Source of the DNA: Siphonodentalium dalli
Lineage: Eukaryota > Mollusca > Scaphopoda > Gadilida > Siphonodentaliidae
Length of the DNA: 64,000 bases
Assembly: GCA_032622095.1 (NCBI GenBank)
Contig: CP136061.1
Coordinates: 21,392,991 to 21,456,990, forward strand
Reading direction: 5' to 3'
Made by a program: the position numbers and the translations under genes. Shown in pieces: positions 1 to 64,000 of this stretch. How positions within the stretch are numbered: the first letter of the stretch is position 1; every line of letters begins with the position of its first letter. Under the pieces are notes generated by a model. That model did no database searches and was not told where the DNA came from. It worked only from the letters and a program-made list of their open reading frames with translations.

Positions 1-84
1 CTTGAAAAGTTTTTGAATTTCATCCCTGGACAGATATAGTAACTCAATATCCCTATGAAGAATGGACAATTCAAAAAAATACTT

Positions 85-251
85 TTAATCCTTTCATGAT
101 TGGAGCAGCACTGGTGCCGCATTAAAGATCCTGTGCCCGTGCATTCTCTTATATATGCAGGTCACTCATAGGGAGCCTCACATATCTAAGAGAATGCATT
201 GGCACAGGGTTTTTGCAAAATTTCAGGAAGCTCCAGTCATGGAAGGGTTAA
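85..251. mobile_element. TTAA-C MITE, short copy
   Basis: Starts TTAATCCTTTCATGA and ends AAGCTCCAGTC, TGGAAGGGTTAA. Inside is one palindrome of the CCAATGCATTCTCTTATATA type, here starting GTGCATTC. Same ends as the copies at 10732, 14238, 42619 and 47278. TTAA ends with CCCTTT/AAAGGG suggest mobilisation by a piggyBac-type transposase (inference). Confidence 0.75.
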
Positions 252-290
252 ATTAACTAAATGGGAGAATCCAATTCAGCAATCAAAGGG

Positions 291-747
291 TTAACCCTTT
301 ACCCAACAGAACGGCCCTGTGCCAATGCATTCTCTTATATATGCGAGTCGACCATAGGTCGCCTCGCATATATAAGAGAATGCATTGGCTTAACACATAT
401 TAAAAATGATAAAATTGTCAAAGAATGTAGAAAAATATTATATTATTAAAAAAATGTAAGAAAAAATTATAAAATTGTTAATTGAAAAATGGTAAAAAGT
501 GTTAAAAAAAGATTTTTTTAGGCCAATGCATTCTCTTATATATGCGAGGCGACCTATGGTCGACTCGCATATATAAGAGAATGCATTGGCACAGGTCATA
601 ACTCAGTGTAACCATCACAATGTGGTCAATGAACCGGTTCCAATGATATCCATATTTGTATGGTGTTATTGAGACAGACCGAAGATATTTTAGGCTGTTG
701 AAGCTTTATTTGGCCGTTTTTGGCCGTTTTGTTGGGTAAAGGGTTAA
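291..747 (+). mobile_element. TTAA-A MITE
   Basis: TTAACCCTTTACCCAACA at the left and its reverse complement at the right. Two copies of the 26-bp-arm hairpin, in opposite orientation, lie about 150 bp apart. The right half holds a unique stretch with ACCGGTTCCAATGATATCC. The best copies are about 400 bp. Confidence 0.88.
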
Positions 748-950
748 ACTGCATGAATAATTTATTTTAAATTCAGTTTTAAATCAGTTTACATGACTTG
801 TGGCATTATCTTTTTATATTGTTTCAATTCCAATGATTTGTTTTCTTCTGACTTATTAAATTTAATATCATCCATTCAAGTTTGCTGGTTCACAATTAAG
901 ACTACACTATTTTCTGTTTATATAACTGCAGAATGGAATTCTTCATTTCT

Positions 951-1409
951 TTAACCCTTTCAGTGCCAGGGGCCGATCTCATCGGCCCTAATTTACAGTC
1001 TGTAAAATCGGCCCTAAAATTTTTTTTAAAATAGATTTTTTTTTTTTTGGGTCGAATTTATTTTTGGTATGCTTAAGCATGCTATAGCGAATTTAAAAAC
1101 AAACTGGATAAAACATTAGGGGCATGTTATAACTCAAAACTATCACCAAGTATTCATAGTAATAATTTTGATGCCAATGAAAAACGTAAGGTTCCCTGGC
1201 ACTAAACCTACAAAATAAGTCTGTTAAAGAATATAAGAAAAAATTATCAAAATTGTAAAAAATAATAACAAATGATGAAAATTTGTTAGGCCAATGCATT
1301 CTCTTATATATGCGAGGCGACCTATGGTCGACTTGTATATATAAGAAAATGCATTGGCACAGGGTATATGGGTTGATACAAAAATCGGACTTGGCACTCA
1401 AAGGGTTAA
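951..1409 (+). mobile_element. TTAA-B MITE, long form
   Basis: Ends TTAACCCTTTCAGTGCCA and GGCACTCAAAGGGTTAA. It contains one hairpin cassette at about 1290-1367 plus AT-rich spacer. The encoded-looking peptide is shared by every copy and has no frame conservation outside the repeats. Confidence 0.87.
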
Positions 1410-1429
1410 ATAATCCTATTGTAATATCT

Positions 1430-2590
1430 CTAAAACATATCAAGGCTAATTTTAGGCAGATATCTTCACTAGGGATATTCTGGTTCGATTTCATGTGAAT
1501 CCGTAAAAAAGCTCACATACATTCTCTTTGGTGTTCCTACAAATGTATCATTGTAGGAACAACTTATTATAATAGTTTAATAAATAGCAGGCTACTTGCT
1601 CAATTTATTAGCGGAACTACTCATTGGTCCAGTTAACAGATGATCAAATTTTTTTGAATAGAAAAATATGGATTAAATTTCTCTCTTCTCTTACTTAAGA
1701 GTGATCACCAGCGCTTCTGTGTAGGCAGATATCTACAATAATGTTATTCTTGTTTGGCGTCACATAAAGGTACATGTATATATTGTCATTGGAGTCCCTT
1801 TTAAATTGTGTCCATTGTAGCAATACTCATCATAATAGTTTACCAAACAGCAGGCTGTTTGCTAAACTTATTAGTTGAGCATTCCTACAAATGAATCAAT
1901 GGGAATCATGCAACGATTCATCTGTGAGTGTTCAGTTTCATTCAATTGAAGGGTTAAACTTCTACCTTCTCTCTACTTAGACGGATCACCCAGGGTTTCT
2001 ATGTTGGCAGATAGACTCGGGGGTTTCAATTAAATCCATACAAAGGATCGTGTGTATATATTATCCTATGGGTCCCTACAAACGTGTCTATTGTAGGAAT
2101 ATTTTTTATAATAGTTTATGAAACAGCAGGCTTCTTGCTAAAATTATTAGCTGAACATCCCCTACAAATGAATGAATGGGAATCAAGTAACTACTCATCA
2201 GTCCAGTTATCAAAGGATAAAATTTATATTAACCCTTTCAGTGCCAAGTCCGATTTTTGTATCAACCCATATTTCCTTGATCATTTTTCAAATTTATTGA
2301 TTATAATAATGTGATACATTGATGGAAAGAGCTCTAAGAGCTCTTTCCATCAAAGTATCACATTATTATAATCAATAAATTTGAAAAATGATCAAGGAAA
2401 TATGGGTTGATTCAAAATTCGGACTTGGCACTGAAAGGGTTAATATAAGGAGAAGGGTTAAATTTCTACCTTCTCTGTACATGAGAGGGATCATTCAGGG
2501 CTTCTGTGTTGGCAGATATGCCCGTTGGGTTTCACGTGAATCCATATAAAGGCTCGTGTATATATATTCTCCTTGGGGTCTCGAGGCCAA
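1430..2590 (+). repeat. Tandem ~280-bp repeat, about four units
   Basis: GGCAGATA-type marks at 1454, 1723, 2006 and 2511 show the period. The last interval is longer by the 211 bp of the TTAA-B insertion at 2229. Units share TTCTACCTTCTCT, GGATCAC, CTTCTGTGTTGGCAGATA and GTGAATCC. Divergence between units is considerable. Confidence 0.75.
2229..2443. mobile_element. TTAA-B MITE, short perfect-hairpin form
   Basis: The two arms of about 105 bp are nearly perfect inverted repeats meeting at GAGCTCTAAGAGCTC. Ends are the TTAA-B ends (TTAACCCTTTCAGTGCCA), but the core differs from the long form. Near-identical sister copy at 56996-57210. Confidence 0.92.
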
Positions 2591-2721
2591 TCAATACAGG
2601 AAGAGATATCTATCCTCTTAACATTGCGTGCATATGATGCCATCCTAGCTTATTGATTGTTCTCTTATTTTTCCATAATCCTAAGTTGGCTGCCTATCAA
2701 AGAAAATATTGCATGGGCACT

Positions 2722-3538
2722 CAAACCTTTTGAGAGGCCGGAAATTAAAATAAATTGTGCATCAACACTCTCGTTGATACTCTTGTTCTAATTTGACTTG
2801 AATAATTTACTCGGAGCGTCTTGCATGACGAAGAATCATATTCAAAATATTATCAACTCGGAGCATTGTCATACTTCGGCTGTAGTTTTTGCAAACGCTT
2901 TCTAAGAAATTGTCAATAAAGCAAACAAGTTATTAATAAAGTCGTGTAGGAATCCAGCTCTGAAACCTGGAGTTGTCAATAACACTAAGCCCGATTGAAA
3001 ATAATTTTAGCAGAAATGTTGATTTTATAAGTTTCATAACTTCTCATATTGACCCCGTAATGTCATCAGTATCACATGGTGCATTGTAAACTTTATAAAT
3101 TGAAGATGCATTTAGTACTATTTATCCTGATAGTATTAACTTGAATTTCCTGTTCGATTAGTTTGCAAGCATTCTTAGCAAATTTTGGAATAATGTTGAA
3201 TATTTATAAAACCTAATTTGAAAAGCCTGATCAGATGACCCCCCAGTATAGTAGATATGCCAAAAACAAATATTGGATGCACCTCGAACCTTTTGAGAGG
3301 CCGGAAATTAAAATAAATTCTACATCAACACTCTAACTGATATTCTTGTTCTAATTTGTCTTGAATAATTTACTCGGAGCGTCTTGCATGACGAAGAATT
3401 ATATTCAAAATAATATCAACTCGGAACATTATCATACTTCAGCTGTAGTTTTTGCAAACGCTTTCAAAGAAATTGTCAATAAAGCTAATTAGTTATTAAT
3501 AAAGTTGTGTAGGATTCCAACTCTGAAACCTGGAGTTG
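2722..3538 (+). repeat. Pair of ~265-bp direct repeats
   Basis: The block starting ACCTTTTGAGAGGCCGGAAA and ending CTCTGAAACCTGGAGTTG occurs at about 2725-2976 and again at about 3287-3538, roughly 310 bp apart. It could be a miniature LTR pair or a partial duplication. No primer-binding site or TG...CA ends were clear, so I leave it unclassified. Confidence 0.7.
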
Positions 3539-3897
3539 GTGCCGGACAAAATCAGAGGCATCAATTAATAATTTTGTGTCTGTTTTAAATTATCATGAGT
3601 GCATTTATATGCTATGTGTAATGGGGACAATTCGGGTATCTAATAAAATATAAGTATTTGATAAAACTTGAAATTAAATGAAATTAATTTTCTATATATA
3701 TCTTTCTATGAAATGATATGACATTTAATTATAACAAGCCCCAGTTATTGGTCAACACCAACAAAATCAAATACTGAAAAATATAAAACTCCCCAAGATT
3801 TGTTTATATAACCACGTGGCGCGTACTTGAGATATATGCATTCGTTAAAACTCACAACTAAATTACCCAGCTAGAAATTTGACCTGTGCATGGTAGA

Positions 3898-4107
3898 TAC
3901 AGTAATGCCCTAAATAATCGACCCCTTAACCACAGCAGAATTATGGGTAATTTTTCAGGATTTAGTCGGAAATACTGCTTGCTGCCATTCATTGGAAAGC
4001 TCTCAGTGAGAGCAGAATGGCAACAAGCCATATTTCCGACTAAATCCTGAAAAATGTCCCATAATTCTGCTGTGGTTAAGGGGTTGATTATTTAGGGCAT
4101 TACTGTA
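3898..4107. mobile_element. TA-flanked hairpin MITE (CAGTAATGC family)
   Basis: TACAGTAATGCCCTAAATAA at the left is mirrored at the right, and the element folds into a single long hairpin via CAGCAGAATTATGGGTAA and GGATTTAGTCGGAAATA. TA at both ends suggests a Tc1/mariner-type target. Other copies: 11044, 17658, 56260, 60809. Confidence 0.88.
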
Positions 4108-4394
4108 AATAAGTACCGGTCATAATGACAGCCACAAACAAACATACATCGGTCATTTGGGGTATTTTTGGGCCTTTCATTTATCGTGCCCGGACGCTTA
4201 TTTCCAGACTTGAGAATACTAGTATTCCCAGGTTGGTCAACGTCGAAAGATACTATGAAATTGACTTGCAGAATTTATTGAATTCTCATGTCTGAAGCTA
4301 ACGAAGGATAATAATACAGGTTTAGATCGATAAATCCTAACTTCAAACTCCGTTCAATTAACTACCTTACAGTCACCTGATTGGGTCCATTGCC

Positions 4395-4643
4395 TTGAAA
4401 TAGGGTGTCTGTCATTTGCAGAGTGAGGTCCCCAGAGGGTGAATTTAGTGATTATACCCCGCATAGCGGGCTAGCATCACCAAATTCACCCTCTGGGAAC
4501 CTCATTCTGCTGAGGTGTAAGCAGAATGAGGTCCCCAGAGGGTGAATTTGGTGATGCTAGCCCGCTATGCGGGGGTAGCATCTCTAAATTCACCCTCTGG
4601 GGACCTCATTCTGCAAATGACAGACACGCTATTTGCAAGCTTG
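4395..4643. mobile_element. hAT-like MITE, CAAGCCTTG family (four-arm palindrome)
   Basis: Core repeats of GCAGAATGAGGTCCCCAGAG and its complement occur in four arms. Flanks read CCATTGCC on both sides (4387-4394 and 4644-4651), an 8-bp duplication. The left CAAGCC is lost, so the exact left border is uncertain. Confidence 0.8.
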
Positions 4644-4757
4644 CCATTGCCAGACGTATACGGATAAATAGGATCAATCTTTATTGATATGTGAGAACTT
4701 CTGGCAGTCATGCATAAACTGACCGTTGGTAGCTGACGCGTCTGAAGTTTAGTGTTC

Positions 4758-5156
4758 TTAACCCTTTACCCAACAGAAGGGCCCTGTGCCAATGCATTCT
4801 CTTATATATGCGAGTCGACCATAGGTCGCCTCGCATATATAAGAGAATGCATTGGCTTAACACATTAAAAATTATAAAATTGTTAAAGAATGTAAGAAAA
4901 AATGGTAAAAAGTGTTAAAAAAAGATTTTGTTTAGGCCAATGCATTCTCTTATATATGCGAGGCGACCTATGGTCGACTCGCATATATAAGAGAATGCAT
5001 TGGCACAGGGCTAACTGTAACTATCACAATGTGGTCAAGGAGCCGGTTCCAATGATATCCATATTTGTATGGTTCTATTGAGACAGACCGAAGATATTTT
5101 AGGCTGTTGAAGCTTTATTTGGCCGGTTTTGGCCGGTTTGTTGGGTAAAGGGTTAA
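4758..5156 (+). mobile_element. TTAA-A MITE
   Basis: Full-length copy with both ACCCAACA ends and two hairpin cassettes. The right flank (TTAA then ACTGATGTGAAAC) matches the uninterrupted start of the dispersed repeat at 41879, so it landed in that repeat's TTAA. Confidence 0.9.
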
Positions 5157-6250
5157 ACTGATGTGAAACACTCCGGTTGGGTGATCAAATAGAAATGGAG
5201 AATAAACTTGTTAAAAGTAGTTATTTTTACGAATAATAACAAAAATTTACAGCACACACATCGTCATGATTATATATTAGCTAAATGCAATGACTCTCGA
5301 TGGCGAAATCATTTGCGTAGTTTATCGCCGATTGTTGCGTCCCGAATCGAGATGTAAATATTTACAATTATGCGTAGATCAGACGATGATGTCTATGGAA
5401 TGGTATGGTGGATTTCTTAGAGATTTTCGGCGATGTTAGTAGAATGGTACATTCCCACAGTTGGCATAGCTCATGAGTACTAACTTATCAGTTTCATGCA
5501 TCCGAACAAGTCCATAATATGTCTTTAATCTAAACATGTCTATTGTTACAAAATCTTCATAAAATCGTCTTTTATCCACCGCTCACTGCCTCTACCTGAT
5601 ACAAAATGCATAAAACAAATTTCAAGCCTGAGTTTATTGTACAGTAATGCTCTAAGTAATCGACTTCGAAACTAAACTAAAAAAGAAATAGAATCTTCTG
5701 AAGAAGTTTCTATAGAAATTTTATAATGAGGAAACTTTCCAGAGAAGATGGGCCTAAGCAGAATGAGGTCTCCAGAGAGTGAATTTTGTGATGCTAGCCC
5801 GCTATGCGGGATAGCGTCACTAAATTCACCCTCTGGGGACCTTATTCTGTAAATGAGAGACACACTATAATCAGGCTTGACAGATGTGTCTAAAACATCT
5901 ATAAACTATCCGAACAATACCAGTTTAGAATTAATAATAATAAAAAAAAAAAAACAATGAACTGTTTCGCTCTCGACTCCGGTTTACCCATGTCATGAAT
6001 ACTAATTAGTTCACTTGATCTCATAAACATAAGAGCGTCATCAAAGTAGCTAATAAAAAACTTAGGAAAATGATAGAATTCCCCCACAAAAGGCAAGTTT
6101 TGCGCGATGGACAAATAAAAAATGTCGTTAATGCTGTTGCTTAAATGGTTCGCGTCTGCTCGGAGGAGTTTTCGTCTATTGAATTCGGCTGAGCCTCACC
6201 TAATAGATGCAGATGCTCAAATCCTCATGCACATATAAATAGCTTCAGCG
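5153..6250 (+). repeat. Dispersed ~1 kb repeat family (GTGATGTGAAACACTCC)
   Basis: The first third matches 41879-42262. The later part (ACATCTATAAACTATC, ATACTAATTAGTT, AAAAACTTAGGAAAATGA) matches 22945-23400. A weaker start is at 59450. A partial CAAGCCTTG-family element lies within it at about 5750-5875. No coding potential recognised. Confidence 0.75.
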
Positions 6251-6352
6251 ACTGCACAAGCTACGTATTCTACATATATCAAAACTATTGAGGGGGCATA
6301 AAAATATCATTGGCATGCTGATTTTGAACTGGATATTCTATTGTCACTTGTT

Positions 6353-7193
6353 CACGACTTGAAATAGTGCGTCTGTTATTTGCAGAATGAGGTCTCCAGA
6401 GGGTAATTTAGTGACACTACCCCATACAGTGGGCTAACATCACTAAATTCACCCTCTGGGAACCTCATTTTGCTTAGGCCTCATCTTCTGGGAAGCATCT
6501 ATAGCTCAAATTAACCCTTTACCCAACAGAAGGGCCCTGTGCCAATGCATTCTCTTATATATGCGAGTCGACCATAGGTCGCCTCGCATATATAAGAGAA
6601 TGCATTGGCTTAACACATTAAAAATTATAAAATTGTTAAAGAATGTAAGACAAAATGGTAAAAAGTGTTAAAAAAAGATTTTTTTTAGGCCAATGCATTC
6701 TCTTATATATGCGAGGCGACCTATGGTCGACTCGCATATATAAGAGAATGCATTGGCACAGGGTATAACTGTAACTATCACAATGTGGTCAAGGAGCCGG
6801 TTCCAATGATATCCATATTTGTATGGTTCTATTGAGACAGACCGAAGATATTTTAGGCTGTTGAAGCTTTATTTGGCCGGTTTTGGCCGTTTTGTTGGGT
6901 AAAGGGTTAACATGGTTTTCAGTTACTTTTTCCCTTCTGTTCATTTTTATTTTTCCCATAATTTTCAGAAGATAAAATGCTTAATTAATTGAGGTGACCA
7001 ATGGGTGAACATCAATTTCAACTGGGGAACTTCAATCTGATCCTTGGTCTCCCGTAGTAATTTAGGTCTCCTCAGAATGAGGTTCCCAGAGGGTGAATTT
7101 GGTGATGCTAGCCCACTATGCGGTATAGTATCACTAAATTCACCCTCTGAGGACCTCATTGTGCAAATGACAGACACACTATTTCAAGTCATG
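6353..7193. mobile_element. Long CAAGCCTTG-family element interrupted by a TTAA-A MITE
   Basis: Left end CACGACTTGAAATAG and right end CTATTTCAAGTCATG, with flanks CACTTGTT and CACTTATT (7 of 8). The piece at 6511-6910 is a complete TTAA-A MITE. The same region in the related copy at 12520-12600 is uninterrupted. Confidence 0.8.
6511..6910 (+). mobile_element. TTAA-A MITE nested in the element at 6353
   Basis: Complete, with two hairpin cassettes. Its flanks CTCAAATTAA and TTAACATGGTTTTCAG join to give the empty-site order seen, on the other strand, near 12570 and 33980, showing duplication of exactly TTAA. Confidence 0.92.
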
Positions 7194-7695
7194 CACTTAT
7201 TGTGCCAATGAAACATGACCAACCTGTGTATCTTATTACACATTTCTACTGAGTCTGCACACGATTCTTCTTGATTTCAAAGCATCGCAATTTTGTTCTA
7301 TGCATCGCATCGGGAATGTCTAATCACGATTTAACACCAGCAGAAGTTTGCATCCAAAGCTCATCAAATGCTATCTTACAACAATCAAGTATTCAGTTTC
7401 TTAACATTCATTTCCATAAAGTAGATAAATTTACCCTTCCTAATTGCAGGAATCAGGTTGAAGTTTCCATGCGAGCAGTGAGCAACTTGATTCCTGCAAC
7501 AGGCTGAATTAATTCATAGTGGCAACTATTAAAATTATGCGTTTGATGTAACATAAACATCACGATGTGCATCATGGAGTTATGCATCATTGTAGCCCTG
7601 AGTTCTATGTAGCTAGGTACCAAACTACCCAGAGCTCGAAATAAACACCTTTCCCAGAACGGTTCATGGGCAACAAGTAGATTCTTGTTCTACCT
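7194..7695. other. Stretch without recognised features
   Basis: A 78-codon open frame at 7271-7507 shows no recognised motif or exon signals. Nothing else seen. Confidence 0.5.
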
Positions 7696-8086
7696 GTGCC
7701 AATGCATTCTCTTATATATGCGAGTTGACCATAGGTCGCCTCGCATATATAAAGAGAATTATTTTTTTATAATTGTTCAAAAATGTAAGAAAAAATTTAA
7801 AAAATGATAAAAAAAATTGTTAAAGAATGTAAGAAATGATGATAAAAAATTGTTAAAGAATGTAAGAAAAAATGATAAAAATTTATAAAGAATGTAAGAA
7901 AAAAATGGTAAACAATGTAAGAAGAAATTTTTTTATAAAAATTGTTATAGAATGTAAAAAACAATTAAAAAAAATGATATAAACAAAATTGATAAAAATT
8001 GTTAAAGAATATAAGAAATAGATAAAAAATGATAAAAATATGGTCTTTAATGTTGCGCCAGCACAGCTCCCATCATCAAAGGGTTA
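7696..8086 (+). mobile_element. Degenerate TTAA-type MITE, AT-rich core expanded
   Basis: One hairpin cassette at 7697-7758 is followed by many imperfect repeats of GTTAAAGAATGTAAGAAAAA. The right end (CAGCTCCCATCATCAAAGGG, TTAA) is TTAA-C-like. The left terminus is missing. Confidence 0.6.
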
Positions 8087-9117
8087 ATAGTCTGCACGCT
8101 TCTGTTTGAAATGTAGAATAATATCGAAGTACTTATATCAGTTAGGGACATCTATTATTCCGAGTAAGATATTTCTAATTTGCTGGGAATTATCTTGAAT
8201 ATTGCCCAACCTAAATCCCAAATGGGAAGGAATTAATTGAGTGTTATTTAATAGCCAGTTATTGTGGATGAACTCAATCAAATCAGCTGATCAGTCCACT
8301 CCTCACTATAATACATGTAATATGCTCCCACATAATACAGGTATGCACAGGTAAAATTCTCAGGTGACAGGATGGAAATTATAAAACATTTCGAGTCTTG
8401 CAGCTACATGTACCCAATTTGTGAACCTAACTATAATAAGATCCAAATTATAAAGAGAAGAATAAATATTGGCCAGTTTTCAATTGACATATCTGCAGCA
8501 TAAATGAATAGAAATTGTTTTAAAAAAAAATTGATTGTTAATGACTTCAGAAAGGATTCTCAGGTGAAAACAAGTCATTGGAGCACTGTAAATTATGTAT
8601 GGAACATTGCTTGCCAAGTAAATTGTTTCTGCCAGATTTCTGTTCTCATGTCTCATGTCTCCTTTTATTTTGATAGTGCTTTCTAGCGACCCTGATGAGA
8701 AAGTTGGTATGTGAATTAGCACCTTTTCTTTGCATGTGGAGAGTAGGACCTGGAGTTAACCTTGTCAGGCTGTGTATTTACTTCACACTCTGTGAATCAC
8801 CTAACCTTGATTTATCTGAAGCACTAACTAGTACTGCACCTACTCTCATTGTTATAGGGATTCATATGTGTGCTTTACAGCTCCTCCGTTAACATTGCTT
8901 GATCCTTGCTTGTCTCCATTACATCCTTTATATTCCCTAAATGTTCTGTATTCGACTTTTCAGGTTGGGAGATTTAATTGAATATAGAGTATACATTTGG
9001 AAATATAAAATAATGACTTGAGTCAGATAGACAGTCAACAGTAGCTTTTGTCTTACGAAATGTTTTTTTTTTTTTTTTCTCCTATGAATTTTTCGTTAAT
9101 TTTATATTATAATTATA
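8087..9117. other. Stretch without recognised features
   Basis: Overlapping short open frames at 8480-8892 on both strands, without recognised similarity. A poly-T run at about 9063-9079. Confidence 0.5.
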
Positions 9118-9460
9118 TATATAGAGGATCTCACATGAGTTACTATTTTATACGGAATTTATCAACCGAGTTCACTAAATTCGATTTGAGCCGAGGTTTA
9201 CCGAGGCTCAAATAGAATGTAGTGGACGAGGTTGATAAATTACGTATAAAATAGGACGAGTGTGAGATACTTTTTATCACATGATCAAATAAACGCGAAG
9301 CAATGCGAAATATCCATCGAAAACAACGATAAAAACCGCAGCGATCGAAAGTCATTTGAAGAACGATGTGACGTCATCGCACGCGCTGATATTAAACGTG
9401 TCTCTTATCGATAATTATGAAACCGCTTTTATGGCCAAATTATGTGATAAAAGTATATCC
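9118..9460. repeat. Dispersed ~340-bp repeat with internal inverted repeat
   Basis: AGAGGATCTCACATGAGT and the ACGAGTGTGAGATAC segment are inverted around GAGCCGAGGTTTACCGAGGC. A second copy is at 42839-43163 with the same ending TTTTATGGCCAAATTATGTG. Class unknown. Confidence 0.75.
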
Positions 9461-9602
9461 AATAATTTTTGCGTTTCTCACATGACTATCCAGTTCCATT
9501 GATCAAAATATGTCCATAAATATGTGAAGTACTTTCAAATGGACTTAATTTACCCTAGAAAGAGTCATTGATGTTATAGTAATAACCATTTGGAAACAAA
9601 TA

Positions 9603-9731
9603 CAGAATACACCCATAGTAGGGGTCACTAGGGGATAGTACCAAATTTTCACCGCAGGTGGCATTGTGATTTTAACCACGAGCCTTTGGGCGAGTGGTTT
9701 CCACAAGCGCTACTGTGGGTGTATTCTGTTT
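9603..9731. mobile_element. Small foldback element
   Basis: CAGAATACACCCATAGTAG at the left is mirrored by CTACTGTGGGTGTATTCTG at the right, 129 bp overall. Only one copy was seen and no clear target duplication, so the class is open. Confidence 0.5.
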
Positions 9732-10731
9732 CTGCCATAATTATTATTTTTTATTTGTTTTATGAATTTAACTAATCATCTTAAAAAAATGCCACCGGTA
9801 AAATAAAGCCACGTACTTTATTTGGGGGACGTGTGTCCTAATAATAATAAAGCCATCTTATTTGGGGGAAGGTTGTCCTTGCAGTATTTTATTATATTGG
9901 CCTTTACTCTTCATACTTTGTTAAATCTCTGAAGACCAGAAGTTGACTACAGGGTATCATCTACCTCTCTCACTTCATTACAGCATGCCCAGCGTCCATA
10001 GAGTCTGCGGCATCATAGCTAATACTGCCTTGTATAATATTGTATAATATTATATATATATATGTATATAACTCTAATACAATCCTTGTGTAAAAGTTTT
10101 CGGAAGATTGATTTGGTTTGGTTTTTCATCTTTTTCCGCTAAATTCAATAATGTCAGTTTTTATTATACGCCCGTATTATGTTATTGGTCTATCCATCCG
10201 GTCGTTTTTTGTTTCAAGATGATAACTTTTTATATTCTCAACTGACTGGAATTAAATTTGGTATATTGGTTTACTAGCACAAAATACAGGTCAAGTTCGA
10301 AGGTCAGAGTTATTGCCCTTTATGTTGGAATTTGCACTAAATTTTCGTTTCCGGATGATAACTTCAGTAAGTCTGAACTGAATGGAATGAAATCTTGTTC
10401 CGCCCGCCATTTTTCACCAGTTATGTCTATTTTGCCTTGCACTAGCAATGCTCTTGTTTACATGTTTAAAATAGTTAGGATCTACTACCTACTATTCTCG
10501 CAGAATATTTTTTACTATGATACCAACCCGCATTAGCACACTAACTAAGTACTGGAACATACAAGAAGAAGGCATGTTTCCACATACAATTGTATTTAAT
10601 AATGTTACCGAAACTAATATTTTCTCTCCATATTACCTAATTTTCCTTGACTCAACTGTGCATTGACTATTGATTTCTTTTATGACCCTGATTATATTTC
10701 TGATGGTGATGGTGGGGTCTTTGAACTGTTT
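9732..10731. other. Low-complexity and TCCG-type repeat remnants
   Basis: AATAAAGCCA-CTTATTTGGGGGA is duplicated at 9803-9875, a TA-rich run lies near 10040-10075, and a diverged TCCG-type repeat spans 10180-10520. No gene seen. Confidence 0.55.
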
Positions 10732-10997
10732 TTAACCCTTCAATGATGGGAGCTGCATTAAAGATCCAATGCATTCTCTTATATATGCGAGTTCCATAGG
10801 GAACCTCACATATATAAAAGAATGCACTGGCTTACAAGGTCAATGTAAATATTAAATATTGTTAGGCCAATTTATTCTCTTATATATGCGAGGCTCCCTA
10901 AAGTAGGCTCCCTAGGGGAGACTCGCATATATAAGAGAATGCATTGGCACTGGGTTTTCGCAAAATATTTAGGAAGCTCCAGTCGTGGAAGGTTTAA
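10732..10997. mobile_element. TTAA-C MITE
   Basis: Ends TTAACCCTTCAATGATGGGA and AGCTCCAGTCGTGGAAGG. Two hairpins of the CTCCC/GGGAG-tip type. Part of one stem is duplicated (CTCCCTAAAGTAGG). Confidence 0.82.
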
Positions 10998-11043
10998 CAG
11001 CTATGCTTAACTAATTATATAAATCACTATATGCTAATACATG

Positions 11044-11651
11044 TACAGTAATGCTCTAATTAATCGACCTCTTAACCACAGCAGAATTATGGGTAACATT
11101 TCAGGATTTAGACGGAAATATGGCTTGTTGCCATTCATCGGGAAAGCTCTCGCTGAGAGCTTTCCGATGAATGGCAGCAAGCCATATTTCCGACTAAATC
11201 CTGAAAAGTTACCCATAATTCTGCTGTGGTTAACCCTTTACCCAACAAAACGGCCAAAACCGTCCAAATAAAGCTTCAACAGCCTAAAATATCTTCGGTC
11301 TGTCTCAATAGAACCATACAAATATGGATATCATTGGAACCGGCTCCTTGACCACATTGTGATAGTTATGCCCTGTGCCAATGCATTCTCTTATATATGC
11401 GAGTCGACCATAGGTCGCCTCGCATATATAAGAGAATGAATTGGCCTAAAAAAAATCTTTTTTAAACACTTTTTACCATTTTTTCTTACATTCTTTAACA
11501 ATTTTATAATTTTTAATGTGTTAAGCTAATGCATTCTCTTATATATGCGAGGCGACCTATGGTCGACTCGCATATATAAGAGAATGCATTGGCACAGGGC
11601 CGTTCTGTTGGGTAAAGGGTTAAGAGGTCGATTAATTAGAGCATTACTGTA
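11044..11651. mobile_element. TA-flanked hairpin MITE interrupted by a TTAA-A MITE
   Basis: The left arm from TACAGTAATGC is complete and contains GACCTCTTAACCACAGC. The right arm has the same site split as GCTGTGGTTAA...TTAAGAGGTC around 11230-11623. The unbroken arm is therefore the empty site inside the same element. Confidence 0.93.
11230..11623 (-). mobile_element. TTAA-A MITE nested in the hairpin MITE
   Basis: Complete copy in reverse orientation relative to 291. Both TTAA ends present, with two hairpins. Confidence 0.93.
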
Positions 11652-12294
11652 GGTGTGTACATTTGTTGTACATCTATCTAACACAATATTTAAATTAACA
11701 CAAATTTGTAGTCAATTCACTTAACTAGCTTATCCAATAACACCATAGATTTGACCTACCCTATAATATATTGCACTTTTATATATCTGATAAAATACTA
11801 ATAAATTTAAGGTGAGTTTTTAGGATTGATTAGCTTATTCAAGTAATTTTCTCAACTAACTCAAAGCACTTTGTTTTCTTGTTCTATTTTAATGTTTCTG
11901 TTTGTATTTAAATAAATTTATTTTTATATTTTCATGTCTGATAATTCATTTTCTGAATAACTAAATTATAGAAAAGAAACTGTTTGATGTTGTCAGATTG
12001 TTAATATATTATAAGATTATGACAGATATCATATAATCTAAATTAACTTAGCTGATTATGATTGTTATCATATAATCAAAAATAATTTCAGAAACAAGTA
12101 GTCTTAGAAGTTTTCCCAATAACTATCTACCTAAAGTGTTAAGTGGAAGTGGTACAGTTTCTATATATGGGTTGGAGATTGTTTATCTTTGACTTCTCGA
12201 AATTTATCAAAAGCTATTTTGACTTGTTTAGATTATGATAAAATGTGATCTAATATTAGAGCGATTCTCAGAAGACTGTAATTAACAATTTATC
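11652..12294. other. AT-rich stretch without recognised features
   Basis: No open frame of note and no repeat partner found in the window. Confidence 0.5.
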
Positions 12295-12700
12295 GCTGCG
12301 GAGATAGTGTGTCTGACATTGCAGAATGATGTCCTTGGAGGGTGAATTTGAATTTAGTGACGCTACCCCGTACAGTAGGCTAGCATCACTAAATTTACCC
12401 TCTGGGAACCTCATTCTGCATAGGTCTCAACTGCTATGCGAGATGTAGGATCAGAATGAAGTTCCCCAGTTGAAGTTGGTGATGTTCACCCATTATTAGT
12501 CACCTCGATTATGCAATTTATCTTCTGCAAATTAGGGGATATAGAAACTGAACACAAGTGAAAAAGTAACTAAAAACAATGTTAATTTGATACTATAGAT
12601 ACTTCCCAGAAGATGAGGCCTAAGCAGAATGAGTTCACCCAGAGGGTGAATTTGGTATGCTTGCACACTGTGTGGGATAGAATAACTAAATTCATAATGA
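12295..12700. mobile_element. Degenerate long CAAGCCTTG-family element
   Basis: GGAGATAGTGTGTCTGACAT is a decayed left end. Palindromic GAGGGTGAATTT arms and GAAGATGAGGCCTAAGCAGA follow. The right end is not clear and is replaced by sequence leading into the minisatellite. Confidence 0.6.
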
Positions 12701-12801
12701 GTCCAGTAAATTACATCTGGACCGAGACTTTGGCAAGGTCCAGACCTAATTTACTGGACAAATTTGGTAAAATCCACTATAAACTGGGAACGAGTTGTAG
12801 A

Positions 12802-14132
12802 TCTGAAGCGACGGTTTAAAGATTACATATAGTGATGTAGGTTCCTGAACGTCTGAAGCGACGTTTAGAGATTACATTAGTGATGTAGGTTCCTAAACGT
12901 CTGAAGCGACGGTTTAAAGATTACATATAGTGATGTAGGTTCCGAAACGTCTGAAGCGACGGTTTAAAGATTACATATAGTGATGTAGGTTCCTGAACGT
13001 CTGAAATGAGTTTAGAGATTACATTAGTGACGTAGGTTCCTGAACGTCTGAAACGAGTTTAGAGATTACATTAGTGACGTAGGTTCCTGAACGTCTGAAG
13101 AGACATTTAGAGATTACATTAGTGATGTAGGTTCCTAAACGTCTGAAGCGACGGTTTAAAGATTACATATAGTGATGTAGGTTCCGAAACGTCTGAAGCG
13201 ACGGTTTAAAGATTACATATAGTGGTGTAGGTTCCTGAATGTCTGAAGTGTGTTTAGAGATTACATTAGTGACGTAGGTTCCTGAATGTCTGAAGTGACG
13301 TTTTAAAGATTACATATAGTGACGTAGATTCCTGAACATCTGAAGCGAGTTTAGAGATTACATTAGTGACGTATGTTCCTGACTGTTTGAAGTTACGGTT
13401 TAAAGATTACCGTACATATATTGACATAGGTTCTTGAACGTCGGAAGCAAGTTTAGACATTACATTAGTGGTGTAGTTTCCTGAACATCTGAAGCGACTG
13501 TTTAAAGATTACATATAGTGATGTAGGTTCCTGAACGTCTGAAACGAGTTTAGAGATTACATTAGTGATGTAGGTTCCTAAATGTCTGAAGCGACGGTTT
13601 AAAGATTACATATAGTGGTGTATGTTCCTGAATGTCTGAAGTGTGTTTAGAGATTACATTAGTGACGTAGGTTCCTGAACATCTGAAGCGACGGTTTAAA
13701 GATTACATATAGTGATGTAGGTTCCTGAACGTCTGAAGCAACGGTTTAAAGATTACATTAGTGACGTAGGTTCCTGAATGTCTGAAGCGAGTTTAGAGAT
13801 TACATTAGTGACGAAGGTTCCTGAACGTCTCAAGCGACAGTTTAAAGTTTACATATAGTGACATAGTTTCCTGAACGTCTAAAGCGAGTTTAGAGATTAC
13901 ATATAGTGACATAGTTTCCTGAACGTCTAAAGCGAGTTTAGAGATTACATTAGTGACATAGGTTCCTGAACATCTGAAGAGACGGTTTAAAGATTACATG
14001 TAGTGACGTAGGTTCCTGAACATCTTAACCGACGATTTAGAGATTACATATAGTGATGTAGTTTCCTGAACGTCTGAAGTGAGTTTAGAGATTACATATA
14101 GTGATGTAGGTTCCTGAACATCTCAAGCGAGT
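12802..14132 (+). repeat. Minisatellite 1, 47- and 50-bp units, about 27 copies
   Basis: Two unit types intermix. Type A (50 bp) has GCGACGGTTTAAAGATTACA then TATAGTGATGTAGGTTCCTG. Type B (47 bp) has GCGAGTTTAGAGATTACATT then AGTGACGTAGGTTCCTG. Reverse-complemented, the unit matches the unit of the array at 25049. Single unit-like copies occur at 28218-28260 and 50699-50747. Confidence 0.95.
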
Positions 14133-14237
14133 TGGAGAAAAAAATTCCACTTTCACAAAAAAATCATTTTCTCACAACTGAAGATTAGAAAGACTTGATG
14201 TGACTGATATGTATGGATAGTAAGCTAAACATACTTC

Positions 14238-14496
14238 TTAACACTTTCTGTATTGGGAGCTGCACTGATGCAGCATTAAATATCATGTGCCATCTCTTAT
14301 ATATATGAGTCTCCCAAAGGGAGCCTCGCAAATATAAGATAATGCACTGGCTTACGAGATCAATGTAATTATTGTTAGGCCATTGTATTCTCTTATATAT
14401 GCGAGGCACCCTATGGGAGACTCGCATATATAAGAGAATACTTTGGCACAGGGTTTTCATAAAATTTCATGAAGATCCAGTCAAGGAAGTGTTAAT
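14238..14496. mobile_element. TTAA-C MITE, diverged
   Basis: Ends TTAACACTTTCTGTATTGGG and GAAGATCCAGTCAAGGAAGT, then GTTAA. Two hairpins of the CTCCC/GGGAG type with base losses. Confidence 0.75.
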
Positions 14497-15064
14497 AATA
14501 TATCGCTGTCGGCTGGAAATAGACAACAAGCACTTCCTAATGGCTAATTACTCTTCCCATGCTCCCTGATAATTTGTATGTCACTGTTAATGTGAGCACC
14601 AGAGGAGCACTATTCTATCTAAAAAGTATCATTGTTGCTATGGTATCCTACTGATTCCCATCTCTGCCACCGGATTAATATACACTCAACAGCACTTCAG
14701 TTTCCTCTTTTGACACAATTTGTTCCTCTTGGAATAGAAATTATTTCAATGAACTTTGCGGTATTTTTCTTGAAAACAATAAATTGTTATTCATACTTAG
14801 ATAATATAAGCTAGTGGTAAATAACATTGGCTACTTCGATGTCAGATCATTCCAGGAACGGAAATACTTTGCTTATGACATTTTGCTGGAGTGTACATAG
14901 GCGCCCCCAAAGCTATATAACATCGCCGTTTATTGATGGATTCTGACAATTTTATGTATGTGAGTTTATTGTCACATTCGACAGCTGTATACCGAAAATC
15001 AGGCCTGCCCCGATTTTCAAACCAGAGTTATGGCACTTGTTTTATTTATTACATCCGTTGTTCA
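14497..15064. other. Stretch without recognised features
   Basis: Short open frames only. GCCTGCCCCGATTTTCAA at about 15003 may be the edge of a TCCG-type repeat. Confidence 0.45.
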
Positions 15065-15165
15065 GGTCTCAAAATATGGTGCTGAGAATTTGTAGAATGA
15101 GGTCTACTAAATGCACCCTCTGGGGACCTCATTCTGCCAATGTCCGACATCATATTTTGAGCCTT
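15065..15165. mobile_element. Short relative of the CAAGCCTTG family
   Basis: CTCAAAATATGGTGCTGAGA at the left and CATATTTTGAG at the right enclose one GAATGAGGTC...GACCTCATTC palindrome. Similar ends occur at about 62625-63080. Confidence 0.55.
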
Positions 15166-15326
15166 GCCGTTGTTGTTTTATTAGTAAATGTAACTTATAG
15201 TTCACCAGCCTGTGTGGTAACTGTTCTCTCTCGTGCGATCCTGGATTCTCAATGTCCGGCACCATACTTGGAGGCCTGCCGTTGTTGTATTCTTAGGAAA
15301 TGTAACTTATAGTTCCACCATTTCCC

Positions 15327-15557
15327 TTAACCCTTTGAGTGCCAGGGGCCGATCTTATCGGCCCTAAACCTACAAAATAAGTCTGTTAAAGAATATAAGA
15401 ATAAATTATTAAAATTGTATAAAAAAAATAATTGTTAGGCCAATGCATTCTCTTATATATGCGAGGCGACCTATGGTCGACTCGCATATATAAGAGAATG
15501 CATTGGCACAGGGTACATGGGTTGATACAAAAATCGACATGGCACTCAAAGGGTTAA
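15327..15557 (+). mobile_element. TTAA-B MITE, internally deleted long form
   Basis: Ends TTAACCCTTTGAGTGCCA and GGCACTCAAAGGGTTAA; one hairpin cassette. It lacks about 200 bp present at 951. Confidence 0.85.
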
Positions 15558-15629
15558 ATTTGGCCAACTAATACTGCACTATACTTCAAAACTAATTTAT
15601 AGGTTCGTTTTAAAAATTGAATGTATTAT

Positions 15630-15990
15630 GTTTTTGGTCTGTCCGTCCATCGGTGCATCCGTTCATATTTCGTTTCCAGATGATAACTTTAGTTCTACTG
15701 AACTAAATACTGAACTAAATGGAATAATGTTTGTTATGTAGGCTCACTAGCACAAAATACAGTCAAAATTCAAAGTTGGGTCCGGCCGCCTATTTCTACC
15801 ACACTTACGGCCGTTTAAAAAAAAAAAACATAAATACAGTCAAGTACGATCGCATATTTTTACCCGAGTTATGACCCTTTTTCACAACCAAGCTTGGTAT
15901 GTGGGTGAATTACTAAAAAATACAAGCTGCGCTTAAGTCCGATGATTCTCAACAGACTTATCTGCTATTTTTGACTTAGATTTGGTTATT
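15630..15990 (+). repeat. Part of a dispersed GTCCGTCC-type repeat
   Basis: TCTGTCCGTCCATCGGTGCA, GATGATAACTTTAG and repeated GAGTTATG-CCTTTTT-GACTTAGA blocks recur at 10180-10520, 19980-20580, 23750-24330, 28968-29590, 30480-30540 and 31598-32182. Diverged; class unknown. Confidence 0.6.
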
Positions 15991-16016
15991 TTATTGGTTT
16001 ACTGGTTTATTATATC

Positions 16017-16271
16017 CAAGCCTTGAAATAGTGTGTCTGTCATTTGCAGAATGAGGTCCCCAGAGGGTGAATTTAGTGATGCTATCCCGCATAGTGGGCT
16101 AGCATCACCAAATTCGCCCTCTGGGAACCTCATTCTGCTGAGGTGTAAGCAGAATGAGGTCCCCAGAGGGTGAATTTGGGTGATGCTAGCCCGCTATGCG
16201 GGATAGCATCACTAAATTCACCCTCTGGGGACCTCATTCTGCAAATGACAGACACGCTATTTCAAGGCTTT
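16017..16271. mobile_element. hAT-like MITE, CAAGCCTTG family
   Basis: CAAGCCTTGAAATAG and CTATTTCAAGGCTT ends. Four palindromic arms centre on the CCCGCATAGTGGGCTAGC and CCCGCTATGCGGG motifs. Flanks ATTATATC/ATTATGTC (7 of 8). Confidence 0.88.
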
Positions 16272-16820
16272 ATTATGTCACCATGGTGGTGCTCTTGTTA
16301 GCCATTTTCCTTGGTGTTGCCCCATCCGCCATTTTGTTTATTTCAGAGTTCAGACAGAAACGGTCAGAGAAATGATCTAACCTGATATAAATCCAATCAT
16401 AACTCAACTAAGATCGACGATTAATATTTGAGTATAAGGTATCATGGTTGATTGACCTTGACATGGTGTGACATTGATGGCTGTCTGAAAAATAAGAATT
16501 CTGTTCAATTTTATTGACAATCTTGGTGAAGAAATCAGCAAGATTCTGTATGAAAACAGAATTTTCTTTAAAAAACTATTTCACAACCGGTTTTGATTCA
16601 AATCAAGATAAAGATTATGTAATATTGGGGTTTGGAACATCATCTTTGAATTAAATAATAAGTTTGATCCACTCAACTTTGGAAAATAAGTCTACTTTCT
16701 CTATTTACTAAAAATAAGAATGTTTAAGAATATTGTTCAATCAGTTTCAACTATGTCTCTATTAAACAATTATTTGTGTAACATTTGGGTCTATATATCT
16801 CTTCTTTGATTTTCATTTAG
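16272..16820. other. Intron 3' end before exon w1
   Basis: Nothing recognised apart from the target-duplication copy at 16272-16279. It is free of MITEs for 550 bp up to the acceptor. Confidence 0.55.
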
Positions 16821-17018
16821 ATACGGATGATGTCAAGGTGCAGATAGAAACCGGTAACTCTCATGCAGGAAAGAACGTCTCACAAAATGCCGAAGTCAAA
16901 GAAAATGAAGGTTCAGAGGAGCAAGTCGAGGAAAAGAAAAAGAAGGTTTCAACTAGAAAAGAAAAGTCTGTGCTCCAGACCAAACTCACCAAATTAGCTA
17001 TCCAAATTGGATATGGCG
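16821..17018 (+). CDS. PMCA: PMCA exon w1: cytosolic linker before TM3
   Basis: First recognisable pump exon. The acceptor is TTTCATTTAG and the donor GTGAGC. Two bases at the start finish a codon from an upstream exon, and one base at the end carries over (residues 1-65 plus part of 66). The N-terminal part is acidic and polar and unlike known sequences. The C-terminal part is lysine-rich and ends in KEKSVLQTKLTKLAIQIGYG, closely matching the family's KEKSVLQ-KLTKLA-QIG segment before TM3. In mammalian PMCAs this linker between the actuator domain and TM3 binds acidic phospholipids and contains splice site A, so alternative exons just upstream are plausible but unseen. Confidence 0.93.
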
Positions 17019-17206
17019 GTGAGCACTAGAATTTACAAACACTTGTTTCTTAGCTGAAGGCAAACTACTTGTTTTAAAATATAGTTGTTTGAGGTTCATT
17101 GACATAGCATGAGTTTCCCCAAGTACATTATTTCCTTTCCTATCCATCTATAACTACATGTTGGCACAATACTGAATAGTGTGTGTGTATCTCGCAAAGC
17201 TTATGT

Positions 17207-17580
17207 TTAACCCTTTACCCAACAGAAGGGCCCTGTGCCAATGCATTCTCTTATATATGCGAGTCGACCATAGGTCTCCTCGCATATATAAGAGAATGCA
17301 TTGGCTTAACACATTAAAAATTATAAAATTGTTAATGGTAAAAAGTGTTAAAAAAAGATTTTTTTTAGGCCAATGCATTCTCTTATATATGCGAGGCGAC
17401 CTATGGTCGACTCACATATATAAGAGAATGCATTGGCACAGGGCATAACTGTAACCATCACAATGTGGTCAATGAGCCGGTTCCAATGATATCCATATTT
17501 GTATGGTTCTATTGAGACAGACCGAAGATATTTTAGGCTGTTGAAGCTTTATTTGGCCGGTTTGTTGGGTAAAGGGTTAA
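17207..17580 (+). mobile_element. TTAA-A MITE in PMCA intron 1
   Basis: Both ends intact, two hairpin cassettes, slightly short spacer. It lies 189 bp after the exon w1 donor. Confidence 0.9.
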
Positions 17581-17657
17581 CTAGTAACTAGACATCATTT
17601 GGCAATGAGGGTATCTTTTGTTGAGGTACTTTTAAATCGCCTGTCCCAAGCACTAAC

Positions 17658-17877
17658 TACAGTAATGCCCTAAATAATCGACTCCTTAACCAGAGAAGAA
17701 TTATGGGTAATTTTTCAGGATTTAGTCGGAAATATGGCTTGTAGCCATTCATCGGAAAGCTCTCCCTCACTGAGAGCTTTCCGATGAATGGCAACAAGCC
17801 ATATTTCCAACTAAATCCTGAAAAATTACCCATTAATTCTGCTTTGGTTAAGGAGTGGATTATTTAGGGCATTACTG
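17658..17877. mobile_element. TA-flanked hairpin MITE
   Basis: TACAGTAATGCCCTAAATAA start and mirrored GGGCATTACTG end. Near-perfect arms around CTCTCCCTCACTGAGAGC. Confidence 0.87.
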
Positions 17878-17929
17878 GATTTCCAATTGAATAGTACACT
17901 TACTGCCAATACTGGTATATTTCAGTGTT

Positions 17930-18850
17930 GCCTGCACAATAAAAGCGAACATTCCCACGAGTCATGTTGGGGTCATTCGGCAAAAAAACATGGCTGCTGG
18001 TGGCCATCTTGGATTTCAAAATTCAATCCATTGGCGCGGGCTACAGGTCTGATCATCATGAAATTTGTCATGGATGTTAATATTGACATGTAGATGGGAA
18101 CGAGTGATTTTGGGGTCGTTCAGCCAAAAAACATGGCTGCCAGAAGCCATCTTGGATTTTACTCTTTGCATGACTAAATCCTTTGGCGCGGGCTACAGGT
18201 CGTAGCTTTGGTTGGAACTTCATGAAATTTGTCATGGATTTTAACAATGAGATGTAGATACGAACGAGTCATTTTGGGGTCGTCCGGCCGAAAAACATGG
18301 CCACCATCAGCCATCTTGGATTTTACTCTTTGCATGACTAAATCCTTTGGCGCGGGCTACAGGTCGTACCTTTGGTCTGATGTTTATGAAATTTGTCATG
18401 AATGTTGACATTGACATGTAGATGGGAACGAGTCATTTTGGGGTCATTCGGCAAAAGAACATGGCTGCTGGTGGCCATCTTGGATTTCAAAATTCAATCC
18501 ATTGGCGCGGGCTACAGGTTGTACTGTTTGTCTGATCATCATGAAATTTGTCATGGATGTTAACAATGACATGTAGATGGGAACGAGTCATTTTGGGGTC
18601 GTTCGGCCAAAAAACATGGCCACCAGCAGCCATCTTGGATTTTACTCTTTGCATGACTAAATCCTTTGGCGCGGGCTACAGGTCATAGGTTTGGTCAGAT
18701 CTTCATGAAATTTGTCATGGATGTTAACAATGACACGTAGATGGGAACGAGTCCTTTTGGGGTCAATTGGCCAAAAAACATGCCCGCCAGCGGCCATCTT
18801 GGATTTTACTCTTTGCATGACTAAATCCTTTGGCACAGGTTAGACATTTC
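17930..18850 (+). repeat. Tandem ~165-bp repeat, about five and a half units
   Basis: GATGGGAACGAGTCATTTTG and CCATCTTGGATTTTACTC recur with marks at 18091, 18251, 18421, 18575 and 18739. A single fragment of the same unit is at 38100-38170. AT/GC content is higher than in the surroundings. Confidence 0.88.
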
Positions 18851-19670
18851 AATTAGCACCTTTCCTATTCCTCCATTTACTGTCAACCATTAAATTATTC
18901 CCCTACCTAAGTTGAGCTACAGTGTCATTGACACTTTCATGTTCAGAATCAGAATACTTTATTTCATGACATAACATAGTATATAAAATATAAACATAGA
19001 CATAATAAGAAACAGAAGTGAGATGTCATATGGAGGCAACATGACCTATCCAGGTCGTCTTCCTGTTGCCACCATCAATAACAACAATTTTTGGCTGATT
19101 CTAGGTTTATTTTATAATATAACTGGTCATATGACACGTGCGAGCTGGAATAATTATGTTATAATCCTTGTTCATTACTAAAAACTAATAAAATGACAAA
19201 TAGATTTTGAAATCATGATGTGAAACCACATAAGATCGGTTAAATAGACAATGTTTTATAAATCAATTAATCGATTAATTAGCACTAATCAACCAATTAA
19301 TATAGGCACGGAATATAGGCACGTTACAAGACAAGAAACAACAATTTTAAATTTGATATTCGATTTGTTTTGCGAATATTGATGTGTATTCAGTTCATAT
19401 GGAAACAATGTTCACAGGACCCAACCTGGAAAGTTATTAAATTCCAATGGAGGGCCTCAGAAAATTGCTGAGAAATGGTCTTGGAATATGATTGTAGAGG
19501 GCCATATCAACTGTCGCAAAATAGACATGATTAGCTAAAAACCTAATGACCGAAAACCAAGGATAAAATGCTGTATTTTCATTAGTCACACTCACAGCCT
19601 TTAATTTCATTAGGTTTGACCTGTGGTAATTTGATTAAACAAATCTTTGATGTTAATTTGTAATTTTCAG
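18851..19670. other. Intron 1, distal part
   Basis: CAGAATCAGAATACTTTATT at about 18946, followed by a segment with GGCAACATGACCTATCCAGG, looks like a retroelement tail. A loosely similar segment in the other orientation is at 40920-40980. No exon seen. Confidence 0.4.
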
Positions 19671-19885
19671 GTACAATTGTTGCCGTTCTGACAGTACTCA
19701 TTCTCATTGTCAAATTCTGTGTCATTAAATTCGCCATCGACGGAGAGGAGTGGACTAGTGATAAAACACCAATATATATTGAAGTGTTTGTTAAGTATTT
19801 CATCATCGGTGTTACCGTGCTGGTGGTAGCTGTTCCAGAAGGTCTTCCATTGGCTGTTACACTTGCCCTTGCGTATTCAGTCAGA
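19671..19885 (+). CDS. PMCA: PMCA exon w2: TM3, outer loop, TM4 with PEGLP
   Basis: Preceded by TAATTTTCAG and followed by GTAAGT; residues 66-137. It encodes a hydrophobic helix (about 67-88, TM3), a short polar outer loop containing EEWTSDKTP, then TM4 (about 104-135) with VAVPEGLPLAV. PEGLP at 121-125 is the unwound calcium-binding hinge of TM4 in P2-type ATPases. The exon ends after a complete codon (AYSVR). Frame joins to both neighbours are exact. Confidence 0.97.
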
Positions 19886-20210
19886 GTAAGTATTTTAGTT
19901 TTGTTCCCTCAGTGAGTTTTGGTCCCTCCGAGAACTATTATAATCAGTATGGCCATCTGTCTGGGTTGACCAGATCATAACATTAACGATATTAATCAGA
20001 CTTACATGGGATTTGGTATATATTTGATATTTGAGAACGTGCAAGCCATGTTCGAATTTGGTGACGAACCGAATGATTTTTGACAGAGATATGCTCCTTT
20101 TTCGACTTAGAAGAAATCTTAATTTTTAGTTGTCCGGATGATAACATAGCAATATTCAATGGAATTTCTGGATAATCACTATGTGGTTAAAATTTGAGAA
20201 GACACAGGCC

Positions 20211-20464
20211 CAAGCCTTGAAATGGTGTGTCTGTCATTTGCAGAATGAGGTCCTCAGAGGGTGAATTTAGTGATCCTACCCCATATAGCGGGCTAGCATC
20301 ACCAAATTCACCCTCTGGGGACCTCATTCTGCTTACAACTCAGCAGAATGAGGTTCCCAGAGGGTGAATTTGGTGATGCTAGCCTGCTATGCGGGGTAGC
20401 ATAACTAAATTCACCCTCTGGGGACCTCATTCTGCAAATGACAGGCACACTATTTCAAGGCTTG
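20211..20464. mobile_element. hAT-like MITE, CAAGCCTTG family, perfect target duplication
   Basis: Ends CAAGCCTTGAAATGG and CTATTTCAAGGCTTG. Flanking direct repeat CACAGGCC at 20203-20210 and 20465-20472. It lies in the TCCG-type repeat of intron 2. Confidence 0.93.
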
Positions 20465-20581
20465 CACAGGCCAAATTTGATTTGGGTTATGGTCCGAGTT
20501 ATGCTTCTTTTTTTACGTAGAAAACATAATTTTTGGGTTGACCCAATGATAACTTGAGCAATATTTTACGGAATATCTTTA

Positions 20582-20978
20582 TTAACCCTTTACCCAACAG
20601 AAGGGCCCTGTGCCAATGCATTCTCTTATATATGCGAGTCGACCATAGGTCGCCTCGCATATATAAGAGAATGCATTGGCTTAACACATTAAAAATTATA
20701 AAATTGTTAAAGAATGTAAGAAAAAATGGTAAAAAGTGTTAATTTTTTTTTTTTTAGGCCAATGCTTTCTCTTATATATGCGAGGCGACATATGGTCGAC
20801 TCGCATATATAAGAGAATGCATTGGCACAGGGCTAACTGTAACTATCACAATGTGGTCAAGGAGCCGGTTCCAATGATATCCATATTTGTATGGTTCTAT
20901 TGAGACAGACCGAAGATATTTTAGGCTGTTGAAGCTTTATTTGGCCGGTTTTGGCCGGTTTGTTGGGTAAAGGGTTAA
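20582..20978 (+). mobile_element. TTAA-A MITE
   Basis: Complete copy, two hairpin cassettes. One stem carries a substitution (AATGCTTTCTC) not mirrored on the other arm. Confidence 0.9.
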
Positions 20979-21079
20979 TTGGGGAGGCAGTGTTGCTGCC
21001 ACATGACCATCAGTTACCCGGTCGTTTGTTATTTCCGAGATCTGTATTCAAGACTTGATGTATTCAATGGACAGCTCTC

Positions 21080-21510
21080 TTAACCCTTTCAGTGCCAGGT
21101 CCGATTTTTGTATCAACCCATATACCCTGTGCCAATGCATTCTCTTATATATGCGAGTCGACCGTAGGTCGCCTCGCATATATAAGAGAATGCATTGGCC
21201 TAACAATTTTTCATCATTTGTTATTATTTTTTACAATTTTTTACAATTTTAATAATTTTTTCTTATATTCTTTAACAGACTTATTTTGTAGGTTTAGTGC
21301 CAGGGAATATTACGTTTTTCATGGGCATCAAAATTATTACTATGAATACTTGGTGATAGTTTTTTTAAGTTATAACATGCCCCTAATGTTTTGTCCAGTT
21401 TGTTTTTAAATTCGCTATAGCATGCTTAAGCATACCACCTAAAAAAGGGCTGATTTTACAGACCGTAAATTAGGGCCGATGAGATAGGCCCCTGGCACTG
21501 AAAGGGTTAA
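21080..21510 (-). mobile_element. TTAA-B MITE, long form, reverse
   Basis: Ends TTAACCCTTTCAGTGCCA and TGGCACTGAAAGGGTTAA. One hairpin cassette with a GTCGACCGTAGGTCG tip variant. Confidence 0.9.
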
Positions 21511-22344
21511 TTACCAGAAATTTGCCTTGGCAAGAAATTTTTCTTCTGCTAAAACGCCAACGATATGTTGCATACTTGACTGTGCTCTAGACATATAACT
21601 TCAGTATACAATTGGAATTTAGTCCATTATTATTGTAAACTTTGGTTGGATCTTGTTTAAAATTAATGATTATCAAGATAATCCTTGTGCAGTTATCTCA
21701 GTAATTCCTAGGTATTCAACTATGAATTTTTGCTGTCTCCAGACTTCCACAGTGCGACATTAAAGCGAAGTCTCCAGCAATTTGTTTCAATTTTGCACAA
21801 AACATCGGCAGGCTCTGAAATTTGCCTCGGCTAAAAAAATAGCTGACAATTTTTTTTTTCGCCTAAGAATTTGGGTTGGCTCACCCAATAGCCGTTGCTA
21901 ATTAACAGATTAACAGGGCTGTGAATACATATATTGGGAGCCTATAGAGTGGTGATAACCAATTTATCTTATAATTCACACAACAGTGTATCGACTAAAA
22001 GGTACTATGGTATGCGAACTATGTCTTTGCGTGTATGACTATGTACAGCATAAACAATTTTCTTTGAATGCAGCGATTTTCCTAGTATTTCCATCATTAA
22101 TTTCTTTTCATTGTTTACTCAATTGATTGAAAATAGTAAATGTATTTGTCACATTTTATAAAGAAAATAAATAATTGAAACTCAAAGAGTGTAAATTTAT
22201 ATATTCTACCAAAAACTTATAATTGGTTAATAAATAGAAATATCTGAATAATGCCTCTTTTTTAAATTTATTTTGGCTTCATATATGAAATAAAAATTTT
22301 CTCAATGTTTGCATAAATTCATCCAAAGTCACTTTACTTTCCAG
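21511..22344. other. Intron 2, distal part
   Basis: No repeat partner found except two copies of AAATTTGCCT-GGC near 21520 and 21825. AT-rich up to the acceptor. Confidence 0.45.
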
Positions 22345-22480
22345 AAAATGATGTTCGACAACAACTTGGTACGTCATTTAGATGCATGTGAAACTATGGG
22401 CAATGCTACAATCATCTGTTCAGATAAAACTGGAACACTGACTACGAATCGAATGACAGTTGTTCAAAGTTATATTGGAG
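22345..22480 (+). CDS. PMCA: PMCA exon w3: phosphorylation site
   Basis: Acceptor ACTTTCCAG, donor GTAAGA; residues 138-182 plus the first base of 183. It carries [17 protein letters not shown] followed by CSDKTGTLT. Asp164 is the residue phosphorylated by ATP in the catalytic cycle of all P-type ATPases. The downstream [13 protein letters not shown] segment begins the nucleotide-binding domain. Strongly conserved with animal PMCAs. Confidence 0.98.
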
Positions 22481-22675
22481 GTAAGATCTTGCAAGCATTC
22501 AGTAAATTGTGGCCATATCCATTAATTTCACTGATCAGGGTCTGCACATTTCTCTAGGCGAAATGATCTTTTTTTGGAGTCATTTGATAGTAACCTGTAT
22601 CAAAATGGTGGTTTAAACTACATTGTAAATGTTTGTTACTTTTATTTGAATTGTGTTAAATTAATATTGCACATG

Positions 22676-22743
22676 AAAACCAACAGGTGAATGAATGAAA
22701 ACCAACAGGTGAATGAATGAAAACCAACAGGTGAATGAATGAG
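22676..22743 (+). repeat. 22-bp tandem repeat, three copies
   Basis: GAATGAATGAAAACCAACAG plus GT repeats three times, 200 bp after exon w3. Confidence 0.9.
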
Positions 22744-22751
22744 TCACTTAT

Positions 22752-22942
22752 TTAACCCATTCTTTACTAAATGGATTCTTCCACTCAGTTATAAATGCAT
22801 ACATTAGATGTATGGGTAGAAGTAATCCTATTTATTGGAGGGAGATGTTCAGAGAAGTACAACTAATTACTCATCAATGAGTATTTAGAATAGAATGATA
22901 TTTAATGCTGCACCAACACAGCTCCCACCATGAAAGGGTTAA
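22752..22942. mobile_element. Chimeric TTAA MITE (D-type left, C-type right)
   Basis: The left end TTAACCCATTCTTTACTAAA resembles the TTAA-D copies at 45046 and 49277. The right end (CAGCTCCCACCATGAAAGGG, TTAA) is the TTAA-C end. Confidence 0.6.
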
Positions 22943-22944
22943 AT

Positions 22945-23460
22945 CTTATCGGATGAGAATATAAGTTTATCCACTGCTCACTACCTCTATTGACTACATA
23001 AAGCCTGCCTAATAAATTTTACGTTTATTTCGTCAATGTGTAGCTTTATTATGTCAACATAGCTTTATTAGGTTAGTACTACTTTCATGACGTAATTATA
23101 TATGCAAATTGCGCAGGTAACTAGGGACGTCAGCCGGCCGAAATGACGTCATTGCGATTTGAGAATGTTTTTATCATCCATAATTCACTGTTATTGATAC
23201 AAAATTAGTAAAAGGGTATAAGTTTTACCTATAGAACATCTATAAATTATCAGAACAAGGCCGGCTTAGAATAACTGTAAAAAAAATCCTACAGCTACAC
23301 TTCGGTTTTCCTCGTCATTAATACTAATTAGTTTGCTTGACCCCATAAATGTAATGCGGTCATCAAAGTAACGAATAAAAAACTTAAGAAAATGACAGGA
23401 TTATGCCCGCTCGGGGGATTTGGCATCTATGGGGCTAGGCTCTGCTCAAAACCCCCTCAC
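22945..23460 (+). repeat. Second copy of the dispersed ~1 kb repeat (later part)
   Basis: Shares TTATCCAC-GCTCAC, ACATCTATAAA and ATTAATACTAATTAG with 5570-6110. It ends just before the exon w4 acceptor. Confidence 0.65.
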
Positions 23461-23511
23461 GTACCTAAACCGTTTTTTTAAACGATGACACATATTCTAT
23501 ATATCTTTCAG

Positions 23512-23618
23512 GAGTGCATTACAAATCTACCCCAAATTTCTCAACACTGCCGAAGAAGCTTGGCGACCTGATTGTCAGGTCGATCAGCATCAACAGCGGA
23601 TACACCTCAATTCTTATT
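23512..23618 (+). CDS. PMCA: PMCA exon w4: start of nucleotide-binding domain
   Basis: Acceptor ATCTTTCAG, donor GTAAGT; residues 183-218. The encoded stretch (VHYKSTPNFSTLP...ISINSGYTSILI) aligns with the variable part of the PMCA N-domain between the phosphorylation loop and GNKTEC. The last 38 exonic bases together with the donor are repeated twice more just inside the intron with a 58-bp period (see separate entry). I chose the first donor because only that one joins in frame to the exon at 28400. Confidence 0.94.
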
Positions 23619-23740
23619 GTAAGTAACTCATCTTATAGTCATCTCCATCAACAGCGGATACACCTCAATTCTTATTGTAAGTAACTCATCTTATAGTCAT
23701 CTCCATCAACGGCAGATACACCTCAATTCTTATTGTAAGT
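23619..23740 (+). repeat. Tandem copies of the exon w4 3' end and its splice donor
   Basis: A 58-bp segment with the last part of exon w4, the donor ATTGTAAGTAA and some intron is repeated downstream. Donor GTs lie at 23619, 23677 and 23735. Copy 2 is almost identical to copy 1; copy 3 differs at a few bases. Each copy is preceded by CTTATAG, an acceptor-like AG. Use of donor 2 adds 58 nt and reads into TGA soon after joining exon w5. Use of donor 3 adds 116 nt and meets TAA at the second copy's donor. Confidence 0.92.
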
Positions 23741-24337
23741 AATTATCTGAATGAAATTTTGTTTTGGTGTTCACTATTATGAGGGCACTCAACAGAGTGT
23801 TCAATCGTTTTTTCCAGATTTTCCATTCTAGAGTTATTCATCTTTATTTATCTGGAAATGTTTTTTTGTCCAACCGAGCAGATATCTCCACCACCAGTTG
23901 ACGAATCTCATTGAAATTTGGTATGGATGTTCACTACTATGCGGGCAATCAATTCAGTGTTCAATCGTTTTATTAAGTGTTATTTTTTCAGGTTTTCTAT
24001 TCTAGAACTATTCATTTTTGTAGATTTTGAAGTGTTGGTTTTTTGTCAATATCTCCACCAACGGTTGACTGATATCAATAAAATTTGGCACTGATGTTCA
24101 CTATTATGATGGCAATTAATTTTGTTCATGTTTTCCATTCTACAGTTATTTATCTTTGTTTATATTAAAATGTTGGGTTTTTTTTCCCGTCCAAACAGAT
24201 ATCTCACCCATACTTTGTTGGTTTGAATTTGCCACCGTGGGTGCATGCCAGCACCGCCGGTGCAATTTCCTGTTAATTCTGACCTGCCTCATCTTGTTAT
24301 CCATCTGTCAACTTAAGTCAATATCAGCACCCAGTTC

Positions 24338-24727
24338 CAAGCCTTGAAATAGTGTATCTATCATTTGCAGAATGAGGTCCTCAGACTGTGAATTTAGTGA
24401 TGCTAGCCCCCACAGTAGGCTAGCATCACTAAATTGACCCTCTGTGGACATCATTAGTTACTTTTTCCCCTTGTGTTCAGGTTTTATATACCTTAATTTG
24501 CAGAAGATGAAATGCATAATCGAGGTGACTAATTGGTGAACATCACCAACTTCAATTTGGGAACTTCAATCTGATCATAGCTCTCCCATATTAGTTGAGA
24601 CCTAAACAGAATGAAGTTCCCCGAGGGTGAATTTGGTGACTCTAGCGCACTGCGCGGGTTAGTGTCACTAAATTCACCCTCTGGGGACCTCATTCTGCAA
24701 ATGACAGACTTACTATTTCAAGGCTTG
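24338..24727. mobile_element. hAT-like MITE, long CAAGCCTTG form, perfect target duplication
   Basis: CAAGCCTTGAAATAG and CTATTTCAAGGCTTG ends with the direct repeat CCCAGTTC at 24330-24337 and 24728-24735. The interior includes the GGTGAACATCACC segment of the long form. Confidence 0.93.
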
Positions 24728-24774
24728 CCCAGTTCGAAGTCCAATATTGAAGAAATGGGATTTCTAGTGCTGAT

Positions 24775-25028
24775 CTAGCCTTGAAATAGGGTGTCTGTCA
24801 TTTGCAGAATGAGGTCCCCAGAGGGTGAATTTAGTGATGCTACCCTGCATAGCGGGCTAGCATCACCAAATTCACCCTCTGGGGACCTCATTCTGCTTAC
24901 ACCTCAGCAGAATGAGGTTCCCAGAGGGTGAATTTGGTGATGCTAGCCCGCTATGTGGGGTAGCATCACTAAATTCACCCTCTGGGGACCTCATTCTGCA
25001 AATGACAGACACCCTATTTCAAGGCTTG
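24775..25028. mobile_element. hAT-like MITE, CAAGCCTTG family
   Basis: Left end is CTAGCCTTGAAATAG (one change), right end CAAGGCTTG. Flanks GTGCTGAT/ATGCTGAT (7 of 8). Sits 47 bp after the previous MITE and abuts the minisatellite. Confidence 0.88.
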
Positions 25029-25048
25029 ATGCTGATTTGGGTCATATT

Positions 25049-27932
25049 TCTCTAACCCAAAGTGGAACCTACGTCACCAATCAAGTCTCTAACCCAAAGC
25101 AGAATTAACCAACGTCACCAATCAAGTCTCTAACCCAAAGCGGAACATACGTCACCAATCAAGTCTCTAACCCAAAGCGGAACCTACATCACCAATCAAG
25201 TCTCTAACCCAAAGTGGAACCAACGTCACCAATCAAGTCTCTAACCCAAAGTGGAACCTACGTCACCAATCAAGTCTCTTAACCCAAAGCAGAATTAACC
25301 AACGTCACCAATCAAGTCTCTAACCCAAAGCGGAACATACGTCACCAATCAAGTCTCTAACCCAAAGTGGAACCTACGTCACCAATCAAGTCTCTAACCC
25401 AAAGCAGAACCTACGTCACCAATCAAGTCTCTAACCCAAAGTGGAACCTACGTCACCAATCAAGTCTCTAACCCAAAGCAGAATTAACCAACGTCACCAA
25501 TCAAGTCTCTAACCCAAAGAGGAACATACGTCACCAATCAAGTCTCTAACCCAAAGCGGAACCTACGTCACCAATCAAGTCTCTAACCCAAAGCGGAACA
25601 TACGTCACCAATCAAGTCTCTAACCCAAAGTGGAACCTACGTCACCAATCAAGTCTCTAACCCAAAGCAGAACCTACGTCACCAATCAAGTCTCTAACCC
25701 AAAGTGGAACCTACGTCACCAATCAAGTCTCTAACCCAAAGCAGAATTAACCAACGTCACCAATCAAGTCTCTAACCCAAAGAGGAACATACGTCACCAA
25801 TCAAGTCTCTAACCCAAAGCGGAACATACGTCACCAATCAAGTCTCTAACCCAAAGCGGAACATACGTCACCAATCAAGTCTCTAACCCAAAGTGGAACA
25901 TACGTCACCAATCAAGTCTCTAACCCAAAGTGGAACCTACGTCACCAATCAATTCTCTAACCCAAAGTGGAACCTACGTCACCAATCAAGTCTCTAACCC
26001 AAAGCAGAATTAACCTACGTCACCAATCAAGTCTCTAACCCAAAGCGGAACCTACGTCACCAATCAAGTCTCTAACCCAAAGCAGAACCAACGTCACTGA
26101 TCAAGTCTCTAACCCAAAGCGGAACCTACGTCACCAATCAAGTCTCTAACCCAAAGCAGAATTAACCAACGTCGCCAATCAAGTCTCTAACCCAAAGCGG
26201 AACCTACGTCACCAATCAAGTCTCTAACCCAAAGCAGAACCTACGTCACCAATCAAGTCTCTAACCCAAAGTGGAACCTACGTCACCAATCAAGTCTCTA
26301 ACCCAAAGTGGAACCAACGTCATCGATCAAGTCTCTAACCCAAAGCGGAACCAACGTCATCGATCAAGTCTCTAACCCAAAGCGGAACCTACGTCACCAA
26401 TCAAGTCTCTAACCCAAAGCAGAACATACATCACCAATCAAGTCTCTAACCCAAAGTGGAACCAACGTCACCAATCAAGTCTCTAACCCAAAGTGGAACC
26501 AACGTCACCAATCAAGTCTCTAACCCAAAGCAGAATTAACCAACGTCACTGATCAAGTCTCTAACCCAAAGCAGAATTAACCAACGTCACCAATCAAGTC
26601 TCTAACCCAAAGCGGAACCTACGTCACCAATCAAGTCTCTAACCCAAAGCGGAACATACGTCACCAATCAAGTCTCTAACCCAAAGTGGAACCTACGTCA
26701 CCAATCAAGTCTCTAACCCAAAGTGGAACCTACGTCACCAATCAAGTCTCTAACCCAAAGTGGAACCAACATCACCAATCAAGTCTCTAACCCAAAGTGG
26801 AACCAACGTCACCAATCAAGTCTCTAACCCAAAGCGGAACCAACGTCACCAATCAAGTCTCTAACCCAAAGCGGAACCTACGTCACCAATCAAGTCTCTA
26901 ACCCAAAGCGGAACATACGTCACCAATCAAGTCTCTAACCCAAAGCAGAATTAACCAACGTCGCCAATCAAGTCTCTAACCCAAAGCGGAACCTACGTCA
27001 CCAATCAAGTCTCTAACCCAAAGCAGAACCTACGTCACCAATCAAGTCTCTAACCCAAAGTGGAACCTACGTCACCAATCAAGTCTCTAACCCAAAGCAG
27101 AATTAACCTACGTCACCAATCAAGTCTCTAACCCAAAGTGGAACCAACGTCATCGATCAAGTCTCTAACCCAAAGCAGAACCAACGTCATCGATCAAGTC
27201 TCTAACCCAAAGCGGAACCTACGTCACCAATCAAGTCTCTAACCCAAAGCAGAACATACATCACCAATCAAGTCTCTAACCCAAAGTGGAACCAACGTCA
27301 CCAATCAAGTCTCTAACCCAAAGTGGAACCAACGTCACCAATCAAGTCTCTAACCCAAAGCAGAATTAACCAACGTCACTGATCAAGTCTCTAACCCAAA
27401 GCAGAATTAACCAACGTCACCAATCAAGTCTCTAACCCAAAGCGGAACCTACGTCACCAATCAAGTCTCTAACCCAAAGTGGAACCTACGTCACCAATCA
27501 AGTCTCTAACCCAAAGTGGAACCTACGTCACCAATCAAGTCTCTAACCCAAAGTGGAACCTACGTCACCAATCAAGTCTCTAACCCAAAGCGGAACCTAC
27601 GTCACCAATCAAGTCTCTAACCCAAAGCAGAACCTACATCACCAATCAAGTCTCTAACCCAAAGCAGAATTAACCTACGTCACCAATCAAGTCTCTAACC
27701 CAAAGTGGAACCTACGTCACCAATCAAGTCTCTAACCCAAAGTGGAACCTACGTCACCAATCAAGTCTCTAACCCAAAGCAGAACCAACGTCACTGATCA
27801 AGTCTCTAACCCAAAGTGGAACCTACGTCACCAATCAAGTCTCTAACCCAAAGCGGAACCTACGCCACCAATCAAGTCTCTAACCCAAAGCAGAATTAAC
27901 CCACGTCACCAATCAATTCTCTAACCAAAGCG
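25049..27932 (+). repeat. Minisatellite 2, 37-bp unit (with 41-bp variant), about 75 copies
   Basis: Units read TCTCTAACCCAAAGYRGAAC then CTACGTCACCAATCAAG. The AAAG is followed by CGG, TGG or CAG in most units; a longer AGAATTAACC variant is mixed in. Two higher-order duplications are visible, about 263 bp (marks 25518 and 25781) and about 830 bp (26321 and 27151). It lies wholly in PMCA intron 4. Confidence 0.97.
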
Positions 27933-28264
27933 TTTTTTTTATTTAAATTTTGTTTAAAACATATACAAACGTTTGTCTGACGGGATTAACTAGTACATGA
28001 GCTGTGGAAATTCTCAATGTATATTAAAAAATCAGTAATCATTAGAAAGGAAAATATGTATTGATTGTGCCTTGATTTTGAACATCAAACACAGGTCAAC
28101 CATTTAATAGATGTTCGTAAAATGCACATAATCCCCTTCACTCGTAAGTACAATAACTGCTGCAAAAAGCATCGAGCTCAATCGCTTCACGTGTTCTAGA
28201 TAGCAGCTATCCGAAGTCTGAAGTGACGGCTTTGAGATTACATTAGTGACGTAGGTTGCCGGCC
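27933..28264 (+). mobile_element. Body and right end of the element whose left end became minisatellite 2
   Basis: AAATTTTGTTTAAAACATAT, TTTGTCTGACGGGATTAACT and AAAAATCAGTAATC match 49990-50100. The end (28218-28260) is one minisatellite-1-type unit, TTTGAGATTACATTAGTGAC. It ends 135 bp before exon w5. Confidence 0.8.
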
Positions 28265-28399
28265 CTGTATATGTTCTGGAAAACCTTGAAAGTTTTTGAA
28301 TTTTATGTTTCTTATAATCATATTTTTGCTTTCATGTTATACAAATTACAATCATTTAATTTAGAAAACAAAATTATATTCATTTTATTTTATATTCAG

Positions 28400-28641
28400 C
28401 AACCAAAATTTGAAGGTGAACTTGCAAAGCAAATTGGTAATAAAACTGAGTGTTCCCTGTTAGGATTGGTGCACGACATGGGTCAGGATTACGAATCGGT
28501 GCGACAGGAGACCCCCGAAGATACACTCACAAAAGTCTACACTTTCAACTCGCTCCGAAAGTCAATGAGCACCGTCATCCCACTGCCTGGTGGTGGCTTC
28601 AGGCTGTTCACGAAAGGAGCATCAGAAATAGTACTCAAAAA
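28400..28641 (+). CDS. PMCA: PMCA exon w5: nucleotide-binding domain with KGAS
   Basis: Acceptor TATATTCAG, donor GTGAGT; residues 219-298 plus two bases of 299. It contains [12 protein letters not shown], then [14 protein letters not shown], then [10 protein letters not shown]. Lys290 in KGAS corresponds to the ATP-site lysine labelled by FITC in P-type pumps. The exon follows the 4.8 kb intron that carries the large minisatellite. A stop codon right after the donor shows that splicing is required. Confidence 0.97.
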
Positions 28642-28967
28642 GTGAGTAATTGAGTAATAGTTAGTTCAGAGACAAGGGTACATACAGCTGCTTCAATCCC
28701 TTGAGCCCTATTCTCTGGAGCCCCATTCTCAGATAATGGGGAGTATACTAGGGTCCTGCGAATATTCGATTCGAGATTCGATTCGAAAGTCAAATTCGAT
28801 TCGAATTCGATTCGAAATTGCCAACTCGAAATTTCGAATATACACTGACGAAAAGTATACGCTGTTTACGGACATGTACACATGTCGATCTTAGCTGTTT
28901 CTGTGCCATTTAATTCCAGAAAATTATATATATGCACCTTATAATTCTTCGAATGTTCGCATTATTA

Positions 28968-29590
28968 TGCCCCCGATCTCCGATGGAGATTTGGGGGTAT
29001 ATAGTGGAGCCCTCCGTCCGTCCGTCCTTCCGTCCGTCCTTCCGTCCGTCCTTCCGTCCGTCCATCCGTCCTTCCGTCCTTCCGTCCGTACGAACGTTTC
29101 AACTCATAACTTTGGTTTCGCTAACTCAATTCAGTTGATCTTTGGTATGCCAATAGACCAGCTGGGGGGACAAGATTTCCCCATAGCCGTGGTTTCGTCC
29201 GCCCATTTTTTCCAGAGTTACGTCCCTTTTTGGACTTAGAAAATTCAGGTTTTCTGCTACTTTTTTGGTTTCCAGATGTTAACTTGATTTTGGATTTTTT
29301 ATTTGCAAAACCCGTTTTTTTGTGTATTACCAATATCGCAATACAGGTCAAGGTAAAATTTCGGTTCAATCGGATAAATTTTGTGAGAGTTATGACCCTT
29401 TTTCGACTTAAAAAATTCAGTTTTTTTTTAGAAAATTCAGATTTCCTTCTATTTTTGTGGCACCAGACCAAATTTGAAGCTAATATAGAACAACATGTGG
29501 CATTTTTATAGCGCTTAACCAGAAAGTTTCTCTTATTGTACAGTCGGGGGCGTTACCTCCGCCCAGCGGTGCACTTGTATTAAATATAAG
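28968..29590 (+). repeat. TCCG-type dispersed repeat nested in the hAT element
   Basis: CGATCTCCGATGGAGATTTG leads into a (TCCGTCCGTCCT)n run at 29011-29090, then GACTTAGAAAATTCAG blocks, ending near GCGGTGCACTTGTATTAAA. Apparent PSVRPSVR peptides come from the simple repeat. Confidence 0.75.
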
Positions 29591-29886
29591 TATAGCCAAC
29601 AATTAGCCACTACAGGACGACTAAATACGTCTGAATTCTAGCTTTGAACATGGTAGCCAAAAGCTCGGAGATCGCCGATGGACCGACGACGTGCGTAAAT
29701 TATAATAGCTATGAGACTGAGCAACCGCTAGTGTTATCCGCTATCTATCAGTCTCAGATTCCGCGTCATCTAATATCGCTGAGAATGTAGACAACACGTG
29801 TTCCCGGTGTCGAAAAGTTCATTTTGGTGGTGTTTTTCTTTACTGACTCTCATGCAGTTTCGGAACGTTCTTTGACACTTGACAAA

Positions 29887-30063
29887 ATGTGGTCCATTAT
29901 TCATGTTTATTTTAAACATGACAAAGCTGCAGCCAGTGCAGGGACTTACACGTGTGATGAATGCAACATGGTGTATAAATCGCAAGCATCTGGGACAACC
30001 ACCCATCTGTGGAATCGTCTGTCCAAGAAGCATCCAGCACTACATAAACAGGATACCATGTGA
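29887..30063 (+). pseudogene. Degraded BED-type zinc finger fragment of the hAT element
   Basis: Fifty-eight codons from an ATG. It contains TCDEC (the Cys pair), then TTHLWNRLSKKHPALH. BED fingers have Cx2C, a linker, then His-Leu and a final His. Here the position expected to be His before Leu is Arg (NRL), while the final His is kept. With no catalytic domain downstream it is most likely a relic of the transposase DNA-binding end. A ZBED-like host exon is less likely inside intact hAT ends. Confidence 0.65.
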
Positions 30064-31284
30064 CTGTTGTTGCATCTTTAAGTTTATAACAACGGGTGTT
30101 TCCGAATGCCGATTTGCAATTTTGAATGTACATGCAAATTGTACAAATTTTGCGTGATTTTAGTTCCGAATGAACCGTTTAGTGGTTATATATTAATCGT
30201 CGTGACGGCCGCATGGCCGTTTTAATCTGTTCTTTTTCTTGACAATTGTCAATTGAAGTTAATAGTATCACAAGTGATGGTTCATCACCACGTAAGTTAT
30301 GATGGAACTTCATGCATGTAGTTCATAAAACGTATCACAAATTGTCTAATCGTTGAAAAAACATGAGAAGCAACACACAGGTATGATTCGATTCGAAATT
30401 CGATTCGATTTCGTGAATTCGATTCGATATTCGATTCGATCAAAATCTCCAATTCGCAGGACCCTAGAGTATACTCGTTTATCTCCATCCGTGCAGATAT
30501 CTCAAGCACCAATTGTCGGATCTGAATGAAATAATGAACTCAAATCTCATTATACGAGATGAAAAAGAAGATCGAACATTAAGTCTGTTTTCGGCATGTC
30601 GTAAAATAGGTTGACAAAAAACACTGAAGATGAGATGAAACAAAATTTAATTTGTTGGTGGCCTAATCATAATAGTTTATATACAACGTTATGATCCATG
30701 CTATAATAGTTTGTATTTTACATAAATTTTACAAAAATTGTGAAAAAATGTTTTTGAATGAAATTCTGAACCAAACAAGACATTTCTTGTCATGAAAATA
30801 TGGATCTGTAAATGATCATAAGCAGAACCGGATGCGACAGCACATGAAAAAAATTTGGGAGAAAAAAATTGTATTTTTTTTTCATGAAATGGAAAAAAAG
30901 TTGTAGGAGGTGTTCGTAAACCAGACTTAAAAATTGGTGTCGCCCAAGCAGGTTACATAAAACAATAAATGACTACCTCACCAGCGTGTGATATGAAGCC
31001 GGTAGTTATTAGTGCATTGATTGCATGATGACATAGCCACATATTAAATAGTGGGTCTGATGACCTTTCGTAAAGTTTTCATTTCCCAACCCCAGGATTC
31101 CATGTCTGTAGTGCCAATCATAACTCACTATTGTTAGCACCAAGATAAAGGAGTCCAATCAAAACGATTAACGTAGCGTGATGTGACGTAATTCGGGGGG
31201 GATACTACAAGTCTTCTGAGAAATGAAAACCTGGCGGGAATATGATAGACTCAGTATCCATATGAATCTGAGTTTGTTCTTACC

Positions 31285-31537
31285 CAAGCCTTGAAATAGG
31301 GTGTCTGTCATTTCAGAATGAGGTCCCCAGAGGGTGAATTTAGTGATGCTACCCCGCATAGCGGGCTAGCATCACCAAATTCATCCTCTGGGGACCTCAT
31401 TCTGCTTACACCTCAGCAGAATGAGGTTCCCAGAGGGTGAATTTGGTGATGCTAGCACGCTATGCGGGGTAGCATCACTAAATTCACCCTCTGGGGACCT
31501 CATTCTGCAAATGACAGACACCCTATTTCAAGGCTTG
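31285..31537. mobile_element. hAT-like MITE, CAAGCCTTG family, perfect target duplication
   Basis: Ends CAAGCCTTGAAATAG and CTATTTCAAGGCTTG, flanked by TTCTTACC at 31277-31284 and 31538-31545. Four-arm palindrome. Confidence 0.93.
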
Positions 31538-31597
31538 TTCTTACCCTTGATCAGAGAGTGAATGTGATATTCAGAATTTCTATTATTATATTCTTCG

Positions 31598-32182
31598 AAA
31601 GTGGGGGGTATACTGGATTGACTGCCTCTGTCTGTCCGTCCGTCGTTCCGTCCGCTTTCTCCGTCCGTCCAACCGACCTCATAACTCGAACAACTATGAA
31701 CCGATTTCAATAATTTTTGTATGCATTCTCCTTAGGACTGCCTCTCCGCATGATGCTGATTGCGGTTCGGTCCGACTTTTGTTTTTCAAGTTATGCCTTA
31801 TTTTGACTTTGAAAATTCTGTCCGACTTAATAACTTTAACAAATATGAACCGATTTCAATAATTTTTGGTATACATGCTTCTCACAATACCCTCTCTACA
31901 TGATGCGGCTAGGGATTGGCTCAGACTGTTTTTCGTAATATTACACTTCATTTTCGACTTATTTTGACTTAGAAAATTCTGTCCGACTTAATAACTTTTG
32001 CAAATATGAACCAATTTGAATAATTTTTTCTGTACAAGCTTCTTGTGACACCATATCGATATTATTATTTCGCTTTTTTCTTTAAAGTTAAAAATCTTTT
32101 TTGTTGGGTTTACAGATCATGCGGGTTGTATTTGCCACGGTGGGGGGTATGCTAGCACTCGAGTGCACACCTCTTGTTTTAC
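31598..32182 (+). repeat. TCCG-type dispersed repeat
   Basis: GTGGGGGGTATACTGGATTG then TCTGTCCGTCCGTCGTTCCG. Three degenerate GAACCGATTTCAATAATTTT blocks at about 31700, 31850 and 32000. The right end GGGGGGTATGCTAGCAC...ACCTCTTGTTTT is shared with 48470-48515. Confidence 0.7.
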
Positions 32183-32594
32183 CCATGAATGCTCTTGAAC
32201 AATTATCTGAATATAGATATTTATAGGGAATAGTACAAGTAAAAAGTATGAAACTTAAGTTTTACCTTATCCATCAAGAGTATTAATTTTATATTTGTAT
32301 TTTATGCTCTTTATGGAGAGGGTGAAAATTATATTATACTGTGCGCAATAGTCTGTGGTCAACACCCTATCACCAACCTTCAACGGGAGACCACCTGTCA
32401 TGAGAGTTTGATTGGACAAAAGGTGTGGTCTTTTAAGACAGGTTTTACTGTAAACATATTTATGTTATAGAAAATCTGGCTTATGATTACCTTGTGCATG
32501 TCTTGCAGTTAGTTTTTTGTCGAAACTATTTAAATTATTGACTTTGGTCACGTGATACATCTTCTTACCAGTCGCTTTTCTCAAACCAGTAAGA

Positions 32595-34135
32595 TCGCTA
32601 TTTAAACTAAGGTCCCCAGAGCAGGATAGTGTCACCAAATTCACCCTCTGGGTCCTCATTCTGCTTAATCCTCAACTGCTATGGGAGACCTGGGATCAGA
32701 TTGAAGTTCCCCATTTGAAGTTGGTGATGCGCATGTTCACCCATTACCGTACTGACCCGGCTCAAGGCCCATGCCCGTGTTTAAGCCCACCCATATCTTT
32801 TGGCCAAATTCCATGCACAGGGGTATATTCGAGTTTAGGCCCACCCCAAATTTTGTTCAATTTCAGCGGTGGTAAGTAAGTATTTTCTATCAGCTTGTAG
32901 ACAGCAATAAAGATTGACGAACTCGACAAATATAATATTTATATTAAAAACGGAAAAATTATACTTTGTAGGCAAGTGAGAATAATCAATAAAATAAAGT
33001 GAATCTTAAAATCTCATTTGTTTATTCAATTATACTTCCCGGGGAAACCAATCGTTAACAGACATCATATCTGAAAACGCGATAAACATGAGTGCTTCAA
33101 AAGCCAAGCGCGTGCAAAACTAACCTGTCCAACCACGGTACTGTAAAAACATATTTTTCGTGTTCAGTGACGTCGGTATGTTCCTACATGTGGCCAAACA
33201 CAAAGAACTGGCTTCCTGGTTATGTAAACACAGTGTTAACACCATGGGTATAATAATGGGGCAGAAGGGGAACTTGTCATTCAACAACCATGCCTTCCAA
33301 ACTATGTCAATGCGTTATACACTCGAAACCAAAATAAGGTTATCGACATTAACATTTTTAAACTGCATTTTGTTCACGTTTTACAGTATAAACAGTTTAG
33401 GAGCAATAACTCTAAATATTCAAACACATGCTTTTAGCAGAAATACATCATCCTGTCTTTTGTCAATACTGTTAATTAATTACACTCACTGGCTTTTGTT
33501 AAACATGCAATTAGTCGCTATTGTAACATCTTCTATGCGGACAACGGATCACGAATAAAGCGCTGGGTTTATTATTCTAATCGGATTAAGTCTCAACATT
33601 GATATAAACTATAGTCTAGACTACTATATTATATAGTATAGACTATAGATACGGGATTTACCGATAACCCACACTGTTTACAAATTAGTCAAATTGTGTC
33701 ATTTATCTGGAAGCCGGGTATATTTCCCGATACTCAGCGTTAGATCGGCTTTCATCTATTTCATCAGTTTTACTGTCTCGATTTCTTGGGATTTTTGGTT
33801 TGCAAAGGGCCATATCCGAGTTTAAGCCCACTTGTGTTTTTGAGCTCAAATAAAACAAAGGCCCCCTGGGCCTAAACCCGGGTCAGTACGGTAGTCACCT
33901 TGATTATGTAATCTATCTTCTGCAAATTATGGGATATAGAAATTGAACAGGGAAAAAAGAACTAAAAACAACGTTAATTTAAGACACTGTAGATAGTTCC
34001 CAGAAGATGAGGCCTAAGAAAGAGGTCCCCAGAGGGTTCATTTAGTTATGCCAGCCTGCTGATAGGATAGCATCACTAAATTTCCCCTCTGGGGACCTCA
34101 TTCTGCAAATGAAAGACACACCAATTCAAAACTTG
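32595..34135. mobile_element. Long CAAGCCTTG-family element, degenerate, split by a TA element
   Basis: Left piece to 32746 and right piece from 33892 are continuous with the intact long form (for example 24524, where TTAGTCACC is unbroken on the complementary strand). Outer ends have decayed. Confidence 0.7.
32747..33891. mobile_element. 1145-bp TA-flanked element with CCGTACTGACCCGG ends
   Basis: CCGTACTGACCCGG at the left and CCGGGTCAGTACGG at the right are perfect inverted repeats flanked by TA on both sides. The host site reads CCATTAGTCACC when empty, so TA is the duplicated target. It holds a 132-codon open frame (33160-33558) without recognised similarity, hydrophobic in its second half; I do not claim it as a gene. 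Tc1/mariner-like by target only. Confidence 0.85.
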
Positions 34136-34205
34136 TATATCCATATTTTTCGCACAGCGTTTACCGACTTGAATTGGAGGAATATAAAGGCCTGTTCGAG
34201 ACAGT

Positions 34206-34394
34206 CAAGCCTTGAAATAGGGTGTCTGTCAATTGCAGAATGAGGTCCCCAGAGGGTGAATTTAGTGATGCTACCCCGCATAGCGGGCTAGCATCACCAA
34301 ATTAACCCTCTGGGAACCTCATTCTGCTGAGGTGTAAATTCACCCTCTGGGGACCTCATTCTGCAAATGACAAGACACCCTATTTCAAGGCTTG
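34206..34394. mobile_element. hAT-like MITE, CAAGCCTTG family, one arm pair deleted
   Basis: Intact CAAGCCTTGAAATAG and CAAGGCTTG ends. The third arm is shortened (GAGGTGTAAATTCACC). Flanks GAGACAGT/GAGAGTCA match poorly. Confidence 0.85.
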
Positions 34395-34568
34395 GAGAGT
34401 CACATCAATAGTTTTGTCAATGAAAGTCATTATAGCCTTCACACAATTTCTACCAACTGCACAAAAGTCCATGATGAGCAATGAGTATTTAGTCATAAAA
34501 TTTTATGACTTTTGTCTTTCTTTTTAAATTTTGATCTTCTTTTGATCAATAAATTAACTCATTTTCAG

Positions 34569-34711
34569 ATGCGACTACACATTTACACCTGATGGAGAAA
34601 CGAAGCAGTTCCTACTAGAAGACCAGGAGCAAACGGTTGTCAATGTTATTGAACCAATGGCTTGTGATGGTCTCAGGACTATTTGTGTGGCATACAAAGA
34701 TTTTGTTAAAG
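34569..34711 (+). CDS. PMCA: PMCA exon w6: nucleotide-binding domain, later part
   Basis: Acceptor CATTTTCAG, donor GTAAAT; completes Lys299, then residues 300-346 plus one base of 347. It encodes CDYTFTPDGETKQFLLEDQE, then VVNVIEPMACDGLRTICVAY. The latter matches the family's VIEPMA-EGLRTIC block in the N-domain. The intron before it is the longest between shared exons (5.9 kb) and holds the hAT element. Confidence 0.96.
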
Positions 34712-35318
34712 GTAAATCATTCTGTTTTTGTGTGATCTTAATATTATCTCTTGACAAGGCTCCCGGTGCCTCACTTTTGGAGGTTCATATCTCATAGGGT
34801 AGCAAGATTTTATGGGTTGTCGAGGTGCATAACACATTGGGTAGCAGCACATTATTTTATAGGTTGTAGAGGTGCATAACACATATGGTAGCAGTACATG
34901 ATTTTACAGTTGTATGAGTTCTAAAAAATAAGTATCTGGGGGAGGAGGGGGGGGGGGCATAACTGCCAGTGTGGCCTGTGTTTGCTGTGACATATTACTG
35001 GTTTGATGGTTTAATTATTTTACAGTGAAAAATTTGGATGCGTAACATGATTTTCATATTTAGAGTAGGCCAACTCCATATGTTTGGTTATAGGAAAATA
35101 GTGGCAGACCTGTTAATTACTGTCCACTATCGGCTGAGCAGAGACAAAAAGTTATTTTGTTGACAAAAAAGGAAAATTTCAGAACCTGGCAATGGTTTGT
35201 GCAAAATTGAAACTAACTGCTGCAGATATTGTCTTAGTTTCCCACTGTGTAAGGCTTCATACAGCATTCATTGTTGAATGCCAATCTTGAGAATCAACAA
35301 TTTTAAGCCAGATCCAAC

Positions 35319-35571
35319 CAAGCCTTGAAATAGCGTGTCTGTCATTTGCAGAATGATGTCCCCAGAGGGTGAATTTAGCGATGCTACCCCGTATAGCGGG
35401 CTAGCATCACCAAATTCACCCTCTGGGAATCTCATTCTGCTGATGTGTAACAGAATGAGGTCCCCAGAGGGTGAATTTGGTGATGATAGCCCGCTATGCG
35501 GGGTAGCATCACTAAATTCACCCTCTGAGGACCTCATTCTGCAAATGACAGACACCCTATTTCAAGACTTG
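35319..35571. mobile_element. hAT-like MITE, CAAGCCTTG family
   Basis: CAAGCCTTGAAATAG left and TATTTCAAGACTTG right, four arms. No clear target duplication. Confidence 0.85.
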
Positions 35572-35880
35572 TTTGCGGATCGAAGGCTTTTTAGCTGTGG
35601 AAATATTTCTGGCCAAGGCAATTTTTTGCTAATTAACATGGCTGTATTTGACCGTCATATAAAACCTCTGGTAATGGTGGAGAGGGTTTGCTTCCTGCAT
35701 ATGGGTGTTTCTTTCAAGAAAAGCTTACAGGATACATATATTCGAGAAAGTATTTCAGCTTAACCTTTTCTCTACTAAATACTCATTGATGAATAGTTCC
35801 CTTAGGAATTGTTTAGTTCTTTATAAGCAAAGCTGCAATAAAACGACAAAGTTACTCTCATACTCATATTTTGATTTCAG

Positions 35881-36005
35881 AAAAGCCAGACGATAATCAA
35901 GAATTAATTCCAGCAGAAGGGATTGACTGGGAGAAGGAGGATACTGTAGTCCGGGGTCTGACATGTTTGTTAATTGTTGGAATTGAAGACCCAGTACGAC
36001 CAGAG
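35881..36005 (+). CDS. PMCA: PMCA exon w7: end of nucleotide-binding domain
   Basis: Acceptor TTGATTTCAG, donor GTAGGT; residues 347-388. A variable acidic stretch ([20 protein letters not shown]) leads into [19 protein letters not shown]. The GIEDPVRPE block is characteristic of PMCAs and marks the return from the N-domain to the P-domain. Ends on a complete codon. Confidence 0.96.
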
Positions 36006-36085
36006 GTAGGTATAATCTGATAAATGTATAGAGGATTCCTGCAGGTTTTGGTTCTATGCCATTGCTATTTCCCCACTATTTAATC

Positions 36086-37314
36086 TTTTCATGACTGGAT
36101 CTTCCTGAAATTTTGCAGAAACCATGAGCCTCGCATATATACTAGTAAGAGAATGCATTGGCCTAACACAAGGCCAGCCACCCAGCGGCCTCATTCCCCT
36201 TCCCAACCTTGACTTAATATGGGTCACAAAATAGCCACAGGCCTAGGTCAGTCCGCTTTTTACACAGGACGAGCGATCACCGACACTGATGATTAACAGA
36301 TTGCAAGGAATCCCACACTTGGTGCCTGAATATAACATGATCAGTAGCGTGGACCATGTGCACAATTGTCTACACAATCCTGGGTAACGCTTTGTCGGGC
36401 AAATGTTTAGTAGTAATCAGCATTTCGCATTTTAATTTACTGTAGATTTCTGTCTATAAATCCCAATTTTCTGACCCACTATTTCTCCTCAAAAAGCGGT
36501 AAGTCATATGGGGCGGGCGCTGAATTCTGAGCTACAACCGTGAACACAGGTGAGTTTTGGCAGTCCCTGCGACGAACAGTGCAGACACCTTTTTCATCAA
36601 AACAAGGTCTGGATCAATGAAATGTTTAATTAAAAATAAAACAAAATATTAATAGTTATTATCAGTGTATTTATTCCCTATCCAATGATTATTATTCCAT
36701 TATACGAATCCAGCATGAGGTCATCTCCGCCTGAGGAACGGCTTTTGATTTTACAACAAATTGTTTTAATCGGTACTGTGAACAAAATACAAAGAGAGCA
36801 GGCATGCAGAACGTTAGCAAGTGACATGAGCTCTGCTCATGGCGTAAAACAAACACTTGTTACTGCCAGACAGTATGACAATGTGTCTTTTGCCAACTGC
36901 GGTAGTCTTTGATGTCGGCTTTTAATAATGCTACTGTTATAAAAGTCGTTGTATTCCATTGTATGCTGTTGTGCTGACGTGCTGTTGTGCTTATATGCTT
37001 TTAGTTCATTAACTTGAGATCTAAGAAAGATGGTCTGTTTTAATTTGGTTTCTATACGAAGCTTCAATTTTCATGCTTGTTGTCTCAAGTGCAAGGAAAT
37101 GGCTACTTTTCACTGATAAACATCCAAATTTTCTCCCGACAGGGTGGCTGGTATGTGCTTCCCAAATACAGCCACATTCCCTAACCCCTAGCGGAAACCC
37201 TGCCTAACAATATCTACCTTGACTCCCTATGAGAGACTCGAATATATAAGAGAATGCATTGGCACAGTGTTTTCACAAAATTACAAGAGGCTCCAGTCAT
37301 GGAAGAGTTGACAT
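36086..37314. mobile_element. TTAA-C-type MITE split by a 1.03-kb insertion
   Basis: TCTTTTCATGACTGGATCTT and the first half-hairpin lie before 36169. TATCTACCTTGACTCCCTAT through CTCCAGTCATGGAAGAG lie after 37201. The order matches the copies at 47278 and 61033. Confidence 0.75.
36169..37201. mobile_element. Insertion flanked by GCCTAACA direct repeats
   Basis: GCCTAACA at 36161-36168 and 37202-37209. The right end is CTAGCGGAAACCCT, hAT-like if one G is counted inside. GGCCAGCCACCC at 36172 is mirrored by GGGTGGCTGG at 37142. The empty site GGCCTAACAATATTTACC exists at 61127. An open frame of 75 codons at 36685 is not recognised. Confidence 0.75.
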
Positions 37315-37643
37315 GATATATAATAATAACAATTGACCGATTCATAAGGATTTTTGTAATATTCCTGTCACGCATTGTACACCGTACACTTAATTGAATG
37401 ATCGTTCGGTTGATCGTGCAAGGGTTAGTCTGGAAGTGAACATTTCTATTTCCCCCTTATCAGGGATAACGATATTTATCTACCTGCAACTTTATCTATA
37501 ATTCATTGGTGAGCGTATAATAAATGGAAATATTGGAAACATATTTAGGGTCCAGATCATTTCATATAACTAACCCCCACTCGAAGATTGAGTTTACTTG
37601 TCCTTCCAAGGTGGTAACTCAACTATTCTGCCAACTGTCTAGC

Positions 37644-38009
37644 TTAACCCTTTACCCAACAGAATGGCCCTGTGCCAATGCATTCTCTTATATATGCGAG
37701 TCGACCATAGGTCGCCTCGCATATATAAGAGAATGCATTGGCTTAACACATTAAAAATTATAAAATTGTTAAAGAATGTAAGAAATTTATTTTTTAGGCC
37801 AATGCATTCTCTTATATATGCGAGGCGACCTATGGTCGACTCGCATATATAAGAGAATGCATTGGCACAGGGCATAACTGTAACCATCACAATGTGGTCA
37901 AGGAGCCGGTACCAATGATATCCATATTTGTATGGTTCTATTGAGACAGACCGAAGATATTTTAGGCTGTTGAAACTTTATTTGGCCGGTTTGTTGGGTA
38001 AAGGCTTAA
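37644..38009 (+). mobile_element. TTAA-A MITE
   Basis: Both TTAA ends (right end AAGGCTTAA with one change) and two hairpin cassettes with a short spacer. Confidence 0.9.
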
Positions 38010-38249
38010 CTTGATAAAGTCAAGTTTGAGCTGTTGCCATGTTTCCGTCAACAATGTTCAGGGTCACCTCTATATGGGAAATATCGAATTTGAACGATTT
38101 TTGATCGAATCATGTCCACCGGCAGCCATCTTAGATTTTACACTTTGCAGACTAAATCCTTTGGCACACCCTATTACCAACATTTTCTATTTAATATTGA
38201 TCCCCAACATCATGTGGGTCTTTGAAGTGACCTTTAGATGTGAGCTATC

Positions 38250-38381
38250 AAAATAAATATTGTTAGGCCAATGCATTCTCTTATACATGTGAGGCTCCCT
38301 GTGGGAGACACGGATATATAAGAGAATGCATTTGCACAGGGTTTTCCCAAATTTCTGGAATCTCCTGTCGTGGAAGGGTTA
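38250..38381. mobile_element. Partial TTAA-C MITE next to exon w8
   Basis: One CTCCC/GGGAG-type hairpin at 38268-38338 and the right end TCCTGTCGTGGAAGGGTTA. It stops 45 bp before the exon w8 acceptor. Confidence 0.7.
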
Positions 38382-38426
38382 TTCATTTATCTGTGTTTTA
38401 TATTTTATATTTATTGACTTTTGTAG

Positions 38427-38606
38427 GTCCCAAACGCTATCAGAAAGTGCCAAAAGTCTGGAATTACTGTGCGTATGGTTACCGGTGATAATATTAATAC
38501 TGCTAGGTCCATTGCTGCAAAATGTGGTATCCTGGAACCGAACAGCCAGTTCCTCGTTATGGAAGGCAAGGAATTCAACAGGCGAATTAAAGATCAAAAT
38601 GGAAAT
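38427..38606 (+). CDS. PMCA: PMCA exon w8: P-domain with TGDN
   Basis: Acceptor TTTTGTAG, donor GTGAGT; 60 complete codons, residues 389-448. It contains [24 protein letters not shown] at 407-410 is a conserved P-domain catalytic loop. KCGIL and EGKEFNRRI follow as in other PMCAs. The exon end (IKDQNGN) sits in a variable loop. Confidence 0.97.
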
Positions 38607-38782
38607 GTGAGTAATTGTATCTGATTGGACCGAATAGTATCTCTGCTTCTACTGATGAATATCTTGGATCAGTTTGATAACAGAACTGCACAAATTTTAT
38701 TTCAGGTGTTTCCTATAGTGTCAGATTTTGCGACATAAGCATAATAACTCTTAACGCAATATTTGATTTTGTCCAAATACAG

Positions 38783-39255
38783 TTAACCCTTTCAGTGTCA
38801 GGGGCCGATCTCATCGGCCCTAATTTACAGTCTAAAATCGGCCCTAAAAAAAATCTTTTTTTATTTGTTTTTTGTTTTTGTTTTAGATTTGTTTGGGTTG
38901 AATTTTTTTTGGGTATGCTTAAGCATGCTATAGCGAATTTAAAAACAAACTGGATAAAACCTTAGGGGCATGTTATAACTCAAAACTATAACCAAGTATT
39001 CATAGTAATAATTTTGATGCCCATGAAAAACGTAAGATTCCCTGGTACTAAACCTACAAAATAAGTCTGTTAAAGAATATAAGAACAAATTATTAAAATT
39101 GTAAAAAATAATAACAAATGATGAAAAATTGTTAGGCCAATGCATTCTCTTATATATGCGAGGCGACCTATGGTCGACTCGCATATATAAGAGAATACAT
39201 TGGCACAGGGTATATGGGTTGATACAAAAATCGGACCTGGCACTGAAAGGGTTAA
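38783..39255 (+). mobile_element. TTAA-B MITE, long form
   Basis: Ends TTAACCCTTTCAGTGTCA and TGGCACTGAAAGGGTTAA, one hairpin cassette; longest copy in the window. Confidence 0.9.
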
Positions 39256-39470
39256 TGGTTTCTATTCATTAACAACTTAGATGAGTTTGAAAAGCAATCA
39301 TGTACCTCCTTGATTATTTTCCTAATTAATAGATACCTACAGTGTTGTGCAAGCATAAATTTGTATGGATGTTTTAGTATGTATGTACATGCCTCACCAC
39401 TCTAGCCTGTAAAATGGTAGCACACATCAAACTTGGCTTGTTCAACAACTGCTGTAATAATGTAACTGTT

Positions 39471-39870
39471 TTAACCCTTTACCCAACAAACCGGCCAAAA
39501 CCGGCCAAATAAAGCTTCAACAGCCTAAATTATCTTGGGTCTGTCTCAATAAAACCATACAAATATGGATATCATTGGAACCGGCTCATTGACCACATTG
39601 TGATGGTTACAGTTATGCCCTGTGCCAATGCATTCTCTTATATATGCGAGTCGACCATAGGTCGCCTCGCATATATAAGAGAATGCATTGGCCTAAAAAA
39701 AATCTTTTTTTAACACTTTTTAATATTTTTTCTTACATTCTTTAACAATTTTATAATTTTTAATGTGTTAAGCCAATGCATTCTCTTATATATGCGAGGC
39801 GACCTATGGTCGACTCGCATATATAAGAGAATGCATTGGCACAGGGCCGTTCTGTTGGGTAAAGGGTTAA
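39471..39870 (-). mobile_element. TTAA-A MITE, reverse
   Basis: Complete copy with two hairpin cassettes. Confidence 0.92.
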
Positions 39871-40025
39871 GAGCTTAGGGATTCATGTGATTAAGCGCTA
39901 TATAAAATCTATCCATTATTTTTATTAAAATTGTCTGATCCAGGAATCAAACATACGACTTTGTGGTCAATTATACAATGCTCAGAATGATTACCTTCTT
40001 CAATATTTCTTTCCTTTATTTTCAG

Positions 40026-40220
40026 GTTGATACCCAAAAATTTGACAGTGTGTGGCCTGACCTCCGTGTTTTAGCTAGGTCATCTCCACAGGATAAATAC
40101 ACATTAGTCAAGGGAATAATCGAAAGCAAACTGAACCCTAACAGGGAGGTAGTGGCTGTCACTGGTGATGGAACCAATGATGGTCCCGCTCTCAAAAAAG
40201 CTGATGTTGGATTTGCTATG
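40026..40220 (+). CDS. PMCA: PMCA exon w9: P-domain with TGDGTNDGP
   Basis: Acceptor TATTTTCAG, donor GTGAGT; 65 complete codons, residues 449-513. It includes [20 protein letters not shown], then [20 protein letters not shown]. Asp496 and Asp500 of TGDGTNDGP are the Mg2+-coordinating P-domain residues of P-type ATPases. Ends at GFAM, a codon boundary. Confidence 0.98.
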
Positions 40221-41088
40221 GTGAGTAAATTAGGCTTCTGCAAATCACTTTTTTCGTCAAATTGAAACAGAGGTCAGATTTCACATCGAATTTAACCACC
40301 ATAATTTAAAGTTCAGCGACAATAACCATTTGTTTTCGTTGTCGGCAATTATAGAAAAAATTATTAGTTATTTATCACTTCATCATGGCCCTACACTGAT
40401 TATACTAATGGCTGATTATACTGGAAAATTTTATTTATAAATGAAATCGGACTAGAATAAACCACTGAATACAAAAGAGGAAAAGAATTTCGGGAAATTA
40501 CGCCGAGACCAGGATGTTTAACTTTGGCATTTTACATGTGTGCAAGGAGAGGAATCCAATGTGTTCCTCATGATGGACGGTGAGTAGTTGGGATAAATCT
40601 ATTGTTTGTGTCATGGTGACATAGGCTCCTGGCCCTAGGATATAACAATTTCTTTGATGGTTATAACGAGATTGCCTAAATTTTGCCTGAAGTCTGTCTG
40701 CATAGAATTGAAAAACAATTATTGACTCAAGTCTGTTGTCTGTACAATGAAATTAGAAAAATCCCCTTAAGTCTGTCTGCAATTTAATTCTATCTTTAAC
40801 TTTTGTGTTATGACTTCTTGTTGTGCTTCCAATCTTCACGATGATGATGATTGGTTATTTGTATAATATTTACAAGCTTATGACCATGGTGATAGTTAAC
40901 AAAAATATTATATTAAACAGGAGTGGCATGGCCCAGATATGCCGACTTCCTGTCGCTCCAACGTATACAAACAAGGCCCTCAAGAAAATGTGATCAAGTC
41001 ATATTTACAATTTTCGGATTATTTTATTGGTAGTTGCACTATTCCAATTTTAGATTATCATTTTGAAGCTCAGCCCTGATGTCTAAGA
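40221..41088. other. Intron 9, proximal part
   Basis: AAGTCTGTCTGCA is repeated at 40690 and 40770. CAGGAGTGGCATGGCCCAGA begins a possible retroelement fragment at 40919. No exon. Confidence 0.4.
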
Positions 41089-41113
41089 AGGGTGTAACGA
41101 TTAATCGTGACAC

Positions 41114-41586
41114 CAGGGTTCTCGCTGCCACTTGCCAAATTTGGCAAAACATATTTTCATTTGGCAATAGCTTTGGCAAGTCATTTTTAATTCTGCTAGG
41201 GAATTGAAAAATATTGGTCTATCAATACTATTAATTTCAGGAAACGTTTCCAATATAATTGCATTATAGTTGTGTGTTATAAGGTTTAAGAAAAGTTAAC
41301 ACCTCTACTAAGATGCAGTTAATCCGATACGATTAGTGTCGACAAAAGGAGGGATTACTAACTAGTATGTGTTGTTGTTGTTGTTCTTGTAGTTCTAATT
41401 CTCTTTGTTTTTGACAATTAAACCTAAGTTCTAAATCATATCGATATCAACAGTTGCACAAACAGCAATTGTCGAAATATGTCAGTCCATGTTGCAGAAA
41501 CTGATAGCATTTGGCAATTTCTAGAAGAATTTGGCAAAAAATATTTTCATTTGGCAAAAGTAATTTTTGGTCCAGCGCGAACCCTG
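41114..41586. mobile_element. hAT-type MITE with CAGGGTTC ends and exact target duplication
   Basis: CAGGGTTCTCGC at the left and GCGCGAACCCTG at the right. Flanked by CGTGACAC at 41106-41113 and 41587-41594. The interior has TTTGGCAA repeated in both orientations. Confidence 0.93.
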
Positions 41587-41878
41587 CGTGACACATGTGT
41601 ATAACAATTCTTTCTGAAAAATCGTATCACAATATGTTATAAATGATGTATTGAAATTCACTTATTTTCATATTCTGAAATATATTGTCGACTACATGAA
41701 GTTCCTTAGCGGCTGTGATTGGTAAATCTAGCATTCAACACTAGAAAATAGTGTTCAACTAAAGCTTAATGATAAATTTAAATGTTTCAGTGTGACTATT
41801 TACCTTAGGAATGGAATGGTATGTTATTAGAAACGGAAATATTATACCAGGACACTATTAAAATTTTGTTATTGGGGG

Positions 41879-42262
41879 TTAAAGTGATGTGAAACACTCC
41901 GGTTGTGTGATCAAATAGAAATAAAGAATAATCTTGATCAGAGTTGTTATTTTTAATAATATTAATCCAAATTTACAGCACACACCGTCATTCTTATATA
42001 TTAATTAAATACAATGACTTTCGATCGTGAAATAATTTGCGTTAGTTTATCGCCGATTGTTGCGTCCCGAATCGGCATGTAAATATTTACAATTAAGTGT
42101 AGTTCAGACGATGATTTCTATGGAATGGTACGGTTGATTTGCTTGAGATTTTCGACGATGTTAGTAGAATGCTACATTCCTCCAGTAGGCGCAGCGCCTG
42201 CATACTAACTTGTCAATTTCAAGCACCCGAACAAGTCCATGATATATCTCTAAAACTTCAAC
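41879..42262 (+). repeat. Dispersed repeat copy (GTGATGTGAAACACTCC)
   Basis: Matches 5153-5520 almost throughout, including TTTATCGCCGATTGTTGCGT. The uninterrupted start GGGGGTTAAAGTGATG is the empty site for the MITE at 4758. Confidence 0.8.
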
Positions 42263-42278
42263 AATTGTGTAAGTCTAA

Positions 42279-42608
<330 letters not shown>

Positions 42609-42618
42609 TAGACATATA

Positions 42619-42823
42619 GGAACCCTTTCTCGACTGGTACCGTGCCTTTGCAGCATTAAAGATCATGTGCCAGTGCATTCTCTTATATATGCGAGTCTCC
42701 CATAGGCCAATGTATTCTCTTCTATATGCGAGGCTCCCTATGGGAGACTCGCATATATAAGATAATGCATTGGCACAGTGTTTTCACAAAATTTCAGGAA
42801 GCTCCAGTTATGGATAGGGTTAA
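42619..42823. mobile_element. TTAA-C MITE
   Basis: Left TTAA lost (AGGAACCCTTTC), right end AGCTCCAGTTATGGATAGGG then TTAA. One and a half hairpins. Starts 32 bp after the exon w10 donor. Confidence 0.75.
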
Positions 42824-42838
42824 AATAATTACTTCTTA

Positions 42839-43163
42839 TATATAGAGGATCTCACATGAGTTTCTATTTTATACGGAATTTATCAACCGAGTTCACTAAA
42901 TTCGATTTGAGCCGAGGTTTACCGAGGCTCAAATAGAATTTAGAGGACGAGGTTGATAAATTACGTATAAAATAGGACGAGTGTGAGATACCTTTTATCA
43001 CATGATCAAATAAACCCGAAGCAACGCGAAATATTCATCGAAAACAACAATCATAAACTACAGCGATCGCAAGTTATTTGAAGAACGCCGTGACGTCATC
43101 GCACGCGCTGATATTAAACGTGTCTATTACCGATAATGCTTTTATGGCCAAATTATGTGATAA
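42839..43163. repeat. Second copy of the ~340-bp dispersed repeat
   Basis: Same as 9118-9460 with few changes. Confidence 0.78.
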
Positions 43164-43504
43164 ATCAATGTATGTGGTCTCACAGGAATGCAGTCCATCT
43201 TTTCTATTCCACACACACGATAAATATGACTGACTTTTTTAACTTTCGTATTATTCTCAATGAAATTTTGATTAATCACTTTGAATTTGACACCGTTATT
43301 AACAACCATGGGAACCTGATCATATTTATTTTTGGCTGAGTTATTTCTCTTTTTGACCAAAATGGTTTCAATATATGTACTAGTAATTATGTTTGAGTTT
43401 TTAATATCTTCAATATTTGGACAATGCTTTTGAAACTTGCTTTCATTATAATTTTTCATCGTTCGAATGACTCTTCTCTGAAATTGATATCCTTTATATT
43501 ACAG

Positions 43505-43718
43505 GACAGTCCTCTGAAGGCTATCCAGATGTTATGGGTGAATCTTATTATGGATACCTTAGCATCGTTGGCGTTGGCCACAGAACTTCCCAGTGAAGAG
43601 TTGCTGGAAAGAATGCCATATGGACGAACAAAGCCATTGATCTCACTCACTATGATGAAAAATATCTTGGGTCATTCTATTTATCAATTAATTGTTATAT
43701 TTGTGCTGTTATTCGCTG
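43505..43718 (+). CDS. PMCA: PMCA exon w11: TM6 and start of TM7
   Basis: Acceptor TATTACAG, donor GTAAGT; residues 578-648 plus one base of 649. It encodes [20 protein letters not shown]; Asn590 and Asp594 in TM6 match the calcium-coordinating pair of PMCAs. [20 protein letters not shown] follows, then a hydrophobic run that starts TM7 ([13 protein letters not shown]). Confidence 0.97.
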
Positions 43719-43808
43719 GTAAGTTGTAACTTGTAATTTATAATTTGAAAATAAATATGCTTACGATGTTTGCGAATAATGAATTTTAATCACCAGCAGG
43801 ATAGCCTA

Positions 43809-44209
43809 TTAACCCTTTACCCAACAGAAGGGCCCTGTGCCAATGCATTCTCTTATATATGCGAGTCGACCATAGGTCGCCTCGCATATATAAGAGAATG
43901 CATTGGCTTAACACATTAAAAATTATAAAATTGTTAAAGAATGTAAGAAAAAATGGTAAAAAGTGTTAAAAAATGTGTTTTTTTTAGGCCAATGCATTCT
44001 CTTATATATGCGAGGCGACCTATGGTCGACTCGCATATATAAGAGAATGCATTGGCACAGGGCATAACTGTAACTATCACAATGTGGTCAAGGAGCCGGT
44101 TCCAATGATATCCATATTTGTATGGTTCTATCGAGACAGACCGAAGATATTTTAGGCTGTCGAAGCTTTATTTGGCCCGTTTTGGCCGGTTTGTTGGGTA
44201 AAGGGTTAA
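43809..44209 (+). mobile_element. TTAA-A MITE
   Basis: Complete, two hairpin cassettes; 90 bp after the exon w11 donor. Confidence 0.92.
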
Positions 44210-45045
44210 ACTGTTGAAGAAGCTATTCTTTGAGTGATGTTAATATTTTATTCACCATTATTTGGGGTGTATTTTGTTCATATTGTGACTAAAAACTTTT
44301 TCTGTCAATCAATCTAAAGCCATCCATTGTGTGTATGTCTTAGATTTTGAAGATTTATTTAGTTATTCTGAAAAATGTATTTCAAACTTTATTACAAAAA
44401 TGAAGTTAACACAATATGGGCCTTTGCTGTGCATTATACTAGTAGTATATGCAGATATTGCACCATTCACCAGGCATGTCAATACACTAATTAATCGATA
44501 TTATTCTATACATAATGAAGAAAGTAATGATAAGGCAATGATGAGTTGATGTCATCGTTATGATAGTCCCTACTATGTCAATATAGCTTTCTATCCAGTA
44601 ACTAGTGTTGAAATGATTTGTCGACATTGACGAATTGTTCACCAAAAGTCGACTCCAGAATCCGAAGTCGATTAGATGCATTAAATTTGAGCACGCACTA
44701 TGTATTAACAGAACAATGGTATTATACAATATACCAACAACAACAGTGTTAAAAGTTAAACCAAAAGCCGCTCTATTTAGTAGAATTACCAGTTATGAAA
44801 TTAACAATGTGGCTAATAAATATACATGGCTGCTTAATGGCCGATCAAAGATAACGGTACCGCTACCGCGCTTTGAAAACCTTTGGTGTTCATTCAATTT
44901 GTGTCATGTCACATGTAAATATAATGCACGCAGTGATATTAATTCAGTATGAGACTTTGAGTATGGACATAGCATGATGAATGTGTCATAATACAACGTT
45001 AAATGAGACACCTAGAAAGTAGTGACCATCGTGATATGTATTTGT
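44210..45045. other. Intron 11, unassigned part
   Basis: A 105-codon frame at 44635-44952 has no recognised similarity and lacks codon or splice support. Confidence 0.4.
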
Positions 45046-45303
45046 TTAACCATTTCTATACTAAATAATCATTGACGAGTAGTAATCCCATAGGAAATGT
45101 TTAGATAATAAGTTCAACAAATGAGGTCGTTTTGTTGAACTTATTCTCGAAACATTTCCCTCCAATAAATGGGCATCCTTCTGCACTTTTATTATCTGTC
45201 GTCTGCCTATATTTTCCAAAACACACCTCCAGATGAATAATAGACCATTCCAATGTACACTTTCATGTTAGTAGGAGATTCCATTTAGTATAGAAAGGGT
45301 TGA
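45046..45303. mobile_element. TTAA-D MITE
   Basis: TTAACCATTTCTATACTAAA left and TTTAGTATAGAAAGGGTTGA right. The interior is weakly palindromic (ACTCATTGACGAGTAGT-type). Confidence 0.7.
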
Positions 45304-45400
45304 GTATGAGTGATTCCTTCTTCTTCTATAAAGGTGCATTTACCGCAATTTTGTGTATTATCGCACAGATATTGATACTAACGTCGTGTTTTCGTTTCAG

Positions 45401-45612
45401 GCTCAGACATATTTAATATTGATGATGGTAGGGGAGCCAGGCTGCATGCACCTCCAACTCAGCATTTTACTATTATATTCAATACTTTTGTTATGATGAC
45501 TTTATTTAATGAAGTTAATGCAAGAAAAATTCATGGACAACGTAATATTCTAGAAGGATTAAATCGGAATCCTGTGTTCCTTGGTATCTGGATAGGTACA
45601 TTTATATCACAG
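45401..45612 (+). CDS. PMCA: PMCA exon w12: outer loop and TM8
   Basis: Acceptor TTCGTTTCAG, donor GTATGT; residues 649-719. The sequence runs [20 protein letters not shown], then [20 protein letters not shown], then [12 protein letters not shown]. Human PMCAs have LMQLFNEINARK where this gene has [12 protein letters not shown], a Thr for Gln change in TM8. It ends at FISQ on a codon boundary. Confidence 0.96.
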
Positions 45613-45649
45613 GTATGTATATATCCCATGCAAGAATGAGTTTAATATG

Positions 45650-46065
45650 TCTGACATATGCAGAATGAGGTCCCCAGAGGGTGAATTTAGTGATGCTATC
45701 ATGCATATTGTGTTAGCATCACCAAATTCACCTTCTGGGGACCTCATTCTGCTCAGGCCTCATCTTCTCTGTAAGTTTCTTTGTTATCAAATTTCTATGG
45801 AAACTTCTTCAAATAGATTCTATTTCTTATTAGTTTAGTTTCACTATATCCCCAAATTTTCAGACGACACATTGCATAATCAAGATTCCCAATCGGTGTA
45901 CATCACAATATTCACCATTTTGGAACTTCAATCTGAGTTCTATGTCTCCCATAGCAATTATGAGGCCATGTAGAATGAGGTCCCCATAGGGTGAATTTTG
46001 ACAGTATCACTAAATTCACCCTCCGGGGACCTCATTCTGCAAATGACAGGCGCACTAAGCTCAGA
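45650..46065. mobile_element. Degenerate long CAAGCCTTG-family element
   Basis: GTCTGACATATGCAGAATGA left, the long-form middle (GCATAATCAAGATTCCCAAT) and GCAAATGACAGGCGCACTAA right. It follows the exon w12 donor by about 40 bp. Confidence 0.65.
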
Positions 46066-46317
46066 CTTGATCCCATGGCAGGGACTCTTTAATTAGACTA
46101 TGGATAATTAAGTTTAATATGTTTTGTGTCATCCAGGATTCTGAGAATTAGATGCGAAATGCGGTGATTATTCCTTTTTAGTTATCCTTGATTGGTTTCC
46201 GAAGTTACTTATGTTACAATGTAATTATAATATAACATAAATATTAACACCAATCTTGTTTACATTCATTTTATATGAATGAAGCAAATTTTGTTATGTC
46301 CTATCATCTGATATTGA

Positions 46318-46670
46318 ACATTTGCACAATGAGGTCCCAGAGGGGGATTTACTGATGCTGCCCCGCCCCGCACAGCGAGGTCCCAGGGGGGGATTTAGTG
46401 ATGCTACCCCGCCCCGCACAGCATTTTGCTTATGCCTCATCTCCTCTGGAATTTTTTTTAGTTTCTTTAGAAACTTCTTATGAAAGTTTCTTTTTCTTTT
46501 TTAGTTTAATTTCTTTATATCCCCAAATTGGCAGAGGACACATTGCATAATCGAGGTTCCCAATGGGTGCACATCACAATATTCACCATTTGGGAACTTG
46601 AATCTGAGTAGGTCTAAGCAGAATAAGGTCCCCAGAGGATGAATTTGGTGATGCTAGCCCTCTGTCCATT
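46318..46670. mobile_element. Second degenerate CAAGCCTTG-family fragment
   Basis: GAGGTCCCAGAGGGGGATTT is repeated twice around CCCCGCCCCGCACAGC, then the long-form middle as at 45850-45960. Ends are lost. Confidence 0.55.
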
Positions 46671-47135
46671 TAATTTAGATATATTACATAAATTAATGTA
46701 AATTAGGCTGATATCGTATTGCATGTGTTTGTTGTCAAATGTATGGATGGTGACACAATTATGAAATATATGTTACAGATAGGTCAATAGTCATTTTCAG
46801 ATGATGGGTCAGTTATGTGGGGGTGTCTTTCCTTAGCAACCATGAGCCCGTTGCTAGGCACATATCTGGCATTGAAAATACTAAATTTCGGCCTATTTTT
46901 GGACTGAATATGACTTGGAAGTGCCTAATATAACACACTTGAAGACCAAATCATATTTTGACGACCCCCTATAGTATTGAGATTGATGGAAGGCTGGTCA
47001 CTGAAGTGTTGTAACGGTTGCCATGGACCTACCCTACCATATTGCGTAGGAAGATTGTTATGATTAAACTTGTTATATTATGAGTCTTTGCTTTATAAAC
47101 TATAGTGGTAACAACTCTTTTGCCTTGCATTGCAG
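46671..47135. other. Intron 12, distal part
   Basis: Unassigned sequence with CTTAGCAACCATGAGCCCGT at 46834. No repeat partner found in the window. Confidence 0.4.
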
Positions 47136-47243
47136 ATTATTATCACGCAGTTTGGCGGTATAGCTTTTAGCACAGTAGGTCTAACGCTGGAGCAGTGGTT
47201 CTGGTGCATGTTTCTAGGATTAGGAGTTCTTCTATGGGGTCAG
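47136..47243 (+). CDS. PMCA: PMCA exon w13: TM9-TM10
   Basis: Acceptor CATTGCAG, donor GTGAGA; 36 complete codons, residues 720-755. It encodes [20 protein letters not shown], then [16 protein letters not shown]. This covers the end of TM9, the outer loop and TM10, with the WGQ ending common to PMCAs. Confidence 0.96.
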
Positions 47244-47277
47244 GTGAGATTAATCTCCTTAATACTCCTTAATCTCC

Positions 47278-47551
47278 TTAACACTCTTTTGTGACGAGAG
47301 CTGCGCTTGTGCAGCATTAAAGATCATGTGCCAGTGCATTCTCTTATATATGCTAGTCTCCTATAAGGAGCCTCACATATTTAAGAGAATGCTCTGGCTT
47401 ACAAGGTCAAGGTAAATATTGTAAGGCCAATACATACAATACATTCTCTTATATATATGATGCTCCCTTAGTGAGACTCGCATATATAAGAGAATGCATT
47501 GGCACAAGGTTTTCGCAAAATTTCAGGAAGCTCCAGATATTGAAGGGTTAA
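47278..47551. mobile_element. TTAA-C MITE
   Basis: Starts TTAACACTCTTTTGTGACGA, ends AGCTCCAGATATTGAAGGG then TTAA. Two hairpins, the second with an inserted ACATACAAT. Begins 35 bp after the exon w13 donor. Confidence 0.8.
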
Positions 47552-47771
47552 ATTTAGAGTCTCTTCACAGCTAAATTCACAAACAACTCAATGATTAATT
47601 ATATGTTTTTCCCATTAGCACAGATTTCTATATGTGTTACAATGAAATTGGGGGCCAATCATTTCCATCAGGACAGGGTTCGCGGTCAAACGGCGGGCAT
47701 TTACAGATTGCGATAACTTGGAACAGATATCAACTGATTTTGTTGTTATTCAGTATATGAGACTTGCTCAA

Positions 47772-47921
47772 CAATGTCTTGAAATAGGGTGTCTGTCATT
47801 TGCAGAATGAGGTCTCCAGAGGGTGAATTTAGTGATGCTACCCCGCATAGCAGGCTAGCATCACCAAATTCACCCTCTGGGGACCTCATTCTGCAAATGA
47901 CACACCCTATTTCAAGGCTTG
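47772..47921. mobile_element. hAT-like MITE, two-arm CAAGCCTTG form
   Basis: GTCTTGAAATAGGG left and CCCTATTTCAAGGCTTG right with only one arm pair. Flanks share TGCTCARCAATGTCTTG on both sides, longer than 8 bp. Confidence 0.8.
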
Positions 47922-48007
47922 TGCTCAGCAATGTCTTGTTAGAGTTTGAAAACTGGCCCGGTTCACATATTTTAGGTGGAGTTACAGCCCTTGATATAAT
48001 AGTTCAC

Positions 48008-48416
48008 TTAACTCTTTCAGTGCCAGGGGCCGATCTCATTGGCCCTAATTTACAGTCTGTAGAGTGGCCCTAAAAAAAAATTAAAATTAAAAAAAAAATT
48101 TAAAAACAAACTGGATAAAACCTTAGGGGCATGTTATAAATCAAAACTATCAGCAAGTATTCATAGTAATAATTTTGATGCCCATGAAAAACGTAAGATT
48201 CCCTGGCACTAAACCTACAAAATAAGTCTGTTAAAGAATATAAGAAAAAATTATTAAAATTGTAAAAAATAATAACAAATGATGAAAAATTGTTAGGCCA
48301 ATGCATTCTCTTATATATGCGAGGCGACCTATGGTCGACTCGCATATATAAGAGAATGCATTGGCACAGGGTTTATGGGTTGATACAAAAATCAGACCTG
48401 GCACTGAAAGGGTTAA
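48008..48416 (+). mobile_element. TTAA-B MITE, long form
   Basis: Ends TTAACTCTTTCAGTGCCA and TGGCACTGAAAGGGTTAA; one hairpin cassette. It ends 157 bp before exon w14. Confidence 0.9.
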
Positions 48417-48572
48417 CAGACTGTTACATTTATGTCACATTGGTGTTGGGGTATGCTGGTGTCCATAGTACAATGTGGGGGTATGCCAGCACACATGGTG
48501 CAACCTCTTGTTTCTAATTTAGCAGTGAGATTTATTTCTTATTGTAACTGATGAATTCTTTTTATCCTGCAG

Positions 48573-48752
48573 CTTGTAACGTCTGTTCCCACGAGCAAAA
48601 TTCCCAAAATATTTGAGTTTGGTGATAGCAAAGAAGCAGAATTAGATGAGCCAGATATTTGTGCTCCAGCTGGTAGTGGCGATATTGATGACGTTAATAA
48701 AGGTCGAGGTCAAATTCTGTGGGTGCGCGGTCTCACGAGATTACAACAACAG
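48573..48752 (+). CDS. PMCA: PMCA exon w14: cytosolic tail and first half of calmodulin-binding segment
   Basis: Acceptor TATCCTGCAG, donor GTATGG; 60 complete codons, residues 756-815. TSVPTSKIPKIF leads into an acidic stretch with many Asp/Glu, then RGQILWVRGLTRLQQQ. Trp805 corresponds to the N-terminal anchor of the PMCA calmodulin-binding domain. The helix is completed by whichever last exon is joined. Its phase-0 donor matches both alternatives. Confidence 0.96.
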
Positions 48753-49276
48753 GTATGGTCATTTTCTTCATATGAGATTTCGCTCATAACGTCATGTAGT
48801 TTCCATTTGTAATCAATTTGGATTCATATCTATTTGATTTACTATCATCTGGTGCCCTGATGTAAAACTTATGATTCGGTTTGATAATTCTAGCATCGGT
48901 AGTGACAAATTAATGTATCTGTTAGTTGAGTAACCCCAGTGATATCTTTCTCAGCAAGTGAAAGATACTGGATTTTTTTATTATTTATTTCCTTCTTTTT
49001 TTTTCCTTACACCTACCAAATTCGTTCTAGTGTAATGTCTGGGACAGCTTTTGATGTTCCCTCCCTAATATATGTCAGTGAACGTGTATAAATGTTACTT
49101 ATCACGTCTTTTGGAATTTAATATGCAGGACAGTTGAATTCCTTGTGTACAAGTGACATAAAAATGTCAAAATAATCTATGGAAACTACAGATGTGTGTT
49201 ATTGATGTTATTCTACACTGTGTCGTCATGTCTGGTGGAATAATGTGCCTGTTTCTTCTCTCGATACTAAGTGCTA
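48753..49276. other. Intron 14, proximal part
   Basis: No repeat or exon recognised. Confidence 0.45.
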
Positions 49277-49707
49277 TTAACCATTTTTACACTAAATGGA
49301 TTCTCCCATTCAGTTATAAAGTATACTTCGGTACAGTCTATTATTCATATGGAGAAATGTTCTCTGAATATAAGTAGACAACAGATAATATAAATGCAGA
49401 AGGATCCATATTCATTGGGGGGGAGATGTTCTGATATGGCCATTTGTTGAACGTTTTATCTTAACATTTCCTAAGGGAACTACTCATCAACGAGTATTTG
49501 GTTCTAAATTCATTTACAAAATACTCATTGACGAGTAGTTATCCCATAGGAAATGTTCCCCTCCAATAAATAGGACCCCTTCTGTACTTGTATTATCTGT
49601 TGTCTGCTAATTTATTTCAGGACACCCCTCCAAATGAATAATAGACTATCCCAATGTATACTTTTATAACTGAATGGGAGAATCCATTTAGTAAAAAAAA
49701 GGGTTAA
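49277..49707. mobile_element. TTAA-D MITE, longer copy
   Basis: TTAACCATTTTTACACTAAA left and TTTAGTAAAAAAAAGGGTTAA right. The interior repeats the block with CCCCTCCAATAAATAG seen near 45160. Confidence 0.7.
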
Positions 49708-49944
49708 AAACATTGCACTTAATGTTGAGAGAACTTTGTACATGTACATGTTGTCTGATTGGTGACTGAATTCATGTTGATTTTATTCAGATTTGTCTAT
49801 ATCCCACTCATCCAAATCATAGTTCTTTTCAGTTTAATTTAATTAGCTTAGTCTCAGGATTACACTAAATTCATTTTAGCTAGTTAGTTTAATAATTTAC
49901 CATTTTTCCTTCATTTGACAATGAATCACTGTCATATTTCCCAA

Positions 49945-50747
49945 GGCCAGGAACGTACTTCATGAATCAAGTCTCTAATCCAACGCGGATTTGATTTTAA
50001 ATTTATTTAAAACATATATAACCATTTGTCTGACAGGATAAATTAGTACATTAGCTGTGGAAATTCACAATGCATATTCAAAAATCAGTAATCGTTAAAA
50101 ACTCATAAATATAACTGAAATTTACCATGAAAATAGGTATCGATTATACCCCGAATTGAACATGAGACACACATTTCAACATCAAACACACCTCAACCAT
50201 TTACTAGATGTTCGTAAAATACACTTAATTCCATTCACTCGCAAGTTAACCCTTTACCCAACAAACCGGCCAAAACCGGCCAAATAAAGCTTCAACAGCC
50301 TAAAATATCTTCGGTCTGTCTCAATAGAACCATACAAATATGGATATCATTGGAACCGTCTCCTTGACCACACTGTGATAGTTACAGTTATGCCCTGTGC
50401 CAATGCATTCTCTTATATATGCGAGTCGACCATAGGTCGCCTCGCATATATAAGAGAATGCATTGGCCTAAAAAAAATCTTTTTTTACCATTTTTTCTTA
50501 CATTCTTTAACAATTTTATAATTTTTAATGTGTTAAGCCAATGCATTCTCTTATATATGCGAGGCGACCTATGGTCGACTCGCATATATAAGAGAATGCA
50601 TTGGCACAGGGCCGTTCTATTGGGTAAAGGGTTAAATAACTCTTGCAACAAATATCCAGCTCATCCACTACTGAGTTCCAGATAGCAACTATATCCGAAG
50701 GTCTGAAGCGACGTTTTAGAGATTACATTAGTGATAGGTTCCTGGCC
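49945..50747. mobile_element. Element whose two ends match the units of minisatellites 2 and 1
   Basis: The left end GGCCAGGAACGTACTTCATG then AATCAAGTCTCTAATCC is one minisatellite-2-like unit. The right end TTTTAGAGATTACATTAGTG then ATAGGTTCCTGGCC is one minisatellite-1-like unit. The two are inverted relative to each other. A TTAA-A MITE sits inside at 50246. Confidence 0.8.
50246..50635 (-). mobile_element. TTAA-A MITE nested in the element at 49945
   Basis: Complete, two hairpin cassettes. Flanks CACTCGCAAGTTAA and TTAAATAACTCTTGC correspond to CACTCGTAAGTACAATAACT at 28145, an uninterrupted relative. Confidence 0.92.
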
Positions 50748-51742
50748 ATGTCTCCTATTCCTTTGCAGGCTGTTGAAATTATCTGGACGTCATCACTAAA
50801 ATCGTTATTATCTATAGTATGCTTCATCTTTGTTTAAATTAGGTAAACATTTTGTTCTTTGGACAGAATTTATAGATTTCATCTTTCAGAAAATAAATTT
50901 TCAAAGTTTCTGAAAGTTTGGGAAATGGAACGTAAAAATTAAAGGGGAAAAAAAGGTATCCATGGTAACAAAAAAATTATTCTATTGTGATAATTGTTCC
51001 ACTGTAAGTGCCTCCGCAGACGCTGCAATATTATATCGCAGATGGGGGGGAACACAGGTGGAGAAAGGTGGCAAGCCTGCAGATGCTGCGATGTTAGACC
51101 CTTCTACTAGTTGAAGTTCTGTACAGTATCTTGGTCTGTAGGGTGAAAACAAAGAAAAAAAGGCAAAGGGTTATATTTCAATCTCCTCATTATGCCATTA
51201 TAGATGATGTATGGCATGTATCTCAAGTTTCTAAACCAAACACTAGGCTATTTTTATATTTGAACTTGGAAGTTGAACTTGGAACAATAACTTATATTTT
51301 TTATATATATATATGTTTTATTTTGTACTCGTCAGTTTCGGCACTGCTTTCACAATGTCAGCAATCACGGTGGGAATACGGCCCTCTTCTCTCTGACGGC
51401 ATAGCAACAGGCAGAAACATATAAACACTCCCTTTCCTGCCTCAACTCAATTAAAAGTGTCTCCTATGAAGAAGTCCTATGGGTTGAATTTGGTCGTAGC
51501 ATCTGTGGTGGCACTAAATAAGGGACCATTCTCAAGGATTCAAATTGAGAGAATTTAATTCTCACTACTGGTCTCAGCATCTGTGTGAAGTCTTAAAAGC
51601 TGTAGTTCACTTGACGCCTCAACATCTAATCATATATATGCATTAGTTCTCGTCTTTGAAAACAGAAATCCTAGAATACTGTCTGTTCTCTCGGGCAAAA
51701 AAAAACTTAAGTGCGGCTGAGACGTGACACTTTTCAGGGAGA
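50748..51742. other. Intron 14, between element and 39-bp repeat
   Basis: Contains AGATGCTGCGATGTTAGACC and ACGCTGCAATATTATATCGC as a loose repeat near 51015-51100, and a 97-codon frame at 51131 without similarity. Confidence 0.4.
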
Positions 51743-51859
51743 AAAATCACTGATGTCTCCCTCTTGGCTGGTCCGCGTTCTAAAATCACTGATGTATCCC
51801 TCTCGGCTGGTCCTCGTTCTAAAATCACTGATGTCTCCCTCTCGGCTGGACCTTGTTCT
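51743..51859 (+). repeat. 39-bp tandem repeat, three copies
   Basis: AAAATCACTGATGTCTCCCT then CTCGGCTGGTCCTCGTTCT three times exactly in period, about 290 bp before alternative last exon 1. It gives an apparent repeated peptide on the minus strand that I do not regard as coding. Confidence 0.92.
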
Positions 51860-52149
51860 AAAAACAATTAAAACATTGCAGTGATACATTTGTCTTAATT
51901 GTTTTCTTTCCATATCTGTAGGATTTGAATTTGAAAATTTTCATGATCTGACATGTTTTTTGTATTTTATTTTGCATGTGTTTTGAAAAGTTAACAAGAT
52001 TTTATTGGATTATATTTTTTATGCATGGACAACCAATAACTGGTGTGAGTTTAGCTGTCAAAGTTGATTTTGTTTGGTGTTCGGAGTTTCAGTGTTTGTC
52101 TGGCTTTTCTTTAATCCATAAACACATCCTTACTTTCTTTACTTGACAG

Positions 52150-52503
52150 CTGCGAGTTGTGAAGGCTTTCAGGAGCCTCTTGGAAGATATAGAGGACAAA
52201 CGTAGCGTTCACAGTCTACACAGTTTCAACAGTCTGCGTACCTCGCGCAGTCATCACGGACCCCGACCAATCAGTGAAATAATCGGGCATGATAGGGCCT
52301 TCAATGCACCGTCCTCTCGTTCTCTTATGAACAATATATCAGAGTTAGCAGCGTCATCGGGAAGTTCACGACTCCGTAGCAATAGCTCTGAGCTAGTCCC
52401 CTTAGTTTCTAAAAAGAAAGCTCACACTACTGTGTCGAGTCCCAATATCAGAACTTCGCCCGAAGACGCTAGAAAAAACAGCTATACTGAGACCAGTATA
52501 TGA
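52150..52503 (+). CDS. PMCA: PMCA alternative last exon 1: calmodulin-binding end, Ser-rich tail, C-terminus ETSI
   Basis: Acceptor TTACTTGACAG; 117 codons then TGA (residues 816-932). It begins LRVVKAFRSLLEDIEDKRSV. Phe822 lies 17 residues after Trp805, giving the 1-18 anchor spacing of the PMCA calmodulin helix. The tail is rich in Ser, Arg and His with several RxxS sites (for example SLRTSRSHH and RLRSNSS), possible kinase targets. The last four residues are ETSI, which fit a class I PDZ ligand and resemble the ETSL/ETSV ends of vertebrate b-type variants. This is the closest match to a b-type tail. Confidence 0.95.
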   Translation: MRVVKAFRSLLEDIEDKRSVHSLHSFNSLRTSRSHHGPRPISEIIGHDRAFNAPSSRSLMNNISELAASSGSSRLRSNSSELVPLVSKKKAHTTVSSPNIRTSPEDARKNSYTETSI

Positions 52504-53925
52504 ATTCAGTATGACAACCACTCTCCACCTAACGAATGGGCAAATTAATCAGGGCTCGAAATATTCTCATGTCACCGTTATTTGAGAGTTTTTATTCTTG
52601 AGATGGTATGTGGAAAACCTTCAGACTTGCACATGTGTTAGAATTTAAGGTGACATTTTTGTTCCAATTTTTCTTTTGGGATTTTGAGAACGTCTCGGAT
52701 CTGATTGGAGAAAAATATTTTCAGTGTTGGTTTAATTTTTTTGTTCTGAACAACTGAAGTTGCAGATATTTCGCAATAACTGTATTGAAATATAAAATAC
52801 AATATATCTCTGAAAATGAATGCTGTATCAGGAAGTTAAAATATAACAATTAGGCAAAGGGTGTCCCTTTATATCGTTTATAAAAAGTTACTTCATTTAG
52901 ATTCAATCTCCAACATATACTCAGTATTAATTGTGGAGAATACACGATGAGTTAGTTTGTCGCGGCGTTATGGATATGTCTATACCTTTATGTAGGGTGG
53001 AGAGTGTTTTGTTTTGTTGAATCTTTGTTACAATTATACATTGTTGATTATTTTTGCATATCACTATTGAAGCATGTTGATTAACAATAACTTCTATGTT
53101 ATTTTAAACAGTGTTGTGTATCGAGATTTTGGAATAGGCAGATGCTGATTGATATTATTTGATCTTATGTCTTTATTAACTAATTATAAATTTTTCGTTC
53201 ATCATTTTTTTTTCACAGGATAAATCTTTTTAGGTCAAGAAATTAATAACAAGCATACTAAACCTTGTACATTGACATACTTTCTTATGTAAAATAGGTT
53301 CAGAATATATAAACCCAACTAAAAGTATGATAATGATAACAAATACTTCAAACTCTGAGCTGCAAGTGCAACATTTCCAATTGGTTATCATTGAATTTAG
53401 GTTTGAAAAACAATATTCATCATGTCGCGAACTTCTGCTATACATGGATCAAACTATGTTGTTGTGACAGTCTGTTAGCTCCCTCCGCTCGTTTGACACC
53501 CACTTAATATTGTGTGAGATTGTGTTCAATATTGGTAAACAACGTTCTGTTTTGCTGTTGTCATAACACCTGAGAGTCCCTATCATTTGACGTGCTAGAC
53601 AAATTATTGTGTCTCTGCTTAGATCTGTAATTTGTTGGTTCCATTATTATTATTATTCATCTTGGGACTTTCTGTTTAAATATTCATGCACAAATTCCCA
53701 TCGTATTAAATCAGTTATTTCAGCGAACATTTAGCTTTCTTGTCTTTAAGTTTTTCAGAAAACGAAGCCAACAAAATTCTTAAAAGTACAACTCAATGCC
53801 ATCCCTAACAGGTCCTATGTTATCTCAAAATCACTTAAATTTTTCAGTACAAACATTTTGTTCTTAAAGAAGTTTGCTTATATAAAGTTTTCTTGTTGTG
53901 AAATAAAGAATGATCACCCAAGTTG
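52504..53925 (+). other. Probable 3' UTR of the ETSI isoform
   Basis: No gene, MITE or satellite was recognised here, unlike most introns. The first AATAAA after the stop is at 53902-53907, with ATTAAA at about 53706. The boundary is inferred from that signal only. Confidence 0.5.
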
Positions 53926-54108
53926 TTTTCACCTGAATATTAAATTTAGATTTTATTTGTTTCTAATTAAATGTGCCTCCTGACATAATGAGCAATATGT
54001 CTAATACGGTGAAGTAAATTTTGAAAATTAATATGTAAACAAATTTAGGGAAGCTGTCAATGTAAAAGTGTGACGTTGAATTTCAGCATATTTAATGAGA
54101 ACCTGTTC

Positions 54109-55263
54109 CGGGCTGTAACGATTCATTGTAGTTCTTGGTAGTTTACCGTTCAATGCATAACATTTGGAATGATGTTTATGCAGTCTTGATTCGTCTTGCC
54201 ATGTTTTATCTAGAGCCCAGAAAACCTGGAATTCCCTTGAATTTGACAAATGACCAGAAGTCAAGATCTGGAAAGTGCTTAAATTACGACCTGGGGGGGG
54301 AGGGGGGGGATTGGGGTCTTGATTAGCCTTGAATTTCGATATTTGCACGGCTTGCTGAAGTTGTAATAACTTCAATTTCACTTACTATATCTTATTGAAG
54401 GGTCTTAAAAAAAACAAGCATTGGGTTTGAATAACCTTGAGTTTATTATCTGAGGGGCTTTATCTTTGGCGATATTTGCACAACTTGCTGAACTTGTAAT
54501 TATTACGATCTAATTGAATGGTCTTGAAAAAAACATTAAAATTGTCAAGCACTTGACCTGAATAACCTTGAATTTTTTAACTGATGCGAGGTCCTTAAAA
54601 AACCTTAAAACTTGTTGAAAAATGGCCTTTTATAGCTTTGAATTTTATTAATTATAAGCTGTGAGAATCCTGTTTAACCCTTTACCCAACAGAACGGCCC
54701 TGTGCCAATGCATTCTCTTATATATGCGAGTCGACCATAGGTCGCCTCGCATATATAAGAGAATGCATTGGCTTAACACATATTAAAAATGATCAAATTG
54801 TCAAAGAATGCAGAAAATATTATAAGAAAAAATGGTAAAAAGTGTTAAAAAAAAGATTTTTTTTAGGCCAATGCATTCTATTTATATATGCGAGGCGACC
54901 TATGGTCGACTCGCATATATAAGAGAATGCATTGGCACAGGGCATAACTGTAACCATCACAATGGGGTCAATGAACCGGTTCCAATGATATCCATATTTG
55001 TATGGTGTTATTGAGACAGACCCCAAGATATTTTAGGCTGTTGCAGCTTTATTTGGGCGTTTTTGGCCGTTTTGTTGGGTAAAGGGTTAATATGCCGATA
55101 CAAACGCTGATGAGAAGAAACTAATAATATGAGAGCAGTACATGGCATTTACAACCTTCAGTTTTCTGAAATTGCATTGCGTTGCACACCCAATCATATC
55201 TCTCACTCGTAAGAATAAACTCATGATTCACGCCGATTTGTGATAGTGAATCGTTGCAGCCCG
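54109..55263. mobile_element. Composite repeat bounded by CGGGCTGTAACGATTC ends
   Basis: CGGGCTGTAACGATTCATTG left, TGAATCGTTGCAGCCCG right. Inside are a CTTGAA-rich repeat (about 54200-54660) related to 61813-62183 and a TTAA-A MITE. No exact target duplication. Confidence 0.55.
54674..55090 (+). mobile_element. TTAA-A MITE
   Basis: Both ends intact, two hairpin cassettes. Closest in spacer to the copy at 291 (ACACATATTAAAAATGATC-type). Confidence 0.9.
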
Positions 55264-56259
55264 AAACACCTCCAATACTCAATTAACTGGCAGGAATTAT
55301 TCTCAATACATGGAAGAATCCAGAGATTTATTGGGGATACATTTCTGCAATTTGAGAATGTCCCCATATAAATTGGGATGGTTAAATATTTCTTACTGGA
55401 TTCTTGATTGTACAATTAAAGGCTCTACATATACTGCATATCGATGATTGCATTGCATTCTATTCAATTTGGAAAAATTGCCTTCAAAATGTAGAAAAGT
55501 AAGATTGAATATAAATACTGTCAACTAGTAATTTGGGGACATTTGAGCTTCCACGGTTTGTGCACCAAAAACTGTAACGGGTTTCAAAACAGCCCTGGAT
55601 TCTTCCCTTTCTAAATTCTCTGAAAATTTACTTTAGAAAGTTTTGAGATACTGTAACTAAGGTTAATACTCTCCATGCATCTTTGGAATTTGATCCTTCC
55701 ACGATGATCTGGACATCATCAATAAAAACGTGAGACGCCTCCAGTATTTTGAGTATTGAAGAAAATGTTGATAAACCATATATGGCTAATAAATAAGATG
55801 CTTAAAGCCACATGGCGGTATGTGCTCCAAAATACACCTAATAATATTCACTTTTTAATTTTACCCAGTACCGAAATAGGTTTATAAATACCTTAACTGT
55901 CTTTCTAAGAGCATTATATGTCACAGAAAAATGCATTGAAGTCATAAAAAATACAAAGGAATTCTGGAATCTGAATGGAATGGTTGGAAAAGATCCATTG
56001 CGTTATCTTAACATGAAACTATTTTAAAACATCACTCTCTGCTTTATCGTCATTTTAATCAACAAAATTATGCGACGACAGCTCTAGATTTTCTTCCCTT
56101 GGTCTTCATTTCCAGTTTTTACATGACCGCTTACTAAAAACAAATTATCCAGTAAACGAAACCATATAATTTATCAAATAATATAAGACACAAAGCATGT
56201 AATCTCAGCACATTATCGACGAATTGTTTCGAAATCTTCCATGTAGGTATGTTTTGAGA
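55264..56259. other. Between the two last exons
   Basis: A diverged copy of the AAAGCCACATGG repeat at about 55803-55965. Otherwise nothing recognised. Confidence 0.45.
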
Positions 56260-56416
56260 TACAGTAATGCCCTAATTAATCGACTCCATAACCACAGCAG
56301 AATTATGGGTAACTTTTCAGGATTTAGGTGGAAATATGGCTTGTTGCCATTCATCCTGAAAAGTTACCCATAATTCTGATGTGGTTATGGAGTCGATTAA
56401 TTAAGGCATTACTGTA
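56260..56416. mobile_element. TA-flanked hairpin MITE, shortened
   Basis: TACAGTAATGCCCTAATTAA left, mirrored right. The stem stops early, lacking the GGAAAGCTC centre. Confidence 0.88.
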
Positions 56417-56995
56417 CCTCCTACCAAACTTTTCGGGTTCGAACAAGCAATGTCCATTTACTATATCTTCACTCTTTGGTTCTATATTTTTCATAAGAAA
56501 GATTAAAAAAGAAATATTATTCTATAATTCATGCTATCAATTTTTGGTCTACTTTCAAATTTACACTTGATCCTATTGGTCACGCTGTTATCACACACTC
56601 CGTTGTAATAACACTTTTAATGGCATCGTATCTTATTTGTTTGTTTGATAGTCATATTATTGTTCATATACTGTTCATTTTGTTTTCACAGTTCACCATA
56701 GCAGCTGTCTATAGTCCCCTTTATTGTATTTTGTAGTATATTTTGTTTGTAGATAACAAAATGAGTTGTTATATTGACTGAAACCAATTCCCAAAACTGC
56801 TGACTTAGCGACGATTTCTCAGCAGAAAATGATGCTGATGACGAGAACTCAGGAAATCTCAACCAAAATATGTTATTAACCTCTTTTTGCATGCTGTTCA
56901 TCAAATGACTTTGGAAGACTTATTATTTGAGTTGTCTCTGTTAGGCACAGTGACAATGCTTGTTCTTTAGTCTCACAGTGAAAGTCGAAAGAGCT

Positions 56996-57210
56996 TTAAC
57001 CCTTTCAGTGCCAAGTCTGATTTTTGTATCAACCCATATTTCCTTGATCATTTTTCAAATTTATTGATTATAATAATGTGATACATTGATGGAAAGAGCT
57101 CTTGGAGCTCTTTCCATCAATGTATCACATTATTATAATCAATAAATTTGAAAAATGATCAAGGAAATATGGGTTGATACAAAAATCAGACTTGGCACTG
57201 AAAGGGTTAA
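56996..57210. mobile_element. TTAA-B MITE, short perfect-hairpin form
   Basis: Near-identical to 2229-2443, both 215 bp, with centre GAGCTCTTGGAGCTC. Confidence 0.93.
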
Positions 57211-58032
57211 GCATGTCTGTAGGTGACGTAGTGAATTCTACAGCCAAACTTAGATGGATTATAGTATAGCTAAAATAGCCTGCTCTTCTTCTCATTTGCA
57301 TATTAAGTTATCTCCCCAAGTGAACTAGGGACCCAGTGGTTTGGTCAGTAAGGTGTATAACTGTCCAGCAATGGCAGAGCTAGTTCAATTCCCAATAGCT
57401 GCATATTTTTTATCTATGCGAAGGGAGAATATTATAATTGGTGTATCTGAGTAAATTTGTCAGTTGATTACTGTTGTGTCTGAGGTTTATATATGCAGTG
57501 CAATGATTTTCAATGAAATTAACCATCTTAACTGTTTTTCTTCCACCAATATTGGCAATAAAACTGACAACATTGCACATGGAAACAATGATAAACCAAA
57601 CTTTACAGTGAACCATCCCTCCATAAATGAGTTGATTTATACATGATAAATCTGGTATCCCTCCATAAATAAGTTGATTTATCATGCTAAATCTGGTTGC
57701 TTCCATTCATGTTTCACTCGGCACAATCTATGGCAGGTCCATGCCAATGAAGATTATTTTGGAGTATTTATGGATCATTTTCAGACTTGATATTCTTATC
57801 ACTGTAATCGGGTGAATTTCAGAGATAATTTCTGGCTTCAACTAATGCAAATTTTGAAGTGTATACCAAATGAGAAGAAGAACGGCATATAACGGTTTGA
57901 CCTTGACATCCCCCATCTTGTTCCGTCTGAGTTTATATTAATCATCAGTAACAACTTGTTTTGAGTAGATATAGAATTGATATGTTTGGTTTTTGTCCCT
58001 TAACAGTGTTTGTGTTCTGTTTCTGCTTTCAG
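57211..58032. other. Upstream of alternative last exon 2
   Basis: CCCTCCATAAATRAGTTGAT is duplicated at 57617 and 57659. No MITE in the 820 bp before the acceptor. Confidence 0.5.
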
Positions 58033-58197
58033 ATCCGTGTCATTAATGCTTTCCGCATGGGCTTGTATGACAACCATAGTCTGTCTTCACAACAATCTCT
58101 TCAAAATCTTAGGCAGATGTATAAAAGACCTGCCACCTCGGCTTCCCAAGATCTAATCCAGCCATCATCCTCTAACGTAGAATCCACAGCACTTTAA
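58033..58197 (+). CDS. PMCA: PMCA alternative last exon 2: calmodulin-binding end, short tail, C-terminus STAL
   Basis: Acceptor TTCTGCTTTCAG; 54 codons then TAA (residues 816-869). It begins IRVINAFRMGLYDNHSLSSQ, homologous to the start of alternative exon 1, with Phe822 at the same 1-18 spacing from Trp805. The tail has Ser/Gln-rich repeats, KRPATSASQ and ends ESTAL. Thr at -2 and Leu at 0 fit a class I PDZ ligand. The IRV-NAFR-GLY start is nearer than exon 1 to the human IRVVNAFRSSLYEGL. It joins exon w14 in phase 0, so it is either a mutually exclusive last exon or is used when the exon at 52150 is skipped. Confidence 0.92.
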   Translation: MRVINAFRMGLYDNHSLSSQQSLQNLRQMYKRPATSASQDLIQPSSSNVESTAL

Positions 58198-58450
58198 CCA
58201 AGCTACACATTTTCGTTATATGGCATATGTAGTCTTTATATATTGTATAAGGATATTTATTAGACTAAACATATTTTTCACATCCTCACTGGCCCATATT
58301 TTTCCTCTATCTGGCAGCTTGGACGGTTAACTTTAAGACATATTTTCTTCCTTCCGATTAAAGCATTTCTTGCCTTTTATGATATATTTTAGCGAATTCA
58401 TATTAATATAAGAACAAAATAAGCACTGACAATAAATTGAATACATGACA
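58198..58450 (+). other. Probable 3' UTR of the STAL isoform (minimum extent)
   Basis: The first AATAAA after the stop is at 58431-58436. Later candidates are at 59481, 59563 and 60757. The region to about 60800 is low in recognisable repeats, so a longer UTR is possible. Confidence 0.4.
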
Positions 58451-58511
58451 TTTGAAGGCCACACATAATGTTCATTTCTTCTATTTATATTAAATATATT
58501 ATGTACTTTTA

Positions 58512-58715
58512 AAGCCACATGGCGGATCGCTTTTGAATATTTTCCCAGTATCGAAATAGGTCGATAAATACTTGAATATATACCTTTCTACAAGCATTAT
58601 ATGTACCAGAAAGATACATTGAAATCATAAAACATACAACTTCGAACACCTTTTTTTTGTTGTCAGTTATAAGTTATTATAATAATCATATGAACATGAT
58701 GTGTGGCTTTAAAGC
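58512..58715. repeat. Dispersed repeat with AAAGCCACATGG ends
   Basis: TTAAAGCCACATGGCGG left, GTGTGGCTTTAAAG right. A related copy at about 55803-55965 shares CCGAAATAGG, GCATTATATGT and CATTGAAGTCATAAAA. Lies after the STAL-exon stop. Confidence 0.65.
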
Positions 58716-60808
58716 GGGAAATATCTATAATAATTTCACTCAGATGATCATTTTATGAAAAAAATTAATAATCCTCAAGAAAAATTACTATAATCTTCAT
58801 GAATACTCTTGTGTGCCAAATAGAAGTGCAGGTCGGAATATAAGTACAGGGTGGAAACTTCCGACAAAGCTAATAATTGTGCAGGGTTGAATAGAAGTAC
58901 AGGGTGGAAGCATGTTATCAATTCTCACCAAAAAAACGCAATAATTTTTAAAATGCCCAGAAGTAAAACAACGTAATGACAACAATTGCACATGTTCTTA
59001 TAAGAATACTAAGATGTTTGTCGCGCGACCACCACTTTGAGAACCGATATTCTGGTATTTTATTTGCACTGGCATCCGTTATGGACTTCTGCTATCGAGC
59101 CATCAATTTTCAAAAAATCTTTCAGACCCGAATAAGCATGCAGGGTGGATTTTGTTCATAAAATTAATAAATGTACAGGTATGTTTATTTGGCACACAGG
59201 AGTAATTGTTTTCCCTGATTTTGTTGTACCCACATCCTGGCATTGTCTTCTCCAATGTTCCCCTCATTCTCCCCATATAGTTTTTTGATAATTTGCAGCA
59301 TATCTGGCTAGTTCCCCCAATGCTGATTTTTTTTCCCATTCACAAGCTGTTGGAAAACGGAGAGATTCCGGCCACTGTTTGATGACTGTTTTATTGTTTC
59401 CCACAAATCATTAAAATCTGACATATCGACTTTTCTTGTCGTTAAAGTGATTTGAAACAATAACGTTGTGATTCACAGTAAATAAACTTGCTCAACGCAG
59501 GTATTTCTATAAATTTTTTATAAAAATTGACAGAACGCAATGCTATTCTTTCACATAAATTAAATAAAGAGACTCTCGTTGACGAAGTAATTCTCGTTTG
59601 TTTATCAGTGACTTGGTTGGGACGAATGAACGGCTGTCTGTTTACTTTTTTACAGTCTTAATTAGCATGGGCTTAGTTAGAATTTATTTGCATAGATCTT
59701 TATTTGGGAATAAAATAGCTCTGTTTCCATAGAAACTAATAATAATTTTATTATTGATGCTTATGAGATAGTAATTTTTTTTTTAGTAGTCCAATGTAAC
59801 TTGATAAGTTATTTTCCATAGCACTCAGTGTAAGTTAGGATTAGCAAGTCCATGAATATCTCTCTATTCTCATGAGACTAGAGAACAATACAAGAAATGT
59901 AGCTATGTCAGATTTTGATATTTATATGGACAGATTTATGTTTTATTCATGTGTGTTGATACCATTAATAGCAGAAGTTGATTTCGTGAAGGAAAACATG
60001 TGTTCTGCAGTTTTTGGTAAGGAACATGAGGCAGTTCGTGGATAATAAAGGGACATATTTTCAAAACTGGAAATTATGTCTAAAAGTCAAAGTTGTCCTA
60101 TTTACAGATTAAAAAAATAGTAATGACCATACAATCACATTTCTTTAATGTCAAAAATTTGTCGGGTAATTTAAAAAATAAGATGCCGCTTAGTTATGAT
60201 GGTTGAAAAGTTTCATCCATTTTATTAAATACATTTTTTTTTTTTTTTTATTATTTAAATTTTTTTTCTGGTTTTCATATACCATACATTCACATAGCAT
60301 AAAACTCTGGTTGGACCAAACTTTGTATATACCTGTAAATACTTTGTATATTCACTGCAAACTGAGATCATTTAAAGCTCACTGCCACTTGTGATGTAAA
60401 TGCACCTTAAAGTAGGGTTAAAAAATTTATTGCAAAAATATATGCCATGAATTTGAAAAAACTGGTTTATGACAGATGATTAATCTTATGTACCTTGCAA
60501 TCAGATTCTATACTCGTACAGTTAGTAACCTACAGAGTTAATCAGATATTATGCAGCATATACATAATTGGATTTAATAATCAATTAACTTTTTGTTTGG
60601 TTATATCAAATGTTAAGTTAAAAAGATGGATGCACCTGTTTTAACTATGTCTGTACATATTATAAGGAGAAAAATGTTTTTAAATCAATTATCTCTAAAT
60701 TATTTCCTGTTAAAACCGACATATAATTCAGTTATGAACTTTGATGAACTCGGCTAAATAAATGTGCCCCGCAATTTAATTGAAAATCAACTTGTCCATA
60801 GTGGGATA
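58716..60808. other. Repeat-poor stretch after the gene
   Basis: CAGGGTGGA-type motif at 58847, 58897 and 59142, and a weak match to the GTGATGTGAAAC repeat at 59450-59640. Could be long 3' UTR or intergenic. No open frame supported. Confidence 0.45.
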
Positions 60809-61025
60809 TTCAGTAATGCTCTAAGTAATCGACTTCTTAACCACAGCAGAATTATGGGTAACTTTTCAGGATTTAGTCGGAAATATGGCTTGTTGCCATT
60901 CATCGGAAAGCTCTCCCCAAGAGCTTTCCGATGAATGGCAACAAGCCATATTTCCGACTAAATCCTGAAAAGTTACCCATAATTCTGCTGTGGTTAAGAA
61001 GTTGATTATTTAGAGCATTACTGTA
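60809..61025. mobile_element. TA-type hairpin MITE
   Basis: TTCAGTAATGCTCTAAGTAA left and GAGCATTACTGTA right. Arms are nearly perfect around GAAAGCTCTCCCCAAGAGC. Left TA is changed to TT. Confidence 0.88.
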
Positions 61026-61032
61026 AACACTG

Positions 61033-61368
61033 TTAACCCTTCGATGACTGGAGCTTCCTAAAATTTTATAAAATCCTGTGCCAATGCATTCTCTTATATA
61101 TGCGAGTCATATATAAGAGAACATATTGGCCTAACAATATTTACCTTATCCTTGTAAGCCAGTGCATTCTCTTATATATGCGAGTCATATATAAGAGAAC
61201 ACATTGGCCTAACAATATTTACCTTATCCTTGTAAGCCAGTGCATTCTCTTATATATGCGAGTCATATATAAGAGAACACATTGGCCTAACAATATTGAC
61301 CTTATCCTTGTAAGCCAGTGCATTCTCTTATAAGTATGCGAGGCTCCCTGTGGAGCCTCAAGGTTTAA
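61033..61368. mobile_element. TTAA-C MITE with an internally amplified 78-bp unit
   Basis: The left end is TTAACCCTTCGATGACTGGA. Units with CAGTGCATTCTCTTATATAT, GCGAGTCATATATAAGAG and CCTTATCCTTGTAAGC repeat at 61161, 61239 and 61317. Here the hairpin tip is reduced to a bare GCGAGTC. The last TTAA is shared with the next element. Confidence 0.85.
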
Positions 61369-61692
61369 CCCTTTGGAGAGTATCTATAACGTCATATACA
61401 TGCGTGAGTTTATCGTCAACGTCATAGCAATAATTATTAACAAATTCGGGTCAAATGGTCCAATAATTAATTTATGTGTATATTCTGTTTACGTGTGCTA
61501 TCATAATCTATTGCACTTATACATTGGGACATTATATTAATCAAAATATCTCCTATACAAATCATTTATAATTCAGATGATCAATTGAAGTTATATCTAC
61601 ATAAAAATGACACATCCTGAAATGACATATATGTCGGTCAACTCGCGAACCGTACAGCGACATATGTGTCGTTCTACTCGCCAAAGGGTTAA
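61365..61692. mobile_element. TTAA-E element
   Basis: TTAACCCTTTGGAGAG left and GCCAAAGGGTTAA right. The interior has ACGTCATA and GACATATATGTCGGTC / GACATATGTGTCGTTC repeats and no hairpin cassette. Single copy in the window. Confidence 0.75.
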
Positions 61693-61812
61693 ATATTAGT
61701 AGGCTTCAATTAAATGAATGGAAACTTTAAATCTGCCCTTATTGTAAAAGCCTGTCTGAAATCGATAGAATATTAACTATAAATTCATGGGGAATAGTTG
61801 TGGTACAATCTT

Positions 61813-62183
61813 CAGGGTTCCCACAGGCCCATGAGAGCCTTGAAACTAACAAATTCCCACTCTAGTACTGGAACCATCTTGATTTTTTGTCAGTGAAACA
61901 TGCTAGATGCATAATTGAAGATCTTAACAATTGTGAAGAAAGTGCTTAAGTTGCCACAGGGGAGTCTTGATTAAGCCAATATAAATAAATTGCTAGATTT
62001 ACATCCAATTTGTTCAGAAACATGGGGCGGGAGGACAAATATTATTTAGGGAGGGGATGTAACTCAAGTCTTGAATTTGAGAAAATTATATATTACTCAC
62101 TTTATACATAATTGAAGTTAACAAAATTGTCAAGAAATGGTATTTGTCCTTGAATTGTGTTACTGTGACCTATGGGAACCCTG
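61813..62183. mobile_element. hAT-like MITE, CAGGGTTCCCACAGG ends
   Basis: CAGGGTTCCCACAGG left and CCTATGGGAACCCTG right. Flanks ACAATCTT and TTCTAGTT do not match. Interior related to 54200-54660. Confidence 0.75.
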
Positions 62184-62621
62184 TTCTAGTTTATTTTTAT
62201 CTCATTGATTCCACCTAAGATAAATTTTAGAAAATTGGAAGTTGACGATATTGATTTTGAAATTTTCATTGTAAATAAAACCAGAAGATATTTAAATTTT
62301 GAATAAATTTGAATAATCCACCCATTGATCGATTTTAAAGATTTCATTTCTCTTCCATTCCACATTTCTTGACCTGAAAAATAAAGACTTTTGGTGGAGA
62401 AATAAACAATTCTACAACACAAACTTGAAAGATAGAAAATACTAAGTTTGAAAATAAGGATAATTTGTATATTATTTGTAAAAATATCAACCACAGACAG
62501 AACTGTAGATACCTTCCTGTACAGCGGTTTGTTTTCTTTCTCATGTCAATGTATATATCTTTATTCATGTAGAATATTTAATTTCTAATAAAATAAGCCA
62601 ATGATTTGCGAACTGTATGCT

Positions 62622-63080
62622 GGCCTCAAAATATGGTGCCGGAGGTCTACAGAGGGTGAATTTATTGATGCTACTCCGTACAGTGGGATAACATCACTAA
62701 ATTCACCCTCTGTGGACCTCATTCTGCTTAGCCCTCAACTGCTATCAGAGACCGAGACACAGATTTAAGTGCCCAGGTGGTGAAGATGGTGTGTGCACCC
62801 ATTGGGTATCTTGATTATGAAATGTGTCGTCTGCCAATTTGGAGATACAGAGAAAATAAACTAAAGAATAAACTTTATAAACTAATGAAACTAAAAAAAA
62901 ATATTTTGATAATAAAGATACTTTTGATAATAAAGATACTTTTGATAATAAAGATACTTTTCAGAGAAGATGAGACCAAAGAGGGTCCCCAGAGGGTGAA
63001 TTTACTGTGCGCCGTAGTGTCACTAAATCCACCCTCTGGAACCTCATTCTGCTAATGTTGGGCACCATGTTTTTAGGTCT
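62622..63080. mobile_element. CAAGCCTTG-related element with CTCAAAATATGGTG ends
   Basis: GGCCTCAAAATATGGTGCCG left and GGGCACCATGTTTTTAGG right. It has the GAGGGTGAATTT palindromic arms and the long-form middle. It contains an 18-bp tandem TTTTGATAATAAAGATAC three times at 62904-62957. Confidence 0.7.
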
Positions 63081-63885
63081 GTTTGCAATCTGTATGCGTA
63101 TTTCAGTATTGCTAGCAGATGTCTTACATGTAGATTAAATAAATCATAAACTTTGCTCTTGTAAGAGTTCTCAACTAATCACAATTTTTATTTGTGAGTT
63201 GATTTATTTGCGCTTAGCTTTATATTTTATACACAGGTATACTGTCCATATAAGACACACGTATACTCAGGTATCCTGTCTATACAACAAAACTTGCTAT
63301 AAATAACTGGCAATAATGATATGATTAGTTTCCATTCTCTTTTAAAAAGATGAAATAATGTCTATGTCAAATAGTGAACAACATTCAAGATAAGTGATGC
63401 AGATTGTATGAGTCAGTGTAAAACTGACACTAAATGGAAAATTTTCCGAGTGAATTTCATCTTTATCATTGTTTGTGAAAACATAGCAGACGGTGTAGTC
63501 CTTAAACTCATTCTATATGTGGCTCACATAACCAGAGAGACATATTGGGTATAAGTTCCTGATGAAAAAATTGTACAAAGTTGTTCGGTGTAAATAAGTA
63601 CACACTTTTGAAATGCATTGACCTATTGGGAGGGATGAAGCAATCATACTTAAAAACTTACAGTGAAACCCGCTGCCTGCATGTTGATTCATTTCTATAA
63701 CGGTAAAGATAAAAAGCATTTCACTCGTTGCATTGCCATTGTTTTGTATATATATGTAGCTTTCTCACGACACATACAATATAATAGATCAGCACCTAGA
63801 TTTCCTAACCAAGACACTTTGAAAGTTTAGAGCAAATTGAAAAGTAATTGTTATTAAGCCACACAAAGTCAATTTAACCATTTCA
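63081..63885. other. Stretch without recognised features
   Basis: TATACTGTCCATATAAGACA and ATCCTGTCTATACAAC form a weak duplicate at 63238-63290. No gene seen. Confidence 0.45.
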
Positions 63886-64000
63886 GGCCTGTGTGCATGG
63901 TTCCGAAACCTCGTGATCAGGCCCGTGTGCATGGTTCCAAAACCTTGCGATCAGGCCCATGTGCACGATTCCCAAAAACCTCGTGATCAGGCCCGCGTGC
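63886..64000 (+). repeat. 34- to 36-bp tandem repeat running off the window
   Basis: GGCCCGTGTGCATGGTTCC then AAAACCTCGTGATCA, three and a half units. Unit differences are largely CG to TG or CA. Confidence 0.9.

What the first reader, a model, noticed from the sequence alone, without database searches (positions are those of the whole stretch)
291..61368. One hairpin cassette shared by MITE families with different ends, with compensatory tip changes
The stem CCAATGCATTCTCTTATATA plus TGCGAG occurs, with its mirror, dozens of times in TTAA-A (two inverted copies each), TTAA-B long form (one) and TTAA-C (one or two). The outer stem is almost invariant. The inner stem is CGACC-TAT-GGTCG in A and B but CTCCC-TAT-GGGAG in C, paired changes on both sides, with the same adjacent G/A mismatch kept. 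Such covariation points to the folded form being maintained, by selection on DNA or RNA structure or by palindrome correction during transposition. I know of no described element with this pattern, but I cannot search.
Basis: partly seen in the sequence, partly recalled or inferred. Interest (0 to 1): 0.7.

Follow-up and report, generated by a model that had tools for sequence, protein, structure and literature searches.

The report
Palindrome shared by different small transposons
Several families of small non-coding jumping elements in an animal-like gene carry the same 67-base palindrome just inside different ends; the pattern is real, has a published parallel in corals, and the paired tip difference reflects very few old events rather than repeated proof of a selected fold.

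Summary
The 26-nt arm has 73 matches in the window (at most 3 mismatches; none expected). I aligned 37 hairpins: 22 in family A (11 copies), 5 in B-long, 9 in C, 1 in a mixed element. The tip is CGACC/GGTCG in A and B and CTCCC/GGGAG in C; the neighbouring mismatch is kept in 37 of 37. Covariation is weak evidence: the tip difference is two adjacent pairs fixed between families and inherited. Private changes are 12 one-sided and 0 paired in A/B (8 indel artefacts set aside); in C 42 one-sided (35 breaking) and 3 paired, one doubtful, 0.73 expected. Polarity relative to the element end is constant in the 36 hairpins where it can be judged, with shared flanks: one homologous end module. Outer ends are mostly unrelated between families, and two mixed elements occur. 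In A the hairpins carry no shared variants, other parts do; B is uninformative and C does not repeat this. Best reading: piggyBac-type TTAA MITEs with a shared subterminal palindrome, possibly a transposase-binding signal, resembling coral CMITEs. Host species not identified.

The parts
291..747 (+). Family A copy 1, hairpins 322-388 and 523-589
4758..5156 (+). Family A copy 2, hairpins 4789-4855 and 4937-5003
6511..6910 (+). Family A copy 3, hairpins 6542-6608 and 6690-6756
11230..11623 (-). Family A copy 4, hairpins 11378-11444 and 11526-11592
17207..17580 (+). Family A copy 5, hairpins 17238-17304 and 17370-17436
20582..20978 (+). Family A copy 6, hairpins 20613-20679 and 20759-20825
37644..38009 (+). 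Family A copy 7, hairpins 37675-37741 and 37799-37865
39471..39870 (-). Family A copy 8, hairpins 39625-39691 and 39773-39839
43809..44209 (+). Family A copy 9, hairpins 43840-43906 and 43989-44055
50246..50635 (-). Family A copy 10, hairpins 50400-50466 and 50538-50604
54674..55090 (+). Family A copy 11, hairpins 54705-54771 and 54868-54935
951..1409 (+). Family B-long copy 1, hairpin 1291-1357
15327..15557 (+). Family B-long copy 2 (internally deleted), hairpin 15440-15506
21080..21510 (-). Family B-long copy 3, hairpin 21132-21198
38783..39255 (+). Family B-long copy 4, hairpin 39137-39203
48008..48416 (+). Family B-long copy 5, hairpin 48298-48364
85..251 (+). Family C, single hairpin 136-202 with the outer motif on both sides
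10732..10994 (+). Family C, hairpins 10766-10830 and 10867-10947 (tip insertion); ends approximate
14238..14498 (+). Family C, hairpins 14284-14350 and 14380-14446; ends approximate
38256..38382 (+). Family C right end only, hairpin 38268-38334
42623..42823 (+). Family C, half hairpin (arm 42670-42695) fused to hairpin 42707-42773; left end decayed
47282..47551 (+). Family C, hairpins 47331-47397 and 47436-47502; left end decayed
7693..8087 (+). Mixed element: hairpin 7699-7766 with A/B-type tip, A/B-type AT-rich interior, C-left-type end at 8087; no left end found
37197..37313 (+). Family C remnant, one arm at 37237-37262
36084..36175 (-). Family C right-end remnant, hairpin largely deleted
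61033..61368 (-). Family C right end followed by a tandem array (period 78) of tip-deleted hairpins 61081-61129, 61159-61207, 61237-61285 and a partial one

Best explanation
These are non-autonomous TTAA (piggyBac-type) MITEs. Shown: families A, B-long and C share one homologous end module (outer CCCTGTG, 67-nt palindrome, inner CCTAA- or CTTA-like flank) in constant polarity, under outer ends mostly unrelated beyond TTAACCCTTT; other elements in the window join ends of different families. Inferred: families arose when ends were exchanged around the module, and the palindrome is a cis-acting signal that source copies tend to keep. By analogy with piggyBac and piggyBat it may be bound by dimers of the transposase's C-terminal zinc-binding domain. 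After insertion each copy decays with no detectable repair of pairing. The tip difference between A/B and C is one old two-pair block: a change in one arm, then a matching change in the other by template switching or by selection for a symmetric binding site.
For: TTAACCCTTT 40 times against 0.33 expected. TTAA at both ends in 16 of 16 A and B-long copies. Outer T / inner C mismatch in 37 of 37, 36 of them informative on polarity. Consensus hairpins of A-left, A-right and B identical over 67 nt, while A and B interiors match at 60 of 74 ungapped positions. Outer segments (TTAACCCTTT and CCCTGTG removed): 7 of 8 between-family comparisons do not exceed shuffles. Mixed ends: 22752-22942 is 39/43 like a D end and 27/31 like a C-left end; the end at 8087 is 22/27 like C-left (first ten bases removed). 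Family A: variants shared by two or more copies 0 in 134 hairpin columns, 16 in 266 others (p 0.0019), or 9 in 185 outer columns (p 0.012). Precedents: PMC7351741 and PMC11707139 (passages), PMC2872659.
Against: Singletons in A do not differ significantly (7/1474 against 29/2845, p 0.076; against 17/2007 outer, p 0.22). B has 0 shared variants in the hairpin but only 1 in 52 and 1 in 303 columns elsewhere, so it says nothing; in C-right the hairpin has 2 shared variants in 67 columns against 3 in 49 outside. A columns are linked within subfamilies, so p is optimistic. B-right against C-left outer is borderline in opposite orientation (8 of 300). No intact transposase: longest stop-to-stop ORF 144 aa; Pfam 0 of 10 ORFs scanned of 275, so fragments are not excluded. 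The palindrome is longer than piggyBac's 19-bp repeat. B-long's left end and the two B-short copies lack it yet have TTAACCCTTT ends. Recent exchange of the block would give the same identity without function.
Confidence: 0.6

Rival explanations
1. Hitch-hiking: the block has no function. It was passed between elements by recent recombination or gap repair, and its low variation reflects recency.
For: Singleton rates in A not significantly different from outer segments (7/1474 against 17/2007, p 0.22). End exchange is evident. In C the hairpin is only somewhat less diverged than the outer end (right 24/335 against 28/242; left 22/259 against 22/186) and has shared variants of its own.
Against: 0 of 134 hairpin columns with shared variants in A against 16 of 266; A-left, A-right and B consensus identical over 67 nt while the adjoining A and B interiors differ.
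Confidence: 0.25
2. The folded hairpin itself (cruciform DNA or RNA stem) is selected, or corrected by palindrome-guided template switching.
For: Paired tip difference. On 20 distinct rows: cells changed on both sides 19 against 7.5 (0 of 500 shuffles), covariation score 0.119 against 0.070 (0 of 500), pairs with a both-side change 6 against 3.5 (15 of 500). Private paired changes in C 3 against 0.73 expected, P 0.032. Template switching can make paired changes without selection (PMC8794818, passages).
Against: 14 of the 19 cells are the one inherited tip difference; further pair types are not in excess (107 of 500 shuffles). One of the 3 private pairs lies beside a 2-nt deletion and may be an alignment effect; with 2, P is 0.165. 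35 of 45 changed pairs in C break pairing; A/B have no paired change. The mismatch is kept in 37 of 37. Rfam: 0 matches at gathering score.
Confidence: 0.15
3. The hairpin, or the hairpin-spacer-hairpin unit, is itself a mobile element that inserted into several MITEs.
For: A sharp common boundary at CCCTGTG in five outer contexts.
Against: Constant polarity relative to the element end; no duplicated target flanks seen by eye in the flanks; a covariance search (E up to 1) found no further solo hairpin.
Confidence: 0.05

Closest known systems
CMITE families of Acropora corals (Wang et al. 2010, PMC2872659; abstract, passages, Results part 1 of 2 and Discussion seen)
   Same: TTAA flanks, CCCTTT-like ends, several families with different TIRs but a shared block more conserved than the TIRs, one copy whose block type does not fit its family, tandem arrays.
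   Different: CMITEs are about 100 bp with one 75-base internal block; here elements are about 170-470 bp and the block is subterminal, palindromic and often present twice. Whether the CMITE block is palindromic or homologous could not be read (sequence is in a figure).
piggyBac and piggyBat transposon ends (PMC7351741, PMC11707139; passages seen)
   Same: Subterminal palindromes bound by dimers of the transposase's C-terminal domain; TTAA targeting for piggyBac; in piggyBac the palindromes lie at different distances from the two tips.
   Different: Palindromes of 14-19 bp; here a 67-nt hairpin with 31 pairs. Sequences were not compared, and no transposase is known here.
Template-switch-maintained hairpins (PMC8794818; passages seen)
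   Same: Paired changes in hairpin arms can arise by mutation alone.
   Different: Here few paired changes and no inverted loop with its mismatch reversed.

Membership tests
piggyBac/TTAA MITEs | TTAA at both ends | tested here: met
   16 of 16 A and B-long copies; C ends decayed, several imperfect. Empty sites not examined.
piggyBac/TTAA MITEs | Terminal CC[C/T]T motif and inverted repeats | tested here: met
   CCCTTT ends; both A consensus ends begin TTAACCCTTTACCCAACA.
piggyBac/TTAA MITEs | Short and non-coding | tested here: met
   A and B-long copies 231-473 bp; longest stop-to-stop ORF in the window 144 aa.
piggyBac/TTAA MITEs | Moved by a piggyBac-type transposase | not testable with these tools
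   No host genome held; no Pfam match in the 10 ORFs scanned.
CMITE | Block more conserved between families than the TIRs | tested here: met
   Hairpin 67/67 between A and B consensus; 7 of 8 between-family outer comparisons at shuffle level.
CMITE | About 100 bp long with a 75-base internal block | tested here: not met
   Elements about 170-470 bp.
CMITE | Sequence homology to the CMITE block | not testable with these tools
   Block sequence is in a figure; six window strings occur in 0 papers.
Known structured RNA families (Rfam) | Match at gathering score | tested here: not met
   0 matches in the window.

The most novel reading that the evidence does not exclude
The palindrome is an end-independent mobility signal: a portable module that lets MITEs with unrelated terminal repeats use one transposition machinery, so that new families arise by swapping ends around it.
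Probability: 0.2. Interest if true: 0.6.

Novelty: new variant of a known kind. Interest (0 to 1): 0.35.

Why it matters
MITE families are usually recognised by shared ends and variable interiors; here, as in coral CMITEs, a non-terminal block is the shared part. If it is a transposase-binding signal, it would explain how non-autonomous elements diversify their ends and stay mobile, and would give a testable answer to the question that the CMITE authors left open.

Tried and rejected
Searched for the arm outside the window: 0 exact matches in viral contigs and genome contigs, collections of viruses and prokaryotes in which an animal MITE is not expected. Rfam gave nothing. Paper searches: 0 papers; 49 papers hold TTAACCCTTT, 25 listed; led to CMITE; 0; only four papers were opened, the rest seen as listings. 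Rejected or disfavoured: separately mobile hairpin, palindrome flipping, RNA-family membership. Small-RNA products could not be looked at.

Handling that affects counts. In one search, 8 of the 20 one-sided A/B changes belong to one indel-shifted arm (X7699, columns 69-82) and are alignment artefacts; I count 12 (8 breaking, 4 G-T). The C counts are per copy, so variants shared by several C copies count more than once; its Monte Carlo starts from perfect-stem C hairpins. Orientation: the flank-scoring script set 136, 10766 and 14284 to the minus strand; I used plus for 10766 and 14284 because they are the left hairpins of two-hairpin elements, and plus for 136 by hand. With minus for 136, which has the outer motif on both sides, its mismatch would read the other way, so it does not count for polarity.
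Full report
What is there. The window lies in a gene for a plasma-membrane calcium ATPase: six of seven frames tested match TIGR01517 best and one has no match; one of them matches animal PMCA structures best. The host species was not identified and no genome is held. Spread along the gene are MITE-like elements with TTAACCCTTT ends (40 occurrences, 0.33 expected).

The hairpin. The 26-nt arm has 73 matches with up to 3 mismatches, none expected. Thirty-seven hairpins were aligned: 22 in family A (11 copies), 5 in B-long, 9 in C and 1 in a mixed element at about 7.7-8.1 kb. A covariance model built from them finds these 37 again (by construction), three tip-deleted ones at 61 kb and one weak remnant at 37.2 kb. 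The A form folds as one 31-pair stem with a T/C mismatch and an ATA loop, z -14.2; of 12 folded, the weakest (14284) has z -3.7.

One homologous module. Oriented from the outer side, all 37 hairpins have T in the outer arm and C in the inner arm at the mismatch. One of them (136) has the outer motif on both sides and says nothing about polarity; two C-left ones (10766, 14284) were oriented by their position in the element, against the flank score. The outer flank is exactly CCCTGTG in 28 of 37, with near variants in most others, and the inner flank is CCTAA- or CTTA-like in A, B and most C copies. The hairpins are therefore homologous parts of element ends, not an inverting or freely inserting cassette.

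Different ends. With TTAACCCTTT and CCCTGTG removed, 7 of 8 comparisons of outer segments between families do not exceed shuffles; B-right against C-left is borderline in opposite orientation (8 of 300). Within families A-left and A-right (4 of 300) and C-left and C-right (0 of 300) are related. The AT-rich interiors of A, B and the mixed element are related (0, 0 and 1 of 300 shuffles reach the score); a relation to the C interior is not shown (102, 46 and 17 of 300). End exchange is directly visible: 22752-22942 has one end like family D (39/43) and the other like C-left (27/31), and the end at 8087 is C-left-like (22/27) in an element whose other side has an A/B-type hairpin. B-long's right end equals the B-short end over 33 of 33 nt after the first ten, then runs into the hairpin module.

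Covariation. On 20 distinct rows, cells changed on both sides exceed shuffles (19 against 7.5, 0 of 500), as does the covariation score (0.119 against 0.070, 0 of 500); pairs with a both-side change are 6 against 3.5 (15 of 500) and further pair types are not in excess (107 of 500). Fourteen of the 19 cells are one inherited difference, the tip of family C. Fixed paired differences are two adjacent tip pairs between A/B and C, and one outer pair in part of C-left. Private changes: A/B have 20 one-sided and no paired change; 8 of the 20 come from one indel-shifted arm, leaving 12. In the nine C hairpins 42 pairs changed on one side (35 break, 7 give G-T) and 3 on both sides; 0.73 are expected by chance, P 0.032, or 0.165 if the pair beside a 2-nt deletion is left out. 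In the tip alone, over all families, 5 changes break, 2 give G-T and 2 are paired. Pairing is thus not visibly maintained in resident copies; at source level there are too few events to tell.

Constraint. In family A, hairpins carry no variant shared by two or more copies in 134 columns, against 16 in 266 other columns (p 0.0019) or 9 in 185 outer columns (p 0.012). Singletons differ less: 7 of 1474 cells against 29 of 2845 (p 0.076), or 17 of 2007 for outer segments alone (p 0.22). This fits similar decay after insertion and a hairpin kept unchanged in the source lineage, but columns are linked within subfamilies, so the p-values are optimistic. B-long is uninformative: 0 shared variants in 67 hairpin columns, 1 in 52 and 1 in 303 elsewhere. 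In C-right the hairpin has 2 shared variants in 67 columns against 3 in 49 outside. In C the hairpin is somewhat less diverged than the outer ends (24/335 against 28/242 on the right, 22/259 against 22/186 on the left). The consensus hairpins of A-left, A-right and B are identical over 67 nt, whereas A and B interiors match at 60 of 74 ungapped positions.

Likely mechanism. Shown: homology, polarity, different ends, mixed elements, low shared variation in A. Inferred: the palindrome is a cis signal for transposition. piggyBac's CRD dimer binds a palindromic 19-bp internal repeat and kinks it (PMC7351741, passages); piggyBat has imperfect subterminal palindromes bound by a structurally different CRD (PMC11707139, passages). 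A symmetric binding site would also favour paired changes without any folding. Against it, B-short and B-long's left end lack the block, and no transposase is in view.

What is known. Coral CMITEs (PMC2872659) have TTAA flanks, CCCTTT-like ends, families with different TIRs but a 75-base block more conserved than the TIRs, one copy with a block of another family's type, and tandem arrays; the authors suggested that the CC[C/T]T motif plus the block may suffice for mobility by several piggyBac-like transposases. The present case repeats this pattern with a palindromic, subterminal and often doubled block, so I call it a new variant of a known kind. Whether the two blocks are homologous cannot be told from the text.

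Verdict. Real and well observed; the covariation argument is weak; the shared-block pattern is the more interesting part and has a precedent.

Noticed in passing
61033-61368: Tandem array, period 78, of tip-deleted hairpins whose arms combine C-left and C-right features, next to another TTAACCCTTT element (61365-61692); resembles CMITE arrays.
   Followed up: partly
22752-22942: MITE with a D-family end on one side and a C-left-family end on the other, without the hairpin: direct sign of end exchange.
   Followed up: yes
2229-2443 and 56996-57210: B-short elements: both ends alike and, in the first, nearly the whole element a palindrome by eye; they share the B right end but lack the hairpin.
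   Followed up: partly
85-135, 8020-8087, 14238-14284, 22880-22942: C-left ends carry a second small variable palindrome (GCTGCACTGATGCAGC-like), seen by eye.
   Followed up: no
25033 to about 27950: Long minisatellite with a 37-bp unit and occasional spacing of 41-42.
   Followed up: no
12796-14130: Tandem repeat of about 47-50 bp units, just before a family C element.
   Followed up: no
4442-62743: Another dispersed repeat with internal dyads around AATTTAGTGATGCTAC and CACCCTCTGGGGACCTCATTCTGC (22 copies in family D7; D4 and D10 overlap it).
   Followed up: no
322-388 (example of the A/B tip): The A/B to C tip difference equals an in-place inversion of a 2-bp duplex (GA/TC to TC/GA); may be chance.
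   Followed up: no
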